Shown: piece after piece, positions 1-64,000 of the stretch
How the letters are laid out: every line of letters starts with the position of its first letter
Position numbering within the stretch: position 1 is the first letter of the stretch
DNA from: Podaxis mareebaensis
Taxonomy: Eukaryota; Basidiomycota; Agaricomycetes; Agaricales; Agaricaceae
Reading direction: 5' to 3'
Assembly (NCBI GenBank): GCA_018524725.1
Contig: JAEUWP010000139.1
Location: 666,863-730,862 of the forward strand
Length of the DNA stretch: 64,000 nt
Position numbers and translations under genes: made by a program
The notes under the pieces: model-generated
What the model was told of the DNA's origin: nothing
Database searches by the model: none
The model's input: only the letters and a program-made list of their open reading frames with translations

Positions 1-963
1 TCTAACTCAGGACATTGGCGCAAGACAGCAATCAAAGTTGATGGCGAAGGCGTCGAGCCATTGAAGTAGCCACCGAGTTTGAGAACGCGGAGTCCCTTCA
101 ATAGTCGTAAATCCCAACCGAAATTGAACGAGGTGAACGAGCATGATCGTAAGCGCGGGGTATTGCCAATGAAGAGAGGAGCCGTAGGAGTCGCTTGGTG
201 ATCTTCTTGTATTGAGTGATAGATATGGACAGAGAGCGTTTCCAGGAGCGGGGCGTCATCCTTCCATTGAAGGAGAGCTGCGTGTACCTGAGAACGGTTC
301 GGAACGCTCAAGGAAAACGATCTCGTGCGCCATAATGCAGGCCGGAAAAGATCCATCGCAAGCATCACTTGTTCGCTGACACTATACGGATAGTCCATCC
401 GAGGGGCAAAGTTGACAGTGATATCAAGGGGACACGACTTGGAACGCTCCAGTCGTCTACGTGCCTTTTCAACGGGATCATGGGGACTGACAGTGATCTT
501 TGCCCATAGGACCGGTGTATTCAACGCCACTTCAGCCCAATACCGGCTATAGCCCGAATCAGCATAAACACGGATTCCAGCGTATATTATTGACGCACCA
601 GACAAGCATCAGAGTCGGGACCATAATGGGATCCTCGTCACCCATCCCCAACACACCCATTATGAAGATAGACGACAAGAGTTCACTCGGCAGACGGATC
701 ACGGGAGACTGGAGACGAACCTCCTGCTCCAGTTGTGTCCTCAGGGCTTGGCGCTGGGACATCAACTCCGCCATCTGAGTGTCCAGGCTGTTGATTGCTT
801 CTCGGAGAGAGGAAATCTTCCCCTGGGGCATAGGCTGAGGGACATATGCATCATCATTCCTGGTATTGAGAAAATTTCGTTGGAAATTTGGGAATGAATT
901 GTAGGCCCTAGAAGTAGACGAAGGGAAATTGCTGAAGGGATCGCCAGCGGGGACAGGAGACAT
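1..963 (-). CDS. F-box-like protein with LRR-type region (3' end beyond window)
   Basis: Likely an SCF ubiquitin-ligase substrate adaptor. The N-terminal third has a short coiled coil (about residues 55-85, heptads around REAINSLDTQMAEL), followed by a typical basidiomycete F-box-like core: RLPSELLSSIF, then MLVCRYWAEVALNTPVLWAK. The core is interrupted by a 52-nt GT-AG intron at 547-598. Removing it joins MLVC to RYWAEVA in frame. The rest reads as the usual variable leucine-rich tail (LLKGLRVLKLGG) and remains open to base 1, so the gene is partial. The ATG at 963 is the only start upstream of the coiled coil. Such F-box genes are expanded and fast evolving in Agaricomycetes; the substrate is unknown. 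Confidence 0.85.
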
Positions 964-1499
964 GGGGGACAGGAAGGGGATGGATGGGTGTCCGAGGGAG
1001 CGCCTTAAATACTGAGAAGGAGGCGCTGCGTTGATACAGGATTAGCGAGGCCAGGAGGCCGGATGGACCTGGGAGGGATTTGTAACCGGAGTCAGCAGTG
1101 CGGCAGCGTGGGCGAACAGGGCGTACCTCGTTAGCAACGACAGCTAGGGACGGGAGGAGCGGGAGTGGGGAGAGGAGGGGTTATAAACATTTTGAGATTG
1201 GGTGCTGATAAAGGAGATGCAGTGCTTGTGTTCGGTGTAAGCACGAGGCGCAAAGCATGTAGATGTTTTACCAGCAAGTGGAACAGGGATCCAGAAAAAC
1301 TTGATGGGTGACCTGCAACGTGGGATGGTGTAATGAACATCTCTGCCACGAGGAACGCAACGAGGCAAATTCCTGCGCAATCCCCGATTGTTTTGCCACA
1401 CCGCTGCCTCGCGTCCGCTCTTTTGGGCCCTAACCGCCTTTTCCAGCCACGCAGAAAACCGGGCTTCTAGCATTCGTTCTAATACTCTGATACACTCGT
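964..1499. other. Intergenic region, no gene recognised
   Basis: Sequence between the start of the F-box gene and the 3' end of the PQ-loop gene. It should contain the F-box promoter. The short open frames here show no domain and no consistent splicing. Confidence 0.5.
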
Positions 1500-2728
1500 C
1501 TACTCTACAATTCCTCCGACCCGCCTGCCGAGTCTTCCATCCTGCGCCCGGTAATAAACAAATTGGCAAAGCACCTGCGTGTCCCAAAAAGGATGTGGGG
1601 TAAGCAGCAGCACGCCCAGCTCGGTTGAGCCACTTACAAATATATCCAACAACACAATCAACGAGCTCCCTGTTAACACCATTAGCACTGACCATCAGCT
1701 CCTCCCCTCGCTATCTTACCTGCCAGCCAGCTTGCGCTAATGAGTAGGTACTCCCACTCTGTGCTCCTGGCTAGAATGGACAACGAGTACGTGATGTTCC
1801 CGCACATCGCGAAGAAGAAAAGGGCAGGTGACAAACCCTCGCACCTGGTCGTAAAGTTTTTTACTGGGCAAGGAACATTACTTTTTTCTAGAACAACGCA
1901 ATGCAAAGCTATGATGCTCACTGATTTGTGGAATGCGTGCACCGATCTGCCCCAAAATTACAGACACGATTAAGCCTAATCGGTGGTCGGAGACAGAAAT
2001 GTACGTACAAAGAGCACAGCGCTCGACCACCCAAATAGTTGACTTTTCCACCAATCTTTGCTTGGTATGTCGGGCTTTGGAGCTTCTTTCTGTTCATCGC
2101 CTGTGATCCACCATGCCGTGGTTCCAACAATGCAAACAAAAACAAGGGCAGCCGTATAGCGAACTATCAAGGACCTTGTACTAAGGTGTTTACTCTCGTC
2201 TTGTTCCCCACCAGGTAGTAATGGTGTCCTTTCGCCATCTTCCACTGGTTTTGACTTGAAGAGTGGCTGACCACGTTTCCAGCGGTAGTAATAGATCTGG
2301 CAAAGCAGTGTGGTATCACACAGGGAATACTACGATCCTTGTCTAAGTATTGGATCGGCACTAGAATAAAATGGGAACTTACGTAGGACGCAAGAATGAT
2401 AATTGTTGGAAGTAAACCAGCGATCGCTGCGCCAGTGAGGTTGCACAGATCGCCGGCCAGCCATATCAATACAAACGACACGCTGAGACCCTCTCCAGAT
2501 TGCAATGCGTAGTTCTCGTAAATTTGAGGGGAGTAGACCACGATCCTGTGGATTTAATGAATGTGGGTGGCGCTAGTATGACCTGTCGGACTTACCAACA
2601 GGCGATTGATATCCAGCCAAACTAGCAACCAGCAGCCATTCGGATTGCGTAGATCAATAACATGGTTGAAACTTGATGCAAATGAGAAATTTGCTCACGA
2701 TGCTACTCAGGCTGTTGCTGGTGGTCAT
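1500..2728 (-). CDS. PQ-loop repeat transporter (vacuolar/lysosomal cationic amino acid exporter type)
   Basis: Seven-span MtN3/PQ-loop membrane protein of the yeast Ypq1-3/Rtc2 and PQLC2 family, about 270 residues. Family members export lysine/arginine or cystine-like substrates from the vacuole. The first PQ motif is VVYSPQIYENY after GWISIACW, followed by GEGLSVSFVLIWLAGDLCN. A second repeat follows a hydrophilic loop: KNFTTRCEGLSPALFFFA, then SASWLAGSSLIVLLDIFV. Several short introns are required. The first exon is 10 codons (MTTSNSLSSI) spliced in phase 0 to FGWIS, which is why the ATG at 2728 was chosen. The last intron (gtaagtgg...cag) joins LLDIF to VLCQFVYYR and the stop is at 1500. 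It is divergent from prohibitin-2 with about 350 nt between the starts. The exact substrate is inferred only from the family. Confidence 0.88.
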
Positions 2729-3084
2729 GGTACTCGTGGACGGTGGAATCCTACACCGGGCAAACGGGGGTATGGGTGGGCAAAAATTGCTCGTGACTTT
2801 GGGTTTCGTGACTCCAAAAGGTTGTCACATGGCACTAATGCATGTCCCCCGGCCTTCTTCAATATATAAGCCAAGATTTTTGTTGAGGATAGAGCATCGA
2901 GGAGTCGGAGGTGAGATTTGCAGTTTACAGCAGCACCTTAGTTACAAGCTTCATCTCGAGCTGGTCGTTTCCTACTGGTGCCTGATGGCCCACCTATTTT
3001 GGAAAAGTGACAGAATGTGTGACCATGAGGTGCCGTGTCACGTAGGTGCTCGCGTCGGTACGGCCATTTGTCACAAAATCCACC

Positions 3085-4416
3085 ATGGATGGTCAGGAAG
3101 CTTTCAGAAGATTGGCAAGGCAAATTCGAACCGTCGGTGGTGGTCCTGGGGGTGGTCCTGGGAAGGGTCTTTTTGCTGGAAGTGGCCTCCTAGTTGCCCT
3201 CGTCGCGGGCGGTTTTGCTCTGAATGCGAGTTTGTTCAACGGTATGTCTTCAGTCGTTCGGTAATGCGGTCAAGTGTTCTAACGCTTTCTAGTCGACGGT
3301 GGTCATCGCGCGATTAAATACAGTCGGTTAGTCCATTAACCTCTGCATACTCTGTCCTCCCTAACCTGCTTGGTTAGTATACACGGTGTGAAGGATGAGG
3401 TTTATAATGAAGGTACCCACCTAGTGGTATGTACTCTGACTTTGCGTGCTGCTTTATGTTATGACATTTGCTACTAGGTGCCTTGGTTTGAGACACCCAT
3501 TATTTTCGATATTCGCGCTAAGCCACGGAGCATTGCCAGCCTTACTGGAACAAAAGGTCAATAACCCAGTCTCTTTCCTATCGCGTGCTCATGGAGTGCA
3601 GACCTTCAAATGGTCAACATTACTTGCCGTGTTCTCTCTAGGCCCTCCATTAACAACCTCCCCGTAATTTACCGTGAACTCGGCCAAGACTATGATGAAA
3701 GAGTCCTCCCTTCCATTGTCAATGAAGTTCTAAAGAGTGTCGTGGCGCAGTTCAATGCCAGCCAATTGATCACTCAACGTGAACACGTACGTCGTCTTGC
3801 ATTGCGGCTGGCTTGTCTCTGAACGTTCTCCAGGTATCTCGTTTAGTCCGTGAAAACCTAACACAACGAGCCCTCCGCTTTAACCTCGTGCTTGACGATG
3901 TCTCAATCACACACGTCGCATTTTCTCCTGAATTCACCCACGCTGTCGAAGCCAAGCAGGTTGGTTGAGTGCCCGAGTTCAGAAGAAACATCTTTGACGC
4001 CTCTCAGGTTGCCCAACAAACTGCACTTCGTGCTGCTTTCCTGGTTGACCAAGCCATTCAGGAGAAACAGGTATGTCCATGAATATTCAAAATCAATCTT
4101 GTTTGCGAAATGACGCACTCACTCTTCGCAGTCTATTATCGTCCGCGCACAGGGTGAGGCCCAGGCGGCAGAGCTCGTCGGAGAATCATTGCGCAAGAAC
4201 AAGGGCTTCCTTGAGCTCCGTCGGCTTGAGGCAGCGAGGGATATTGCTGCACAACTAGCAGCGTCGGGAAACAAGGTTATGCTCGATTCCCAGAGTTTGC
4301 TCCTTAATGGCAAGTTTGTTCCGCCCGGCCTCCATTCAGATTCAAAACTAATCAATTCTGGCTTTTCACCAGTGGCTGGGAGTGATGCGAAGGAAATTCT
4401 CAAAGTTCCTAAATAG
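3085..4416 (+). CDS. PHB2: Prohibitin-2, mitochondrial inner membrane
   Basis: Subunit of the ring-shaped prohibitin complex of the inner mitochondrial membrane, which stabilises newly made respiratory proteins and regulates m-AAA protease. It has a Gly-rich N-terminus ([12 protein letters not shown]), one membrane segment ([18 protein letters not shown]) and then the SPFH/band-7 domain from [21 protein letters not shown] through [28 protein letters not shown] and [16 protein letters not shown] long C-terminal coiled coil follows ([30 protein letters not shown]). The start ATG at 3085 sits in a perfect CACCATGG context; an in-frame upstream ATG at 3046 is less likely. There are about seven short introns. 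The last appears to use a GC donor (4310-4372), giving [14 protein letters not shown]. About 310 residues, as expected. Confidence 0.95.
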
Positions 4417-4654
4417 TGTTGCCGAAACAATCACACACGTGTTTCCTTGTTTTCGTCTCTGTCGCATGGTATAATAACTTGAATCCTTCGATCCGTTCTC
4501 TGTCAACAAACGTTCACCATCGGGTCCTTGGTCGTCCTGGAAGTCCGATAAATTGTCACGTGATCGCGACCCTCAACGCGGAAGTGAACAAGAATCAAAT
4601 TACGTTTCACGTTAGACTTTTATCAGTTCGTTCTCTCACGTCTTACGATAAAAC

Positions 4655-7600
4655 ATGCCTCCCAAGAGGCAATTAAGCACAGCTAGCTCTGGTGTAAGGG
4701 GTGATGACAACACCTCTGAAGACGAAGCTCCAAACGTAAAGAAAGTCCGGTGGAATTCTGCAGCGACTAGCGGGGATAGTGCCAGTGAAAGTGAAGAGTC
4801 CGAAAATGATCACAGCAAGGTTTGTCCCTAGCATTCCAGAAGTACTAGACACTGAAAGTCAGGTATCCATGGCTATCTCTTGTTCATAGTATGGTTTCCT
4901 TGCAATCCACTTTACCGGCTACATGCTGATTTACAACGCTTTAAAGTGGTCGCATCGGTGCGGCCTACTTCCACCCCATCAACTGCGTCTTGTATCTTCT
5001 GGAGGACACACAAGAGTCGCACCACTTTGACCTCACCACTATGCGTGCGCTTCCATCTCATATATGGGTCAATATATGCGCTCATTTGGCATAAGTTCTG
5101 GAACAATCTTCACCTGATATCGTTATGACAAGCTCCAAGTCAGACGAGCATTTTATTGATACCGTGCGCGATTATTGTACGTCTTTCTGCTGCCGAGCAT
5201 GTGCATATGCTCATAATCGACAGCGGATACAACCAGCGCAACTTTTCAAATTAGGCCTCACAAAGAGTTTAATGCTACAAAGGGAAAAGACCGTTTACTA
5301 TACCTCAATCGTCTTGCAGATCTCCCGGTTGACGAACACGTGCCTCTCAATGATTCAAACCTTGCAGTTGCAGGCGCAAGTATGTCGCGTAGTGCATATG
5401 ACTTTATGCGTAAAAGACGTGGCGAAATGGGGGACCCGACCATAAAGCGATGGAATGCGTCCATCAGGTTGTCTAATTTTGCATGTACCGAGAACTCGCC
5501 GCTCTGTGTGCGTAATGGGCTTTTCGGTAATGCGAGTGCTGACACATAAGTAGATGTCGTCTGCCGGGGCCCTCATTGATTACCTTGTAAGGGAGCAAGC
5601 GATGAGCGATCTTGACGATGAGGGCATTCAGGGGCTTGAAATTCGAGATATTGAGATTCTTACGTTGTCAGTTCGCTTTAGACCACCCTTTATTGGCACT
5701 GATACTAAATCATCCGGCATGCAGAAACGAGGTCATGCACATAAACACGGACGCCCTTCTGTAAGGCGCGATTCATGTCGTTTATATCTAAACCTCATTG
5801 CCCAAAGATCTTTGCAGGTTTTCGAAAATGAAAGCCACGCTTCAGTTCATTCCGAGAAATTCAAGGAGGGTCTGTCCCTCTATGGTGAGCGGCGTTCCTC
5901 ATGCCTATTGTCTTTATTGAGACCCCATTCTTCAGGAACTCTCAATTATACCAAAACGGCGTTGGGGCGGTCTCTTCTCTATTCCTGGCTTCTTCGTCCT
6001 TCGCTCTCTCTCACCGTCATCAAGTCTCGACATGAAGCAGTGGCGTGCTTCTCCACGTCCGAAAATCTGATCCCTGCCAATACCATGCACAACCACCTGA
6101 AGGGGATTAAGAATGTGCCCCGAATTCTCACCATCATGAGAGCTGGTAAGATCAAACTTTCGGACTGGCAGGCACTCGCGAAAGTGGGTTCGCTCTTTTC
6201 TTGGGGAGTCGAGACCCAATTATGACCGTCATTTAAGCTTTCTGTTCACATTGTCATGTTGTGCGATACAATAACGAAGCTCCACGGTGGAAACGAGATC
6301 GATGTGGTCAAACGGGTATGTTCTCGTCAGAAACTAGAGACGGGATTCTCCCGAGTGTCTGATGTACTGCTGTTTTAGCTCTTGGCTGCAGTTGACATTC
6401 ACACTCTTAAAGAAATGGGGATCCGAGTAAATGATACCGTCCGCAGGATCTCACAGGTTCTTGACGAACTACAATATCTCATCTGGTCCCCTAGATTGAT
6501 TGGGAAGAATCCGCACTTGCCGAGAGAGTATGTGTTCGGCCAGGCATTGACGAAGAACTGGACAACAAAAAACATGCGTATCACGGCATCGACTCTATTT
6601 TGGTGCGAGCGCGTGGACCTTTTATTGTTCAAGGCCCTCACTTGGAATTCCTAGTCGAACGTCGCCCACCAAATCTCGCAAAAAGTTCCAACGAGCTTCG
6701 CAACCACACTTAACGTTGTTTATTTTCCACAGCTGGGTTCAGGTTTTCCGACCAGGTGATTTATGCCCTTACTGATGCAGGAGTGGATTAAGGCTATTTG
6801 ATATGTATTCCTCTTTTACAAGAATGGGAGACAGAAGTCACGCCAGTCCAAGAAGGCTGGACGTTGCAGGTATGGCTAAAACTTTGCCGTCCTCGTTTTT
6901 ACTAAAAAGATGCGTTTAGTTTTCTTCCGAGTAAGCAATCTGATACTACTTAAGTATGTCTCTTATCGTCCGTAGCGCGCATGCTTACTTCAAGTCTCCG
7001 GAGATGCACGGTAAGCTTTCCGAAGTGGAGTTATGTATACTCATTCACCGTTACTAGACATGGATACCTACATCGGGGACCTTCATTCAGCCATCGTCGA
7101 TCGGGAAATTGAAATTATCCAGGGGCTTCTTGAAGAAGTCCTCGCACACGACGAGATGATAGGAGACGTTTGTGACATCTGCGCCGAGTTGGATTGCCTG
7201 CTATCTTTTGCTGAGGCATCAAAGAACTGCAATTACAAGCAACCAGACATGGTGGACGAAAATGTCATTGAGATCATTGGAGGGCGGTGAGACCTTCCAA
7301 GCGTCATTGCAATTGACATATTTAAGCAACCTATCAATTTAGGCACCCGCTACTCGAGCAGGTGGTTGACGTATTTGTACCGAACGACACCAAGGTCGTT
7401 GGTGGGGCAGGAACCGATTCTCCTTTTCTCGATGAAGATGGAAAACCGGTGAATAGCATTTTGCTCTGTACAGGAGCTAACGCTTGTGGAAAGGTGATCG
7501 CAGTCTCAATCTATTAGTTCGCATCTCATACATTTCCAGAGCGTCTATTTGAAGCAGGTTTACCAAGCACCTTGTTATATTCCAGTCTTTTCACCCACCT

Positions 7601-8682
7601 CTTCTAGGTTGCCCTTATCCAGATCATGGCACAGGTGAGCGATCATCTAGAATGTCCAGCTTATATCCATGCCTTTGTAGATTGGATGGTACTAGCTTTG
7701 ATTAGCCTCCATGATCTGGATCTCATTCCGACAGTTTTGTACCTGCAGAATATGCTCGACTGGGTCTTGTTGATAAGAGTAATTTTCATTCTCAACTTTT
7801 ACGCGAACAACCCGTTGATTTATGTTCCCAGTATTTACTCGCGTGTCAACTCGTGAATCGGTCTCGAAAGTGCGGGCAGCCGAAACCTGACTAAACGTTG
7901 TCGTGACCAAGCTCTGGTACACAGGTTCAATCTGCTTTCATGACAGATCTCAATCAAGTCTCCTTATCGCTGCGGAATTGTACAAGCCGGTCCTTGATTC
8001 TTCTTGATGAATTCGGGAAAGGAACGCTATCCACCGGTGAGAGAGGCCAGTCGTTCTTGGATCAATCAGTCTTATGATTGACCGTTGCACTTCAGACGGC
8101 GCCGGCCTATTCTGCGGAGTTCTTAGGCACCTCTTGAATCGAGGTGCCGATTGTCCTAAAGTTCTTGCTGCGACACACTTCCACGACGTTTTCACTGAAG
8201 CATTATTGGGCCCTCGAGATGTCCCAATAACCTTTTGTCATATGCAAATTGTGTTCTGTACCGACGAAGTCAACCCTCTGGAGCGCGACGCGCCCATGAT
8301 CACTCCTCAACAGGACGGCATTAAGACAGGCTCGGGAGAGAGAATTACCTATCTTTACAGAGTGGCTGAAGGATTGTCTTTGGACTCTCATGCTGGGAAA
8401 TGTGCAGTTCTCTGTGGACTTCCCTCCCGCCTTGTCCACAGAGCAAAATATGTCAGGTGCAGTATCAAAAGCATAGATTCTCAGGTTGTGATACTTATTG
8501 CTTCTAGCGGCTTGATTTCTCAGCACGAGCTAAACCAGCTCCTTGACGAGGAGATGGGTGAGAAAGAACGGAGTGAGTTGAAAGCAGCTGAAGACATTTG
8601 TCGCAAGTTTCTTGCATGGCAGCTGGATGGACGGGATGGAAAAAGTACCAAGGACAGGCTAGCCGAGATTCTAGGTAGATAA
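4655..8682 (+). CDS. MSH5: MutS homolog 5 (meiotic crossover factor)
   Basis: MutS-family ATPase that pairs with MSH4 to form a clamp on meiotic recombination intermediates and promote crossovers; it has no mismatch-recognition domain. The start is [12 protein letters not shown] at 4655 with an acidic, Ser-rich leader. Recognisable blocks are [40 protein letters not shown] (MutS core), [19 protein letters not shown], and the ATPase domain. That domain has Walker [35 protein letters not shown], Walker [17 protein letters not shown] and AATHFHDVF. The C-terminus ends with [18 protein letters not shown] and RLAEILGR. More than ten short introns are needed; I did not place every boundary. About 880-900 residues, normal for the family. 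It lies 238 nt downstream of PHB2 on the same strand and is convergent with the phosphate carrier. Confidence 0.93.
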
Positions 8683-8839
8683 TTAGATCAAGGGCTGGGT
8701 ATTGTATCACGCTCTGTGATTCTATCAATCGGTAAAAAGTCCTCTTCTATTTCTCTTTGTGGATCTCAACTCCAGATCGTGCGCCCAACACTAGCGTGAC
8801 CATATGAAGTTAGAAACGGAGCCTGCGGAGATGCTTGAA

Positions 8840-10028
8840 CTACCCACCTTCTTTAATTCGCCCATACATTACAAACTGCGTCGAAATGAGACCGGCAGTC
8901 ATGATCATCCGTGGACCAAGTCCAGCGAATAAACCCTTAACCCCTGCTTCGTTCAGGATTTCGATTAGATGACGAGATATCGAACGTTTGGGGCCGTGTC
9001 CTTTGTTGATTTTGCTGAGCAGAGTGTCCGCAGGCTAAGGTTTCGAGGCATGAATATACGAGAATTGGATGAAACGAAAGCCGACGATACCTGGCTGAGC
9101 AGAGCTGCAGCGAATCCAGACATGATTCCGCTCCCCATGTCAATGCCGAACCTAGAGCTTGCAGTCAAAGATTTTCTCTGTTCTTCAGACATATTCCGGT
9201 ATACAAGTTCGTGACAAAATTCATTGACAGTGAATTGACCAATGGCAAAGGGTATCTGCCTATGGGGAAGATCAATAAGGCTGCGGAGGTGAAAGGGTGA
9301 AGAACCTTACTTGAAGAGGATAGGCACGAAGCCTGCATACATCTCTCGGAGACCTCCTTCGCGAGCCAGACGCGCAAATCCACTGACGAGACCCGTTGCA
9401 TAGTCCTTTTGTGACACGAGACGGATTCTCGTTGCTTCAAGCGGTGTGAGCAATATATCCGCAAAGAACCTGTTCAGGTGTTAATATCGAAAAGCGTTAA
9501 AATATTTCGTCAAGCTCACTCCGCGACGCTGGCAGCACCCAAGTAAATCGCCGTGCGGTATCTAACAGCGGTTTCTTGGTCCCCAGCTATGATTGCAAAC
9601 TGCCTCTTCCAACATTCATAGCCCGCAAACTTCGCACCGCCCTGGGCAAGGTACCCAACGGCCGTAGGACCGAACCCTGTCAATAATGTTCGTGGGCCCT
9701 CCGCAGAGATGATATGTCGTGTTCCGGAGATTAATGAGTGTGATTTAAACGAGGGATCCACCTGGATACGAGTCTTCACAACATCTATGGCTGTCAGGGA
9801 GAGAACGTACATTTAGGGGCGTGGATTAGAGGAATACGAGGGGCAGACTTACGCGTGACAGCTGCGTGGCTTAACCTGAATATCAATCGTCAGTTTGAAA
9901 TTCTGGCAAACCCAGAATAGGACAACGCACATAGCACCTAGCCCCCCAGCAGCAAAGAAGGATCCATAGTCGGAAAGGGTGAAGTTTGGAAGCACGAGCA
10001 ACTGGGGAGATGATTTATCGCGGTCCAT
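8840..10028 (-). CDS. Mitochondrial phosphate carrier
   Basis: Six-span mitochondrial carrier (SLC25) importing phosphate for ATP synthesis, of the yeast Mir1/Pic2 type. Three carrier repeats are visible. Repeat 1 is [20 protein letters not shown], with [16 protein letters not shown] and [11 protein letters not shown]. Repeat 2 is [19 protein letters not shown], with [19 protein letters not shown]. Repeat 3 contains [16 protein letters not shown] and [18 protein letters not shown]. The [13 protein letters not shown] and GPTAVGY signatures are typical of phosphate carriers. A micro-exon (GTTAAGCC...CACGC) supplies LSHAAVT between two introns near the N-terminus. The ATG at 10028 (MDRDKSSPQ) is preferred over an in-frame ATG at 10052. 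The stop at 8840 follows [11 protein letters not shown]. Confidence 0.92.
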
Positions 10029-10538
10029 GTCTGTTGCCGGCCTGCAAAACACCTGCTGGTATAATAGGGATGAGTTTATAACCGCTGGCTCTCAGAAGCC
10101 ACTGCAGATGACTTTAAATACAAGGGGCTCTAGGCTCTCCTTCGTATTCCGGTGATACCAACGACTGCAGGAGCAAATCGGGTCATGGTGCTCGCACACC
10201 TCTATGGAAAGGATGGTAGCTTATGAACCCCATGACGTCATGCCATGATAATGGTGTGCCGGCGGACGACGCGTCCTCAGCGGAGTCACACACCAGCGGT
10301 GGAACTTATATATGGGATCTTAATGTCAGCGCACTAACAGCAAGCACTCGAGCAGCACAGAAGGGGGTGAACGGCATACATCGTCGTGTTTAACGTAATA
10401 TCGAATCATATCCGTTCTCCCCGGAGACTTGTCCTGCGGAAAGGAATCCCGTTTTTAGTTTCATCTCCAACGCATGCTGTACGCACGCAAGGTACCAGAA
10501 AGTAACGAGTCCAGAAAGCAAGGAGTTGACAGACCCTC

Positions 10539-12754
10539 TCAACGATACTCCCCACATCTCTCCCACCCTAACTGGGCACCCCAGCACCTCCACATCCTTT
10601 GGACAACTTCCAACTTGGCATCACGTCCCAAATCTGGATCCTCCAAGTCATCGAGGTCTTCGAGGAACCCATCCCGTAACCTCGAGTTTGACGGAAGATA
10701 ATCAGCAGCATAGGAGCGCAAGCGGGCGAGGGAGAGGAGTAGAAGACCTGAGGGCAAGGATGCGACTTGTTGATTGTTGGCGGGTTGAGTTGCTAGGAGA
10801 CGTTCAATGCGCCTATGCGTTCTTCATTAGGTTTTCCAAGACAAAACAACAGGAGGGCAACACACCGCATGATGTCCCAAACAGCTCTTCTTTTGTGGAG
10901 ACCACCGTATCGTCCTCTTCCCCTTCCTCCTGCCCAAACGTGGGTGATGGCACCACCGGCAAGGTATACGATTGCCAATGCTGGAGCAACACCGACGAAC
11001 GCGAACGTCAATTCCTGTGACTTGAGTAGGCGATCGATACCAGTCAAAGCTTGGTCTATATCGACCTAAGAGCTATAAGTTACCGGCGGAAACAGAAGGA
11101 AAAGGACAGATACCTTTGCTTTTTGCACTTGAATGAAAACATTTCGCAAGAGTGTTCCAGCAATAGCACTCTTTAGGGGCTTGCGGATATCTTCTTCATA
11201 GACCTGCATGATTGGCGTCATGTCACCCAAGCGTATCTGTCTCGACAGAGCAACGAGCTGCTCGTCATTGTATTTCAGTTCATCCCTGGCCAGAGAAAGC
11301 GTCATGCGCTCCAAACTCTAAAGGATGCGAGTCAACTTCAAATGTCAATATTAAGGGACACAGTGGCATACTCACGTCAAGATCAGCAAGAACTCCTTCC
11401 CTCCTCACTAAAACACCCTCCTCGTCACCCGAACCACTCCGCACCGTCTTCAAAACATCACGTAAGGGCTCCAACAACCAACCTCTCACAAACCCTTTCA
11501 GCGTCTCAATTGCATCCTTTGCAACCTCCTCCAGACTCGCTCTCGAGGCATACAATGACCTACACGCAAGCAACGCAAGCGGCGGGAGTAACACAATCTT
11601 CGGCCAAACGAGAACCAAGGTACTTGGTCTCATCAACCCATTAGCTCTCAACATCCGCTTATGGGATTGAACCAACGTCGGCAGCGTCTCATGGGACAAG
11701 TGTGCTAAAGCCTGGATTGGCGAGGCATAATTCATGTCAGCATCGACGGCAGCCTTTTGGTCAAGGATTTCGACGAAGCGTTGGATCTTAGGAAGGAATT
11801 GGGTTGTGCCGGAGTAAGAGTATTCGGGATTGGTGAGGATTTCGGACAGGGTGTTGCGCATTTGAGAGAGCTGACCGAGTATTTCTGCGCGTTCGTTGCG
11901 GATATTTTCGAGTTCGCGTCGGTTTGAGCGGCATTCTTGGCGGGTTAGTGAAAGGGGGTAGGTGATACAGTTGGTGATTAGTGTGAAGTAGTAAGATAGT
12001 GTTCGTGTGATTTTTTCAGTGAACGAGATGCCTGGGGAGAAGGCTATGGGCGGATGGTGTAAAAAGGCAGTAACCGTCAACGAGGTTTTGGATAAGTGAG
12101 GAAAGAATGCGGTGGTTAGGACGCTAGGTCGGAATGGCGAAGTGAGAGATGTCGGGAAGAGTCTTGCTAGGGAGGAAGGGGTGAAAGTGGACAAGTTGAG
12201 GGGCAAATTTTGGGAGCGGACAGCTGCAACAACGGTCTCAATCACGTTGTAGAGCCGAATTGGTGTGGCTGAAAAGAAAGCATGAGGCGCCCGAACACGA
12301 ACAATTGAGGGTATAATATACTTTGCAACAAGTACCAAGCAACGTTCAGTCTGGAACGTTCGATGTCCCGCCACCACTCGGCTTCGGCCTCAACCTGGGT
12401 TGCCTGGGTCAAGTAGATGTCCATCGCCTCCGCGTACAAACCGACAGTGACTTTTCCGATGACAGCATTTTTCAACGCGTCCTCTTCGGCGTCCGTTTCT
12501 TTCGCCAAGGGGCCCTTGTCTTTCGATTCAAGCTGAGAAAGCACAGAAACAGCGTTCTGTATCTGCTGGGAATTGAGTGGTTGGGAGTGAGGGAACGACG
12601 CGAAGACAGTGTGGAGAGCGTGCTTGGCGGCAGAAACCGGTGCACTTGTCCCCCCTGCAGGCTCATCCACTGCCAATTCAGGTATGGTGAATGCCAGAGA
12701 CGGAGAGGATGCAGTGAGAGGATGCACGAAGTTGTCAATGAATTGCGAAGGCAT
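10539..12754 (-). CDS. NCA2: Nuclear control of ATPase protein 2 (NCA2-type, mitochondrial)
   Basis: Mitochondrial membrane protein related to yeast Nca2, which controls expression of the mtDNA-encoded ATP synthase subunits 6 and 8. Seen: the N-terminal block EAEWWRDIERSRLNVAWYLLQ, which splices to RLYNVIETVVAAVRSQNLPL; the central NRRELENIRNERAEILGQL, ATLVLVWPKIVLLPPL-like membrane segment; and LEPLRDVLKTVRSG. The C-terminal NCA2 domain then follows: SLARDELKYND, VYEEDIRKPLKSAIAGTLLR, a membrane segment (LTFAFVGVAPALAIVYLAGG) and IMRRIERLLATQPANNQQ. An intron ending at the CATAG near 10820 is needed to make DIM-RRIERLL, the family signature. The protein ends ERCGEYR at 10539. About 640 residues, as in homologues. 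Confidence 0.92.
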
Positions 12755-13017
12755 GATCGCAGTCTGCCGCGTCGTTCAGAATGAGCAGAGGATTATCAAT
12801 CTATTGAAGCATTCAGACTGTCCACCCCAGTCATTAGTCCTGTCGCGAACAAGCACCTGCAAGAATAGACACTCACATGCAACAAATGTCAAGATGGTGG
12901 TCAAGGACAAGAATATCACGTCATAGTCGGGTCGAGGTGTGAATGTGACCATTTCGTCTATGATATCTCCGAGCACGTATATAAGAACATATGGGAAGGA
13001 ATCTAGCCATCTACGAA

Positions 13018-14270
13018 TCATACACGACAATTGTCAAGGTTGAAAATTAGGATATCCTCAGCACCAACCCTCGCCAGATCATCCATAACATTCGCCACTA
13101 TCTTCTTCTCTACCATGACACTCACCGCCACCCAATTTTCTTCTTCCAAGCGACTGATGGTAGGTGCGCGCCTTCCCGGTGTTATCTTCTCCGCAGCAGC
13201 CAGGTTGTCCCTATGGATATTATACTGGCACACAACATATTTGCTGGCGGCGATGACTCCAGCAATGCGTTTCGTGATGACGTTGATGAGATCGTCGTGG
13301 TGAGGGCTTTTAGGTTTACTCGACTTGATGAGAACGGCTTCTGTGTCGAGAACTGTATCTATAGCGTGCAAACCAGCAGCACGCATAGTCTCCCCGGATT
13401 CTGGAAGACAGTATGAGCCCCGCACTCCAACTTACACGCTAATCCGTTACCCACCAACAAGGTCGACTACATGCAAGTCGGATTCATAAGGACACTGTGC
13501 ACCTCGACGGTAGAGATTTTTGACTTACCAATGCCATCAGCCAAACCAAGGGCACAGGCGGCTTCAACACTTCCTCCAACATACTCAATCCTGGTTCGCT
13601 GGTCGCCAACTAGTTGTAAACGGTCATCTAACTTCCTAAAATACTCCCCCGCAAGTACTTCGAAGCTAGTGACAACGCGCTTTCCAGCGAGGTCCTCTAT
13701 CGTCTTGATTGGACCTGCTTCAGGTACCTGGACTTGCAGCGCACACTTGCCGAACCCGAGTCGCAATTCCTCCGTAACAAAGTTTTCCATCTGGGCCTCA
13801 AGGATAACATCATGTCCGGTGATTCCGAGGTCGACATTTCCCTTGCCAACGAAAGAGGGTATGTCAGCAGCAGGAAGAAAGACGCTAACATAGGAGGTCA
13901 GAGTATGTGACGTTTCTTTCGATCTTGACATACAGGGCGATATTGTGGTTTCGTGCTACACAGACGTCGAGGCGGTTGGGCCTGTGGAATTGGATATCGG
14001 CACCTGAGGATTTCGGTCAAAATAGGCGGATCTTTTATGTTGGAATGGAACGAGAAAGGATATACCTGCGAGAAGGCTGAGGCACTTTTCATGGAGTCGT
14101 CCTGCGTGTTATTGATTTTAGATCACCTGTTACCATATAGAGCGGCGACGAGGGAAGCCCACCCTTCTTCGGGATGGCAAACAGCAGACGTCCGTCCAGT
14201 GAATCTGCGTCTGTAAGAAATAAATTAAGAATTTGGTAGTGCAGACTTAAAGTGTATCCTACTTACTCAT
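13018..14270 (-). CDS. HIS1: ATP phosphoribosyltransferase (first step of histidine biosynthesis)
   Basis: Condenses ATP and PRPP to phosphoribosyl-ATP. This is the long HisG form with a C-terminal ACT-like regulatory domain (histidine feedback). Seen: GRLLFAIPKKGRLHEKCLSL, FHRPNRLDVCVARNHNIALY, then FLPAADIPSFVGKGNVDLGI, ITGHDVILEA, LGFGKCALQVQVPEAG, KRVVTSFEVLAGEYF and the PRPP loop region GSVEAACALGLADGI, DLVESGETMRAAGL. The regulatory tail has ITPGRRAPTIS, WVAVSVMVEKK and VGAEDILIFNLDNCRV. The initiating ATG with one extra base (ATGA at 14270-14267) forms a 4-nt first exon, spliced over about 50 nt to ACGCAGATTC, giving MNADSLDGR. Divergent from DXO-like gene 1. Confidence 0.92.
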
Positions 14271-14795
14271 TCTGTGTGCAGAGGGGCGAGAATATGGAAG
14301 AGATCAAATGTCGAGTCACTTTGTCGGAAAAGTTGACATGATCAATTTCTCAGATAAGATGCACATTGGTGGCTGTGCAAACACTACGAAGCCCTGTCCA
14401 AACTCTAGCTACGTGTTCACTGCTATGCAACCACCGTATCGCAGACTCGCATTAGAAATCCCCGTCGTTCTTAATTTTTTTCGGCTGGATTCCTCGCCCT
14501 TTCCCTCAAAGCTTTCAGGGTAAGGCACTAACATCTTTCTGCGGCGTATGTCACGACAGACTCGCTGCGGAACATGCTCATGGGACCTCCTCGTGCTGAT
14601 CTTTCTGACGGCTGATGAAACCTTCCAGCATTTTGCACCTCCTCGCATCCGATCCTGGAAGCCAATCAAGTGCTAGAAGTCCCGCTCTAGAGCCTTCTGG
14701 CAAGTAGGCTCACCTAAAGATACCATGGGTACAGCATTTGTGGCGTATATAACTACCACACGAGGTGAACCCTCCTCGTCACTTCCCAATACCCT

Positions 14796-16234
14796 ATGTC
14801 AATCTCCGGATACCCGTCTCACTGGCGCAGGCAATCCCTGCCCCCATACCGCAACCGGGACTCCCAAGTCTCGCCACCAAGCAACAAACCCTTTGTATCC
14901 TATTCCGTACCAGAGTACTCCACCTCACTTGAATCATCACTTCCTCCAGACCGCCGACTTGATGAAGGCCTCTGTAACGATCCCTTGGAAACGCTCGAGG
15001 CCCCATCTCCTGGCGATTTGGATGATGTGGAAGACCCGAAAATCAAGGACTGTGAATTCATCGGTTCATACTGTTGGACACAAAGAGCTAGCCCTACCAT
15101 CATTGTGCCAGGTCAGTGGGGGTATCTGTCCCTGCCACGTTACCGATCGTGAAGTAATACTGACTCTGCCACAGGATCCCCCCCAGAGTGGTTAAACAGA
15201 CGCCTGCCGTATAACGTCCAGCCTGACATGGGCATTCATTGGATCGACCAAAACAGCTATAGAATGCCTTCGGCGAACCTGTTACCATTGCTAGTTGCCG
15301 TTAATCAGAAGCGCAAGGATGAAGGGGCCCCCATGTTTCCCTGGGGCACAGTGGACTTCGTAACAGACCGCAATGGACTTCGAAAGCTCATGCGATGGAT
15401 CGCCGGCGGTGAGGTCAAGGAATTCCGTATCGACGCCCAATTGGCTGGACACAAGACGGTACTCCTCAGCCGATGGGAGAAGCGCACGCGTGAGCAATTC
15501 AATGGACGCACCTATGGCTTCAAGTTCGAGAAGGCTTCCACCACTCCAGCTGCAGGTTGCAGCGAGAGTACTGGACATCATCGCATTGTGACCTATGTAA
15601 GCACTTATGAATTCCACGTGGACAGATTGACTAGATCTCATTTCAGGACTTCAATGGACTGAAGATGGTGGTCAGATTCGAGGTCGACGCTTGTATGCCC
15701 CCACCCCGCCAACGTCACCTCAGCAAGGACGAGCCCTCTGTGGACAGCCTTGCGGACCAGATGCAGAATATGAGTCTCACGAGCACTGCCGCTCTATTCA
15801 GTTCCAGCACCATGCCAGCGTTAACTATCATCAAGGCCGGCAATTACGTTCCACAAGCAGCCACAGTAGAACTAGCAACGTGCGCAGAACACCGGAGGCA
15901 GAGCTTCAATTGGAAAGAAGGGTATCCACAACTATTCTTATCCCAGACCGGTCACCACTTCCTGGCTGTTCATTTTCGCGGACGCTTTACATCTCTGGAG
16001 AAGAGGAAGCTCTCATCTCCGGAACTTCAGGCTGTTCATAAGGAAATGCAGCCTGAATTGAAGAAGTTGCGAAAGATCCTAGAGATCATACAACGCGTTG
16101 TAATAAAGCATGGTAGCAGCGGGAGACTCAGTTTTGTTTGCTCCGATGGTCAATTGGCTGTCTACAAACGCAAGAGTCAGGCGAGTTGCCTTCCCGATGA
16201 GGCCATGTCTTGCTTCGAGTTGGAGCGCACATGA
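14796..16234 (+). CDS. DXO/Rai1-like fold protein, paralogue 1 (often misnamed GGPP synthetase)
   Basis: About 430 residues in three exons; introns follow TIIVPG and HHRIVTY. No prenyl-transferase DDxxD motif is present. The order of conserved blocks matches the DXO/Rai1 decapping/5'-3' RNA-end nuclease family: CEFIGSYCW near residue 75, the Arg motif VDFVTDRNGLRKLMRW, YGFKFEKA (GFxFE motif II), MVVRFEVDAC (EhD motif III), ATVELATCAE (motif IV, E kept but the expected Lys is Ala), YPQLFLSQTGHHFLAVHFRG (conserved Gln and substrate-loop strands), and a C-terminal helix-strand block (IIQRVVIKHGSSGRLSF, ASCLPDEA). Established: family motifs of DXO/Rai1. Inferred: homology and an RNA-5'-end-related role; catalysis is uncertain because of the missing Lys. 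Divergent from HIS1. Confidence 0.82.
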
Positions 16235-17078
16235 ATAGGTCGCGTGGCGTAATAGGAACCTCATAAACTCATAAACTCCATTCAGACCTGGTTATCTTCG
16301 GCTTTGTATACTCGTATGCTATAGGTAGTATGCACTTTTTGACATGCGTCCGAATCGGAACTTTGAACATGGTGGCCGTAGTGGTTCCAGGACGGACCTG
16401 CTTTTGTTTTTTTTGGTACATTTTCGATCCACCTTGTTCGTACTATGCTTCCTTGGCGGAATCAGGCAACACATGAATTGGACGACAGGCATGCTCTAGG
16501 ATTTTCGACCATGCTTTGGCCATGAACGTTCTTCAGGGAAATCATGACGAACATCCACCCTGAATTTCATTAGTCAGTGTCAGAAGTCCACTGTGAGAGG
16601 AAGCCATACATAACGATTACCCGTTGGACATCTACGACTCTTCTATCACACTGATCATTACCCTTGAATCCATCTCCATAGGTCCCTCATCGCAGTCGTA
16701 AGTAGCTTTGTGCTATTTCCATGCTTCATTTGCGGTTGATGACTCCCCACTCACAGGTTCGGGAGCCCATAAACGCCGCAGAAAAGTTTCGGCACGTTCA
16801 GCCTCAACTCGCAGACGCAGGGTTTGGGGCTCCAGTTTCTACACCATTCAGGAGCCATCGGAGCATACACCCTGCCAAGCTGAGCTAGCAAAGGACCGTT
16901 GTGTCCGATGGAAACTGCAAGCTTCCTCGTAATCAAGAACTGCTAACCCCGAAATGAACTCTTCTGCATGGCGGCGGCGTCCTTCAAAAACTATCAATGA
17001 GCCCATGGGACCATTCATCCTTCTTTCGCCCCTTTTGCGATCCGATAGTCCAACCCATCTCCAGCAAAATCTCGCTCT
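16235..17078. other. Intergenic region, no gene recognised
   Basis: About 840 nt between DXO-like gene 1 and an F-box gene on the same strand. Short open frames have no domain; presumably it carries the terminator of the first gene and the promoter of the second. Confidence 0.4.
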
Positions 17079-18403
17079 ATGACGGTCACGATGCCTCGCA
17101 AGAACCTCACTTTGCCTCTAGAGCTCGTGGAGAATAGCATCGACTTTTTATGTGGCGATCCGAAAGCCCTCAGGGCGGCCTGTCTAGTCTCGAGGTCGTG
17201 GGTAACCATCTGTCGCGCACATCTCTTCCGTCGCATCGTTCTCCATTGGTGCGACGATGGTGCCAGGCGTAGCGATTCCCTCCACTCCCTCCTTACCAAA
17301 GCACCTTCCGTATCCAATTACATCCGCGAACTTTCGATCCATGAAGGCCTTGTCTCTTCCGAACACGCCCAAGTCATATTCTGCTTCGCCCATAGTACAT
17401 CCCTCCCTAAACTCCTCTACCTCCTACCTCGACTCCGCCTCTTCGAATTCCGTGCATCCGCTCTAACCCACTGGTGTGAGCTCAATGCGGAGCTCGACCA
17501 TGCGGTGTTACATCTTGCCGGCTCTCCGGCTCTTGATGAGTTGATCTTAGGGTCCTGGAATTTCTCCTCTCAGCCAAAGGCACTCGAAGCCCTGTTAGCG
17601 GCTGCAGCTAAAAATGTGACAACACTAGCGTTGACGGATATAGTCACCTCCGTCATTCCTGGGGAATCTTCCGTCTCCGTTCAAATCAATGGGGTCAGTG
17701 CGTTTCGGTCTTTTTCGGCTCAGGAGCAGCGATTGGCGGTAAGGTCGTTGGCTATTAATGATGGGGCGGCTAGTTTGGTGCCGTTTTGTGCGCGTTGGTT
17801 TTATACAAGACCGAACGCCATCAAGAGGTTGCAGTTATCATGTTCGACAAACCAGACGAGTATTTCAGACCTGCTGAGGGTGTTGGGCGAGTCACTTGAG
17901 CATCTTGAACTTGATATTCGCGCTCGTACGTTATGGGCTGAATTGAGGTTGGGATGTCGTGTTCTAATCAGCTTTCAGTGCGCGAAGACGGACCTTTCGA
18001 TCTCCGATGCAACACGAGACTGCAGAGCCTGCATATACAGACATCGGAACATCCGCTGATGCCGGTCCAGAATAACATTTCCGTTCCATGGATCGTAGAC
18101 GTCTTGTCCACATTGCGCAGCTTCGAGCGCCTAGAACTGCTCTTCATCGGTTTTGGGGTTGATGCAGACCGCCTTCGTCGGCTGTCACAAACAGACGCTG
18201 ACTATTGGCGTTACCTGGATCAACTATTGTCTCCAAGAACATACCTTCGTCTACGCACCGTGCGGATTGGGATCAAATTCCATTGCCACAATGGCTCGGA
18301 GTATATCAAGGAGGCACGTCAAAGTCTGTCTAGCCTATTTGATGCGGGAATATTGGATATCTACACGGAAGCGCGGCAGTTCTGCTGTATTGACTACTGT
18401 TGA
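17079..18403 (+). CDS. F-box protein
   Basis: Likely SCF adaptor, about 420 residues. The N-terminal F-box is NLTLPLELVENSIDFL, followed by LRAACLVSRSWVTICRAHLF. The remainder is a degenerate leucine-rich body, for example YLLPRLRLFEFRASALT, SPALDELILGSW and LLRVLGESLEHLELDIRA. One 53-nt intron (17926-17978) using the second CAG joins DIRA to LREDGPFDLRCNTRLQSL in frame. The stop is at 18403 after CCIDYC. A second in-frame ATG at 17091 is also possible as the start. Substrate unknown. Confidence 0.85.
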
Positions 18404-21344
18404 TTATCAGGGCTGCTCTCGGCGGCTCTATGCAGGTGAGTTTCCACCTCCCTCCATCAACCCCGCATTCGTACCAATCCTCGTAATCTTCTCGAATATA
18501 GGAAGAGTCATCGGTACCTTTACCCCGCTTCCCCGTGCTCCTTTTGTCGGATTCCCGTCGGTCGGTATCAAATGTTTGTGGGGTATTGACATTATTGGCG
18601 CATTTACTTTAGTAGACTGATTAGAATCTGGCATTTGTTATATTTTGCTGGTGCTGTCAATTCAGTTATTGCGAAACGAGCAAATCTAAGTCCTCTCTGT
18701 GTCCACGAGAGACTGCCGTCGTGCCGAGGTCGACTTCTAATATCTCCGAGGCCTAACGCTCAAAATGGCAACTCGATGACCTTTATTGTTGCAAAGGTTC
18801 TAGACGACACATTATGGAGCCCAGATGCTGTATCTCATTAGTTATGTGGCTTTAGACTTTCAGCCCCTCGACATGGAGATATGTAAGAGATATATAGGCC
18901 TGAGATCGCGGGGCTGGATGGCAACCGAGGTGAAGAGATGAGATACAAGCCGATAAAAGGGAACTTAAGAGAACAACAAGGGTATTTACCAGCTAACTTT
19001 GCTGGGTTTGCAGGATCTGTGCCTACTCGCCGGCAAGCCATTTTGAAGAGGCAAAAGATTGCGTGGAACGACTTCCTGTATTCTTACGAGAACCGCGGGC
19101 TTTGGGCTATCAGTCGCAGCAGCGATACTGGCGGCATACTAATAGCACGAGGGACTTGGGTTCTTGGAAGTCTTCCGCGCGGTGCTCACTGGTTAAAACG
19201 TAAGATCTGGTGGCAATTAGGCCTTGCAACGGATACCGGAATCATGGATAGCACAATATACCTCGTGTTCCCTTATCTAAGGCGCCACCGGCGACAGTCG
19301 ATACACGCTGGTGAGCGCTCGTATAACATACTGGTATGTTAATCAGGTGGCTCATGAGTCGGGGTACTGGCGTGCTTCTATTCTAACTCCACCGCGAGCA
19401 GTCCGGTCATCGCACACAGCAGATAGCACGGATTTTCTCCGTTCGAGGCCTGGTGATATGTCGTTAGCCTCCAGCGACAAGAAAGCGGGCCGTACGTACT
19501 CCAATCAAGCCTCGACAGTCTCCGAAGCACAGATAGCCGGAGATACGGGATTTTGTCGGTATCAGGGGAGCGGTTCACGGCATGAGGTTACACATCTAAT
19601 CGCATCTAGTCGACTTCGACTGTCATCAAAAATAACCCAGTGATTTGTGAGAGGATGCCATATCGCAAGAGCACCGTTGGGAGCCATGGACGTGGACAGT
19701 CTATTGAGGGCGTCCAGGTCGAGGCCCGTGGGTGCTTGTTGCAGCAGCCACGAAGTGCAAGTGAGGTAGATTGGACCCTTTGTATTCGAGAGAACCTCCA
19801 AAAGGTAGTCAGATTAATCCTGCCGCGTTTTCGGACCGGAATATCGCACCTGTAACACTTATATTGAATGAAACAAGAGATTGTCATGTTCTAGGAATAG
19901 AAGGAGAACCTTTTCGCCGCGTTGAACCCAAGGAATCCTCCACATTTCGAACAGGGTAGTGTTTGACGTTGGGGTACATCAGAACGTCGTCGGATTTCGA
20001 TGTCGACTATCCCCACAACCCGGGTAGCCTGGCGAGCGTGCTCTCCCAAGAAACCCGACGGCCATTAAGGCCTCGGGCGCCGGGGGGCGAAACCCATTTA
20101 TTTGGTGAGGTAAAACTTTGGAGTGTGTTATTGTAACAATCCAGTGAAATCCAAGGATGTCGGCGAAATTGAAACGCGTGTTTCCTTGTCGGGCCGGCGA
20201 CAGGTGCAGTATCGTTCCGCCAGAGGAATTCACTCCACTCGCTTAGTATACCCCGCATTATGTAGAGACTACACCACGCAAAGCAAAGCGTCGGGAGGAA
20301 ATACTAGCTTCGGAGAAACCACGGGGGGAAGACCGAATCCAGTCGCAAGTTTTCCTTGAACACCAATTCCAGGTCCGACCATCATGCATCATGCATCAGT
20401 TTTCACAGCTTCTTCAGTATTGCCCGGTGTATAATAGGCCAAGAAACGTGTCAGCAAGCTCGCGAAAATCTCGCTGAATTACTCGCGATGGAAACTCAAC
20501 AAGCATTCACTGCTAATGGAACTTGGGTGGGTTTCACAGGTAGCGCGCATATAACCGGTTTATTTTGTCGCCGTTACGGGGCGATACTGAGTGACAGCGT
20601 CGTGCACGGGTGTTATTGATGAATACTTCACGTCGACAGCTCGTATCACCGAAACCTCTGATGATCCAAACATAAGTAACCAACCCCCACGGGTCGGAGG
20701 GCTGACCTCCCCGAGTTTTGGCGATGCGGTCCCGCCGTATGTGCATAGAAGTCGAAGTCTTCGTAGTGTCGTCGTTGCAGCAAGTGGCAAGGGTGGGATT
20801 ATTCAGGAGCTTTCCAGGCCGTCAATAGCCTAGGACACAGATGTTTCCACGACCACGAGTTGAATATCAAAGAAAGATGGCAACTTTGAGAACCAGATCG
20901 TGGCATCAACGCATCCAGCCTCCTTATGCCCGTGTGTCAATAATCGACACGTTGAATTGACACGTCAGGTAAACTACTGCGCGTGAACGTGAACGGAATA
21001 GCTTGACATTTGGGTAGCAATAACACAGGGATCGAATGTCTAGATGCTCTCCCACCAGTACAAGGAGAACACGGGGTTTCCTTGTCCTTGAGAAGCGAAG
21101 TGAGATCGGCAAGCGCGAAAAGGGGAAGAATTCCAAGTTCCAAGTTCGACATATCGCCAGGGTCATCTCGGCACCATGCGTGAAACAGCCAGATCCTCGT
21201 TGGAAAAATGTTGGCAATAGCGTGGCCTTCTGGAACTCTGGAGCACGATGCAACCTTCGAAGAACACCTGCGAAGGAACAGAGGAAAGGTTAACTTGGCC
21301 TGTTCAACGTCGAAGAAGACACAAGTGAAAATAGTAAATTGCGA

Positions 21345-21470
21345 AGAGATCAGAAGGAAGGCAACGGAAAGATCCACATGGGGTTTTGCGCTCTCGGACT
21401 GAAGAGTTTTGCAACTCGTTTTACATCCGTAATGGTTGCATCTTGTGAAAAGAAATGCCAATCAAGGAAG
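21345..21470. repeat. Diverged direct repeat, copy 1
   Basis: Begins tcagaaggaaggcaacgg and resembles 21615-21725 over roughly 110 nt; the two share tccacatg, gcgctctcgga, tttacatccgta and catcttg in the same order with similar spacing. Its origin is unknown, possibly an old mobile-element fragment. Confidence 0.65.
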
Positions 21471-21614
21471 GAAGGCGTTCATGTGAACAAGGATGTTGAT
21501 CAAACTTACCTTCAGCTACACGTCCTGTAGATGACAGGTAGTATAATAAAAGCACCTAAGCACAAGGAAGAGTATTAGAATCGAATATCCTTGCGATGAT
21601 AATGCGAGCCACAG

Positions 21615-21725
21615 GTTCAGAAGGAAGGCAACGGAAAAATCCACATGAGGTTTATGCGCTCTCGGAAATTGGAGATGAGCTCCTTTACATCCGTATTGGC
21701 TTCATCTTGCGAAATTGCAAGGTGG
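21615..21725. repeat. Diverged direct repeat, copy 2
   Basis: Partner of 21345-21470, same order of shared blocks, about 270 nt away. The two copies differ by substitutions and small indels, so the duplication is not recent. Confidence 0.65.
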
Positions 21726-22487
21726 AATGGGAACGAGACACTCACTTCAGGCAACAATTGTTCACATTAGGACTCCATGGAAGATATTCATGAAGGATTC
21801 GTGATTAGGACGAATGCTAGGCATGAACCCGTGAGCTGGTGGTGAAGGATCTCGGCGAAATTAAGCAAAATTAAATCATCTGGAAGAGTTCCTCGTCATG
21901 GTATCGCCCAGTTCAGCGCACGGTGGGTCGCAAGTAAGAGCCAAGAGGAAAAAAAAAAACAAGCAGAAAACTGCAAGGCTATGATAAGTCAACGATAGTG
22001 TCACACGATAGCACACGATGGATGTCACCTATCGTTGTGACTTAATGGTAGCCATTGGTCAACGTCAAATGGCATCCGTTCTACGGCTCCAGATAACTAC
22101 ATTTTAAAGTCTACTTAATATAAGAAATAGTCTTCAAAAAATGTCCTTCCTCCAAAGGAACGAAAGCTGTCCATCTATCTGTTCCTATATCGCACTTTCT
22201 TGGTCACATCCCTTATACAGGAAGCGGTAAAGGGTATCATGTCCTAAAGTAGCTATGCGAGAGTATGGAACGGGAGTACCAAGAAAATGGCGACAATGAA
22301 GCAGAGGAATGGGGTCGGCAATGAAAGAAAGTAGGAAAGTTAAAAAAAAAGGACGTCCAAAATGCAGGTAGGTTTTGCGGTGAAATATTGGGCTGTGTGC
22401 AACGGAGTGGGAGAAATAGGGAAGAAGCTGGACGACATGGTAATAAGAACTCATCACAAAAACCCATGATTCACACCCACTACCTCT

Positions 22488-23387
22488 CTATAGCATCGAG
22501 GAAGCGAAAGCAGCGAGAATCAACCCCGACACTCCTGTCATCGTGACGCCACCCGTCCACCGATTTGCAACAGCGCCAGACGACCTCCGCTGTACGTTCA
22601 ATGACGGTGAGTTAGGATCCGCGTTGGGGTCTGCATTGGGGTCCGTAACGTTCCTCAGGACTTGGGTAGGTAACATAATGGGTGTAGTTGACACCTGGAA
22701 CATCGGAGCCAAAGGTGCACCGTCGAATTGGAACAGGTGCAGTTTTGGTCCTTGGGTTGGATCTATGAAGATCTGCCAGTTCTGATATAATTCTTGCGTA
22801 ATCTGATAGGTCTCAATGAAGTTCTCGGAAACGGCAGCACATGGGTCTTGAATCTGCTGGTAACCGTCGCGGAACGGGAACAAGGTCATGGAACCGTTAG
22901 GGTTGAGTTCGTACTTGCCGTGAGACCAACCAATGACACCAGTAATACAGGTGGGTTCAGAACCTAGTTTGCATAATAATCAATGATGAGCAAGATGATG
23001 TTGAGAGGCTGTAGGGTACCGTTGCTATTGAACCGGTAGCGCGCGACTTCAAAAAACTCTTCCGTGCTGCACAAGCAAGAGGTTAGATTATCGCTTCACT
23101 TTTCACTATTTTTGTCAACTTACAAAGAGTAGGAAATTCCCGTCGTCTTGGGGTAATTGAAAGTCATATTGGCGGGGTTGGCAAAATCCTTCGGGAGAAA
23201 GGGGTCCAGTCAGACTAATTGTTCAGTGCTCATGCTAAAGCACACTCACAGGTCCGGTGATTACATTCTTACTGCCTGAGCTCCAAGTGCCAATCAGGGT
23301 CTGCCGTGCCTGTTCCAGAGGCAACTGCGAGTAGACTGTCGGGGCGAGCGAAACCAGCAGGAGACCGACAATTGGGGAGTAACGCAT
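22488..23387 (-). CDS. ROT1: ROT1-type ER chaperone / cell-wall glycoprotein biogenesis protein
   Basis: ER membrane protein related to yeast Rot1, a chaperone needed for cell-wall beta-1,6-glucan synthesis and glycoprotein folding. The signal peptide is MRYSPIVGLLLVSLAPTVYS. Family blocks are LIGTWSSGSKNVITGP, TTGISYSFTEEFFEVARYRF, CITGVIGWSHGKYELNPNGS, the aromatic block NWQIFIDPTQGPKLHLFQFD and PIMLPTQVLRN. A C-terminal hydrophobic tail (GVSGLILAAFASSML) is the single membrane anchor. Three introns separate the first four exons. The second in-frame ATG (23387) is chosen because it begins the signal peptide directly. The segment PNADPNADPN before the tail is a small tandem peptide repeat. 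About 250 residues. Confidence 0.9.
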
Positions 23388-24209
23388 GGCGAACAAGGAG
23401 TCTGTGAGACTGGTCTCGACGTCAAGAAACAACTACGATGCTACGATGGGGAGAAAGGATGTTGGAGGGGTTGTGGTTAGGGAGGAGGAGGAGGAGGTTG
23501 TGGTGAGGTGCGGCGGCGACGGCGAGGTTGATGGGAAAACGAGTGGAGTTGCAAGTTTGCTCTTGTTTGTCTCAGACGTTGTTCTTCACCATTCGCAGTG
23601 CTAATTGTGGACGACAACGATCAGAGTGTTATTCTGGCAACAGCTAGTATTGTTGATGCACCCTCCGGTATAGCCAGCGATATGACATAATTATCCGGAA
23701 TGTTGAGCACGTCTTGACGCCCTAAAATATTGGTCGAAACACAGTGGGCACCCTGAAAGGCAAAATCAATTCGCAGTTGATCTTACGTAAGGCTACTTCA
23801 ACTGATAACTGCTGCAACGCCAACACTCTGCACTTCAGATAGTAGATACGTTGGGAAGCAGATTATGGAATTAAGAGCATATCAACTGTAAGAATAACTA
23901 AAACCAACCGACGCAAGTGCGAAAATCCTTCTGATTACGGCCATCTATCATACACAGCAACTCTGGTAAAGACAACATATTCACTATAAAGTTGAGAATA
24001 TCCTCAACCTGCTTGCCAAGACGAGATGGAGAAAACGGGAGCGTGTAATCTAACAGAAAAGATGCTGTCCGTTAAGAAGAGAACGCCAAAAGAGTATCCT
24101 TGACGTAGCACTCATTTCACGCTCACGCATTGTGGTGTAATCAGTGCGTCGGAAACGATGGTCATGACGTGATGAATAGTACAAGGTGTGCGTGATAATA
24201 GAGTGTCAT
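23388..24209. other. Intergenic region, no gene recognised
   Basis: About 820 nt upstream of ROT1 and downstream of proteasome beta-6. Apart from a purine-rich tract near 23480-23530 (ggaggaggaggaggttg), I see nothing distinctive. Confidence 0.4.
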
Positions 24210-25569
24210 TCAATCTTTCTTGAGTTCGCGCCTTACAACAAACACTCGTTCGCCATCGTCTGTCGCAGTGAGTTCTGATAGACCTCGGATGTCCCGAAGA
24301 TCTTGGATCGATGGGCTATTCTTGGCTAACACGACATAAATTTCGAGGCCGTCACCAACCTAAAGGGATAAATTGTCAACAATAGGCGTAAAACAGCCGA
24401 AAACGGAGAAAACGAAGAAAGGATCAAGAAACAAAGGGGATACCGCCATAAACAGCGGCCCTGGGATGTCAAAAGAACTGCGTTTCCTCACCTCGATGTG
24501 TCGCTCTGTGGCACTCGTAAATGAGTCAATCACGATAGAGAGCACCGTGTTCAGAGGAAGATGCCTAGGGAACGATGTGCCCGGAGAAGGTGTCTGGTTC
24601 TTGAAGTAGATCTATCACAAAAAAGCGGCATCAGTGTCAGTTGCAACCGATAAACACATGACGCCGGAAAAGAGAAATGGGCGCGGGAATAAATCGGTGA
24701 AGGATCGGAATGCGCTTAGATACTACAACCTGAAACCTTATAGACGCGGAATGCTCGCGTCAATTACATGAGGTTGGATTGCGCCGAGAGATTCAAGAGT
24801 GGGTTGTAAGGCCAACTGACCTGATTGTCCAGGAACGGTTGGACGAGTGATTGTGCGGCACCCGCAGCGCGACACGCTTCCCGCTCGTATGATCCAACGG
24901 GATCAAATGAGTAGACAGCGCCAGTCCCTAAAGGAATAAACAAGCAGGCACAGACATCAGTGAGATGCAGACTGTCGGTTACATCATGTAATAAAGCATG
25001 ATAGAATCTCGTGACCAAGGGGGTAGGGGGCAAGGATCAGCGACTTACCATCTTCCTCAATGCCGCCAAGGATATTGTATACATAATATGGGAAAAAACG
25101 TCGGGAGTATAACATCGTTTGGATCAGGCGGGCAATAGCGCGGATTGGCATATCTTTGGCATGCGCGTGTCGATACCACTGGAAAACGAACAAGGTGAGG
25201 CTTGACGGCGCAGGTGAGGCATAGGTTTCGCACGGAACGTACCTCTAGACGTTGCCTCACTTTCTTTACAAACATATTCCCGTCTGCAGCAAAGCCGTTA
25301 ACGGCGAGCACGGCCTTATCGGTTCTGCAGCAAAATGCGATCAGCATCCGTGGCATGAGATTCGATAACGAGGACAGGGGAAGATATGCGTACAGTCGAA
25401 AGACCTTTGGTGCATAGCGCGTTTGAATGTTGTAGCCCTCGCTCTGTCTGGTGTCGCCGGCAATGACACTAAAGTCTGCGCCTGCGATAGCAAGAATTGT
25501 ACCGCCGTTTTCAGTGTACGGGTTGAAAGCGTGTTGTTGAGGCTGAGACAATGAGAGGGTGTCGGGCAT
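24210..25569 (-). CDS. PRE7: 20S proteasome subunit beta-6
   Basis: Non-catalytic beta-type subunit of the proteasome core (yeast Pre7, human PSMB1), about 250 residues. Seen in order: short propeptide [142 protein letters not shown] and the C-terminus [23 protein letters not shown]. The residue at the mature N-terminal position is not embedded in an active-site TTT context, consistent with an inactive beta-6. Several introns separate these blocks. The ATG at 25569 was chosen because it begins the propeptide. Confidence 0.93.
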
Positions 25570-27459
25570 GATGGAGGGAGGAGAAGAGGATGGGCCGGTA
25601 GGGAAAGGCGAAAAGGGCTGAGGGTGGAGAGAGCGTGTATATAACGGAGGAATCAGAATCCACAAAGGAGGAGGAGCAGGGAGGGGCCGCGTAATGGACT
25701 GTCGATGGCGCGTCCCTACCGTGGGAACTCTGATTCAATACGGCAGGCGGAATCTCGATTTGATCGTGAATCCTGCCTCACAGATTCTCCGAGCTTTTGC
25801 CACAGGCAGCAACCCACAAACTTACATACACCCACTTTCTGAGTCTCCTTGCATCTCGCTACTCTTATTTCTGGCGCTCACGCTCCCCTGGGAATCCCAG
25901 ATCCATCTCCTAGTCTTTCTTCCCACTTCACCAGCCTTGGTTTCCATCCCTCTTCTTCCTCCGAAGACTCCCCGATCCGTAGCCACCGATTCTCTGACGC
26001 TTCCGCATGGACTCAGCATCTACTTTTAAACAGATGTTGAAATCCTACCTTTAGTCACTTTCTGTCCACCAAAAAGGGTTTTACCCCCGAGAACCACAAC
26101 AAACAGACACTTACACCTGAGCCCTTCCACTCCCTCATCCCGGACGAGCGTCGAAAATCGATGCACCGGAGTATCATTTGTATCGTTCCGCTACGGAGTT
26201 TGGCGCTAGATGTGCCGCCTAAAAACCATCTCGTGAAACACAAAGTCGTCTGACTGCCCCGTTATGCAGTCAGCAACCTCCACCATCAGAATATGCACAC
26301 TACCTGCGTTTCTCCGAGTCCATAGACTTGCATAGAGCAACCCCTTATTCCAAAACCTCTCGCCTCAGCCTGTGATGTTGCTTGGGTCACATCTCACCTC
26401 TCTATCCAGTCTCCTGCCTCCCACCATCCGGCCATCTCGCTCTCACGCCTGCAACGTGAGCATCTCGTCCCATCCCAGAAAGTTGTCATTTCTCTCACGA
26501 ATGATCCTACAACTGCTATTCGAGCTCTCTGGCTCCCTACATCCAGGCTGTGAATCCACCCTTCCCATGGCCACCTTTGCCTTGATCCGATACCCATGCC
26601 CAGCCGGTGATTTTTAATGATGTCCGCAAAACCTACACAATTCCTCCAGCCTAGCACGTTGCTTGTTTCTAGTTTGGCAGGGAGGTCAATCTGTTACCTC
26701 TAGATTGATCAGATTATTCAAATCCGATTGATAATTCGCGAAAGCTCGCACCCTCTTTACCTTCGCTGGTCTTCAACCGTTCAAGAACCCCTCAAAATCG
26801 ACCCCCAAATCCTCAATACCCTCATAATCAATCTACACGATTTCTACACGGTTACCCCGGTGGCCTCACACCCGTACATGCTCATGCGCCAATGGTTATT
26901 CTTCCATCGCTATCTCTTGATACCTTCTATCACCCCGGACTTGTAGTCGGCCAAATGGAAATACCGTAGCGAAAACAGGTGTCGGAACCATATGTACTAC
27001 ATCACCGCGTGTGAGTTTATTTTTCATTATTTCTTCTCATGCCACCTATCTTCACGCCCTTCGTGTCTTAAGGTATGTGATTTATTAGGGCAAGTTCTGC
27101 CATGGTGCCACTAGCCAACAACACTTACAGCGTCTATGGGAATTAGATTCGAACTTATAATACCCTTCTCCAGTGCGGCTGCCTATCCATGTTACGGTGA
27201 CTATGCTCCTCGTATGGAGGGGGTGGCTTTGTGGATGCCGACTGTCTATTTTTTTCGCCTGGAAACGTTTTTCTCAGCGGGTATTCAACCGTTTTCTTCT
27301 GACATGTCATATGCTCTCTAGGAGCTCTCACAACCGCTGGGCCATTGGCCATCGAAAAAAAGCGAGCTTAGCCTTGTATATCTTTTTAGACCCCTCGTTG
27401 CTTCTCAATTCAACGCAACAACGTTCAACCACAAATTTGTGAACATTTCTCCATCTCCG

Positions 27460-27860
27460 CCATCTGAACACGGTAGCTTTCGGCACAGGGACTAACTATA
27501 ATGGTCATGCGTTGGATACTGACTTCGTTTATAGATTTTACTCGTCGCCTCCCGGGTCCCTCGCCACGATGCTTCTTCCAACGACGCCAATCGTCCATTA
27601 GACCCTGGAACTTTACTGCTAAATGCGACGAACGCCCCTATTTTTGGGCCGCGGTGAATAACCTGGATCGTAGTTCGTGCGAGACAACTTGGCATTTATG
27701 GCACTCGCATTGGGACTTCCCGAGCTTGGCAGTTGGTGTACTTTCTGTCACCATGACCTCGCGCACTTTTTCTCCGACGGGTTCGCGGAGGACCATTACA
27801 CGAGAATAGGTGTTGATCCCAGGCACAGCGCCACGGTGCACCACAATAAGCATTGACGAA
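27460..27860 (+). pseudogene. Possible eroded multicopper-oxidase C-terminal remnant
   Basis: On the plus strand, one frame reads YNGHALDTDFVYRFYSS (compare the HGHxF copper motif of laccase-like enzymes). About 150 nt later a second frame reads WHLWHSHWDFPSLAVGVL, resembling the last copper motif (HCHIxxHxxxG) with Cys replaced by Ser and the second His by Pro. The spacing and order are plausible, but stops and frame changes interrupt it, and there is no upstream body of the enzyme. If real, it is a dead gene fragment; chance similarity cannot be excluded. Confidence 0.28.
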
Positions 27861-28077
27861 TGATGGCGTATTCACATCACAAAACCTTGACCTACACCCA
27901 ACACTTCTTTTAATACTCGCCTCTCACTCGTCGGAGTACAATGTGCTTGGGCAAAGCGTGCCTCTTAGGGTGTTTTTGAAGTTTTTTTTTGGGCAGGACG
28001 ATAGGGTTGTCCGAGGAAACTCCATTGTCGTGAGTTTTTGGGTCCCATTGCTAGTAACGATTGTTAACTATCCTATC

Positions 28078-28317
28078 TTAGGACCAACGTTCCTTCGCAT
28101 TGCCATATCGTTCGCGTACTTCCACCAGTTCAACTGCATCAAGAAGCCCATCCACGACAATTTTAGCGCCTGCACAGTCTAGTATCAATAGGGTCAGCTT
28201 ACACCTTCTACTTCGCACCATCACCAGGGCTGATCTCATTTCGTCTCTGAACGATTTCCACCCTGATTTTTTGAGTTCATATCGCAGGGCGAGATAAGGT
28301 GGGTTTCTCGTTATCAC
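28078..28317 (-). other. Unassigned 79-codon open frame
   Basis: Compositionally protein-like minus-strand frame (LALRYELKKSGWKSFRDEMR, CKLTLLILDCAGAKIVVDGL, LVEVRERYGNAKERW). I do not recognise a family, and no flanking exons could be joined with confidence. It could be one exon of a dead or unrecognised gene. Confidence 0.25.
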
Positions 28318-30271
28318 ATACCCCTTGTAAGCTTATCACAGAAAAATAACGACTTCCTCGTATAAAACACACATGGTGCTGTGCTTCTCGTCACATCAAA
28401 ATGTTTCATTATTATATCTGGACTCCGTGCCCAGGCTCAGGGTCTGCAACAGCAGCGGTGAACTTTTTTTAGGTTCGGCGAGGACTGACGGTGTGGATTG
28501 GTATGTAATGACCAATATAATAGTTTATCCACTAGCAGACATTTACATAGCTGCATAGGCCGATAGCCATTTATCAACCAATCGCTGTATCATCCCTTCC
28601 CACCATGGTGTCCGCTCTGGGACATCCTTGCTCGCCGGACGCTGTAAGTAGAAGCGATTGGACTTCGAATATACTTCGGAAGGGCATTTACGCCATACGG
28701 TGCGTTATCTAGCGTTTCTCGCGTTATCATGTTTTCATCTTTGTGTCCAGATGTGCCTCCATCAGCGGCGTCAGGACTTGAGTGAAAAGGTTGCGGAGAT
28801 GAAATTTACAAGAATTTCAATGTATCTCAACATATGAGACAGTTTACTCAGGGTCATGCCTTTTGCGAAAGGGAAGTGACGCATGACGCCATTACTACAC
28901 TGCTCCTGATCTTTTTTGGCTTTCACGGCATTTGAGCCTGGGAGGTTTGTGTACTGTTTAGACCTCGCGACAGGCTGGCGCTAACGCACAACCGCGGGGA
29001 TGAATATAATCATCCTCATTAATCAGTGGCTATCGACAATCCGGAACTTATCTGAACAATCAATATTTAGTAAAGGGATGGAAGGAGATATAAGTAGTTC
29101 CTGTGAACGCGTACGCCAAAGCCAAATGGGAAGAGATGTATGGGCTTGAGGCGAATACTCGGACAAAAAGATAAGAAGGCACTCAATGCATTCCAAACAG
29201 CTAGGTGACAAAGCGCTCGAAATACAAGAATGCACAATATGGCCTGGGTTAATTGATTTTCTAAACAAGCCGGGATTCCTCCAGGCTCTACACCATGAGC
29301 ACCCGCAATGCGAGACACTCGGGGGGTTACCCCCATCATCATCTAAAGTCCAACTCATACAGATCACAAACTAGAGTCAGAGGTCAGAACTTTAGTACGT
29401 GCTTTGCATCATAACTAGATCCAAAGGCTTACCCAGGAATCCTCCTACCGCCGACAGTCAGGGACGGAGCATCGCCCCAAGGGATGGGTCAGCCCATATT
29501 TCGGGGGGCGGGGTCCGCCGCCTCTGGTACGGACTAACGTGGAAGCTATGGTGGCGTTTAGCGAAGAGGAGTGGACATAAATGGCGACCACTTACACCCG
29601 GGCAGCTCGCACGCCCGCATCCACGGGGCCCAAGCTCACAACTTGAAGGCGCGGTCTTTAGCCACTCGCACCGAAAGGAGAGAAGCGGAGGGAACTTACC
29701 CAGCTACGAGAAACCTTCAGCGATGGGGTCTAGGCAATCTGCCCGTTCCAAAGGAAAGAGGAGGTGGCGGTGGGTGGGTAATTTAAATGAGCACAGTTTA
29801 GGGCTGGTCGCCAAGAGCTGCCTCGCACATCACGCGTGTCGGGCGTGTCCTCAGCTGCTATAGGATGATCGCCGCTCATTTCTCGAACTCCCTGGAATGT
29901 TGTGCTGTATTTCATTCATTCGTTCGTTCGTTCTCTATCTTGGGAAGCTCCACAAGCTGTTGCACCTCCAAAGCCCCCAGTATACATAATCGAACGGTCT
30001 AGAATCGGCTGATAGTCGAATCGTGTTTGTTCGCGCAGTACTTTGGAAGCTCGAAATGTTGGTCATAAGCCTGTGCCGCTAGATTCTGCTGTAGTGCTGG
30101 CACCCAGAGCTGCGGAGGAGGTTATTTCTGACCCTCTCGATGATTGTTCTGGTGTTTCTCGTGTCTCGGAAGCATGTGCTTCCAAGGTCACACGTCTTGC
30201 TGTGTTAATGGGGCCGTGTTACCTCACCGACAGGGCATGTGCATGAACCCGAACACGACTTCACTACGAGC

Positions 30272-31542
30272 ATGCCACCTTCAGCGTCGCGCCCTCTTAA
30301 TCATGGATTGGATCCTGAGCTGCTACTTACAATTGAAGTGCCTAACGTCGATGTTTCATCTGAAGAACTAGAGATTAAAGATTACCGGTACATCGGATCC
30401 TACAACTGGGCAGCAGGCAGCGATCAATCCAATCCTGTCCTTGTAGTTCCGGGTACGTGGTTATTCAGATCTCTGTTGTTTCAAAACTATATCAGATCTT
30501 TTTATGTTCAGGATCGCCACCGGAATGGCTCGAAAGGCTATTGCCGATCACAGTTCCGCCTGACACAGGAACTCATTTCCGGGATCGTAACGGGCATATT
30601 CTTCCAGGAAGGCCCCTCCTTCCTCTTGTCGCCGCGGTGGTTGAGCAGAATATACAACCCGCAGTCGAGTGGAAGGCCGTGGACTTCGTGACAGATCGCA
30701 ATAGTCTTCGAAAGCTCCTGCGATGGGTTAGAGGAACCGGAAGAGATTGGCGAATTGATGCGGAACTGGTGGGGAACAAGACTGTTTTTCTGAATCGCTG
30801 GGAGCAACAGACGGTTGATCAACTTCATGGGACTATGTATGGTTTCGGGTTTGAAAAAGCGACCACTAGAACCGTCCCTGGCGGTGAAGGGATCTCTGGA
30901 CACGCACGGATCGCTACCTATGTTAGTATCGTCACGCACACATCGACCCCTTTTGACTGATGACTATGACAGGACTATGGGGGCTTAAGAGTGATCTTGC
31001 AATTTGAAGTCGATGCATACCTCCCTACAGCCCGAGGGGCTTCGACTTCGCCCACGCCAGCTGAAGCGATTGATACTCTCGCTGGAGCTGTTTCTAATGT
31101 TGACCTCTCCGGAAACGACATCAAGAGATCATTTGGTTTGGGCATTATCCGCAGGGGCAGTGCTGACATTCCGGACAATGCTATCATTGAATTGGCTACG
31201 ACCACCCGGAAACTCGACTGGAAGGAACGCTATCCCCAGCTATTCTTCTCCCAGACACCTCATCACTTTCTCGCTTGGCATGACCAACTTCAAATGGGAA
31301 CTTTTTTCCGAATCGATAAGCGAACTATAGACTGCCCTCTCTTGCAAGCAGCGAACGCGCGGTTGCAACCTTCGCTCAAGAAGCTTCGGGCAGCCCTTGA
31401 AGTCATCCAGCGGATTGTTATAGAGCATGGTCATCGTGAGCGACTGACTTTGCTCTGCATAGGCAAGCAACTTCAGGTCTATAAACGCTCGGACCAGAAG
31501 AGCTGTCTCCCGGATGAGGCTCGAGCCCTTTTCGAGACATAG
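30272..31542 (+). CDS. DXO/Rai1-like fold protein, paralogue 2
   Basis: About 390 residues. Starts MPPSASRPLNHG at 30272; introns follow VLVVPG and ARIATY. Conserved blocks in family order: KDYRYIGSYNW, GSPPEWL, VDFVTDRNSLRKLLRWV (Arg motif I), WRIDAELVGNKTVFLNRWE, YGFGFEKATT (motif II), VILQFEVDAYL (motif III), IIELATTTRKLDW (motif IV with Ala where DXO/Rai1 proteins have Lys), RYPQLFFSQTPHHFLAWHDQ, LRAALEVIQRIVIEHGHRER and SCLPDEARALFET. It is followed 925 nt downstream by a P450 on the same strand. A truncated copy of its 3' part plus the P450 is repeated about 5 kb further on. The RNA-end-processing role is inferred from the fold only. Confidence 0.82.
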
Positions 31543-34500
31543 GGATCGCCTGTCGTATAACCTAGCAAACTCTCCGATTTGTCGTTTTGATAACGCCGCG
31601 TTCCCAAGTACGCGGCGGCTTTTAGGCCAATGTATAATCGAGCGCCAGAAAATCGACCACCCTTGACCCTGTAGGCTGTCTGCCGCCTGATGGTTCTTTC
31701 AATAGTAGGACGTGTCCCTCGCCGACGATATTTTCAAAGTGCATTCTCGTTATCCTTCAGACAATAACACATTGTCGCTCCCAGCACGCTGATTGAATCT
31801 AGTTTTGCACATAAGGCATAGAACGACAAGAAAAAACATGGAGTAACCCGATGACCCTCTTCGCTTCTCGAGTGGTCTGAGGGTAAACGGGGCTGTCAAA
31901 ACGGGATGATACCGGTGGGCCTTGAACCCTAAAGACCACAGTGACTCGGCAGCGAATCTGACGTGTCTACTCGGCGTCTATTTTCGATTCGCGGTACTGC
32001 GCCTATTCAAAGAATTGGTTGCTGCCGTACTGCAAGAATCTGATATGCCAAAGATAGCATTATCCATCGAATGCTAATCCAGCCTTAACGCCTTCCCAGT
32101 CTGTGGATTATATTCATGACGAGACAAAGGCCTGGTATGCGATGAATATCACAAACGTGCCGTCATGTGTGATATTGTTTCTGCCCATTTAGATGTCCCT
32201 CTTATGCACAAAGTGGAGAAGAGTCGGGACGAGTGACGTTTCCACTCGGCAGGGTGGGGTGCGCTCGCAGGCTACTTTGCTTCTTCAATGTAACGCGATG
32301 TTATTAATATCACTGGCCTTTCAACGGTCCTTCGTCCCCATAGATCCTAGTCATGCCTCGGTACAGTATATAAGAACATCTATGGTATCCCCCTCCCCCC
32401 AATACCTTCATCACTGAAGTCACAACCTTACGCCTCAACTGAAAGTCTCGTACGACGCTGGTAGCCATGCTATCTATCCTTGTTCAGGTTTTCTCACTTT
32501 ACACGGTCTCACTGGTCGTCTGGAAGCTGTTGAAACATTTTACGACCGAGTCGTCGTTGGATATCTTACCTGGGCCACCCTCTGGTTCATTCCTTTATGG
32601 TCGGTTTCTGTCATTCTAGTGGAAGGAAGTCGAGCAATAACACTGAAATACCTTAGGAAATATTTACCAGCTGCTCGACCCTGATGGATGGAAGTTCCAC
32701 CTTCACCTCCTAAAGCGCTGTGAGTTCCTTGGACTTTCTTTTCTTTCTCTGCAGAGCTTACGGCTCATGGTTAGATGGGGGAATTGTAAGGGTTAGAGGC
32801 GCACTTGGGGTAGGGCATTCTGGCTTGATTTCATGATGTGATATTGACTGAACAAAGGAACGTGCTCTGGTGGTTTCGGACCCGAAAGCCCTGCACCACA
32901 TTATAGTCAAGGATCAATATGATTATGAGCCGATTGGATTTGTCAAGTAAGTTGCGCTTTTGAGGTTATATGTTATCAAGGATCTCATGTTTGGTCTTTA
33001 GCCGCAATGTAGTTCTTATCGGTAAAGGCCTGCTCTCCACCTTGGGTATGTCCTATACTATTCTGACCACCAAGCTTATTTTTCTCACATACCGATAGGT
33101 GAACAGCACAAGAAACAGAGGAAAATGATGAATCCCGTCTTTTCTATCAATCATATGCGCGAAATGAGTAAGTTGGATGACTGCTATCCGTCGTGTAAGA
33201 CTTATTCATGCGCCCCACAGCTCCGGTGTTCTACGAAGTGACGGAACGGGTACGTTCTAGTGGTTCCAATGGACTAGGCGTACTCATCAGACTTCAAAGT
33301 TGCGGACTACATTAACGAAAAAAGTGAAGAACGGTCCTCAAGAGATTGACATCCTTCATTGGATGACTAGGACGGCACTCGAATTGATTGGTCAGAGTGG
33401 AATGGGCTACTCCTTTGACCCCTTGGTGGACGACAAGGTGCACCATCCTTACCCCATATCCATGAAGAAGCTTGCGTGAGTCTTTCTCGTATTGGTTAAT
33501 GAAATGTGCCTGATGCACTGCTGCTTCGCCCTCCATCTAGCCGACTCCTTGGTGGGCCATTTGGCTTCTTTGTCACCAAGATCTTCTTCCCAGTAGCTGC
33601 AAAATTTGATTATCCACGCTTGAAGAGGTTCATCGTGGACCATACCCCTTGGAAACGAGTGCAGGAAATTAAGGAGTTGATTGACCTCATGCACAATACC
33701 TCTCTCGAGATCATCAGGGCAAAAAGGGAAGCTATGAACAGCAGTGATCCAGCCGTTGTCGCAGAGATAATGGAGAAGAAGGACATCATCACAATTCTCA
33801 GTACGTCGACGAGCTCGAGCTTACATCTGTGAACTGACGGATATCTCAGTGAAAGCAAATATTCAAGCAGAAGAAGAGGATCGCTTGAGCGATGAGGAAG
33901 TCTATGGGCAGGTATGTCTAGCATAATTTGATTTTCCCGCTCTAACAGTGCGTAGGTTTCGTAAGTCACTTCGAAGTGAACTATTGACTCTTACTGAGAT
34001 CACTGTTCCAACTTAGGACTTTCGTATTTGCAGCCATGGAAACAACGTCATCAGCCATGTCCCGCATCCTTCACCTGTTGTCTCTGCATACAGATGTTCA
34101 AAGCAGGCTACGCGACGAAATTCGTGAGGCTCAGAAGGACGGCAAGTTGACTTATGACCAGCTGGTTTCCTTGCCATACCTAGATGCAGTCTGCAGAGAA
34201 ACCCTCCGAGTGTAGGTGGCGAATGATCGTTAAGCATGACAGTACTTGATTTTGTGATGCAGATATCCTCCTATCAATTTTGCTCCAGTACGCACGTACG
34301 TGGTAGTCTCTTGGGGATGTATCATTATGCTGATGTTATCATGATTCAGCACACGCAAAGACATGATTCTGCCTTTGTCAAAGCCGGTTGTTGGCGCAGA
34401 CGGCAAAGAAGTGTCAGAGGTTCTGGTGCCCAAGGGTACTGATATCGTTATATCCATCCTCGGCTCGAACACAAACCCGGATCTATGGGGAGCTGATGCA

Positions 34501-35245
34501 CTTGAATGGAAACCAGAACGGTGGTTGTCACCTCTTCCCGAAGCAGTTGGGCAGGCACATGTACCTGGGATTTATTCTCATCTGTTCGTCCCGACTGTCC
34601 CACTGTATACCGTGTCATGGCAACTGATTCTTCCTGTCCAGGATGACATTCTTGGGAGGTGGTCGGGCTTGCATGTAAGTGTCTCACAAGATGCATCAAC
34701 AAAACGTCACTGACAAGATAACTTGCAGTGGCTTCAAGTTTTCGCAACTAGAAATGAGTATGTCGAGTTTCTCATCTTACAGTCCTACATTTATGCAACA
34801 AATACCCTGCAGAGGTTGTCTTGTCCGCGCTTCTCAGCACGTTCCAGTTTGAGACTTCAGAGAAACGTAAGATTACGTGGAAAATGACGAATATTGCTGG
34901 ACCATATGTCGAGGAGTTGGATCGCACGCGACCCCAGCTGCCTTTGATCATGAGCTTGGCTGATTGAAGGCCGTGCCTCCTTTGTTACTCTATGGTAAAC
35001 ACACCTTGCATCCGACCATGTTATTATGGGAGGGGGAATGCAGTTACTTGAGTATAGTCCGGCACAGTTGTTGAGCCTCTTCTCTTGTCCGTAAACATGC
35101 TTCATTGTTTCGTCTTCCCGGCCTTTTGGACGGACGTTTTCGTGTTTTATTCTTGAACCTCTCGTCGGGAGGCTGGATACATCACGCTATATACGCTCTC
35201 GCTGTCGTTACTCTTCTCGAAAATCGATGCCTTTCATGCCAATAC
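31170..35245. repeat. Segmental duplication, unit A (DXO-like 3' end + intact P450)
   Basis: Matches 36155-40590 in order and orientation: the last third of the DXO-like gene, its 3' flank (shared gtataatcgagcgccagaaa), the P450 with identical intron positions, and the P450 3' flank up to the cgggaggctgga/cgggaggctaga block. Unit A holds the functional version of both genes. Confidence 0.9.
32467..34967 (+). CDS. Cytochrome P450 monooxygenase
   Basis: Microsomal P450 of basidiomycete CYP type, about 550 residues and more than a dozen introns. The N-terminal membrane anchor is LVQVFSLYTVSLVVWKLLKH, followed by the hinge LPGPPSGSF. Seen later: EQHKKQRKMMNPVFS (helix C), I-helix FVFAAMETTSSAMSRILHLL, K-helix ExxR (CRETLRVYPP), EWKPERW, and the heme loop MTFLGGGRACIGFKFSQLEM with the Cys ligand. 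An intron splits the heme loop just after the Cys codon. Every splice junction I checked stays in frame and the stop follows LPLIMSLAD, so this copy looks intact. The substrate is unknown. It sits beside DXO-like gene 2 and is paralogous to the dead copy at 37762-40261. Confidence 0.9.
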
Positions 35246-36105
35246 TTGCTGGCCGACAATGCCTTTGAATGTATGTCGTGGTATCTTCTGAGGATGTAAT
35301 CCAATCGCTTCCGATAAGAACACACTACACATCCGACGGGTTGAACCTGGCTTCTTTTGTGGTTTGGAGATTCGGCGGCGTGTTAGGACTGTTCTTGGAT
35401 TGCAATCAGCAGTTGACCAGGGTCATCAGCGACTGGTAACTGGTGCTGCTTGCCTTCGCCACGTATGACTTAACAGAGTCTTCAACTTCGCTGCGCTCCT
35501 GCCTCTGTATCCTCCATGCTCGGCCAAGTCCGTGTGATTGTTTTGTCAGACTTCCCTACCGAAAAGGTTGCTGCTCACTCGGATGGCGTTACACTTACGT
35601 GTGATGCCTAAGTCGTCCAACGACTCAAATATTCAACTTTCGTTCAACCGAACAGCGTGCTTACACTGCTGCTGCTTTATCAGCTTCCACATCATGGATC
35701 GAACACTCTCCATTATCACCGTCGTGCCCTTGCACCCTCGGGCATTGTGTCAATATGCCGAGATGAAGGGTTACATCAAGGCTATTGTGGGCCTGCCAGG
35801 AACTCAATGCAACATCGAGCTAGAGTCGAGTAGAAGATATCAGAGAATCTGTTTCCTTTCAGGAGACCAAAGATTGTTCTCTGTTTTTCTCCCGAAACTC
35901 TTCCTCGACAAAGCCATGAGCTACTGGTGCGATCCCTATCCCCGACCTTGCGCCCTTTCCCCGCTTCCTCACTCCCCGTCAATCGAATAAGCCAGCTCTA
36001 CCTCAATTCGCTCATTTGCCTTCACCCCTCTTCTTCCCCAAGCCCCTTGATGTTTCCCAAAAAGCATGCACAAACTGTCGGAGTCTTCGGCTTCTCCTTG
36101 GCTGG
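34968..36105. other. Junction between duplicated units; includes a block also found before DXO-like gene 3
   Basis: 34968-35245 is the P450 3' flank shared with unit B. 35387-35510 resembles 43325-43450, upstream of DXO-like gene 3 (shared ggattgc-atcagca, agggtcatcagc, actg). The plus ORF 35538-35990 has no recognised domain and may be a decayed 5' part of the truncated DXO-like copy. Confidence 0.5.
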
Positions 36106-36523
36106 TATGGACCAGACCCAATGGAAGACGCTGTTGAACGAAGCTCGTCTCCCCTGTCCGCTATCATCGAGTTGGCTATGACCACCTGGAAACTCGACTG
36201 GGAGGAACGGGTATCCCCAGTTATCCTTCTCCCAAACGTTACGTCGCTTCCTCGCCTGGCATGACCAACTTCAAGCGGGAACCGTCGCCCAAACCGACAA
36301 GCGAACCATAGACTGCCCTCTTTTGCAAGCAGCGAATGCGCGGTTGCAACCTTCGTTCAAGAAGCTTCGGGCAGCCCTTGAGGTCATCCAGTGCGTTGTT
36401 ATAGAACATGGTCATCGTAAGCGACTGACATTGCTCTGCACAAACAAGTGGCTTTGGGTCTATAAATGCTCAGACCAGAAGTGCTGTCTCCCGGACGAGG
36501 CTCCGGCCCTCTTCGAGGCATAG
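36106..36523 (+). pseudogene. Truncated, frameshifted DXO/Rai1-like copy
   Basis: Corresponds to the last third of DXO-like gene 2: the motif IV strand, the PQ block and the C-terminal block (recognisable KKLRAALEVIQCVVIEHGH and CCLPDEAPALFEA). A 1-nt insertion near 36209 (gaacgggtatcc against gaacgctatcc) breaks the frame in the PQ block, a stop replaces the downstream segment in the first frame, and the N-terminal two thirds with motifs I-III are absent. Non-functional remnant at the start of unit B. Confidence 0.85.
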
Positions 36524-36784
36524 GGATCGCTTGTCGTATAACCCTAGCAGACTCCGATTTGTCGTTTTAAATAACGCCGCGTTCCCGAATACGCGGTGGC
36601 TTTTAGGCCAATGTATAATCGAGCGCCAGAAAACGACCGCCCTTGATTCTGTGGACTATCTGCTGCCTGATGGTTCTTTCGAGAATACGTGGTGTCCCCC
36701 GCCGATGATATCTCCAAACTCCATTCTTGTTGCCATTTCGGACAATGGCGCATTGTCACTTCCAGCACGCTGATTCAACCTAAT

Positions 36785-37205
36785 TTTTGTATCTTTTTCT
36801 TACGCTATGTCGTACGGCGCAACGAAATGGAATTTTCACTAGATAGTACAGGTGCGATGCTGCGAGTGGGGTGCTAGGCGAGTCCACAGAGCGAGGAGGG
36901 GTGGGTGAAAGCCCGAGTGGCTGTCAACATGGATACCGGGGGGCTAAGGCGAAGCACCGTGGGCGGGTCGGGCCGCTCATGGCGAGCTTCCCCCCTGCAG
37001 GTACTATAAAGCCACGGGTCTGCGCAGGCACGGAGCGGGTATCCCTGGGATTAGTGGGTGGGGCGAAAGTTTCAGTGCCAGCCAGTAGCCGCAGCGGACC
37101 AACGTGGTAGTAAAAGACGAACCTCGGGTGCCGCCGTGACTGTGATGCTGGTCCAAAGACCTCATTCTGGTGTTTCGTAAGTCCTCACCCACTGGCGGCA
37201 GATTC
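36785..37205. other. GC-rich insertion unique to unit B
   Basis: In unit A, attgaatctagttttgcac runs directly into ataaggcatagaacgacaag. In unit B the equivalents are separated by about 420 nt that are GC-rich and stop-poor in several frames. I found no long ORF, no terminal repeats that I could confirm and no obvious target-site duplication. It could be a small non-autonomous element or a captured fragment; the loss from unit A is the alternative. Confidence 0.55.
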
Positions 37206-37761
37206 TCGCATAAGTCATCGAACGACAAGAAAAAAATAATCACGGAGGAAACCGGGCGATCTTCTTCGCTTCTCCGGTTGTTTGACAACAAGTAGTGTTG
37301 AGGACGTGGGATGAGACAGGTGAGACTATAGTATCTTCGTAGAGAACCTGACGTGTCCCCTCTGTATCTCTTTTCGATTCGCGGTACTGCATCTATTCAA
37401 AGAAACTGACCGATGACGTGCCGTGAGGATTAAATATACCAAAAATAGCATCATCCATGGAAAGTCAATCTGGGCTTAATGTCTTCCCCAGTTGGTGGGC
37501 TAGACAGAAACTTGGATGGGTACCCCGACAGTCCCACCGGTCGAGTGGAAACGCTTCAAGAATAGTGATCCTTACCATCCGGGTACTCTGCTTCTCCAGC
37601 ATAAAGCAATACTATTCATACCACAAGCCCTTCGACTACCCTTCGTTCTCACATACTCGGTGCGGTATATGAGGCCATCTGTATGTCCCTGTTGCAATAT
37701 CCTCATCAGTGAAACCTTACTCCTACGCCTCGACTGAAAGCCTTGTATGGTGCTTGTAGCC

Positions 37762-40261
37762 ATGTTGTCTACCCTTGTTCAAGTTTTCTCACTTTACACG
37801 GTTTCGTTGGTTGTCTGGAACTTGCTGAAACGTTTTACGGTCGAGTCGCCTTTGGATATCTTGCCCGGACCACCCTCTGCTTCATTCCTCTCTGGTGCGT
37901 ATCTGTCGTTTTAGTGAAAAGGAGCTGAACGCTGAGCGGTGACGCCGGGATACCTTAGGAAATATTCACCAGCTGCTCGACCCAGATGGATGGGAATTCC
38001 ACCATCGTCTCAAGCGCTGTGGATCCCTCAGGCTTTCTTGTTTCCTTTTTCTCCACAGAGCTCACAACCCATGACTAGATGAGGGGATCGTGGAGGTTAG
38101 AGGAGCACTTGGGATAGGGCACTTTGCCTTGATTTCTTGACATGACATTGACTGGGAAAAGGACCGTGCTCTGGTCATTTCAGACCCAAAAGCTCTCCAC
38201 CACATTATAGTCAAAGACCAATATAATTATGAACCAATTGCATTTGTCAAGTAGGTCGCATTCTTTGAGATTGTGTATTGCGAGAATCTCACGCTCGGTC
38301 TTTAGCCGCAACGTAGCTCTTCTCGGTAAAGGCTTGATCTCCACCTTGGGTAAGTTCTCTCTATTCTGATTACCAAGTATATTTTCTCACAAGTTGATAG
38401 GTGAACAGCACAGGAAACAGAGGAAAATGATGAATCCCGTCTTTTCGATCAATCATATGCGTGAAATGAGTAAGTTGGATATCTTCTGTTCGTAGTATAA
38501 GGCTCATTCACGTATCTTACAGCTCCTTTGTTCTACGAAGTGACAGAACGGGTATGTGCCAGTAGTTCCTCAGGACCAAGTGTACTCATCAGATTTCAAG
38601 TTGCGGACTACGTTGACAAAGAAAGCGAAGAATGGCCCTCAAGAGATTGATATCCTTCATTGGATGACTAGGACGGCACTCGAATTGATTGGTCAGAGTG
38701 GAATAGGCTACTCTTTTGATCCCTTGGTGGACGATGAGGTGCATCATCCTTACCCTATATCCATAAAGAAGCTTGTGTGAGTCTTCCTCACATTTGTTGG
38801 TGAAATGTGTCTAACACATTAGTCCTTTGTCTCTCCTCTAGCAGGCTCCTTGGTGGGCATTTCGGCTTCTTTGTGGCCAAGATCATGCCGGTAGCTGTAA
38901 AATTCGATTATCCACGCTTGAAGAGGTTCATTATGGAACACACCCCTTGGAGACGAGTGCAGGAGATCACAGAGTTGACCGATCTCATGCATAATACCTC
39001 TCTTGAAATTATCAGGGTCAAAAAGGAAGCTATGAATAGCAGTGATCCAGCTGTTGTTGTGGAGATAATGGAGAAGAAGGACATCATCACAATTCTCAGT
39101 GTGTCGACAAGCTAGAGCTTACGTCTACGAACTGACGGGCATCCCAGTGAAAGCAAATATTCAAGCAGAAGAAGAGGATCGCTTGAGTGATGAGGAAGTC
39201 TATGAACAGGTATGTCTGACATCGATTCACTTTCCTGCTCTAACACTGCATAGGTCTCGTAGGTCACCTTGAAGTGAACTTTGACTCTTACTGATACCAC
39301 TGTTCCAATGTAGGACCTTTGTATTTGCAGCCATGGAGACAACGTCATCAGCACTGTCCCGCATCCTGCACCTGCTGTCTTTGCACACAGATGTTCAAAG
39401 CAGGCTATGCAACGAAATCCATGAGGCTCAGAAGGACGGCAAATTGACTTATGACCAGCTGGTTTCCTTGCAGTACCTAGATGCAGTCTGCAGGGAAACC
39501 CTCCGAGTGTAGGTGGTGAATGATCGTTAGGCATGACACTACCTGATTTTGCGATGCAGATATCCTCCTATCACTTTCGCCGCCACCCGCACATAAGTGG
39601 CTATCTCTTTGGGGCATATCATATGCTGATGCTATTGTAATTCAGGGCAAGCAAGGACATGATTCTACCTTTGTCAAAGCCAGTTGTCGGTGTAGACGGC
39701 AAAGAGGTGTCGGAGATTACGGTGCCCAAGGGTACTGATATCGTTATATCCATCCTCGGCTCGAACACAAACCTGGATCTATGGGGAGCTGATGCACTTG
39801 AATGGAAACCGGAACGGTGGTTATCGCCTCTTCCCGAAGCGGTGGGGCAAGCGCATGTATCTGGGATTTATTCTCACCTGTTCGTCCCGACTGTCTCGCT
39901 GTATACCGTGTCATGCAACTGATTCTTCCTGTCCAGGATGATATTCTTGGGAGGTGGTCGGGCTTGCATATGGGTGGACTCACAAAGTGCATTAACAATT
40001 GTCAATGATGGATAACTGTGCAGTGGTTTCAAGTTTTCGCAGCTGGAAATGAGTATGTCAAGTTTTCATCCCTACAGTCCTACACTTATGCGACAAATGC
40101 ATTGCAGAGGTTGTCTTGTCCATGCTTCTCAGCACACTCCAGTTCGAGATTTCAGAGAAACGAAAGATTATGTGGAAAAAGACGGATATGCTGGACCCTA
40201 TGTGGAGGAGTTGGATCAAACAAGGCAACAGCTGCCCTTGATCATGAGCCTGGCTGATTGA
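37762..40261 (+). pseudogene. Cytochrome P450 pseudogene (duplicate of 32467-34967)
   Basis: Same exon order as the intact copy and still recognisable at the anchor (MLSTLVQVFSLYTV), AMETTSSALSRILHLL, CRETLRV, EWKPERW and FLGGGRACI. Lesions compared with the intact copy: an in-frame TGA at about 38072 in the exon after the hinge; the donor of that exon changed from GT to AT (38114); a 1-nt deletion near 38595 before KLRTTL; a lost donor at about 39592 (ataagt for gtacgt); and a changed donor after the heme Cys codon (cat-atgggt). Several independent hits indicate a dead gene, not a sequencing slip. Confidence 0.85.
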
Positions 40262-42814
40262 AGACCGTGTCTTCCTGCCTCTCTTAGTAAACACACCTCG
40301 CACTTTTGCAGAAATAGTGGATAGTCTTAACTTGCATTCGACCACGTTATTGTGGGAGAGACAATGCCGTTACTCAAGTACAGTCCGGTACAATTGTTCA
40401 GCCTTCTCTCGCCTGTAAATATACTTCTATGTTTTGTTTTCCCACTGTTTGAACCAGGCATTCTCGTGCTCTATCCTTAAACCCCATAATCTCTCCTCGG
40501 GAGGCTAGATACACCACGCATGGTGTGTATCAGCTCTCACTAGGATTACTCCTCTCGAGAATAACACCTTTCACGTCAGTTTTTGCTGCCTCACAATTGT
40601 CCTGAGCGTACTAGTGACTCCTCGGCAGGTTTATGAGGAGTGTGTAGGAACGGAAGTATGGTCCAAGACCGGGTAGTGAAGCTCTCCGGCTCCCGGAGTT
40701 TCCCATGCCCTCGGTGCTCGGGAATATCGACGAGTCATTGAAGCTCGACACAAGGTGCAAAGAAGCCGGGGAGAACAGCGGAGAGGTATACTGTCACGTA
40801 ATGAAGCCTCTCAAGCGAGTGGCAAATATAGATATGGAGAAACACTTAACTCTGTTTGTCTTGAGGGCCCTACACACCAGGCAGATTTGAGCCATGCTAT
40901 TGCTCATCCTGGTTATTGTTGTTCCACATGTGAGTGACATCAATCACAACGAAATCCCGGGTGGCGTAGCTTCGCATCCCTGCTTTCTTTGCCTCCGTGA
41001 ATTAATAATCAAGGAGCGGTTTTTTCGCTTTAATTCTGATGTTCTAGTCGAAACAGTTTCACCATCCGAAAAACACCCGCCTTGCTCTCTCTGCTCTCCG
41101 ATCAACAGATTGAAATGAACAGCTTACAGGTGCGACGAAGAGTTCTTATTTAACCATAATCTTGTGCTCGTTTGAGCCCCCACGTTGGGTCATATACGTC
41201 TGCAAGATCATCAATGATGGCTCTGGTGATTAGCTAGGCATCAAAGCAAAGCACTTGCGAGTGACGGGGTAATCATTGTTGGGTGACCATCCTGAACGAA
41301 TTTTGTTATCCATTCTGCAAATCTAGTTCGGGTCAGAAAACCCCAGTTGTAAGGGAAGGCCCCTATGAGGGATTGGCCAATAACATAGCCACAATACTTA
41401 GCACAAAATTCAATATCGCATGTCCTCCGGCGTAGATTTTCGGCAGTCATGCAGTTGAAATCAGCTAATGACCCGAACAGGTTACTCCCTACTTCGAGCT
41501 TCATGTGGCTTTGTGAACATATAAGTCGTGTTCGTAGCACCTGAGACGTGCTTCTTCACCAGTTGGTTATCTTCTATCTCAGGTGTATTGTAAAATATAT
41601 CTATCACACATATTTGACATCGCGATTGACGTCAGTCGGACGATATAATTTGGCAGATTCAAACAGTCGAAAGATGATATTACAGCATGAACCTCACTGT
41701 CCAGCCGCCTGGGCTTCTGGACCGGCAATCGAATGCCAAATACCGTTGCATGGCGGTGTCACTGGTAGGCAGACTCGAAAGAGTTTAAGAATGTTTTTAA
41801 AATATGGTAGTCAACATGAAGTCTTCAGGTTGAAACCGAGAACTAAAAGTTACCTGATATCAGAAGAGTATTGATGCTATTTAAAGCTTCTGCTTCATCA
41901 GAACCGTGGAGTAATATTACAGGGCTTCGAATTATTTGATCTAGATGAGGGAAACCCACATTGGGGATAGCAAAAAACTCAAGAAATGCTCTAATGCACG
42001 ATTTGATAGGATGCTGTTCAATTGGGGAATAGCCAGGAAAACTGGTTGAGAATGCCTACGGCTGTATTGAGTCCATTGCTCGGAGGTGCCAATCCGGTGT
42101 GGGTATGGTCATATTCAGTGCTGCGGGATTGTGTCCCTGCGAGGGACGTCGTCCGCCCGAAGCTATTGAAGACCCGGAACAATTGTGATTGACAGCGCGT
42201 ACCAATGCGTGAACGTCAGCTCCTATTTCCTGCCCATTCCCTCCGTTGGGGTGTCGACGTAATTCTGGTTAATGAAGTTTGAGGATGAGCCTGAGGTCCA
42301 TGCACTGATTGATCCACTCATCGGCACAACCTCAGATAAGTCGAATGATAGGAGCCGATCGAAAACCTAGCTGGCACAAACTTTGTAGGTAAGCGTTTGA
42401 TTACTCGATTCCGATGCGACTAGCAGTCGGTGCTGTCCCTAGATTAATTAAAGCGAAAGCTTCTAGTGAAGTAGTAGCCCTATAGCTTTTAGTGACATCC
42501 GAAGATCCGGAACCCTTCAAATGGAGCCTCGTGCTTTGGATACGTACGGTTCCAAAGTTAACAGCAGAAATGCTTCGGCTGCATCGTTGAAATGATCCCA
42601 AACATGGGTAACTAACTGACCTATAAAGGCCGCATGAAAACTGCTGGGGCTCCTCAGAATCCAAAGCACCTCGCTCGAGTAAGTGTGGTTTCACCATAAC
42701 CAACGGTATTGAACTGACTTGTTTGATCGCCAGTTGGAAACTCTTGCTTTCATTGTAGGCTCACCTCGACTGGCCTAGGAATGCTGCCGCTAACGTGTCC
42801 ATTCTAGATACAAA
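40262..42814. other. Gene-poor interval before the secreted protein
   Basis: 40262-40590 is the unit B 3' flank. Minus ORFs at 41241-41540 (99 codons) and 42401-42703 (100 codons) are open but match nothing I know and have no clear partner exons. The remainder is AT-rich and shows no structure I can name. Confidence 0.4.
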
Positions 42815-43051
42815 ATGAAGTTCACCGTCGCTCTCGCTCTCGCTGCGTCTCTCTTCGCCACCGTCTTGGCGAACCCCGTTGAGGGTGTCACTGAGATCGG
42901 TGCTCGTCAGGCTCCTAATTGCTTCTGGAGCGGCACCGCACCCTTCTGCGCTGGCTCTTGCCCCGCAGGCTACATTGACAAGGGCACTGACTCCTGTGGT
43001 GATGGCGCTTGCTGCGTGACTGGATACAAGAAATATTGCTGCATGTCCTGA
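42815..43051 (+). CDS. Small secreted cysteine-rich protein
   Basis: Intronless 78-residue protein. Signal peptide MKFTVALALAASLFATVLA, a short pro-like segment (NPVEGVTEIGARQ) and a compact domain with eight cysteines in 46 residues, arranged C-x8-C-x3-C-x11-C-x4-CC-x8-CC and ending CCMS. All cysteines are in the mature part, so four disulfides are likely. Glycine- and aromatic-rich spacing (GTAPFCAGSCPAGY) suggests a small disulfide-rich fold. The function is unknown; proteins like this in fungi are extracellular and may act in cell-wall, interaction or defence contexts. The ATG at 42815 directly begins the signal peptide. Confidence 0.82.
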   Translation: MKFTVALALAASLFATVLANPVEGVTEIGARQAPNCFWSGTAPFCAGSCPAGYIDKGTDSCGDGACCVTGYKKYCCMS

Positions 43052-43324
43052 ACGACTCGCAGCGGTGGTGGGAGTGTTGAAGAATGAAGGAAACAAGAGC
43101 CTCTTGACTCGTACTTCGTATCGTGTATCTTGCGTCTTGTGTGTTGTGTTTCTTGCAGGATCTGAATGTAGCGTGTTTCTCCAAATCTTCTTTGCCCGGA
43201 AAGCACCGGGCGCCGTCCACCAGGCTTATAGCGACAACACTCAAAAGATGAGGGGCTAATTTAACCGCCATGACTGGTCTCCGTCGTCGTTCCTAGTGGT
43301 GAGCGCTGAATTTTGGGTCGGGCT

Positions 43325-43450
43325 TGACTGTTCTCGGATTGCGATCAGCATCGGCTAGGGTCATCAGCAACTGGGAACTGATACTGTGCTGCCCTCACCA
43401 TATGTGATTGAACAAAGTTCTTGAATTTCACCGCACATCGAATTTCCATC
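43325..43450. repeat. Upstream block shared with 35387-35510
   Basis: About 120 nt that resembles the sequence upstream of the truncated DXO-like copy. It lies 150-280 nt before DXO-like gene 3, so it may be an old shared promoter or 5' flank of this gene family. Confidence 0.6.
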
Positions 43451-43601
43451 TCGCTGCACTCTTCGTGGTTCGAAGTATGCTTTGCTACATAACCCTTTGG
43501 GACATTCCTGTCTCGGTCCTATTTCTGTTCGCGCAGCAACGCCACACCAGCTTCCCAGTACTTCGTAAGAATAACACCAGAAAGTTCGTAGACACTCCCC
43601 A

Positions 43602-45023
43602 ATGGTCGTTTTTCTTCCTCACTATTCGATGACTCCTGGTATGCAAGTCTATAAAAAGTTGGTCGTTTCGGTCACTCAAACATCCCGCACCGTACTCGAC
43701 ACAATGCAAGCACGCTCCAAGTTGGATGGGCTGAGCGAGCCTCTCTGTACTATCAAGGTACCCGATCCGGACCCCGAAATTGCTGAACGTACTATGGACC
43801 TGCTCGAAGACTGTCGCTACATAGGCTCTTACGACTGGGTCCCGGACGCGGAAGAAGATGACCCTGCTATCGTTGTACCAGGTTTGAAGTCCCCCCAAGA
43901 ACCTCCCTGTATGGGATGAATTGTTGACCAGTGATCCTATACAGGTTCTCCCAACGTCTGGATCAACCCCACGCTCCCTCTCACAGTTCTTCCCGACAGA
44001 GGAAAACAGTTCCGTGATCATAACGGCTATATCCTCCCCGGCCAACCTCTCCTACCTCTCTTAGTGGCTGTCAATGAACAACAGATCTTCCCCCGTCAAG
44101 ACTGGAAGACGGTCGACTTCCTGACTGACCGCAATGGTCTTCGCAAACTCCTTCGTTGGGTCACCCAGGCTAGTGGTCGGAATGACTTCCGCATCGATAC
44201 GCAATTAGTTGGGAAGAAAACAGTCGTTCTCAATCGCTGGGAGCCAAAGACAACTGGATTTGTGAATGGGAGCTCGTACGGATTTAATTTTGAGAAATTT
44301 ACTACAAAGCCTATGCCACCCGCTACTGAGCGATCCGCATGGCATCATCGTATCGTCACATACGTGGGTTTGTTTTCCTTATTTAGCCGGTCGGTAATCT
44401 AAACGTTGCTTCGGTGATTACCACAGAAATTTGGTCGCTTCAGGATGGTCGTCCAATTTGAAGTCGATGGCTGTCTGTCTGAGGACCAGGCAGCCTCGAA
44501 TTCGCAGGAAGATGACGAAGTCCTTATCAAAGCCATGGAAAACATGGGACTTTCAAACCAAAAAACGTCGTCCACCGCTGCGCCAACTTCTGAAGCCAAA
44601 AGTCCGCAGCAGAGGTCGAGCGTCTTTGGTTTGAAGGTCCACCGCCGAGGCAACGCCAACATCCCTCATTCGTCCATCCTCGAATTGACGACGTCGACAA
44701 AGAGGGTGGACTGGAAGGACCGCTACCCCCAGCTTTACTTTTCGCAGACTGGAAACCACATTGCAGGACGCCATACGAACGGGACGTTCCACACAATAAA
44801 TATCGTGCCTTTATCGTCTATCCAGTGCCAGAGCGCCATCGCTAATTTACAACCGTCACTCAGGAAGCTCGAGGAAGCTTTGAGACAGATCCAGTCTATC
44901 GTCATCGAGCATGGGAAGGAGGAGCGTCTCAGTTTGGTGTATGAGAAGCCGAATTTGATGGTTCACAGGAGACTGGAAAGTTCAAGTTGCTTCCCACCTG
45001 AAGCTCTAGCGCTGTTTGACTGA
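43602..45023 (+). CDS. DXO/Rai1-like fold protein, paralogue 3
   Basis: About 435 residues from the 43602 ATG. An in-frame ATG at 43704 (MQARSKLDGL) aligns better with paralogue 2 and may be the true start. Introns follow AIVVPG and HHRIVTY. Blocks: DCRYIGSYDW, VDFLTDRNGLRKLLRWV (Arg motif I), FRIDTQLVGKKTVVLNRWE, YGFNFEKFTT (motif II), MVVQFEVDGC (motif III), ILELTTSTKRVDW (motif IV, Thr where Lys is expected), RYPQLYFSQTGNHIAGRHTN, and IVIEHGKEERLSL with CFPPEALALFD at the end. A linker of about 55 residues between motifs III and IV is Ser/Gln-rich and variable among the three paralogues. No P450 follows this copy. Confidence 0.82.
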
Positions 45024-45389
45024 TGTGTAAAGTCGTCGGTTGTGTAAATGTCCAGTATTCAACTATGAAGTCCAAATCTATGTATTGCATCCGAAGATAC
45101 ACATATGCTATTTTATGTCCAAATAATGATATCTGAGAGCATTTACCCCTGGAGCTTCTCAGCGGAAGCGGTGGAAGGTGAGGTGGATTTCGCCTACAAA
45201 ACCAAGTGTCAGACCCCGAGTCCGTTGATTCCCAAACACGAACACGTGATCGAAGAAATAACCAGAAAACGTAAATGGCAGAAAGAATTGGAATATAACG
45301 CGCCGGTATAGGCGGCTGTAAACGAAAATCGGCGCGAAGGCGGTGAATAAGGGCTAGGAGGGAGAGGAAAGGAAGAGAATGTGAAAGAA
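45024..45389. other. Intergenic region, convergent 3' ends
   Basis: Lies between the 3' ends of DXO-like gene 3 and the minus-strand membrane protein. It probably contains two terminators; no gene seen. The membrane-protein ORF could extend into it if gtgagtgcttaa at 45390 is a splice donor. Confidence 0.35.
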
Positions 45390-46321
45390 TTAAGCACTCA
45401 CAGCCTCATCTGGCTTCGTGTCCGGGGTAGTCTTGAGTTTCTTTCCCTCGACAGGGGGACTTTCCTCCCGAGCAGGCTCCTCAGGTGCGGATTCCTCAGT
45501 CTTCTCCTCTACAGTGGCAGCCTCAGGGGCACCTTCCTCTTTGTTAGCCTCCTCCTGACAAATATTCAGCATACTGCCGTGTATAACAGTGGGAGGTGAT
45601 ACACACGCCAACGGGAGCTTGCTCAGCAGCAGTCAAGGTAGCGGCAGTGGCTTCTGGCTACGAAAACTGTGAGCACCTCATAGCATCACAGGAAATAAAC
45701 CAAACTCACGGACTGCGAATCTTTGGGAACGTCGCTCCCCTATCCCAAATTCCATATATCAACTTTCCACTTCTCGGGCCCCCCTCAACACTCACCTGCG
45801 AAAGCGCGATGGAGTGTGTGACGTCAGCCGGTGTACCTTCATCATCCTTCATGATCTCATGCTGCTTCGACTGGCGTTCAGCTTTCTCCTTCTCCAACGT
45901 CGGGAAATCATGCTTGTCATGATGGACAGCATGAGCGTGCTGAGCTTTCCGCGCAGAGGGTGAGACAAGGTATAAAAACTGTAGCAAGAGCGGAGTAAAT
46001 AACCATATGAGCGAACATTCTTGACTCTGGAGTGGGAAGGAATACGTACCATGGGACCAAATACGACGGCAGCACCAATCTAAAGCATTAGGAATAAATG
46101 AGAGATTAGTATGACAACAATATGAAACGGAAAGATGAAAGGGGACTTACAATCCAAGGGAGGTCGGACTTTTTGGGCTGAGCACCATGTGACTGGGCAC
46201 TCATGTTCCTCCTGGCGGGGAGTGCGTAGTTCGCGCGAGGCCTCGCAGCTGCACGGAGAGATGCAAAGGCACTACGAGCGAGACGAGCAGACATGGCGAG
46301 CAGAGAGAAAAATCTGGACAA
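45390..46321 (-). CDS. Predicted mitochondrial single-span membrane protein with acidic tail
   Basis: The N-terminus is rich in Ala/Arg/Ser without acidic residues (SARLARSAFASLRAAARPRA), a typical mitochondrial presequence. Then comes KKSDLPWIIGAAVVFGPMFL, a membrane segment made by splicing three exons, followed by YLVSPSARKAQHAHAVHHDK and a charged coiled-coil-like tail (PTLEKEKAERQSKQHEIMKD). The last exons are Glu/Ala/Pro-rich (EEANKEEGAPEAATVEEKTE). The membrane-YLVSPSARK arrangement is shared by small uncharacterised fungal mitochondrial proteins; no function is known to me. Start at 46321 or the in-frame ATG at 46294. The 3' end is uncertain: the stop lies inside a donor-like gtgagtg. 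Confidence 0.65.
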
Positions 46322-46448
46322 AAGTAAATATGTAACCCAGTGTTCGGAATGTTCAAGTGTTCATTCCCGTGGGACTTGGGGCACGGGTCATACCGGCTGA
46401 TGACGTATATTCCCAGGTTGCCTCATAACCGGTCGAGTACTCTAAAGT

Positions 46449-48244
46449 CTACCATTCTAATCCTAGCTTTGATAACAAAACTAATCCCATCGCAGCTTGG
46501 AACGGCTCCTCTATAGCAAGTCTCTCATCCAGCAAATAGTTAAGTACCCCTTCCCTCCCAAACAGGTGTTCGCTTTCGGGCAACCGAAACGGTTCCAGAC
46601 ATTCTTGTAGGTGAATGAGCGGAGCGCAGTCGTAGTTTAGACCAGAAAAATCGAAGTAATCAGAGTCAGTGCTCCAAGGAGTATCCTGACTTTCGTTCCC
46701 GATAGTCAGAGGATAATGAAAGTGTCCTGGAGTCTCATCAAGTGTATCGTCCATGAGCCTCGCCGGAAGTCTCGGGCTCTGGCCAAAGCGTGGCACTGCT
46801 AGGTCGACTTCAGCCGGTGGTGGCAGGAATGGAGATTCAGAGGTGTCAGAGGCCAAGGAAAGAGCTTGGGACGCGGAAGCAGTCATAGCCCCTGCCAACA
46901 CTGGCGGAAGAGTCTGTAATGTAACCCACAGAATCAGCATTGAACCAAGGAAAACGGTAGTCCAATGACCGGAAAGGGCGTCGCATGGCTGGGCAACATA
47001 GCAGTATATGAGGCAGAATTGTTGTTGTAATGGGCTGTATGCGTCGCCAGAGTTTGTGTGGGAAGATCCCAAGGGATTCGACTAGACCAAGCCTCCCGAG
47101 CTAGACCTCCGAGGCTAGAATCAGAGCAGGTAGCTATACCAGCGGTTGACCCTACCAGTCAGCAGAAAGGAAGATTCAGAAGCAGGAGCATAGTTTATCA
47201 TTGCCCGAGTGTAAGCGGAACTGGAAGCTCCGGCGCCACTCGAGACTGGTGACGGGGGCCGCTGGGGTCCTGGACCTAGGCCGTTTTGATAAGGAGAACC
47301 AGTTTCCGCTTCCACAGGAACGGGATCAGAATAGTCCCTTGGCACCAAATGCCGGAAGTCAGTGCACATAGAAGGACCTGGTTCTTGGTATGAACGAGTC
47401 GTCCGGGAACTGCTGGGTGCCGTGGTGGTGAAACGTCCAATGGGCGAGTGCATCCCGGTCATGGAAGCAGTAGTCAGATAATCAAAGGCATTGGATAGAC
47501 TTGTGCTACTTGTCTGAAGCTGAGAAGTGACCTGCGAGTGAATTGGTGGAAGAACTGGCGGTCGCGGTGCTGTAAGAGTCTCCTGATTCTCTTGGATCGT
47601 GTAAGAAGCCAGGACTGTATGCCGTGATTGTATCGGTCGCTCCTTGGGTTCCATGGCGGCAGAGACAGACGACAGCGGCACCTGTACATCTTGAGGTTCC
47701 GGCTTCACAACGGGCTTCTGAGCATTTTGCCTCTTTCCGCGGGCTCCGCGACGGGTGGTCTTTGCTTTGGCCGGTCTCACGTTGGCAACAGTAGCATCTT
47801 GGCCAAGAGATCGAGGTGGAAACAAAGGCGGCTCAGTCATCATCGAAGTTTCCGTATATTCAGTTTTGAATGTCACGATATCCAAATTGGAGGAATGGGC
47901 TGGTGCGGACCCCTCGACCATGGTGATAGTACTTGGGGACACAGAACCCGAGGCCACGTCGACGACCTCGACTGCTTTTCGAGATTTGCTCCGCTGCCTC
48001 CCGAACCAGTTGCTGATCCATTTTCTTGACCTGCAAGTGATTGACGCAGGTAACAGAATATCAGTAACGTACACGAAGACAAGGAAAGCGCATACAGGCC
48101 CGTTTGCTGACTCAACTCTTGAAGGGCCTGAGAAGAGGGATTTTGCGAGAGAGCATATGCAGCCTGGAGAAGAGCTGTCTGAGTAGGATCTGCCCGAATA
48201 ATAGGCGCTTTCCGTCTCCTAGGTGGGGAACTTGGAGGGTCCAT
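46449..48244 (-). CDS. Homeodomain transcription factor
   Basis: Nuclear DNA-binding protein. The homeodomain lies at the N-terminus: TALLQAAYALSQNPSSQA, then QELSQQTGLSRKWISNWF and GRQRSKSRK, made by splicing over a 65-nt intron between TGL and SRK. The recognition helix keeps W-F-x-x-x-R-x-K but has WFGRQR in place of the common WFQNRR. The basic stretch RRRKAPI precedes it. The remainder (about 450 residues) is low-complexity Ser/Pro/Thr-rich with a basic AT-hook-like KAKTTRRGARGKRQ, ending in an acidic/hydrophobic C-terminus (LNYLLDERLAIEEPFQAAM). It is not paired with a second homeodomain gene. The ATG at 48244 lies 134 nt from the divergent aldo-keto reductase start, so the promoter is shared. 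Targets unknown. Confidence 0.82.
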
Positions 48245-48378
48245 GGGTGGCAATTGCCAAGTTGAGACGAATGAGATCGTCCTGGCTCTAAAAGGGAAAT
48301 TAATGCCGTCACCCCACACATACAAATGCTCTCACACTCGTATCCAACCACTGATCACGAACCGCTCAAACTTCCGAC
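48245..48378. promoter_or_regulatory. Short bidirectional promoter
   Basis: Only 134 nt separate the divergent start codons of the homeodomain gene and the aldo-keto reductase gene, so both must be driven from here, or their mRNAs start inside it. No clear TATA element is visible. Confidence 0.6.
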
Positions 48379-50093
48379 ATGCCGCCAGTCTACTCGCCGC
48401 TTCCCACAGTCGACCCCACCGGGCCTCAGGTAACAGACAAACAGCTTGACCTCGAGGCAGCCCTTCGCCATAAACGCAAAACTACCGTCAAGAGGATCGC
48501 TTTTCACGTTCTTGCTGTTCTTGCAATCATGTATGCACTCGTTCTTGCTGTCAAGGAATTCCCGGCTGCTTGCCGAATGGTGAGGTCTAAGGGGATGCAT
48601 ATGAAGAATGGGACCTATGTCTACATGGGGCATAATATGACAGGATGTCATGGCGCCAATCGCACGATGTCGACTGCTTCAGGGCTACCCGGCTTTTATA
48701 CATTGCCCTCGGGCGATAAGATCCCCTCAGTTGCATTGGGTGAGTCTTGTACGAATCCTTTGTGTTCGTGGATTATAACAACCCGTGTAGGCGTTTGGCG
48801 CGCTGATCCTGGCCATGTCGGTGAAGCCGTCAAGGTCTGCTTATTGCCTGATAAACGAGAGAACATGTTCTCATGACCACCCTAGACAGCACTGAAAGCC
48901 GGATATAGACACATCGACGGTGCATGGATCTATGGTGTACGCATGTCCCCCCTTCCCATCCGGCGCAACTTGACAGTTTTTCGTGGCATAGAATGAAGTA
49001 GAAGTTGGTAAAGCCATTCGGGAGAGCGGTGTCTCCCGCAAAGACATCTGGATCACCTCCAAGGTAATGTACTTTTAGACGCCCTCGCGGGACCGTGTTA
49101 CTTACTGGTTTTAGTTGTGGAACAGCTTCCATGCCCCAGAGGACGTTGAGCCGGCTCTCGACGAGTCGCTTAGTAGACTCGGCACCGACTATCTTGACTT
49201 GTATCTAATTCACTGGCCTGTGGCGTTCAAGAAGGGCAAGGGACAAGAAGTCGACTATAACCTCACTGAGAATACCTACCCGACCTGGCAAAAGCTCGAG
49301 GAGATGGTGGCAAAAGGCAAAGTCAGGAACATCGGTCTCAGCAAGTAGGCGTCTCCTTGTTATTATTTGATGTCCTGCTGATGTCGCACTAGCTTCAATA
49401 TCCGAAGGCATGCCGCCTACTATTGATTAGTCTATGTTGTTCACATGTGACCACACAGGATCCAGAACTTAACAGCGAACCCACTGAAAATTTATCCTGC
49501 CGTGAATCAGGTCGAGCTGAGCTACTGGAACCCTCAGCCGGAACTCCTGAAGGTCAGTAGTAGTCCTGTCGTGCTGCGACGAGAATTTATATGTTGGGTA
49601 GTGGTCGAAGGAGAATGGCCTCCTGCTCGAAGCATACTCTCCGCTCGGAAGTCAAAGCAAAGTCAAGGAGACTCTAGAAGTTCCTGAAGTACGTATGAAA
49701 TGTCGACGTGGTGTGCCCTAGCTCAGTTTTTTCTGTCGTTCGTAGGTCAAGAGCATTGCTCAGGAGCTTGGTATCACTCCTGCTCAAGTCGTCATCTCCT
49801 GGCACGTCCAACGTGGAGTGCGTCGATCGTCCTCCAAATAAATACCAACCACCTGACTAACTTTTGCACTGCAGACCGTCGTACTGCCTAAGAGTGTTAC
49901 ACCCTCTCGCGTCATTGAAAACTTCCACAGTGAGTCCCTGATAGTTATGCCCACGCCAAAAGGTTGCTTATGCTATTCGATGCCAGTCGTGCGTCTGCCC
50001 CAAGAAGCATTTGATAAATTGGAGAAAGCTGCCGTGTCCCACAAACCCGAGCGATCTGTGAACCCAGACTGGGGAGTTGATATTTGGAACTGA
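48379..50093 (+). CDS. Aldo-keto reductase with an N-terminal membrane-anchor extension
   Basis: NADPH-dependent carbonyl reductase of the AKR superfamily. From residue about 97 (MSTASGLPGFYTL) it is a complete AKR: GDKIPSVALGVWRA, ALKAGYRHIDGAWIYGNEVE (Asp and Tyr of the catalytic tetrad), KDIWITSKLWN (Lys), LDLYLIHWPV (His), GKVRNIGLSKIQNL, YPAVNQVELSYWNPQPELL, LLLEAYSPLGSQS, VVISWHVQRGTVVLPKSVTP and the C-terminus NPDWGVDIWN. Upstream, the same frame is open for 96 codons and holds KRIAFHVLAVLAIMYALVLA, a single membrane span, plus RHKRKTTVKR on its N-side. Around nine introns occur in the AKR part and none in the extension. Either a membrane-tethered AKR or initiation at the downstream ATG (48667). 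The substrate is unknown. Confidence 0.85.
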
Positions 50094-50240
50094 GCAGACG
50101 TAACGTGTCGACCTCTTGTAGCTCCTATAACTCATAATATCCACATATGACTGTTCTGAGTCTTCATTCTGAATTAAATTCCCGAGGCTATTATATCTAG
50201 ACATCTACCAGCTGTTAACTAAAAAATCAATTTTCCACAA

Positions 50241-50341
50241 GCCCGCCTAGCTCAATTGGTCAGAGCGTCAGACTTTTACGGCTAGGGCGACACCGAGCAC
50301 TTATCATCTGAAAGTTGCGGGTTCGAGTCCCGCGGTGGGCT
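50241..50341 (+). tRNA. tRNA-Lys (UUU) with 27-nt intron
   Basis: Acceptor stem GCCCGCC pairs with GGTGGGC (one G-T pair). The D arm is AGCTCAATTGGTCAGAGC. The anticodon stem TCAGA/TCTGA encloses the loop CTTTTA-A with anticodon TTT. The T arm is GCGGGTTCGAGTCCCGC. An intron at 50279-50305 sits one base 3' of the anticodon, the canonical eukaryotic position. The internal promoter boxes are intact. No T-run terminator directly follows; tttttgg begins 5 nt later. Confidence 0.93.
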
Positions 50342-50497
50342 GAATTTTTGGTGCTCCTCTATCCCTTTTTAAACGCCAACCATCATCATACCTTTGACCG
50401 ATGTGTATAAAGCACAATTCTGGATGGGGCCTACGGCTTCAAGGACTGAATTTGAGACGCGCCCACCAGAATCTGGATTCTCCTGATGGATCAATAT

Positions 50498-51377
50498 CTA
50501 AGACCTTCGAATGAGGTGAAAGTGGTCGACAACAATCTGGACAATATCCAGCCATTCCGTCATGGCCCCTATACCTGTTCATCAAAGGCGGTTGGGCAGG
50601 CAGCCTGATTGAAGACCACTCGGTGGGCTTACCGACATCACCACAAGCCAAGTTTTTGCCTATCGGACCGACGACATGGTATCGTACGACATCACGAACT
50701 ATCCGGAGATGTTCGGCAGTAAGAGGGTGTTCGTACATGAGCGTGTTCATTGCGGGGAAAATGTATGTGGGCGTTGTTGGCGCCAGAGCACGGAGGAGGG
50801 ACGTCTGCGAGCGGGGGGTGCATATTAGAATGAGAGAGAGGATGTACATGGGTACGCACTGCGAGGTTATCGCAGATTCCCTGCGAGATTTTAGCTAGTG
50901 TGTTGGCGGAGCAGGGCGCGACGAGGACCATGTCTGCCCATCTGCGTAGTTCGATGTGGAGGATTGGGTCGCCGATTTTAAAGGAGCCCTGGACAGTTTT
51001 GGGGTTAGAATGATATGTATGTGAGCACGGAGTGTGAGGGAGGCGGGGCGTACTAGCCATTCATCTTCGTCCGTCCAGACGCGTACACCTTGAGCTTCGA
51101 TATCCTCATGCTTAAAGAAAGTAAGCGAAGGTTTTGTGGCTATGACTTCGATTTTGACTTTGTCGTACTACTGGCACATTCAGCACATCGACCACTTCTG
51201 AAATTGGGAATAAGGGACAGGATATAGGGAGGCATGACGTACGGTTAGGAGTTCGCGTACGATTAGAGGGGCTTTGATGGAGGCGACACTGCCTGTTGTT
51301 ATGAGGAGGACATGGGCGTGGTCCGGTACGCGTTCGGTATCTGCAACAAATGCTCTTGGAGGGCCGGGTTTCGCCAT
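50498..51377 (-). CDS. Phosphopantothenoylcysteine decarboxylase (coenzyme A biosynthesis)
   Basis: FMN-dependent HFCD-family decarboxylase making 4'-phosphopantetheine, with similarity to yeast Hal3/Cab3. Seen: HVLLITTGSVASIKAPLIVR (FMN phosphate loop), YDKVKIEVIATKPSLTFF, ILHIELRRWADMVLVAPCSA (catalytic His), ANTLAKISQGICDNL, TYIFPAMNTLMYEHPLT (the family PxMNxxMW motif with Tyr for Trp), GKNLACGDVG (substrate-clamp Cys) and the end EWLDIVQIVVDHFHLI. Four introns join these blocks in frame. About 235 residues, so this is a compact stand-alone enzyme without the acidic tail of yeast Hal3. Divergent from the cupredoxin gene. Confidence 0.9.
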
Positions 51378-51860
51378 TTGTGCGCTTGGAGATCGTTTAC
51401 AGTGAATAGGTTTTGCTGGAGCTGGAGATGAGGAGGCTTAGTGATACTATGGCATAATCACGGATCATTATATATGTGATCACTGATGATGCATTGATGC
51501 ATGGTGTTTTGATGAGAAGCGCCAAGCCGCCTTAGCTGCCTGAATGGTCATGGTCATACGACCGTTCATTTCCCGACATTGTGACAATGTCGAATACACT
51601 ACAAGGGTCGAGCGCCCTTGTTGCCTTGGTATATGAACACATGGGCCGCGTTGACGACGGCCATCCTTCCCCTTCTCTTGTTCCCTCTTTTCGTCCTTTC
51701 GAGAGCTGGGTGAGTCTACACAGGTGTTCATGCTAATATCCAATCTGTTGACCACCAGCTATGCCGCTGTGTTACACTAGGCTCTTCTGGTCCCTCGTTT
51801 CAGTTGATATTTCTTTTGTTTCTGGTTCTTTTGTAACTTGGCAGTTCTTCCATAACAAAT
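51378..51860. promoter_or_regulatory. Divergent promoter region
   Basis: 483 nt between the start codons of PPC decarboxylase and the cupredoxin gene. Contains an AT-rich segment with atatatgtgatcactgatgatgc near 51470. No coding sequence seen. Confidence 0.45.
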
Positions 51861-52921
51861 ATGCGTGTCCCCTTCGTTCTCGCTTCACTCTTCGCCCTCG
51901 TCTGCGCAGAAAATTTCCTCGTCATTGTTGGTAAAGACGGTGGACTGACTTACGATCCCCCCAGGTCTGTCCACTACCCCTTCTCACTTCGTCATTCAAG
52001 AACTGGTATCTAACGTCTTCACCATTCCAGTGTTACGGCGAAGACGGGAGATACGGTCGCTTTCCGATTGTACGTCCCACCCTCTACGTCTATTTTCGTC
52101 TCGCGAACAAACACTGATTAAAGTCGATTATATCAGTGTCTCGAAGAATCATGTACGCCGATCCCCTCCTCAGCTATTGTTGGATAGGTTGACATGACAA
52201 CTCTTGGAAGACCGTGACACAGTCCAGTTTTGCGAAACCTTGCGAACCTCTGTAGGCATCTACTCCTATGCTTTTATCCGCCTCGCAGACTGAACTTATG
52301 CTGATTGTTTCTCAGGACTACACCCACTCCTGGTGTTGACTCCGGATACGCCGCGGTTCCTGCCAATGCCACAGCGTTTCCCGAATGGTCCTTTACGGTC
52401 AACAATGGTATGTAATCACACGATATGTCCAAAGTGAATATCCGTTTGAGTATATTAGACACTACGCCTTTGTGGTTCTACTGCGCTCAAGCTCGGTTCG
52501 TCCATCCAAACCTATCCCATCCAAAAGTAAACTCACGTAGCACGTTCTCTAGTCACTGCCAAGCCGGCATGGTATTTGCTCTGAACCCGACACCCGACAA
52601 GACGTTCGAAACATTCAAGGTAGGCCAAACCATCCTCTGTTTCACTGGAACTGGTTCCTCGAATTAATCAAATATTAGGCGACTGCAATGGGTGCCCCAC
52701 CTCCCGCCTCTGGCTCGAGCTCATCCGGTACTGGCGGAAGCACAGGTACACCTTCCTCTACGCCTGGCAGCTCGTCTAGCACTGCGACAGGCTCAGTTCC
52801 ATCCGGATCTGCAGCGGGTGTTTTGAACCCACAAGAAAATAGTGCACTGCCGGCAGACAGCGTGAGTGGTGTTGCTGTTGTGATAACGGTGGTTGGGTTA
52901 CTTGCTGGGTCTTTTGTGTGA
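51861..52921 (+). CDS. Secreted cupredoxin-domain, Ser-rich GPI-type protein
   Basis: Signal peptide MRVPFVLASLFALVCA, then a plastocyanin-like cupredoxin domain: ENFLVIVGKDGGLTYDPPSV, AKTGDTVAF, SKNHTVTQSSFAKPCEPL (copper-ligand His), WSFTVNNDTTPLWFYCAQAR and THC-type FSSHCQAGMVFALNP. The potential ligands (His, Cys, His, Met) are all present. It is followed by a Ser/Thr/Gly-rich stalk (ASGSSSSGTGGSTGTP) and a C-terminal hydrophobic tail (GVAVVITVVGLLAGSFV), as expected for a GPI anchor. Seven or so short introns. Such extracellular serine-rich proteins are common in basidiomycetes; whether copper is bound is inferred from the ligands. About 215 residues. Confidence 0.88.
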
Positions 52922-53084
52922 GATATGGGTAAGAAACACTGGGCGCTCGACAATGTGTGTATACCTGCTGTACTGTATCTATTTCTCCAGACGGTAGTAG
53001 GAATGTGTGGGTATTGATTTGCCGAGAATACAAAACCAAAGAACACTGGTAGCTGCCACGAGGGGCTTCGCAGCCTCCTCAGCG

Positions 53085-54011
53085 CTAAGCTACCACTAAT
53101 GTACATAAGGGTCCACATTCAGAAAGGAAGAAGCTATATGTGAGAGGAAATTCGTGTGATGCAAGGCTAGGATTCAGGATTCCATATTCACATATGATTC
53201 TACGCCAAGCAACCGCAATCATGACAAAATGAAGACACCCCCAAACGAATGCATAAAAGAAGAGGACTCGATGGAAAAGTGCAAGCCCGATGGACAGGTG
53301 GTGAGGTATTCCGTGCGAGACTTCCTCCAACACAGAAGAAAGCATGAATGCTAGAAAGGTCGTAACGGACACAGTAAACCAAACCGTCGGAAGTGACAGT
53401 AACGTCCAGAACCGCAATCCTCGGTTGAAATTAGATGCCTGTCAGTGGACGGTTCGGTTAATACTCAGAACATGGCGATTAAAAGAATAGTAGTATACCT
53501 CGACCCAGTAGCCAACTACAATGGGATTGCGTAGAGTTTGGGTGTTATTGATGTATATGTAGGCGATGAGGGACTCCATTAGGCAGCAAAAAATGCATAG
53601 TGAACCAAAAATGAAGGTCACGGAGTGCCTTGGCGCCTTTGTCGTACTCATGTAGGGGGCAGTGATGCTATGACGAACTCTACATCAAGACACGATGCCT
53701 GATATAAAGGAGAAGTGGTCATACCCAAGCAGTACAGCAGAGATCTTCCGGAACGTGATCCAATGACTTTGCAGACATGTGACTCTTCCATACCACCGGT
53801 CATCTATTCTCACATGGCTCCGATAGTATTCAACACCGTGGTCTCCGTGGAAGGGGGACCTGTGTGCATATCCGAAGCGGTAGAGGATTGGAAGACATAG
53901 ATGGAACACCTGCCATGAACCATATCCCAAGCTACTACCCTGATATTAGCAGACACCACAATTGGTGGTCGGGCGAACTCACGGAAGTGCGAACCGGGCA
54001 AGGATCTCCAT
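53085..54011 (-). CDS. Unknown multi-span membrane protein
   Basis: Five or six exons on the minus strand join in frame: MEILARFALP-VVAWDMVHGR, ETTVLNTIGAI-HWITFRKI, SAVLLG-VRHSITAPYMSTTK, FIFGSLCIFCCLMESLIAYI, PIVVGYWVE-ASNFNRGLRF, then WFTVSVTTFLAFMLSSVL, FFYAFVWGCLHFVMIAVAWR and the end at 53085. About 250-280 residues with at least four membrane spans and no domain I recognise. Its ATG at 54011 is the outermost base of the left arm of the inverted repeat at 54009-54553, so its whole promoter lies in that structure. Confidence 0.6.
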
Positions 54012-54553
54012 AGTCAAACAAGGATTGAGGGGTGGCTATCTTGGTGGGTAGGAGTACCAGGATGCGGAGCAGTAGGGGGTTGAGTGGTTACAATGAACTT
54101 TGTAAAGGTGCGTCTGGAGGAGGCATATAAATACCTAAGTAACAGAACTCGGGCTTGTATGGGTGGGGGCGTCGCAGACAGGAGGCTGTGTTTGTGTTCG
54201 CTGGATGTTTTCCTGCGTGTTTTCGCTAGATGTTTTCCTGCGTGTTTTCGCTAGATGTTTTCCTGCGTGTTTTCGCTAGATGTTTTTCTACGTGTCTCCG
54301 CTGAATGTTCTGCTGCGTGCATTCGCTGGATGTTCTTCTACGTGTATTCACAGGAAAACATCCAATGAACACAAACACAGCATACTGTTTGCGACACGCT
54401 CACCTGAATAATCCCAAATTCTAAAAGGGATTCATACGCTTCTTCCAGGCACCTCTTTACAAAGTTTACTGCAACCACTCAACCACCTACTGCGCTACGT
54501 CCTGGCATTCTATCCACCAAAAACAGCCGCCTCTCAATCCTTGTTTGAATATG
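54009..54553. repeat. Large imperfect inverted repeat ending at two outward-facing ATGs
   Basis: The left arm (54009-about 54220) is matched by the reverse complement of the right arm (about 54345-54553) in the same order: catagtcaaacaaggattga / catattcaaacaaggattga, then ggttgagtggtt, aactttgtaaag, and gctgtgtttgtgttc next to ggatgttttcctg. The symmetry centre is near 54281, inside the 25-bp repeat array. The left terminus is the start codon of the unknown membrane protein (minus strand) and the right terminus is ATG at 54551 (plus strand). Confidence 0.85.
54201..54350. repeat. Tandem array, six units of exactly 25 bp
   Basis: Units at 54201, 54226, 54251, 54276, 54301 and 54326 all start gct-gatgtt and end near cgtgt-ttc. 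The first three are nearly identical and the last three more diverged. The array forms the loop of the inverted repeat. Confidence 0.93.
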
Positions 54554-54751
54554 GCGCCCCTAGAAAATACATTTACGACTATCTCATCGCCTGAGATGTT
54601 GGTAGCTCAGAACGCGATTCCTGCTCTTCGGCAGCGGCCGAGGCAAAGAGCGTGCCGACAGGAACATGTAGTGGGCGGTAGGGCTTTTGTTGCGCATAAC
54701 ACGGCTATTGTGTGGAGGTGCATACAGAGGCATCGCTCCGCCATACAGTAA
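54551..54751 (+). other. Short ORF at the right end of the inverted repeat
   Basis: 66 codons from the mirrored ATG (MAPLENTFTTISSPEM...). After the ATG it has no similarity to the membrane protein on the other side and no recognised domain. Transcription from the duplicated promoter is possible; coding status is doubtful. Confidence 0.25.
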
Positions 54752-55175
54752 CCACAGACATCTCCATACCCCCTGCGCCACATCCCTTATGGATTGACTG
54801 CCTCCCTACTAAGGCCTTCACGAACGGCCCGTTCCTTGGTTTCCTTTCGTCTACAGCTATGCTTTAATGCAAAAGTGAGACTCCTTGGATTTGTTGGTGC
54901 TGAACGACTGCAACAATGTAAGTCGTCTTCTGGATTCGCGATTAGACTTCAGCCATGTTTATAAAGTTGTCCGTACACCATCGTTCTCTGCTGATGACTT
55001 GTTCCTCGTGGGTGCACCAAAAGATCAGTTTTCGTTCAAGGTCGACTAGAAATGGAGATCCTATTATTAAACGAGTACATTATCTGTTCCATAATTCCAT
55101 CCATCCGAACTAACAACGGGGGTATACTCATACTCATCCCCATCCCAACCTACGCCATCCCCCATAAGGAAAGGG
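54752..55175. other. Intergenic region, no gene recognised
   Basis: About 420 nt between the inverted repeat's right flank and the 3' end of the MOB gene. No coding signal that I can support. Confidence 0.35.
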
Positions 55176-56185
55176 TCATTTCTCCAAAGTCCCCAACTCC
55201 CTCCACTTCTCCCACAACATCCCAATCCCGACTGCCTGTCCAGGCTCACCCATAATCTCCTTAACCTCCAACAAATCAAACTCCTTCCCAAACGCCAAAA
55301 AGTGGGCAAAGAGGGAGTTGAAGTGGGGTTCAGCGCGGAGGTGGAGGATGTGGTGGAAGTGGGCGTGGTAGATGTGTGCGAAGATGCGGAGGAGTTGGCG
55401 GTAGATGTGTCGAGAGATGCCTGGGAATGTGCGTTGGAATTCGTGGTCTTTGGGAAGGAAGAAGGGAAGGTAAGAGTAAGAATGAATGTGGGTGATGAGG
55501 GAGACGCACTGTTGTTGGTTGGGAAGATTGTTTCGTCGTCGAGCATGATTTGGATTGAGGACATGACGGTGTCGATGTATTGTGGTGCGGTCATTGGTAC
55601 GAATTTGCCAGAGGTTTGTTGCCATAGATAGTTCAAGCTAAAATAAAATGGTATCAGGTTCAGCATGTAAAGATCAGCAGCGTAGATGAAAAGACGCACT
55701 TTGGTCCAGCAGACATAGTCGGACAACTATGCTGCGTACAACACTCGGCAAGCACACCATAAAATTCGTTCAGATTCGTAAAGAAATCATATACTATCCA
55801 CCATCGATCAGCCTCACACACCAACACAAAAAATCCAAAACAACTCAACTGTTCACAGCGACCCATTCCATGATATCAACATACTTGGGCAACACGACAA
55901 TCGTCTTGAAATTGCCCTTCACAAGCGCACTGTTGACAAACGGACTGCAGAGGTACAACGGTTTTCCTTCAGTGTTCCCAAAGACAGATGGGGAATTGCC
56001 CACAGGCGAGGGCGGTTGGGAGGATGTTGTGGTTTGGCCTGGTCGTCCATAGTTGTTCGCCGAGCCTGGTGTTGGCGAGCGTCTGGTTCCACGAGGGGCT
56101 CGATTGCGGCTGATATCATAGCCGAGCTCGTTAGCCGCGTGTCAAATCTCTAGGACACACTTGGGACGTACCCGAAGAACGACAT
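55176..56185 (-). CDS. MOB kinase activator (MOB2-like), tandem copy 1
   Basis: Mob1/phocein-family adaptor that activates NDR/LATS-type kinases (polarity, septation). The tiny first exon encodes MSFFG and splices to RNRAPRGTRRSPTPG. The core has KPLYLCSPFVNSALVKGNFK, LPKYVDIMEWVAVN, YDFFTNLNEFYGVLAECCTQ, HSCPTMSAGPK, APQYIDTVMSSIQIMLDDET, and HEFQRTFPGISRHIYRQLLR, FAHIYHAHFHHILHL, LFAHFLAFGKEFDLL, ending RELGTLEK. Zinc ligands (two Cys in CCTQHSC, two His in RHIY and AHIYH) are present. The aromatic block is NLNYLWQQTSGKFVPM, more diverged than in copy 2 (YTWINQERKSVHLP). About 255 residues. It lies 343 nt downstream of copy 2, same strand. Confidence 0.88.
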
Positions 56186-56528
56186 TTTTTAGGGAGAAGG
56201 GATGAGCACCAGATGTTGAACAAACGCGACTAGTTTTTAAGGCTTGGGGAAAAGTACGTAAGGAAGGGGGAGAGGAGACAAAGCGAGGCCGGCAAAGGAT
56301 GGGTACGACCAATTGAGGACTCCATCGTGGGCACCTGATCGTCGAGAACTAAGATACAATCAGCCATCATCAAGCCTGCCTTGTAGTCATAACAGCCGCC
56401 CTGCAGCGTCGTGTTGCATTTGTATGGTAGTAGTCGTACAACAATCAGGGTCCTACAAGACATTATTGTACCCATTCTACATATTAAACCAAGAGACCAA
56501 GAGAGTGTGCTTGATTATTGCCCAAAGT

Positions 56529-57508
56529 CTATGCTTCCAACAGCCCCATGCTTTTCCATTTTTCCCATAGAGCCCCGATACCGACAGGAGCGGAACTTGT
56601 GCCTTTGACGTCTTTTTGTTCGAGAAGTTCATATTCGCGGCCGAACGCTAGGAAATGTGCAAAGAGGGAGTTGAAGTGGGGTTCAGCGCGGAAGTGGAGG
56701 ATTTGGGGGTAATGCGCGTGGTATATGTGTGCGAATACGCGGAGGAGTTGACGATAGACGTGTTTGACTGTCGAGGGAAAGCCTTGGGGGAAATCATTAC
56801 CTGTTTGCGGTTAGGATGAAGCATTCGTGTGAGTGACGGAGGGGAGAAGCAGGGTGGTTGGACGCACCAGACTTTGTGGGGAAGACGTTTTCATCATCCA
56901 AGAGACTTTGAATCCAACTCATCACATAATCGATGTAGGTCGGTGCAGGGAGGTGCACGCTTTTACGCTCTTGGTTGATCCATGTATAGCTCAGGCTAGT
57001 GTTATTTTGAATGAATAGATCCGCGACAGTAGGCCGAATAGACGCTGGGCGTACCTTGATCCCGCAGACATTGTAGGGCAGGTTTGCGGGGTGCAGCATT
57101 CTGAGATTGTGCCGTAGAATTCATTCAGGTTGGTATAAAAGTCGAATACTACGAGTTGTCAGACGCATAGAAAGACGATAGGATCATGTAAGACGTACTG
57201 TTGACGGCGACCCATTCCATTATGTCCACGTATTTCGGAAGCATGACGATGGTTTTAAAGTTGCCCTTGACGAGGGCAGCTTCGACAAAGGGACTGCATA
57301 GATACAGCGGCTTTTGGACCGGAGGTGGGGGAGCGACTAAGGAAGAGCCAGGAGGGACAGAGTCGATTGGAGAGGGAGCGGCAGAAGAGGGAGTGGGGGA
57401 TCGTTTTTGGCCACGCTGGGCCCGTGTCATCGTGCGTCTACATGGGGATGAGAGGAGGATTGGTCAGAGGAGAGGGAAAACATACCCAAAATTTCCAAGG
57501 AAAGACAT
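56529..57508 (-). CDS. MOB kinase activator (MOB2-like), tandem copy 2
   Basis: Same architecture as the neighbour. MSFLGNFG in exon 1 splices over about 48 nt to RTMTRAQRGQKRSPTP. The core has QKPLYLCSPFVEAALVKGNF, VMLPKYVDIMEWVAVN, CPTMSAG-type zinc segment, SYTWINQERKSVHLPAPTYI, DYVMSWIQSLLDDENVFPTK, VFAHIYHAHYPQILH, EPHFNSLFAHFLAFGREYEL and the C-terminus LWEKWKSMGLLEA. The motifs are closer to the MOB2 consensus than copy 1, so this is probably the ancestral copy. Start at 57508 chosen because exon 1 resembles that of copy 1. Divergent from RanGAP, 379 nt apart. Confidence 0.9.
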
Positions 57509-57887
57509 TGTTGGTACTGAATTCAATCAGACCGGATGAAGAGAGGTGGAGTCCTGACAACCACAGCACACATCCGTGGGACTGCGTTATATACGCTTGA
57601 TCCACCGCTGTCCCCTGGTGTACTGCTTCTCAATCCTCTACGGTCATCCTTGGCAGAATCAATTCTCACACTCAAACTGTACGCTCCAGTAATGCTTTTC
57701 TCAGAGGACATCCGTTGGTACATCTATAACGTCTACAACCCCGCGCTTGCAGCCGGAGAAAGCAGCGAGAATGATGCGTGATCTGCTGTTCTCGATAAGG
57801 AAATAAGCAAGTCACATCAAATCTGCCGATAAAACGCACGCGTCAATTTCCAAAATCACAGCTTTATCTATACCCCATTCCCCGCCC

Positions 57888-59113
57888 ATGTCCTCCATCT
57901 TCTCTCTCCACGGCAGAGGCCTCAAACTCGACTCTGCAGCAGACATCGAGCCCCTCCTCAAAGATGTCGACCCAACCATCATTGAGGAAATCCACTTTGG
58001 CGGGAACACCATCGGCGTAGAGGCCGCAGAGGCCCTCGCAAAATTCCTCGAGAAAACCAAAGTCCTCAAGGTGCGCCGTTATTTCTCAATCACCCACTAC
58101 CAATCCACTCACTCAATCACTTCCAGGTGGCCAACTTTGCAGACATCTTCACCGGTCGCCTCATATCCGAAATCCCACCTGCCCTCACCGCCATCTGCAA
58201 CGCCCTCAAAGACAAAACCACCCTCATCGAGGTCAACCTCAGCGACAACGCCTTTGGCGGCCGTTCCGTAGACCCCATGGTCCCCTTCCTCACACACAAC
58301 CGTTCCTTCCAAATCCTCAAACTCAACAACAACGGTCTCGGCCCTGCAGGTGGTTGTGTCATCGCCAACGCCCTTCTAGAATCTGCCAAATTATCCAAAG
58401 CAGAAGGCAAGAAATCGAATTTGCGCGTTGTAATTTGTGGTCGTAATCGACTGGAGAACGGATCGGCACAGGCATGGGCTGACGCGTTTGCTGAACATGG
58501 GACGTTGGAGGAGGTTCGGATGCCTCAGAATGGGATTCGGATGGAAGGTGTTACTGCCCTTGCTGGCGGCTTGAAGAAGAATCCTGGGCTGCAAGTTATA
58601 GATCTGCAGGATAATACGTTTACAGCCGATGGAGAGGTGTCGGGCGTTGAGGCTTGGTCGGAGGCCTTGGCTTCATGGCCAGAGCTCAGAGAGCTCAACC
58701 TCTCAGATTGTGTACTCTCTGGCGAGGGCGAGGTCCCAGCACTGCTTTCGACGCTTGCGGAAGGCTCCAACCCGAAATTGCACACCCTGCAGCTGCAGAA
58801 TAATAATCTCGAAACTACAACCTTCGAACTGCTTGCGAAAAAGGTTGGAAACAATCTGCCAAACCTTGTTCGTCTGGAGCTGCAGTGGAATGATGCCGAG
58901 GAGGACGATGAGCACCTCGAGAACCTTGGCATTGCGCTCAAGGCGCGTGGTGGTAAACTCTATGTCACCGATGAAGACGAGGAGGAGGAAGAGGAAGCCA
59001 AGAAGGAAGAGGAAGAGGAGGAACCAGAAGAGGACGTGAGGAAGGTGCCGACTGCAGTCGACAAAGCCACAGACGATCTTGCCGACCTTCTTGCCAAAGT
59101 CACCGTCAAATAA
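57888..59113 (+). CDS. RNA1: Ran GTPase-activating protein
   Basis: Cytoplasmic LRR protein that stimulates GTP hydrolysis by Ran and maintains the RanGTP gradient for nuclear transport. 389 residues in two exons; intron 58071-58126. Seen: HFGGNTIGVEAAEALAKFLE, ADIFTGRLISEIPPAL (the catalytic Arg region), LKDKTTLIEVNLSDNAFGG, repeated LRRs (ILKLNNNGLGPAGG, LEEVRMPQNGIRMEGV, LQVIDLQDNTFT, LRELNLSDCVLSGEG, LHTLQLQNNN, LVRLELQWND), a strongly acidic segment (DEDEEEEEEAKKEEEEEE) and a short C-terminal helix (TDDLADLLAKVTV). No SUMO-binding C-terminal domain as in animals. Confidence 0.95.
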
Positions 59114-59248
59114 TTACCACATGCGCACGTTTGTATATCCCAGTATTCCTTGCTTTTTATCCCGGGTAACATTTGCCTAATTACCACATCTTGTCACTTT
59201 ACAACTCCAATGTAAAGACGCGATGCATGTCTAATAATCCCTATACAT

Positions 59249-60726
59249 TCATCGTACTTTTGTCACGATCCATCTCGTATCCGTGCCCTCTTTCTTCCGA
59301 ACATGGCCAGCAGCACGTACACGATCGAACCATTGATCTACATCCATCGATGAAGACGACGACGATTTTGATTTTTCGTCCAGACACAACGACCGACCAA
59401 GCCATAATCGCGTATCATACGCCTCCTCGAACCACAATTCCCGATACGCAGAGCGCACAACACCCCAGATCGTTTCTCTAGCTTTTGCACGCAACGCTTC
59501 GACAACGATTAACAAAGCGTGTTTGGCCAGCTGGTCATGATTCGATCTCTGTTCTGGTGTTTGTCCTTCTGTACCTATGCCGGCGTCTTCAGCGAGTCGC
59601 ATGACGCGATTCGGGTGTGTGAGGATAGCGAATTGGTAGTAATTCCCTGTACGCAAGTTGCGTGTTAGAGAATTCAGCCAGGAGTGTGTGGATTGGGGGA
59701 GCCAATCGGTTGGGGCGGAGGTACGTTGTTGTTGATAGAGGCTTTGGGAAGGGTATGTTGAGACGAGGTGGTGCAGGAGGGATACAAGGAGGGATATGTG
59801 AAGGTAGCGGGAGGGATGTTGTGGATTTGATTTTTGCTGTGGTAAGGGGAATGCTTTGGGGTAGAGGTCATTTAAGAGGGCTGGGATTACGGCTGTTGCG
59901 TGTTTTGGAGAGGTGAAGATGAGGGAGAGATAAAGTGATTGTTCGTACACTGGAGGGATTGGAGGTGTGGTTAAATGCGATGTGGTGGTGCGGTGCGGTG
60001 GGAGATATGCTGACCTTTGACACTGAATGAGTCGATTCGGTTGCTTGAGGAGATGCCTTCCCTGAGTTTTCCTGTTGTGCTGTCAGTCAGTGGAGCTGAT
60101 GGGGAGAGAAATGGCGTACGGAATAGAATGAGGACGTTCTCTTGTTCCTCGAGGCGATGTTTCTTTTCGCCTTCGGTTTCAGGGTCAAGGTTATCCTGCC
60201 ACTTGAGAACTTTCTCCAACTGCCAATACGAAAGCCGTGAATCCCAACACTTGAAGCAGCCGAACGAAGAGAAAAGGACGCACCTTTTCCTCAATGAAGG
60301 CGTGATACTCTTCTTGGACCTTGTGGTTCTTTAGTCTAGACCGCTGAATCCCTTCAGGTATTGTTGGGGTAGAAGGGGAGGGGAGGCGGCTCACGAATCA
60401 CCGTCCTCGTCCAGTCCACTACTCCTGCTGACGGAGGGCATGAGCTCCATCCGACGTTTGCTTGGCATAGTTGTCTGCACCGGCAGCGACATTTTTGAAC
60501 CAGAAGTGGTGGCAATAACGGTTGAAGTCGTAGTTGGAGACCCTCTCCCTCGTTCGGAGGTCGACCATCCTCTATCAGATCCAAGTCCTCGACTTTGAGT
60601 GGAATTTTGACCCTGACTACTATGGGATTGAGGCCGGTGTCGATGTTCCACTTGGTGAGCTTGTCCACGCCCTCGAGATCTGCCCGGGCCCCTGCCCCTG
60701 GAAAAGCCTTCATTCCGTTGCGACAT
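59249..60726 (-). CDS. SAC3/GANP-domain protein
   Basis: Member of the SAC3/GANP/eIF3-p25 family, linked to mRNA export or related PCI complexes; the length (about 420) suggests a SAC3D1-type short protein, not full Sac3. The N-terminus is Gly/Arg/Ser-rich (FSRGRGPGRSRGRGQ). After a low-complexity region the domain begins: LKNHKVQEEYHAFIEEKVRP, SYWQLEKVLKWQDNLDPET, EGEKKHRLEEQENVLIL, REGISSSNRIDSFSVK, YEQSLYLSLIFTS, WLNSLTRNLRTGNYYQFAIL, ALLIVVEALRAKARE, and a C-terminal winged-helix-like WFDRVRAAGHVRKK. The intron donor after DEDGDS uses the acceptor cggtctag, giving S-LKNHK. An upstream in-frame ATG at 60819 would add a Pro-Gln repeat; I prefer 60726. Confidence 0.8.
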
Positions 60727-60998
60727 GCCCGGTGCTGGTTGTGGTTGTGGTTGTGGTTGTGATTGTGGTTGGGTGTAGATAAATAAATGCATCGGCAAGT
60801 CCGATATAGTTCTGATCAAGGGTTATGCTTCCCTCTGATGTGACGTCGGACGGCGATGGGCGATGCCAACCGAGTGGCTCCTGTTGCAGCTTTACATATG
60901 TCGGCTTAGAGTCCAACCACAAACTTCTCCCTCTCTTTATACCACATCCATCCCGGTCTCCTGCATTCATCAACCTAGACTTTTAGATTTTAGACGAC
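60727..60998. promoter_or_regulatory. Divergent promoter with (TGTGGT)n-like repeat
   Basis: 272 nt between the starts of the SAC3-domain and DUF3605 genes. Contains a microsatellite-like run ggttgtggttgtggttgtg near 60735-60770 that, if translated from the upstream SAC3 ATG, would give a Gln-Pro repeat. Confidence 0.5.
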
Positions 60999-62122
60999 AT
61001 GACTGTAGAAGCGGCACCTCAAGGTCACCAACTACGAGCTGCTGTTGTGCCTTTACGGACGGGCCCCCCAACGAGGGAGGAACTGCTCGTGCATTATCCA
61101 GCCAAGTTTACGTGGGAGCAGCTGAAGACTTTCGTCAATTCTGGGTATGTGGCACGGACTCAGCACGACTTTCCGCGTTGTTGATCCTCGGCTACGTAGA
61201 GACCTCGGACTTCTTAAACGCGATAAGAAACTCCAGAAACGATATGACGAATGGGCTGTTGGTATCATTGCGCGATATGGGTCCATGGGTGCGTTTTGTT
61301 TCCCTTTAGCCGCCGCACCCCAGTTGTATATTGATTGACGCCTCGTCCAGTCAACTACTTGTTAAACTACCGCTTGCAATGGGGCAAAACCGACACGCTC
61401 TCACTTTTGACATCTTCTCTCGATAAACCCCGCGCCACTCCCAATGGCAAACCGATCACTCCCCAGACAACCTCAAACGACTCAGAACCTGTGGTCTTGA
61501 AAGAACTCCCTCCACTACCTCTAGATGCTCCAGAATACTTCACAGCTGATACTCCGGCGGAATATATCAGCATCATCCAAAACGACTGGCCTTATTCCGG
61601 TGCGCCTACCCACTATGTCACCACACACTCAGCTCTCACCTACGCCCAAACCCACCACAGTCCCACCCGACGTCGAGCACACGCTCATCTGGACCCGCAT
61701 CCCAATCTACCACTCCACCCTCGTCCCCGCTCAAATTAAATCCCGCATCGACCAAGACGGTCTCTGGGGCTTCACCGGAAATACCTCTCCTCCGCCTTCC
61801 CCCTCGAACTTGCCCGCGTGTTTGCCCGCGTTGGCGGAATGGGGTGTCACGATGGAGAACATGATTGTTTCCCCGAAGGGGACGGAGGAAGAAGAGGAAT
61901 TGGTTAGACGTGCAGGAGCGGAAGTGGATCGGTTCGTGAGAAGGAGGTGGAATGAGGAGGAATGGGAGACGGCGTGGTTTGTTAATCCTCCGGTGAGCTT
62001 CTCTTTTGAGATGTAGTTCCGGTGTTGTTGATCTGTGATGATAGAGGTTGCAGAGCGTTCCTGGGCTTGCGCATATCCATGTTTTCGCGAGGGAAAAGAA
62101 GTTGGCTAATGGTTCCGCATGA
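60999..62122 (+). CDS. DUF3605 protein (N-acetylglucosamine-induced protein 1 type)
   Basis: About 285 residues in five exons. Seen: FTWEQLKTFVNSG-DLGLLKR, LQKRYDEWAVGIIARYGSM, VNYLLNYRLQW, PAEYISIIQNDWPYSVPPDV, EHTLIWTRIPIYHSTLVPAQ, AEVDRFVRRRWNEEEWETAW, FVNPPRLQSVPGLAHIHVFA. The order (YLL-x3-RLxW, NDWPY, HxxxWxR, ALxHxHVFxR) matches the fungal DUF3605 family, whose founding member is induced by N-acetylglucosamine; the biochemical role is unknown. The variable segment between RLQW and the NDWPY block carries a proline-rich loop (LKELPPLPLDAPEYF). Splices verified in frame at all four junctions. Confidence 0.88.
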
Positions 62123-62422
62123 TATTTGGACGAGATAGAACAATATATATGGGTATTGTTTCCCCGTTGGTTTCCATTGATTAATTTCTAGAATAGATTT
62201 GCGTTATGGGCAGAACCGTGTAAATCCAGTATCATGCATGCAAGTTGGTTGTACCCCGTTCTTGAGTGACTTCAATCTGACTTGCAGGACTTATTCCCCT
62301 ATTTGCTCCTTGTTTTTTGTTACTCATTCTGAACCCTGCCTCCTGAATGTCACCATGTTCTGGGTTAATAGACAATGTATCAATAAAGTACTGGTGTTAA
62401 GTACAAGGGAGTTGTTCCTCTT

Positions 62423-63115
62423 TTAAAAAACTGTTGACAGCATGCTGAGTTCATATTCTATTATGTCCTGAACACTGTTTGAAACCTCTTCTGGGACATT
62501 GAAAGGGTTCTTTGGAAAGGGCATTGATGGTTGAAGCAATATCCCAGTAGTCAGAGTATCATTGCCACCAGTATGTTGGTCAAAGTAAAGGAGAGCCATG
62601 CCAAATTCAGTGGTGAACATTGATAAGCCCTTTAAGGTCTTGCCTAGGCACCCCAATACTTCTAGTGTGTTTTCCTGGCTTGCTACCCACTGGAATCATT
62701 GTATGGTGGCTGTCCTGCCTTGTTCTTCTTGGACCCATTTGCACATTACACTCTTGGACAGCTTGGGATGGACCTTTGTCTTCAGAATCAATTTGATTTC
62801 CACATAGAGAGATTGTGCTTCCCAGGTAAAAGAATTGGTGTTCTACATCATATCTAAGATCTCTGAGATGAAGTTAAATGGATCCATAGAAATGTTCACA
62901 GAGCAGGCATTCCATTTCAAAAAGATGTCCCCAGTCTTTCCAAGTTGCTTGCTAATGCATTTGCCAAGCTTGTATATCTTTAGCAAGAGTGCTTTAAAGC
63001 CCTTGACTATGTGTTGTGCAGTGTTGAGCTGCAGCAGGACTGGCCTACAGAATTTGCTGCACCCGTGTACCGCTGACACCCGCATGTCCGAAAACATGGT
63101 ACCACTAGGTGCCAC
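62423..63115 (-). pseudogene. Degenerate long frame, probably mobile-element derived
   Basis: One minus-strand frame is continuous over about 690 nt apart from a TAG after SEILDMM and a TGA after GRTATIQ. It reads like protein: LQLNTAQHIVKGFKALLLKI, CKWVQEEQGRTATIQ, EVLGCLGKTLKGLSMFTTEF, PFPKNPFNVPEEVSNSVQDI. I recognise no transposase catalytic motif. Given its AT-rich, repeat-bearing setting, a transposon-encoded or multi-copy gene is the best guess. Confidence 0.45.
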
Positions 63116-63790
63116 AAAGTGCCACAGGGTCCCGCCAAAGTTGATCCCGCGGTACTGCTAACAAAGTGCCGCTAGGTGCTGCTGTTTGCAATAACATACC
63201 TTGCTTGATGATGTTGCAACCAGTTATCTACGGCCTTTGGTAGGGTGGTTTCTACATGTAACATAGGGTCCGTGGTATATGTGGAGTCTGATAGAAGGCC
63301 TGGATTAGATAGTTGGCAAACCCTAAGTAATACTCTCAGATAGCATGGTAATTCAACATAATATTCTCATGAGGCGTCGAGTGTATTGAACACGACCTAC
63401 ATGAATAAAAGCTCAATGATTGGCATTCTCCATCTGATCCGACCTTTGGAGCCAGCCCAACAACTGCAAGTTCTGCACCCTTCACGCCCCCCCCAAAACT
63501 AGGAGATGTGGCCACCCCGTTATACGGAATTAGTGGGCACTGGGATGATAAGGAGGTTGCAAAGAGATTGGCATTTGAGGTGTGGCTTTCTTGGTGAGTG
63601 ATTTCAGTAAAAAAAAATACTATTTTCTATTTAACAATCAATTTGGCCTAGATATATACATGTATTCAATATGAGAAATAGATGTTCTTACAACGGAGCA
63701 TCATCAATTACTACCACAGTATTCAACCGCTCACTACTGCGTTGACAACCTGGTAAGGTATCCAGACCCACTGGGTACTGCAACCTTACC

Positions 63791-63930
63791 GCATCCAGTA
63801 CTGCCAGGTACCGCAACCCTACTGCATCCAGTACCGCCACCTACCGCCATCCTACTGCACCTAGTACTGCTGGGTACCGCTACCCTGCTGCATCCGGTAC
63901 CACAGTTGTACTGCATCCAGTACCATCAGC
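63791..63930. repeat. 33-bp tandem repeat (minisatellite)
   Basis: Units at 63791, 63824 and 63857 are exactly 33 bp (gca-cc-agtac-gc...accgc-accct-ct), with partial units before and after. Because 33 is a multiple of 3, the minus strand reads an 11-residue repeat (GCSRVAVPSST-like), but the frame is short and has no clear start. Confidence 0.85.
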
Positions 63931-64000
63931 AAAATCAAAATTGAACTTTTCTCTAACTTATACAAACTTATAAGAAATATAAGTCAAATATAAGGTAAAA

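Follow-up and report, generated by a model that had tools for sequence, protein, structure and literature searches.

The DXO/Rai1 decapping nucleases, which process the 5' ends of RNA (PF08652; mouse DXO, yeast Rai1 and Arabidopsis DXO1), are the described system closest to the genes reported here. The family to which these genes belong shares with them the predicted fold, the Arg, the acidic residues and the Gln, whereas it lacks the motif IV Lys on most of its Agaricomycete side, carries Asp in place of Trp131 and possesses a linker of 59–72 residues before motif IV. In DXO, the motif IV Lys (Lys255) touches the scissile phosphate and possibly activates the water, as described in the available parts of PMC7293010 and PMC13213243. 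The cap-binding domain of eIF3d is reported to be non-catalytic (PMC7293010, available text), while the present family keeps its acidic residues. Pet127, the mitochondrial 5'-3' exoribonuclease, is a PD-(D/E)XK RNA enzyme whose relationship to DXO is one of remote homology only (PMC9014873). Several other PD-(D/E)XK proteins (DUF1626, DUF506, BamHI, BglII and MspI) have the signature Lys replaced or moved and the carboxylates kept, and in DUF1626 it is often replaced by Thr (PMC1913061, PMC4081073, both in part). No description of the family was found among the open-licence papers listed in the searches.

Three DXO-like genes in the window

The window, which is the whole stretch of 64,000 nucleotides analysed, contains three DXO-like paralogues (A, B and C) on the forward strand, each composed of three exons and two GT-AG introns (50–63 nt) at matching positions. 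Both the splicing and the motif positions confirm the loci given in the original prediction. In addition, a truncated copy of the last exon of B is detected by tblastn, matching B at 80% over 102 aa (36212-36517) and 61% over 28 aa (36133-36210).

14796..16234, + strand: gene A, DXO-like, 441 aa, motif IV ELAT; exons 14796-15111, 15175-15596, 15647-16234
15875..15877, + strand: motif IV Lys place in A, Ala (translated codon)
30272..31542, + strand: gene B, DXO-like, 386 aa, motif IV ELAT; exons 30272-30452, 30512-30921, 30973-31542
31195..31197, + strand: motif IV Lys place in B (residue 272), Ala (translated codon)
31264..31266, + strand: His295 of B, candidate Lys substitute; corresponding positions 15956-15958 in A and 44757-44759 in C
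36133..36517, + strand: truncated copy of the last exon of B, 3' part only (tblastn with B)
43602..45023, + strand: gene C, DXO-like, 431 aa, motif IV ELTT; exons 43602-43881, 43945-44363, 44427-45023
44688..44690, + strand: motif IV Lys place in C, Thr (translated codon)

The true start of C may be the Met at 43704, giving a protein of 397 aa; this Met aligns with the points where B and the contig C194 paralogue begin.

The three proteins carry the same blocks in the same order, namely TDRN with the Arg, YGFxFE with the Glu, FEVD, ELxT, YPQLF/Y-x-SQT and a C-terminal LP (FP in C). These blocks had been equated with motifs I–IV and the Gln strand of DXO/Rai1; the order of the motifs holds, but the Gln sits in a helix and not in a strand. 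Profile and hand alignments agree that the counterpart of the DXO Gln is the Gln of YPQ, not that of SQT. The replacement of the motif IV Lys (Ala in A and B, Thr in C), the retention of the acidic metal ligands in all three copies and the expansion of the family are likewise borne out. A separate Rai1 gene with an intact motif IV is present in the same genome.

Predicted fold and relationship to DXO/Rai1

Predicted structures of database relatives that are 76–77% identical to B and A adopt the DXO fold, and not the non-DXO fold that would have spoken against the original prediction; C is assigned by sequence only. Structural alignments of these models to DXO/Rai1 give 10–18% identity, and the next closest fold is that of eIF3d. 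A Foldseek search against viral models gave no match at E up to 0.001. The three proteins almost certainly share a fold derived from DXO.

Profile comparison agrees with this assignment. Using hhalign, the family profile (135 rows, including the window copies) aligned with the canonical Rai1 profile (121 rows) with a score of 56.2 (E 5.6e-6), and with a trimmed Rai1 profile with a score of 55.8 (E 3.9e-6). For the trimmed comparison, none of 100 column shuffles exceeded 30.2 and reversing the profile gave 11.7, and the similarity between the family and Rai1 exceeds chance. A profile built from the three window proteins reached E 0.005 against canonical Rai1, and a single ascomycete sequence gave nothing (E 0.2). 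The PDB sequence search with the three-protein profile found no relative, its one match being a de novo protein (E 0.82).

The hhalign alignment joins the motif I Arg with WRG of Rai1, whereas the two motif IV segments are not paired in it, a misplacement that counts against our preferred explanation; motif IV is assigned from strand order and position and from the ascomycete relatives. The Pfam RAI1 model (PF08652), scanned against exons 2–3, gave 18.5 bits for A and 17.7 bits for B, both below the 26.8 cut-off, and no Pfam match was found in C at E up to 1. These results are likewise counted against our preferred explanation. Among 114 relatives, four carry Pfam RAI1.

Active-site residues across the family

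Relatives were collected in two lists of 114 and 55 proteins, which are incomplete because only about 8,000 candidates were scored for each. The sets used comprise A2 (39) and A3 (109) from the list of 114, A5 (30) from the list of 55, A4 (21 from the best 120 of 610 matches) and A6 (80 family proteins). The family tree and alignment contain 153 rows: the three window proteins and 150 others, which were left from 168 family proteins once 18 short, partial or odd ones had been dropped; 47 rows fall on the ascomycete side and 106 on the Agaricomycete side.

The residues that hold phosphate and metal are conserved across these rows. The motif I Arg (Arg132 of DXO) is present in 153/153, the motif II Glu (Glu192) in 147/153, the motif III Glu234 and Asp236 in 150/153 and 152/153, the motif IV Glu (Glu253) in 151/153 and the motif V Gln (Gln280) in 147/153, and the three window copies all retain motifs II and III. 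The motif IV Lys (Lys255) shows a different distribution, being present in 53 rows and absent from 100. It is found in all 47 ascomycete-side rows and lost from 100 of the 106 Agaricomycete-side rows, while in canonical Rai1 it is missing from a single row of 121, which has a gap there. All six other residues (Arg, Gln and four acidic) are intact in 86 of the 100 Lys-less rows; the 14 rows without at least one of them are counted against retained catalysis. Because Lys-bearing and Lys-less relatives mostly share the remaining site residues, the family forms a natural experiment on whether a PD-(D/E)XK nuclease needs its signature Lys.

Two further features distinguish the family. The place of Trp131, the bulky hydrophobic residue that precedes the Arg in DXO/Rai1, is occupied by Asp in 145/153 family rows vs Trp in 120/121 canonical rows (one gap). 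Motifs III and IV are separated by 59–72 residues, compared with 15 in the genome's own Rai1; this long linker could gate the channel in the family, which is counted against catalysis.

Residues that might replace the lysine

A compensating Lys or Arg was looked for, as the original prediction advised, and none was found: the basic residues examined also occur in Lys-bearing relatives or are unconserved. Arg131 (B numbering) is present in 94/100 Lys-less rows, yet it also occurs in the Lys-bearing tips of the Agaricomycete side (Arg in five of six, Lys in one). Two positions after the Lys place, Arg stands in 74/102 of the A3 rows and also in 23/47 ascomycete-side rows, whereas A has Cys, B has Thr and C has Ser. 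For DUF506 and DUF1626, a shift of the basic residue into the next helix has been suggested (PMC1913061, PMC4081073, available text), whereas the family's helix Lys281 is not conserved, being Lys in 37/109 A3 rows. All three positions were rejected as general substitutes.

His295 of B occurs in 85 of 100 Lys-less rows, with 15 lacking it, vs none of the 52 Lys-bearing rows that have a residue at that place. The tree provides three independent Lys contrasts on supported branches; His differs in a mean of 1.4 of them, each time in the direction expected. The controlled tree test was not significant (median p 1), and fewer than six pairs cannot reach 0.05. Covariation between the Lys position and His295 ranks 543 among 59,340 pairs when every row is used and 6,855 once the ascomycete side is removed. 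His295 tracks Lys loss in raw counts only, and is a lead rather than an established compensating residue. It is rather unlikely that Agaricomycetes rebuilt the DXO site by losing Lys early in their branch, close to its base, with a His on the neighbouring strand taking its place, giving expanded RNA 5'-end nucleases with a metal/His site, the Trp-to-Asp change and a 5'-end specificity beyond that of Rai1.

Probable retention of catalysis and alternative explanations

The overall DXO/Rai1-like interpretation is supported, comprising the fold, motif order, acidic residues, Lys loss, misleading name and expansion, while no compensating Lys/Arg was found. We consider it moderately likely that A, B and C are members of a DXO/Rai1-derived fungal family predicted to bind metals and to cut RNA close to the 5' end. 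Given the DXO fold, catalysis is probably retained. The phosphate-holding Arg and Gln and the four acidic residues of the two-metal site are conserved by computation. Two metal ions would still be bound, with RNA hydrolysed near its 5' end and the water activated mainly by metal 1. The role of the motif IV Lys, whose contact with the scissile phosphate in DXO is counted against catalysis, may have been dispensed with or passed to another residue, His295 being the best candidate. The favoured 5' end would differ from that of Rai1, because the family has Asp where DXO has the Trp that contacts the cap. Such proteins would be candidates for unusual RNA cap handling in mushrooms, alongside canonical Rai1.

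The strongest alternative, which we regard as possible but doubtful, is a binding-only derivative that keeps the DXO pocket for RNA 5' ends or nucleotide cofactors and has lost cutting, as reported for eIF3d and Cutoff, both called non-catalytic homologues in the available text of PMC7293010. The widespread Lys loss and the rank of eIF3d as next closest fold agree with it, as does the long III–IV linker, given that a stretch occupies the RNA channel in eIF3d (PMC10165153, in part). Loss of acidic residues, which we infer from the same part of PMC7293010 to be an eIF3d/Cutoff-type feature, is absent in all three window copies. We lean towards an enzyme.

An enzyme with this fold but with a substrate other than the RNA 5' end, for instance DNA or a dinucleotide cofactor in free form, is improbable. 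The pocket does differ, given Asp in place of the cap-side Trp, but the phosphate-binding Arg and Gln are retained, and some ascomycete relatives bear CCCH zinc fingers.

The remaining reading, a real geranylgeranyl pyrophosphate synthase, has next to no chance and is already refuted at the fold and family level: the relatives are predicted to have the DXO fold, the polyprenyl synthase domain (PF00348) has no match in the three window proteins (exons 2–3) or in 39 and 30 relatives, and the genome's PF00348 matches sit on five other contigs. The source names do carry the label "geranylgeranyl pyrophosphate synthetase", as the original prediction stated, on at least 35 of 114 relatives in the first list and at least 7 of 55 in the second. 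At least 2 of the 114 are labelled "Decapping nuclease". In all, 42 or more of the 168 collected relatives bear an unrelated enzyme's name, and this conceals a family whose members are likely to be RNA 5'-end proteins.

Six copies of a DXO/Rai1-like gene

By predicted fold and motifs, the window genes A, B and C belong to a fungal DXO/Rai1-like family. The original prediction of three paralogues at 14796-16234 (A), 30272-31542 (B) and 43602-45023 (C) was correct: a gene is present at each position, composed of three exons with GT-AG introns, and the intron positions match. A and C share 49% and 51% identity with B, respectively. Among the matches listed, their closest proteins belong to Macrolepiota, Leucocoprinus and Leucoagaricus; the Macrolepiota relatives of A and B (P0001 and P0003) have locus tags 10 apart and apparently lie on the same contig. 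A tandem duplication of about 4 kb (31220-34894 to 36201-40189; listed pieces 79-94% identical) carries the 3' end of B together with further downstream sequence, and in its second copy the DXO-like gene is represented only by the last-exon part. Three further members are found on other contigs of the genome, two of them as a neighbouring pair.

36133-36517: 3' remnant of one more family copy, within the tandem duplication
C194:18714-20008, minus strand: D (locus L020), sharing 71% identity with C across exons 2-3
C311:33739-34970, minus strand: E (locus L021), adjoining F
C311:38614-39980, minus strand: F (locus L021), adjoining E

E and F represent a more divergent type (E-I-D, ELST, TNRN). 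In a quick maximum-likelihood tree, calculated with the motif IV columns excluded, A falls with the usual Agaricaceae form. B and C are placed together in a clade of their own (SH-aLRT 97), where the branch leading to C is long.

Relationship to DXO/Rai1

The family is a non-standard DXO/Rai1 member, since the motif IV Lys and the Trp are replaced and the Pfam threshold is not reached. A and B match Pfam RAI1 below the cut-off, and the scan of C gave no match; at E <=0.01 the domain is found in 8 of 39 scanned relatives (best E 1.1e-11) and 11 of 30 on the ascomycete side (best E 1.3e-9). Aligned by hhalign with the canonical Rai1 profile, the family profile scores 56.2 (E 5.6e-6). With a trimmed Rai1 profile the score is 55.8, against at most 30.2 for 100 column shuffles and 11.7 for the reversed profile. 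Smaller profiles gave weaker matches to 21 canonical Rai1 proteins: E 3e-4 for 109 of 114 relatives, 4e-5 for 30 of 55 ascomycete-side relatives, 0.005 for the window proteins and 0.2 for a single ascomycete sequence. The ascomycete and Agaricomycete sides constitute a single family (profile comparison E 4.5e-88).

The alignments pair the Arg of DRN with that of WRG, the Glu of YGFxFE with that of YGYAFE, and E-x-D with GEVD; one also pairs YPQ with the YFQ of Rai1. The two motifs IV were not aligned by hhalign, because the preceding linker has 59-72 residues in the family versus 15 in the genome's own Rai1. Motif IV is instead identified by its place, on a strand that both predicted models put after the motif III strand and before the Gln helix, and by E-h-K at that place in 47/47 ascomycete-side rows. 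The Gln, originally assigned to a strand, is located in a helix in both models. A zf-CCCH zinc finger occurs in 2 of 30 scanned ascomycete-side relatives (P0129 among the relatives), a domain content that hints at RNA binding.

Among the matches listed, at least 35 of 114 and at least 7 of 55 relatives are labelled "Geranylgeranyl pyrophosphate synthetase". In line with the original doubt about this label, no polyprenyl synthase domain was found in the scanned members (the three window proteins, exons 2-3, and 39 + 30 relatives), and the genome's PF00348 matches lie on five contigs other than the window's. Since "Decapping nuclease" is used for 2/114 and RAI1-like for 3/55 of the relatives listed, the RAI1 link is not wholly new to databases.

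Active-site residues and loss of the motif IV Lys

In DXO, the equivalents of six residues bind two metals and phosphates, and Lys255 touches the scissile phosphate and may activate the water, as described in PMC13213243 and PMC7293010. Among 153 rows (150 database family proteins plus A, B and C), the Arg is invariant (153/153); the motif II Glu and the Gln each occur in 147 rows, the motif IV Glu in 151, and the motif III Glu and Asp in 150 and 152, respectively. All six residues are kept in each of A-F. They occur together in 136/153 rows and in 86/100 Lys-less rows. At the Lys place itself (B residue 272), Thr is commonest (72 rows), followed by Lys (53), Ala (10), Ser (9), Val and Gly (4 each) and Cys (1); translations of D and of E and F read Thr and Ser there, respectively. 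The DXO Trp touching the cap moiety is Asp in 145/153 family rows, whereas the canonical Rai1 rows (this genome's copy and 120 relatives among the matches listed) keep Lys and Trp each in 120/121, with one gap apiece. On contig C7, the genome's own Rai1 reads ELKTS at motif IV. In an ungapped hand alignment, an Arg invariant in canonical Rai1 (121/121) pairs with the His at B residue 300, which is conserved in both branches of the family.

On the tree, Lys is present in 47/47 ascomycete-side rows and 6/106 rows of the other, mostly Agaricomycete, side, requiring at least six changes; the placement of four long rows (P0108, P0166, P0167, P0168) is insecure, and for P0108, P0166 and several other rows on both sides, which are metagenome records, the side is assigned by the tree alone. 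Most simply, the mostly Agaricomycete side would have lost Lys close to its base, with a few regains; Lys may alternatively have been lost several times.

Some columns are conserved across the Lys-less rows without being so on the ascomycete side. One of them holds B His295, a candidate compensating residue on the strand that follows the Gln helix; in the PD-(D/E)XK fold this strand adjoins the motif IV strand. His occupies this place in all six copies A-F, in 85/100 Lys-less rows and in 0/52 Lys-bearing rows having a residue there; canonical Rai1 has Ile or Val (ungapped hand alignment from the Gln). With relatedness controlled, the association with Lys loss is not significant, owing to too few independent changes, and covariation did not single out this pair.

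Predicted function

The family is probably a metal-dependent RNA 5'-end nuclease of altered specificity. Active enzymes with the signature Lys replaced include BamHI (Glu), BglII and NotI (Gln) and MspI (Asn), as listed in PMC4081073, and in DUF1626, where Thr replaces Lys, the basic residue is proposed to have shifted to the helix that follows (PMC1913061). The main rival is that A, B and C are binding-only derivatives. Precedents are RecC, which lost its catalytic features and gained a binding role (PMC1185551), and eIF3d and Cutoff, described as non-catalytic DXO homologues (PMC7293010).

Judged from codon comparisons, the Lys-less proteins are not in decay. Nei-Gojobori dN/dS is 0.11 (exon 2) and 0.15 (exon 3) for C-D, and 0.17 and 0.15 for two parts of E-F, values that are rough because dS between these paralogues is near 1. 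B and its truncated copy give 0.36 over 105 codons.

Neighbouring features

11280-12389, minus strand: NCA2 domain (E 5.3e-9)
13467-13955, minus strand: HisG (ATP phosphoribosyltransferase) exon adjoining A (Pfam E 1.8e-29)
17058-18059, plus strand: F-box-like, weak match below cut-off
about 39000-40200: stretch in the duplicated segment whose run-on translation presumably resembles part of a cytochrome P450 (motif)
42794-43051, plus strand: short Cys-rich open frame just upstream of C, with a signal-like, secreted-type start by eye; no match in a Pfam scan
57986-59113, plus strand: leucine-rich repeats
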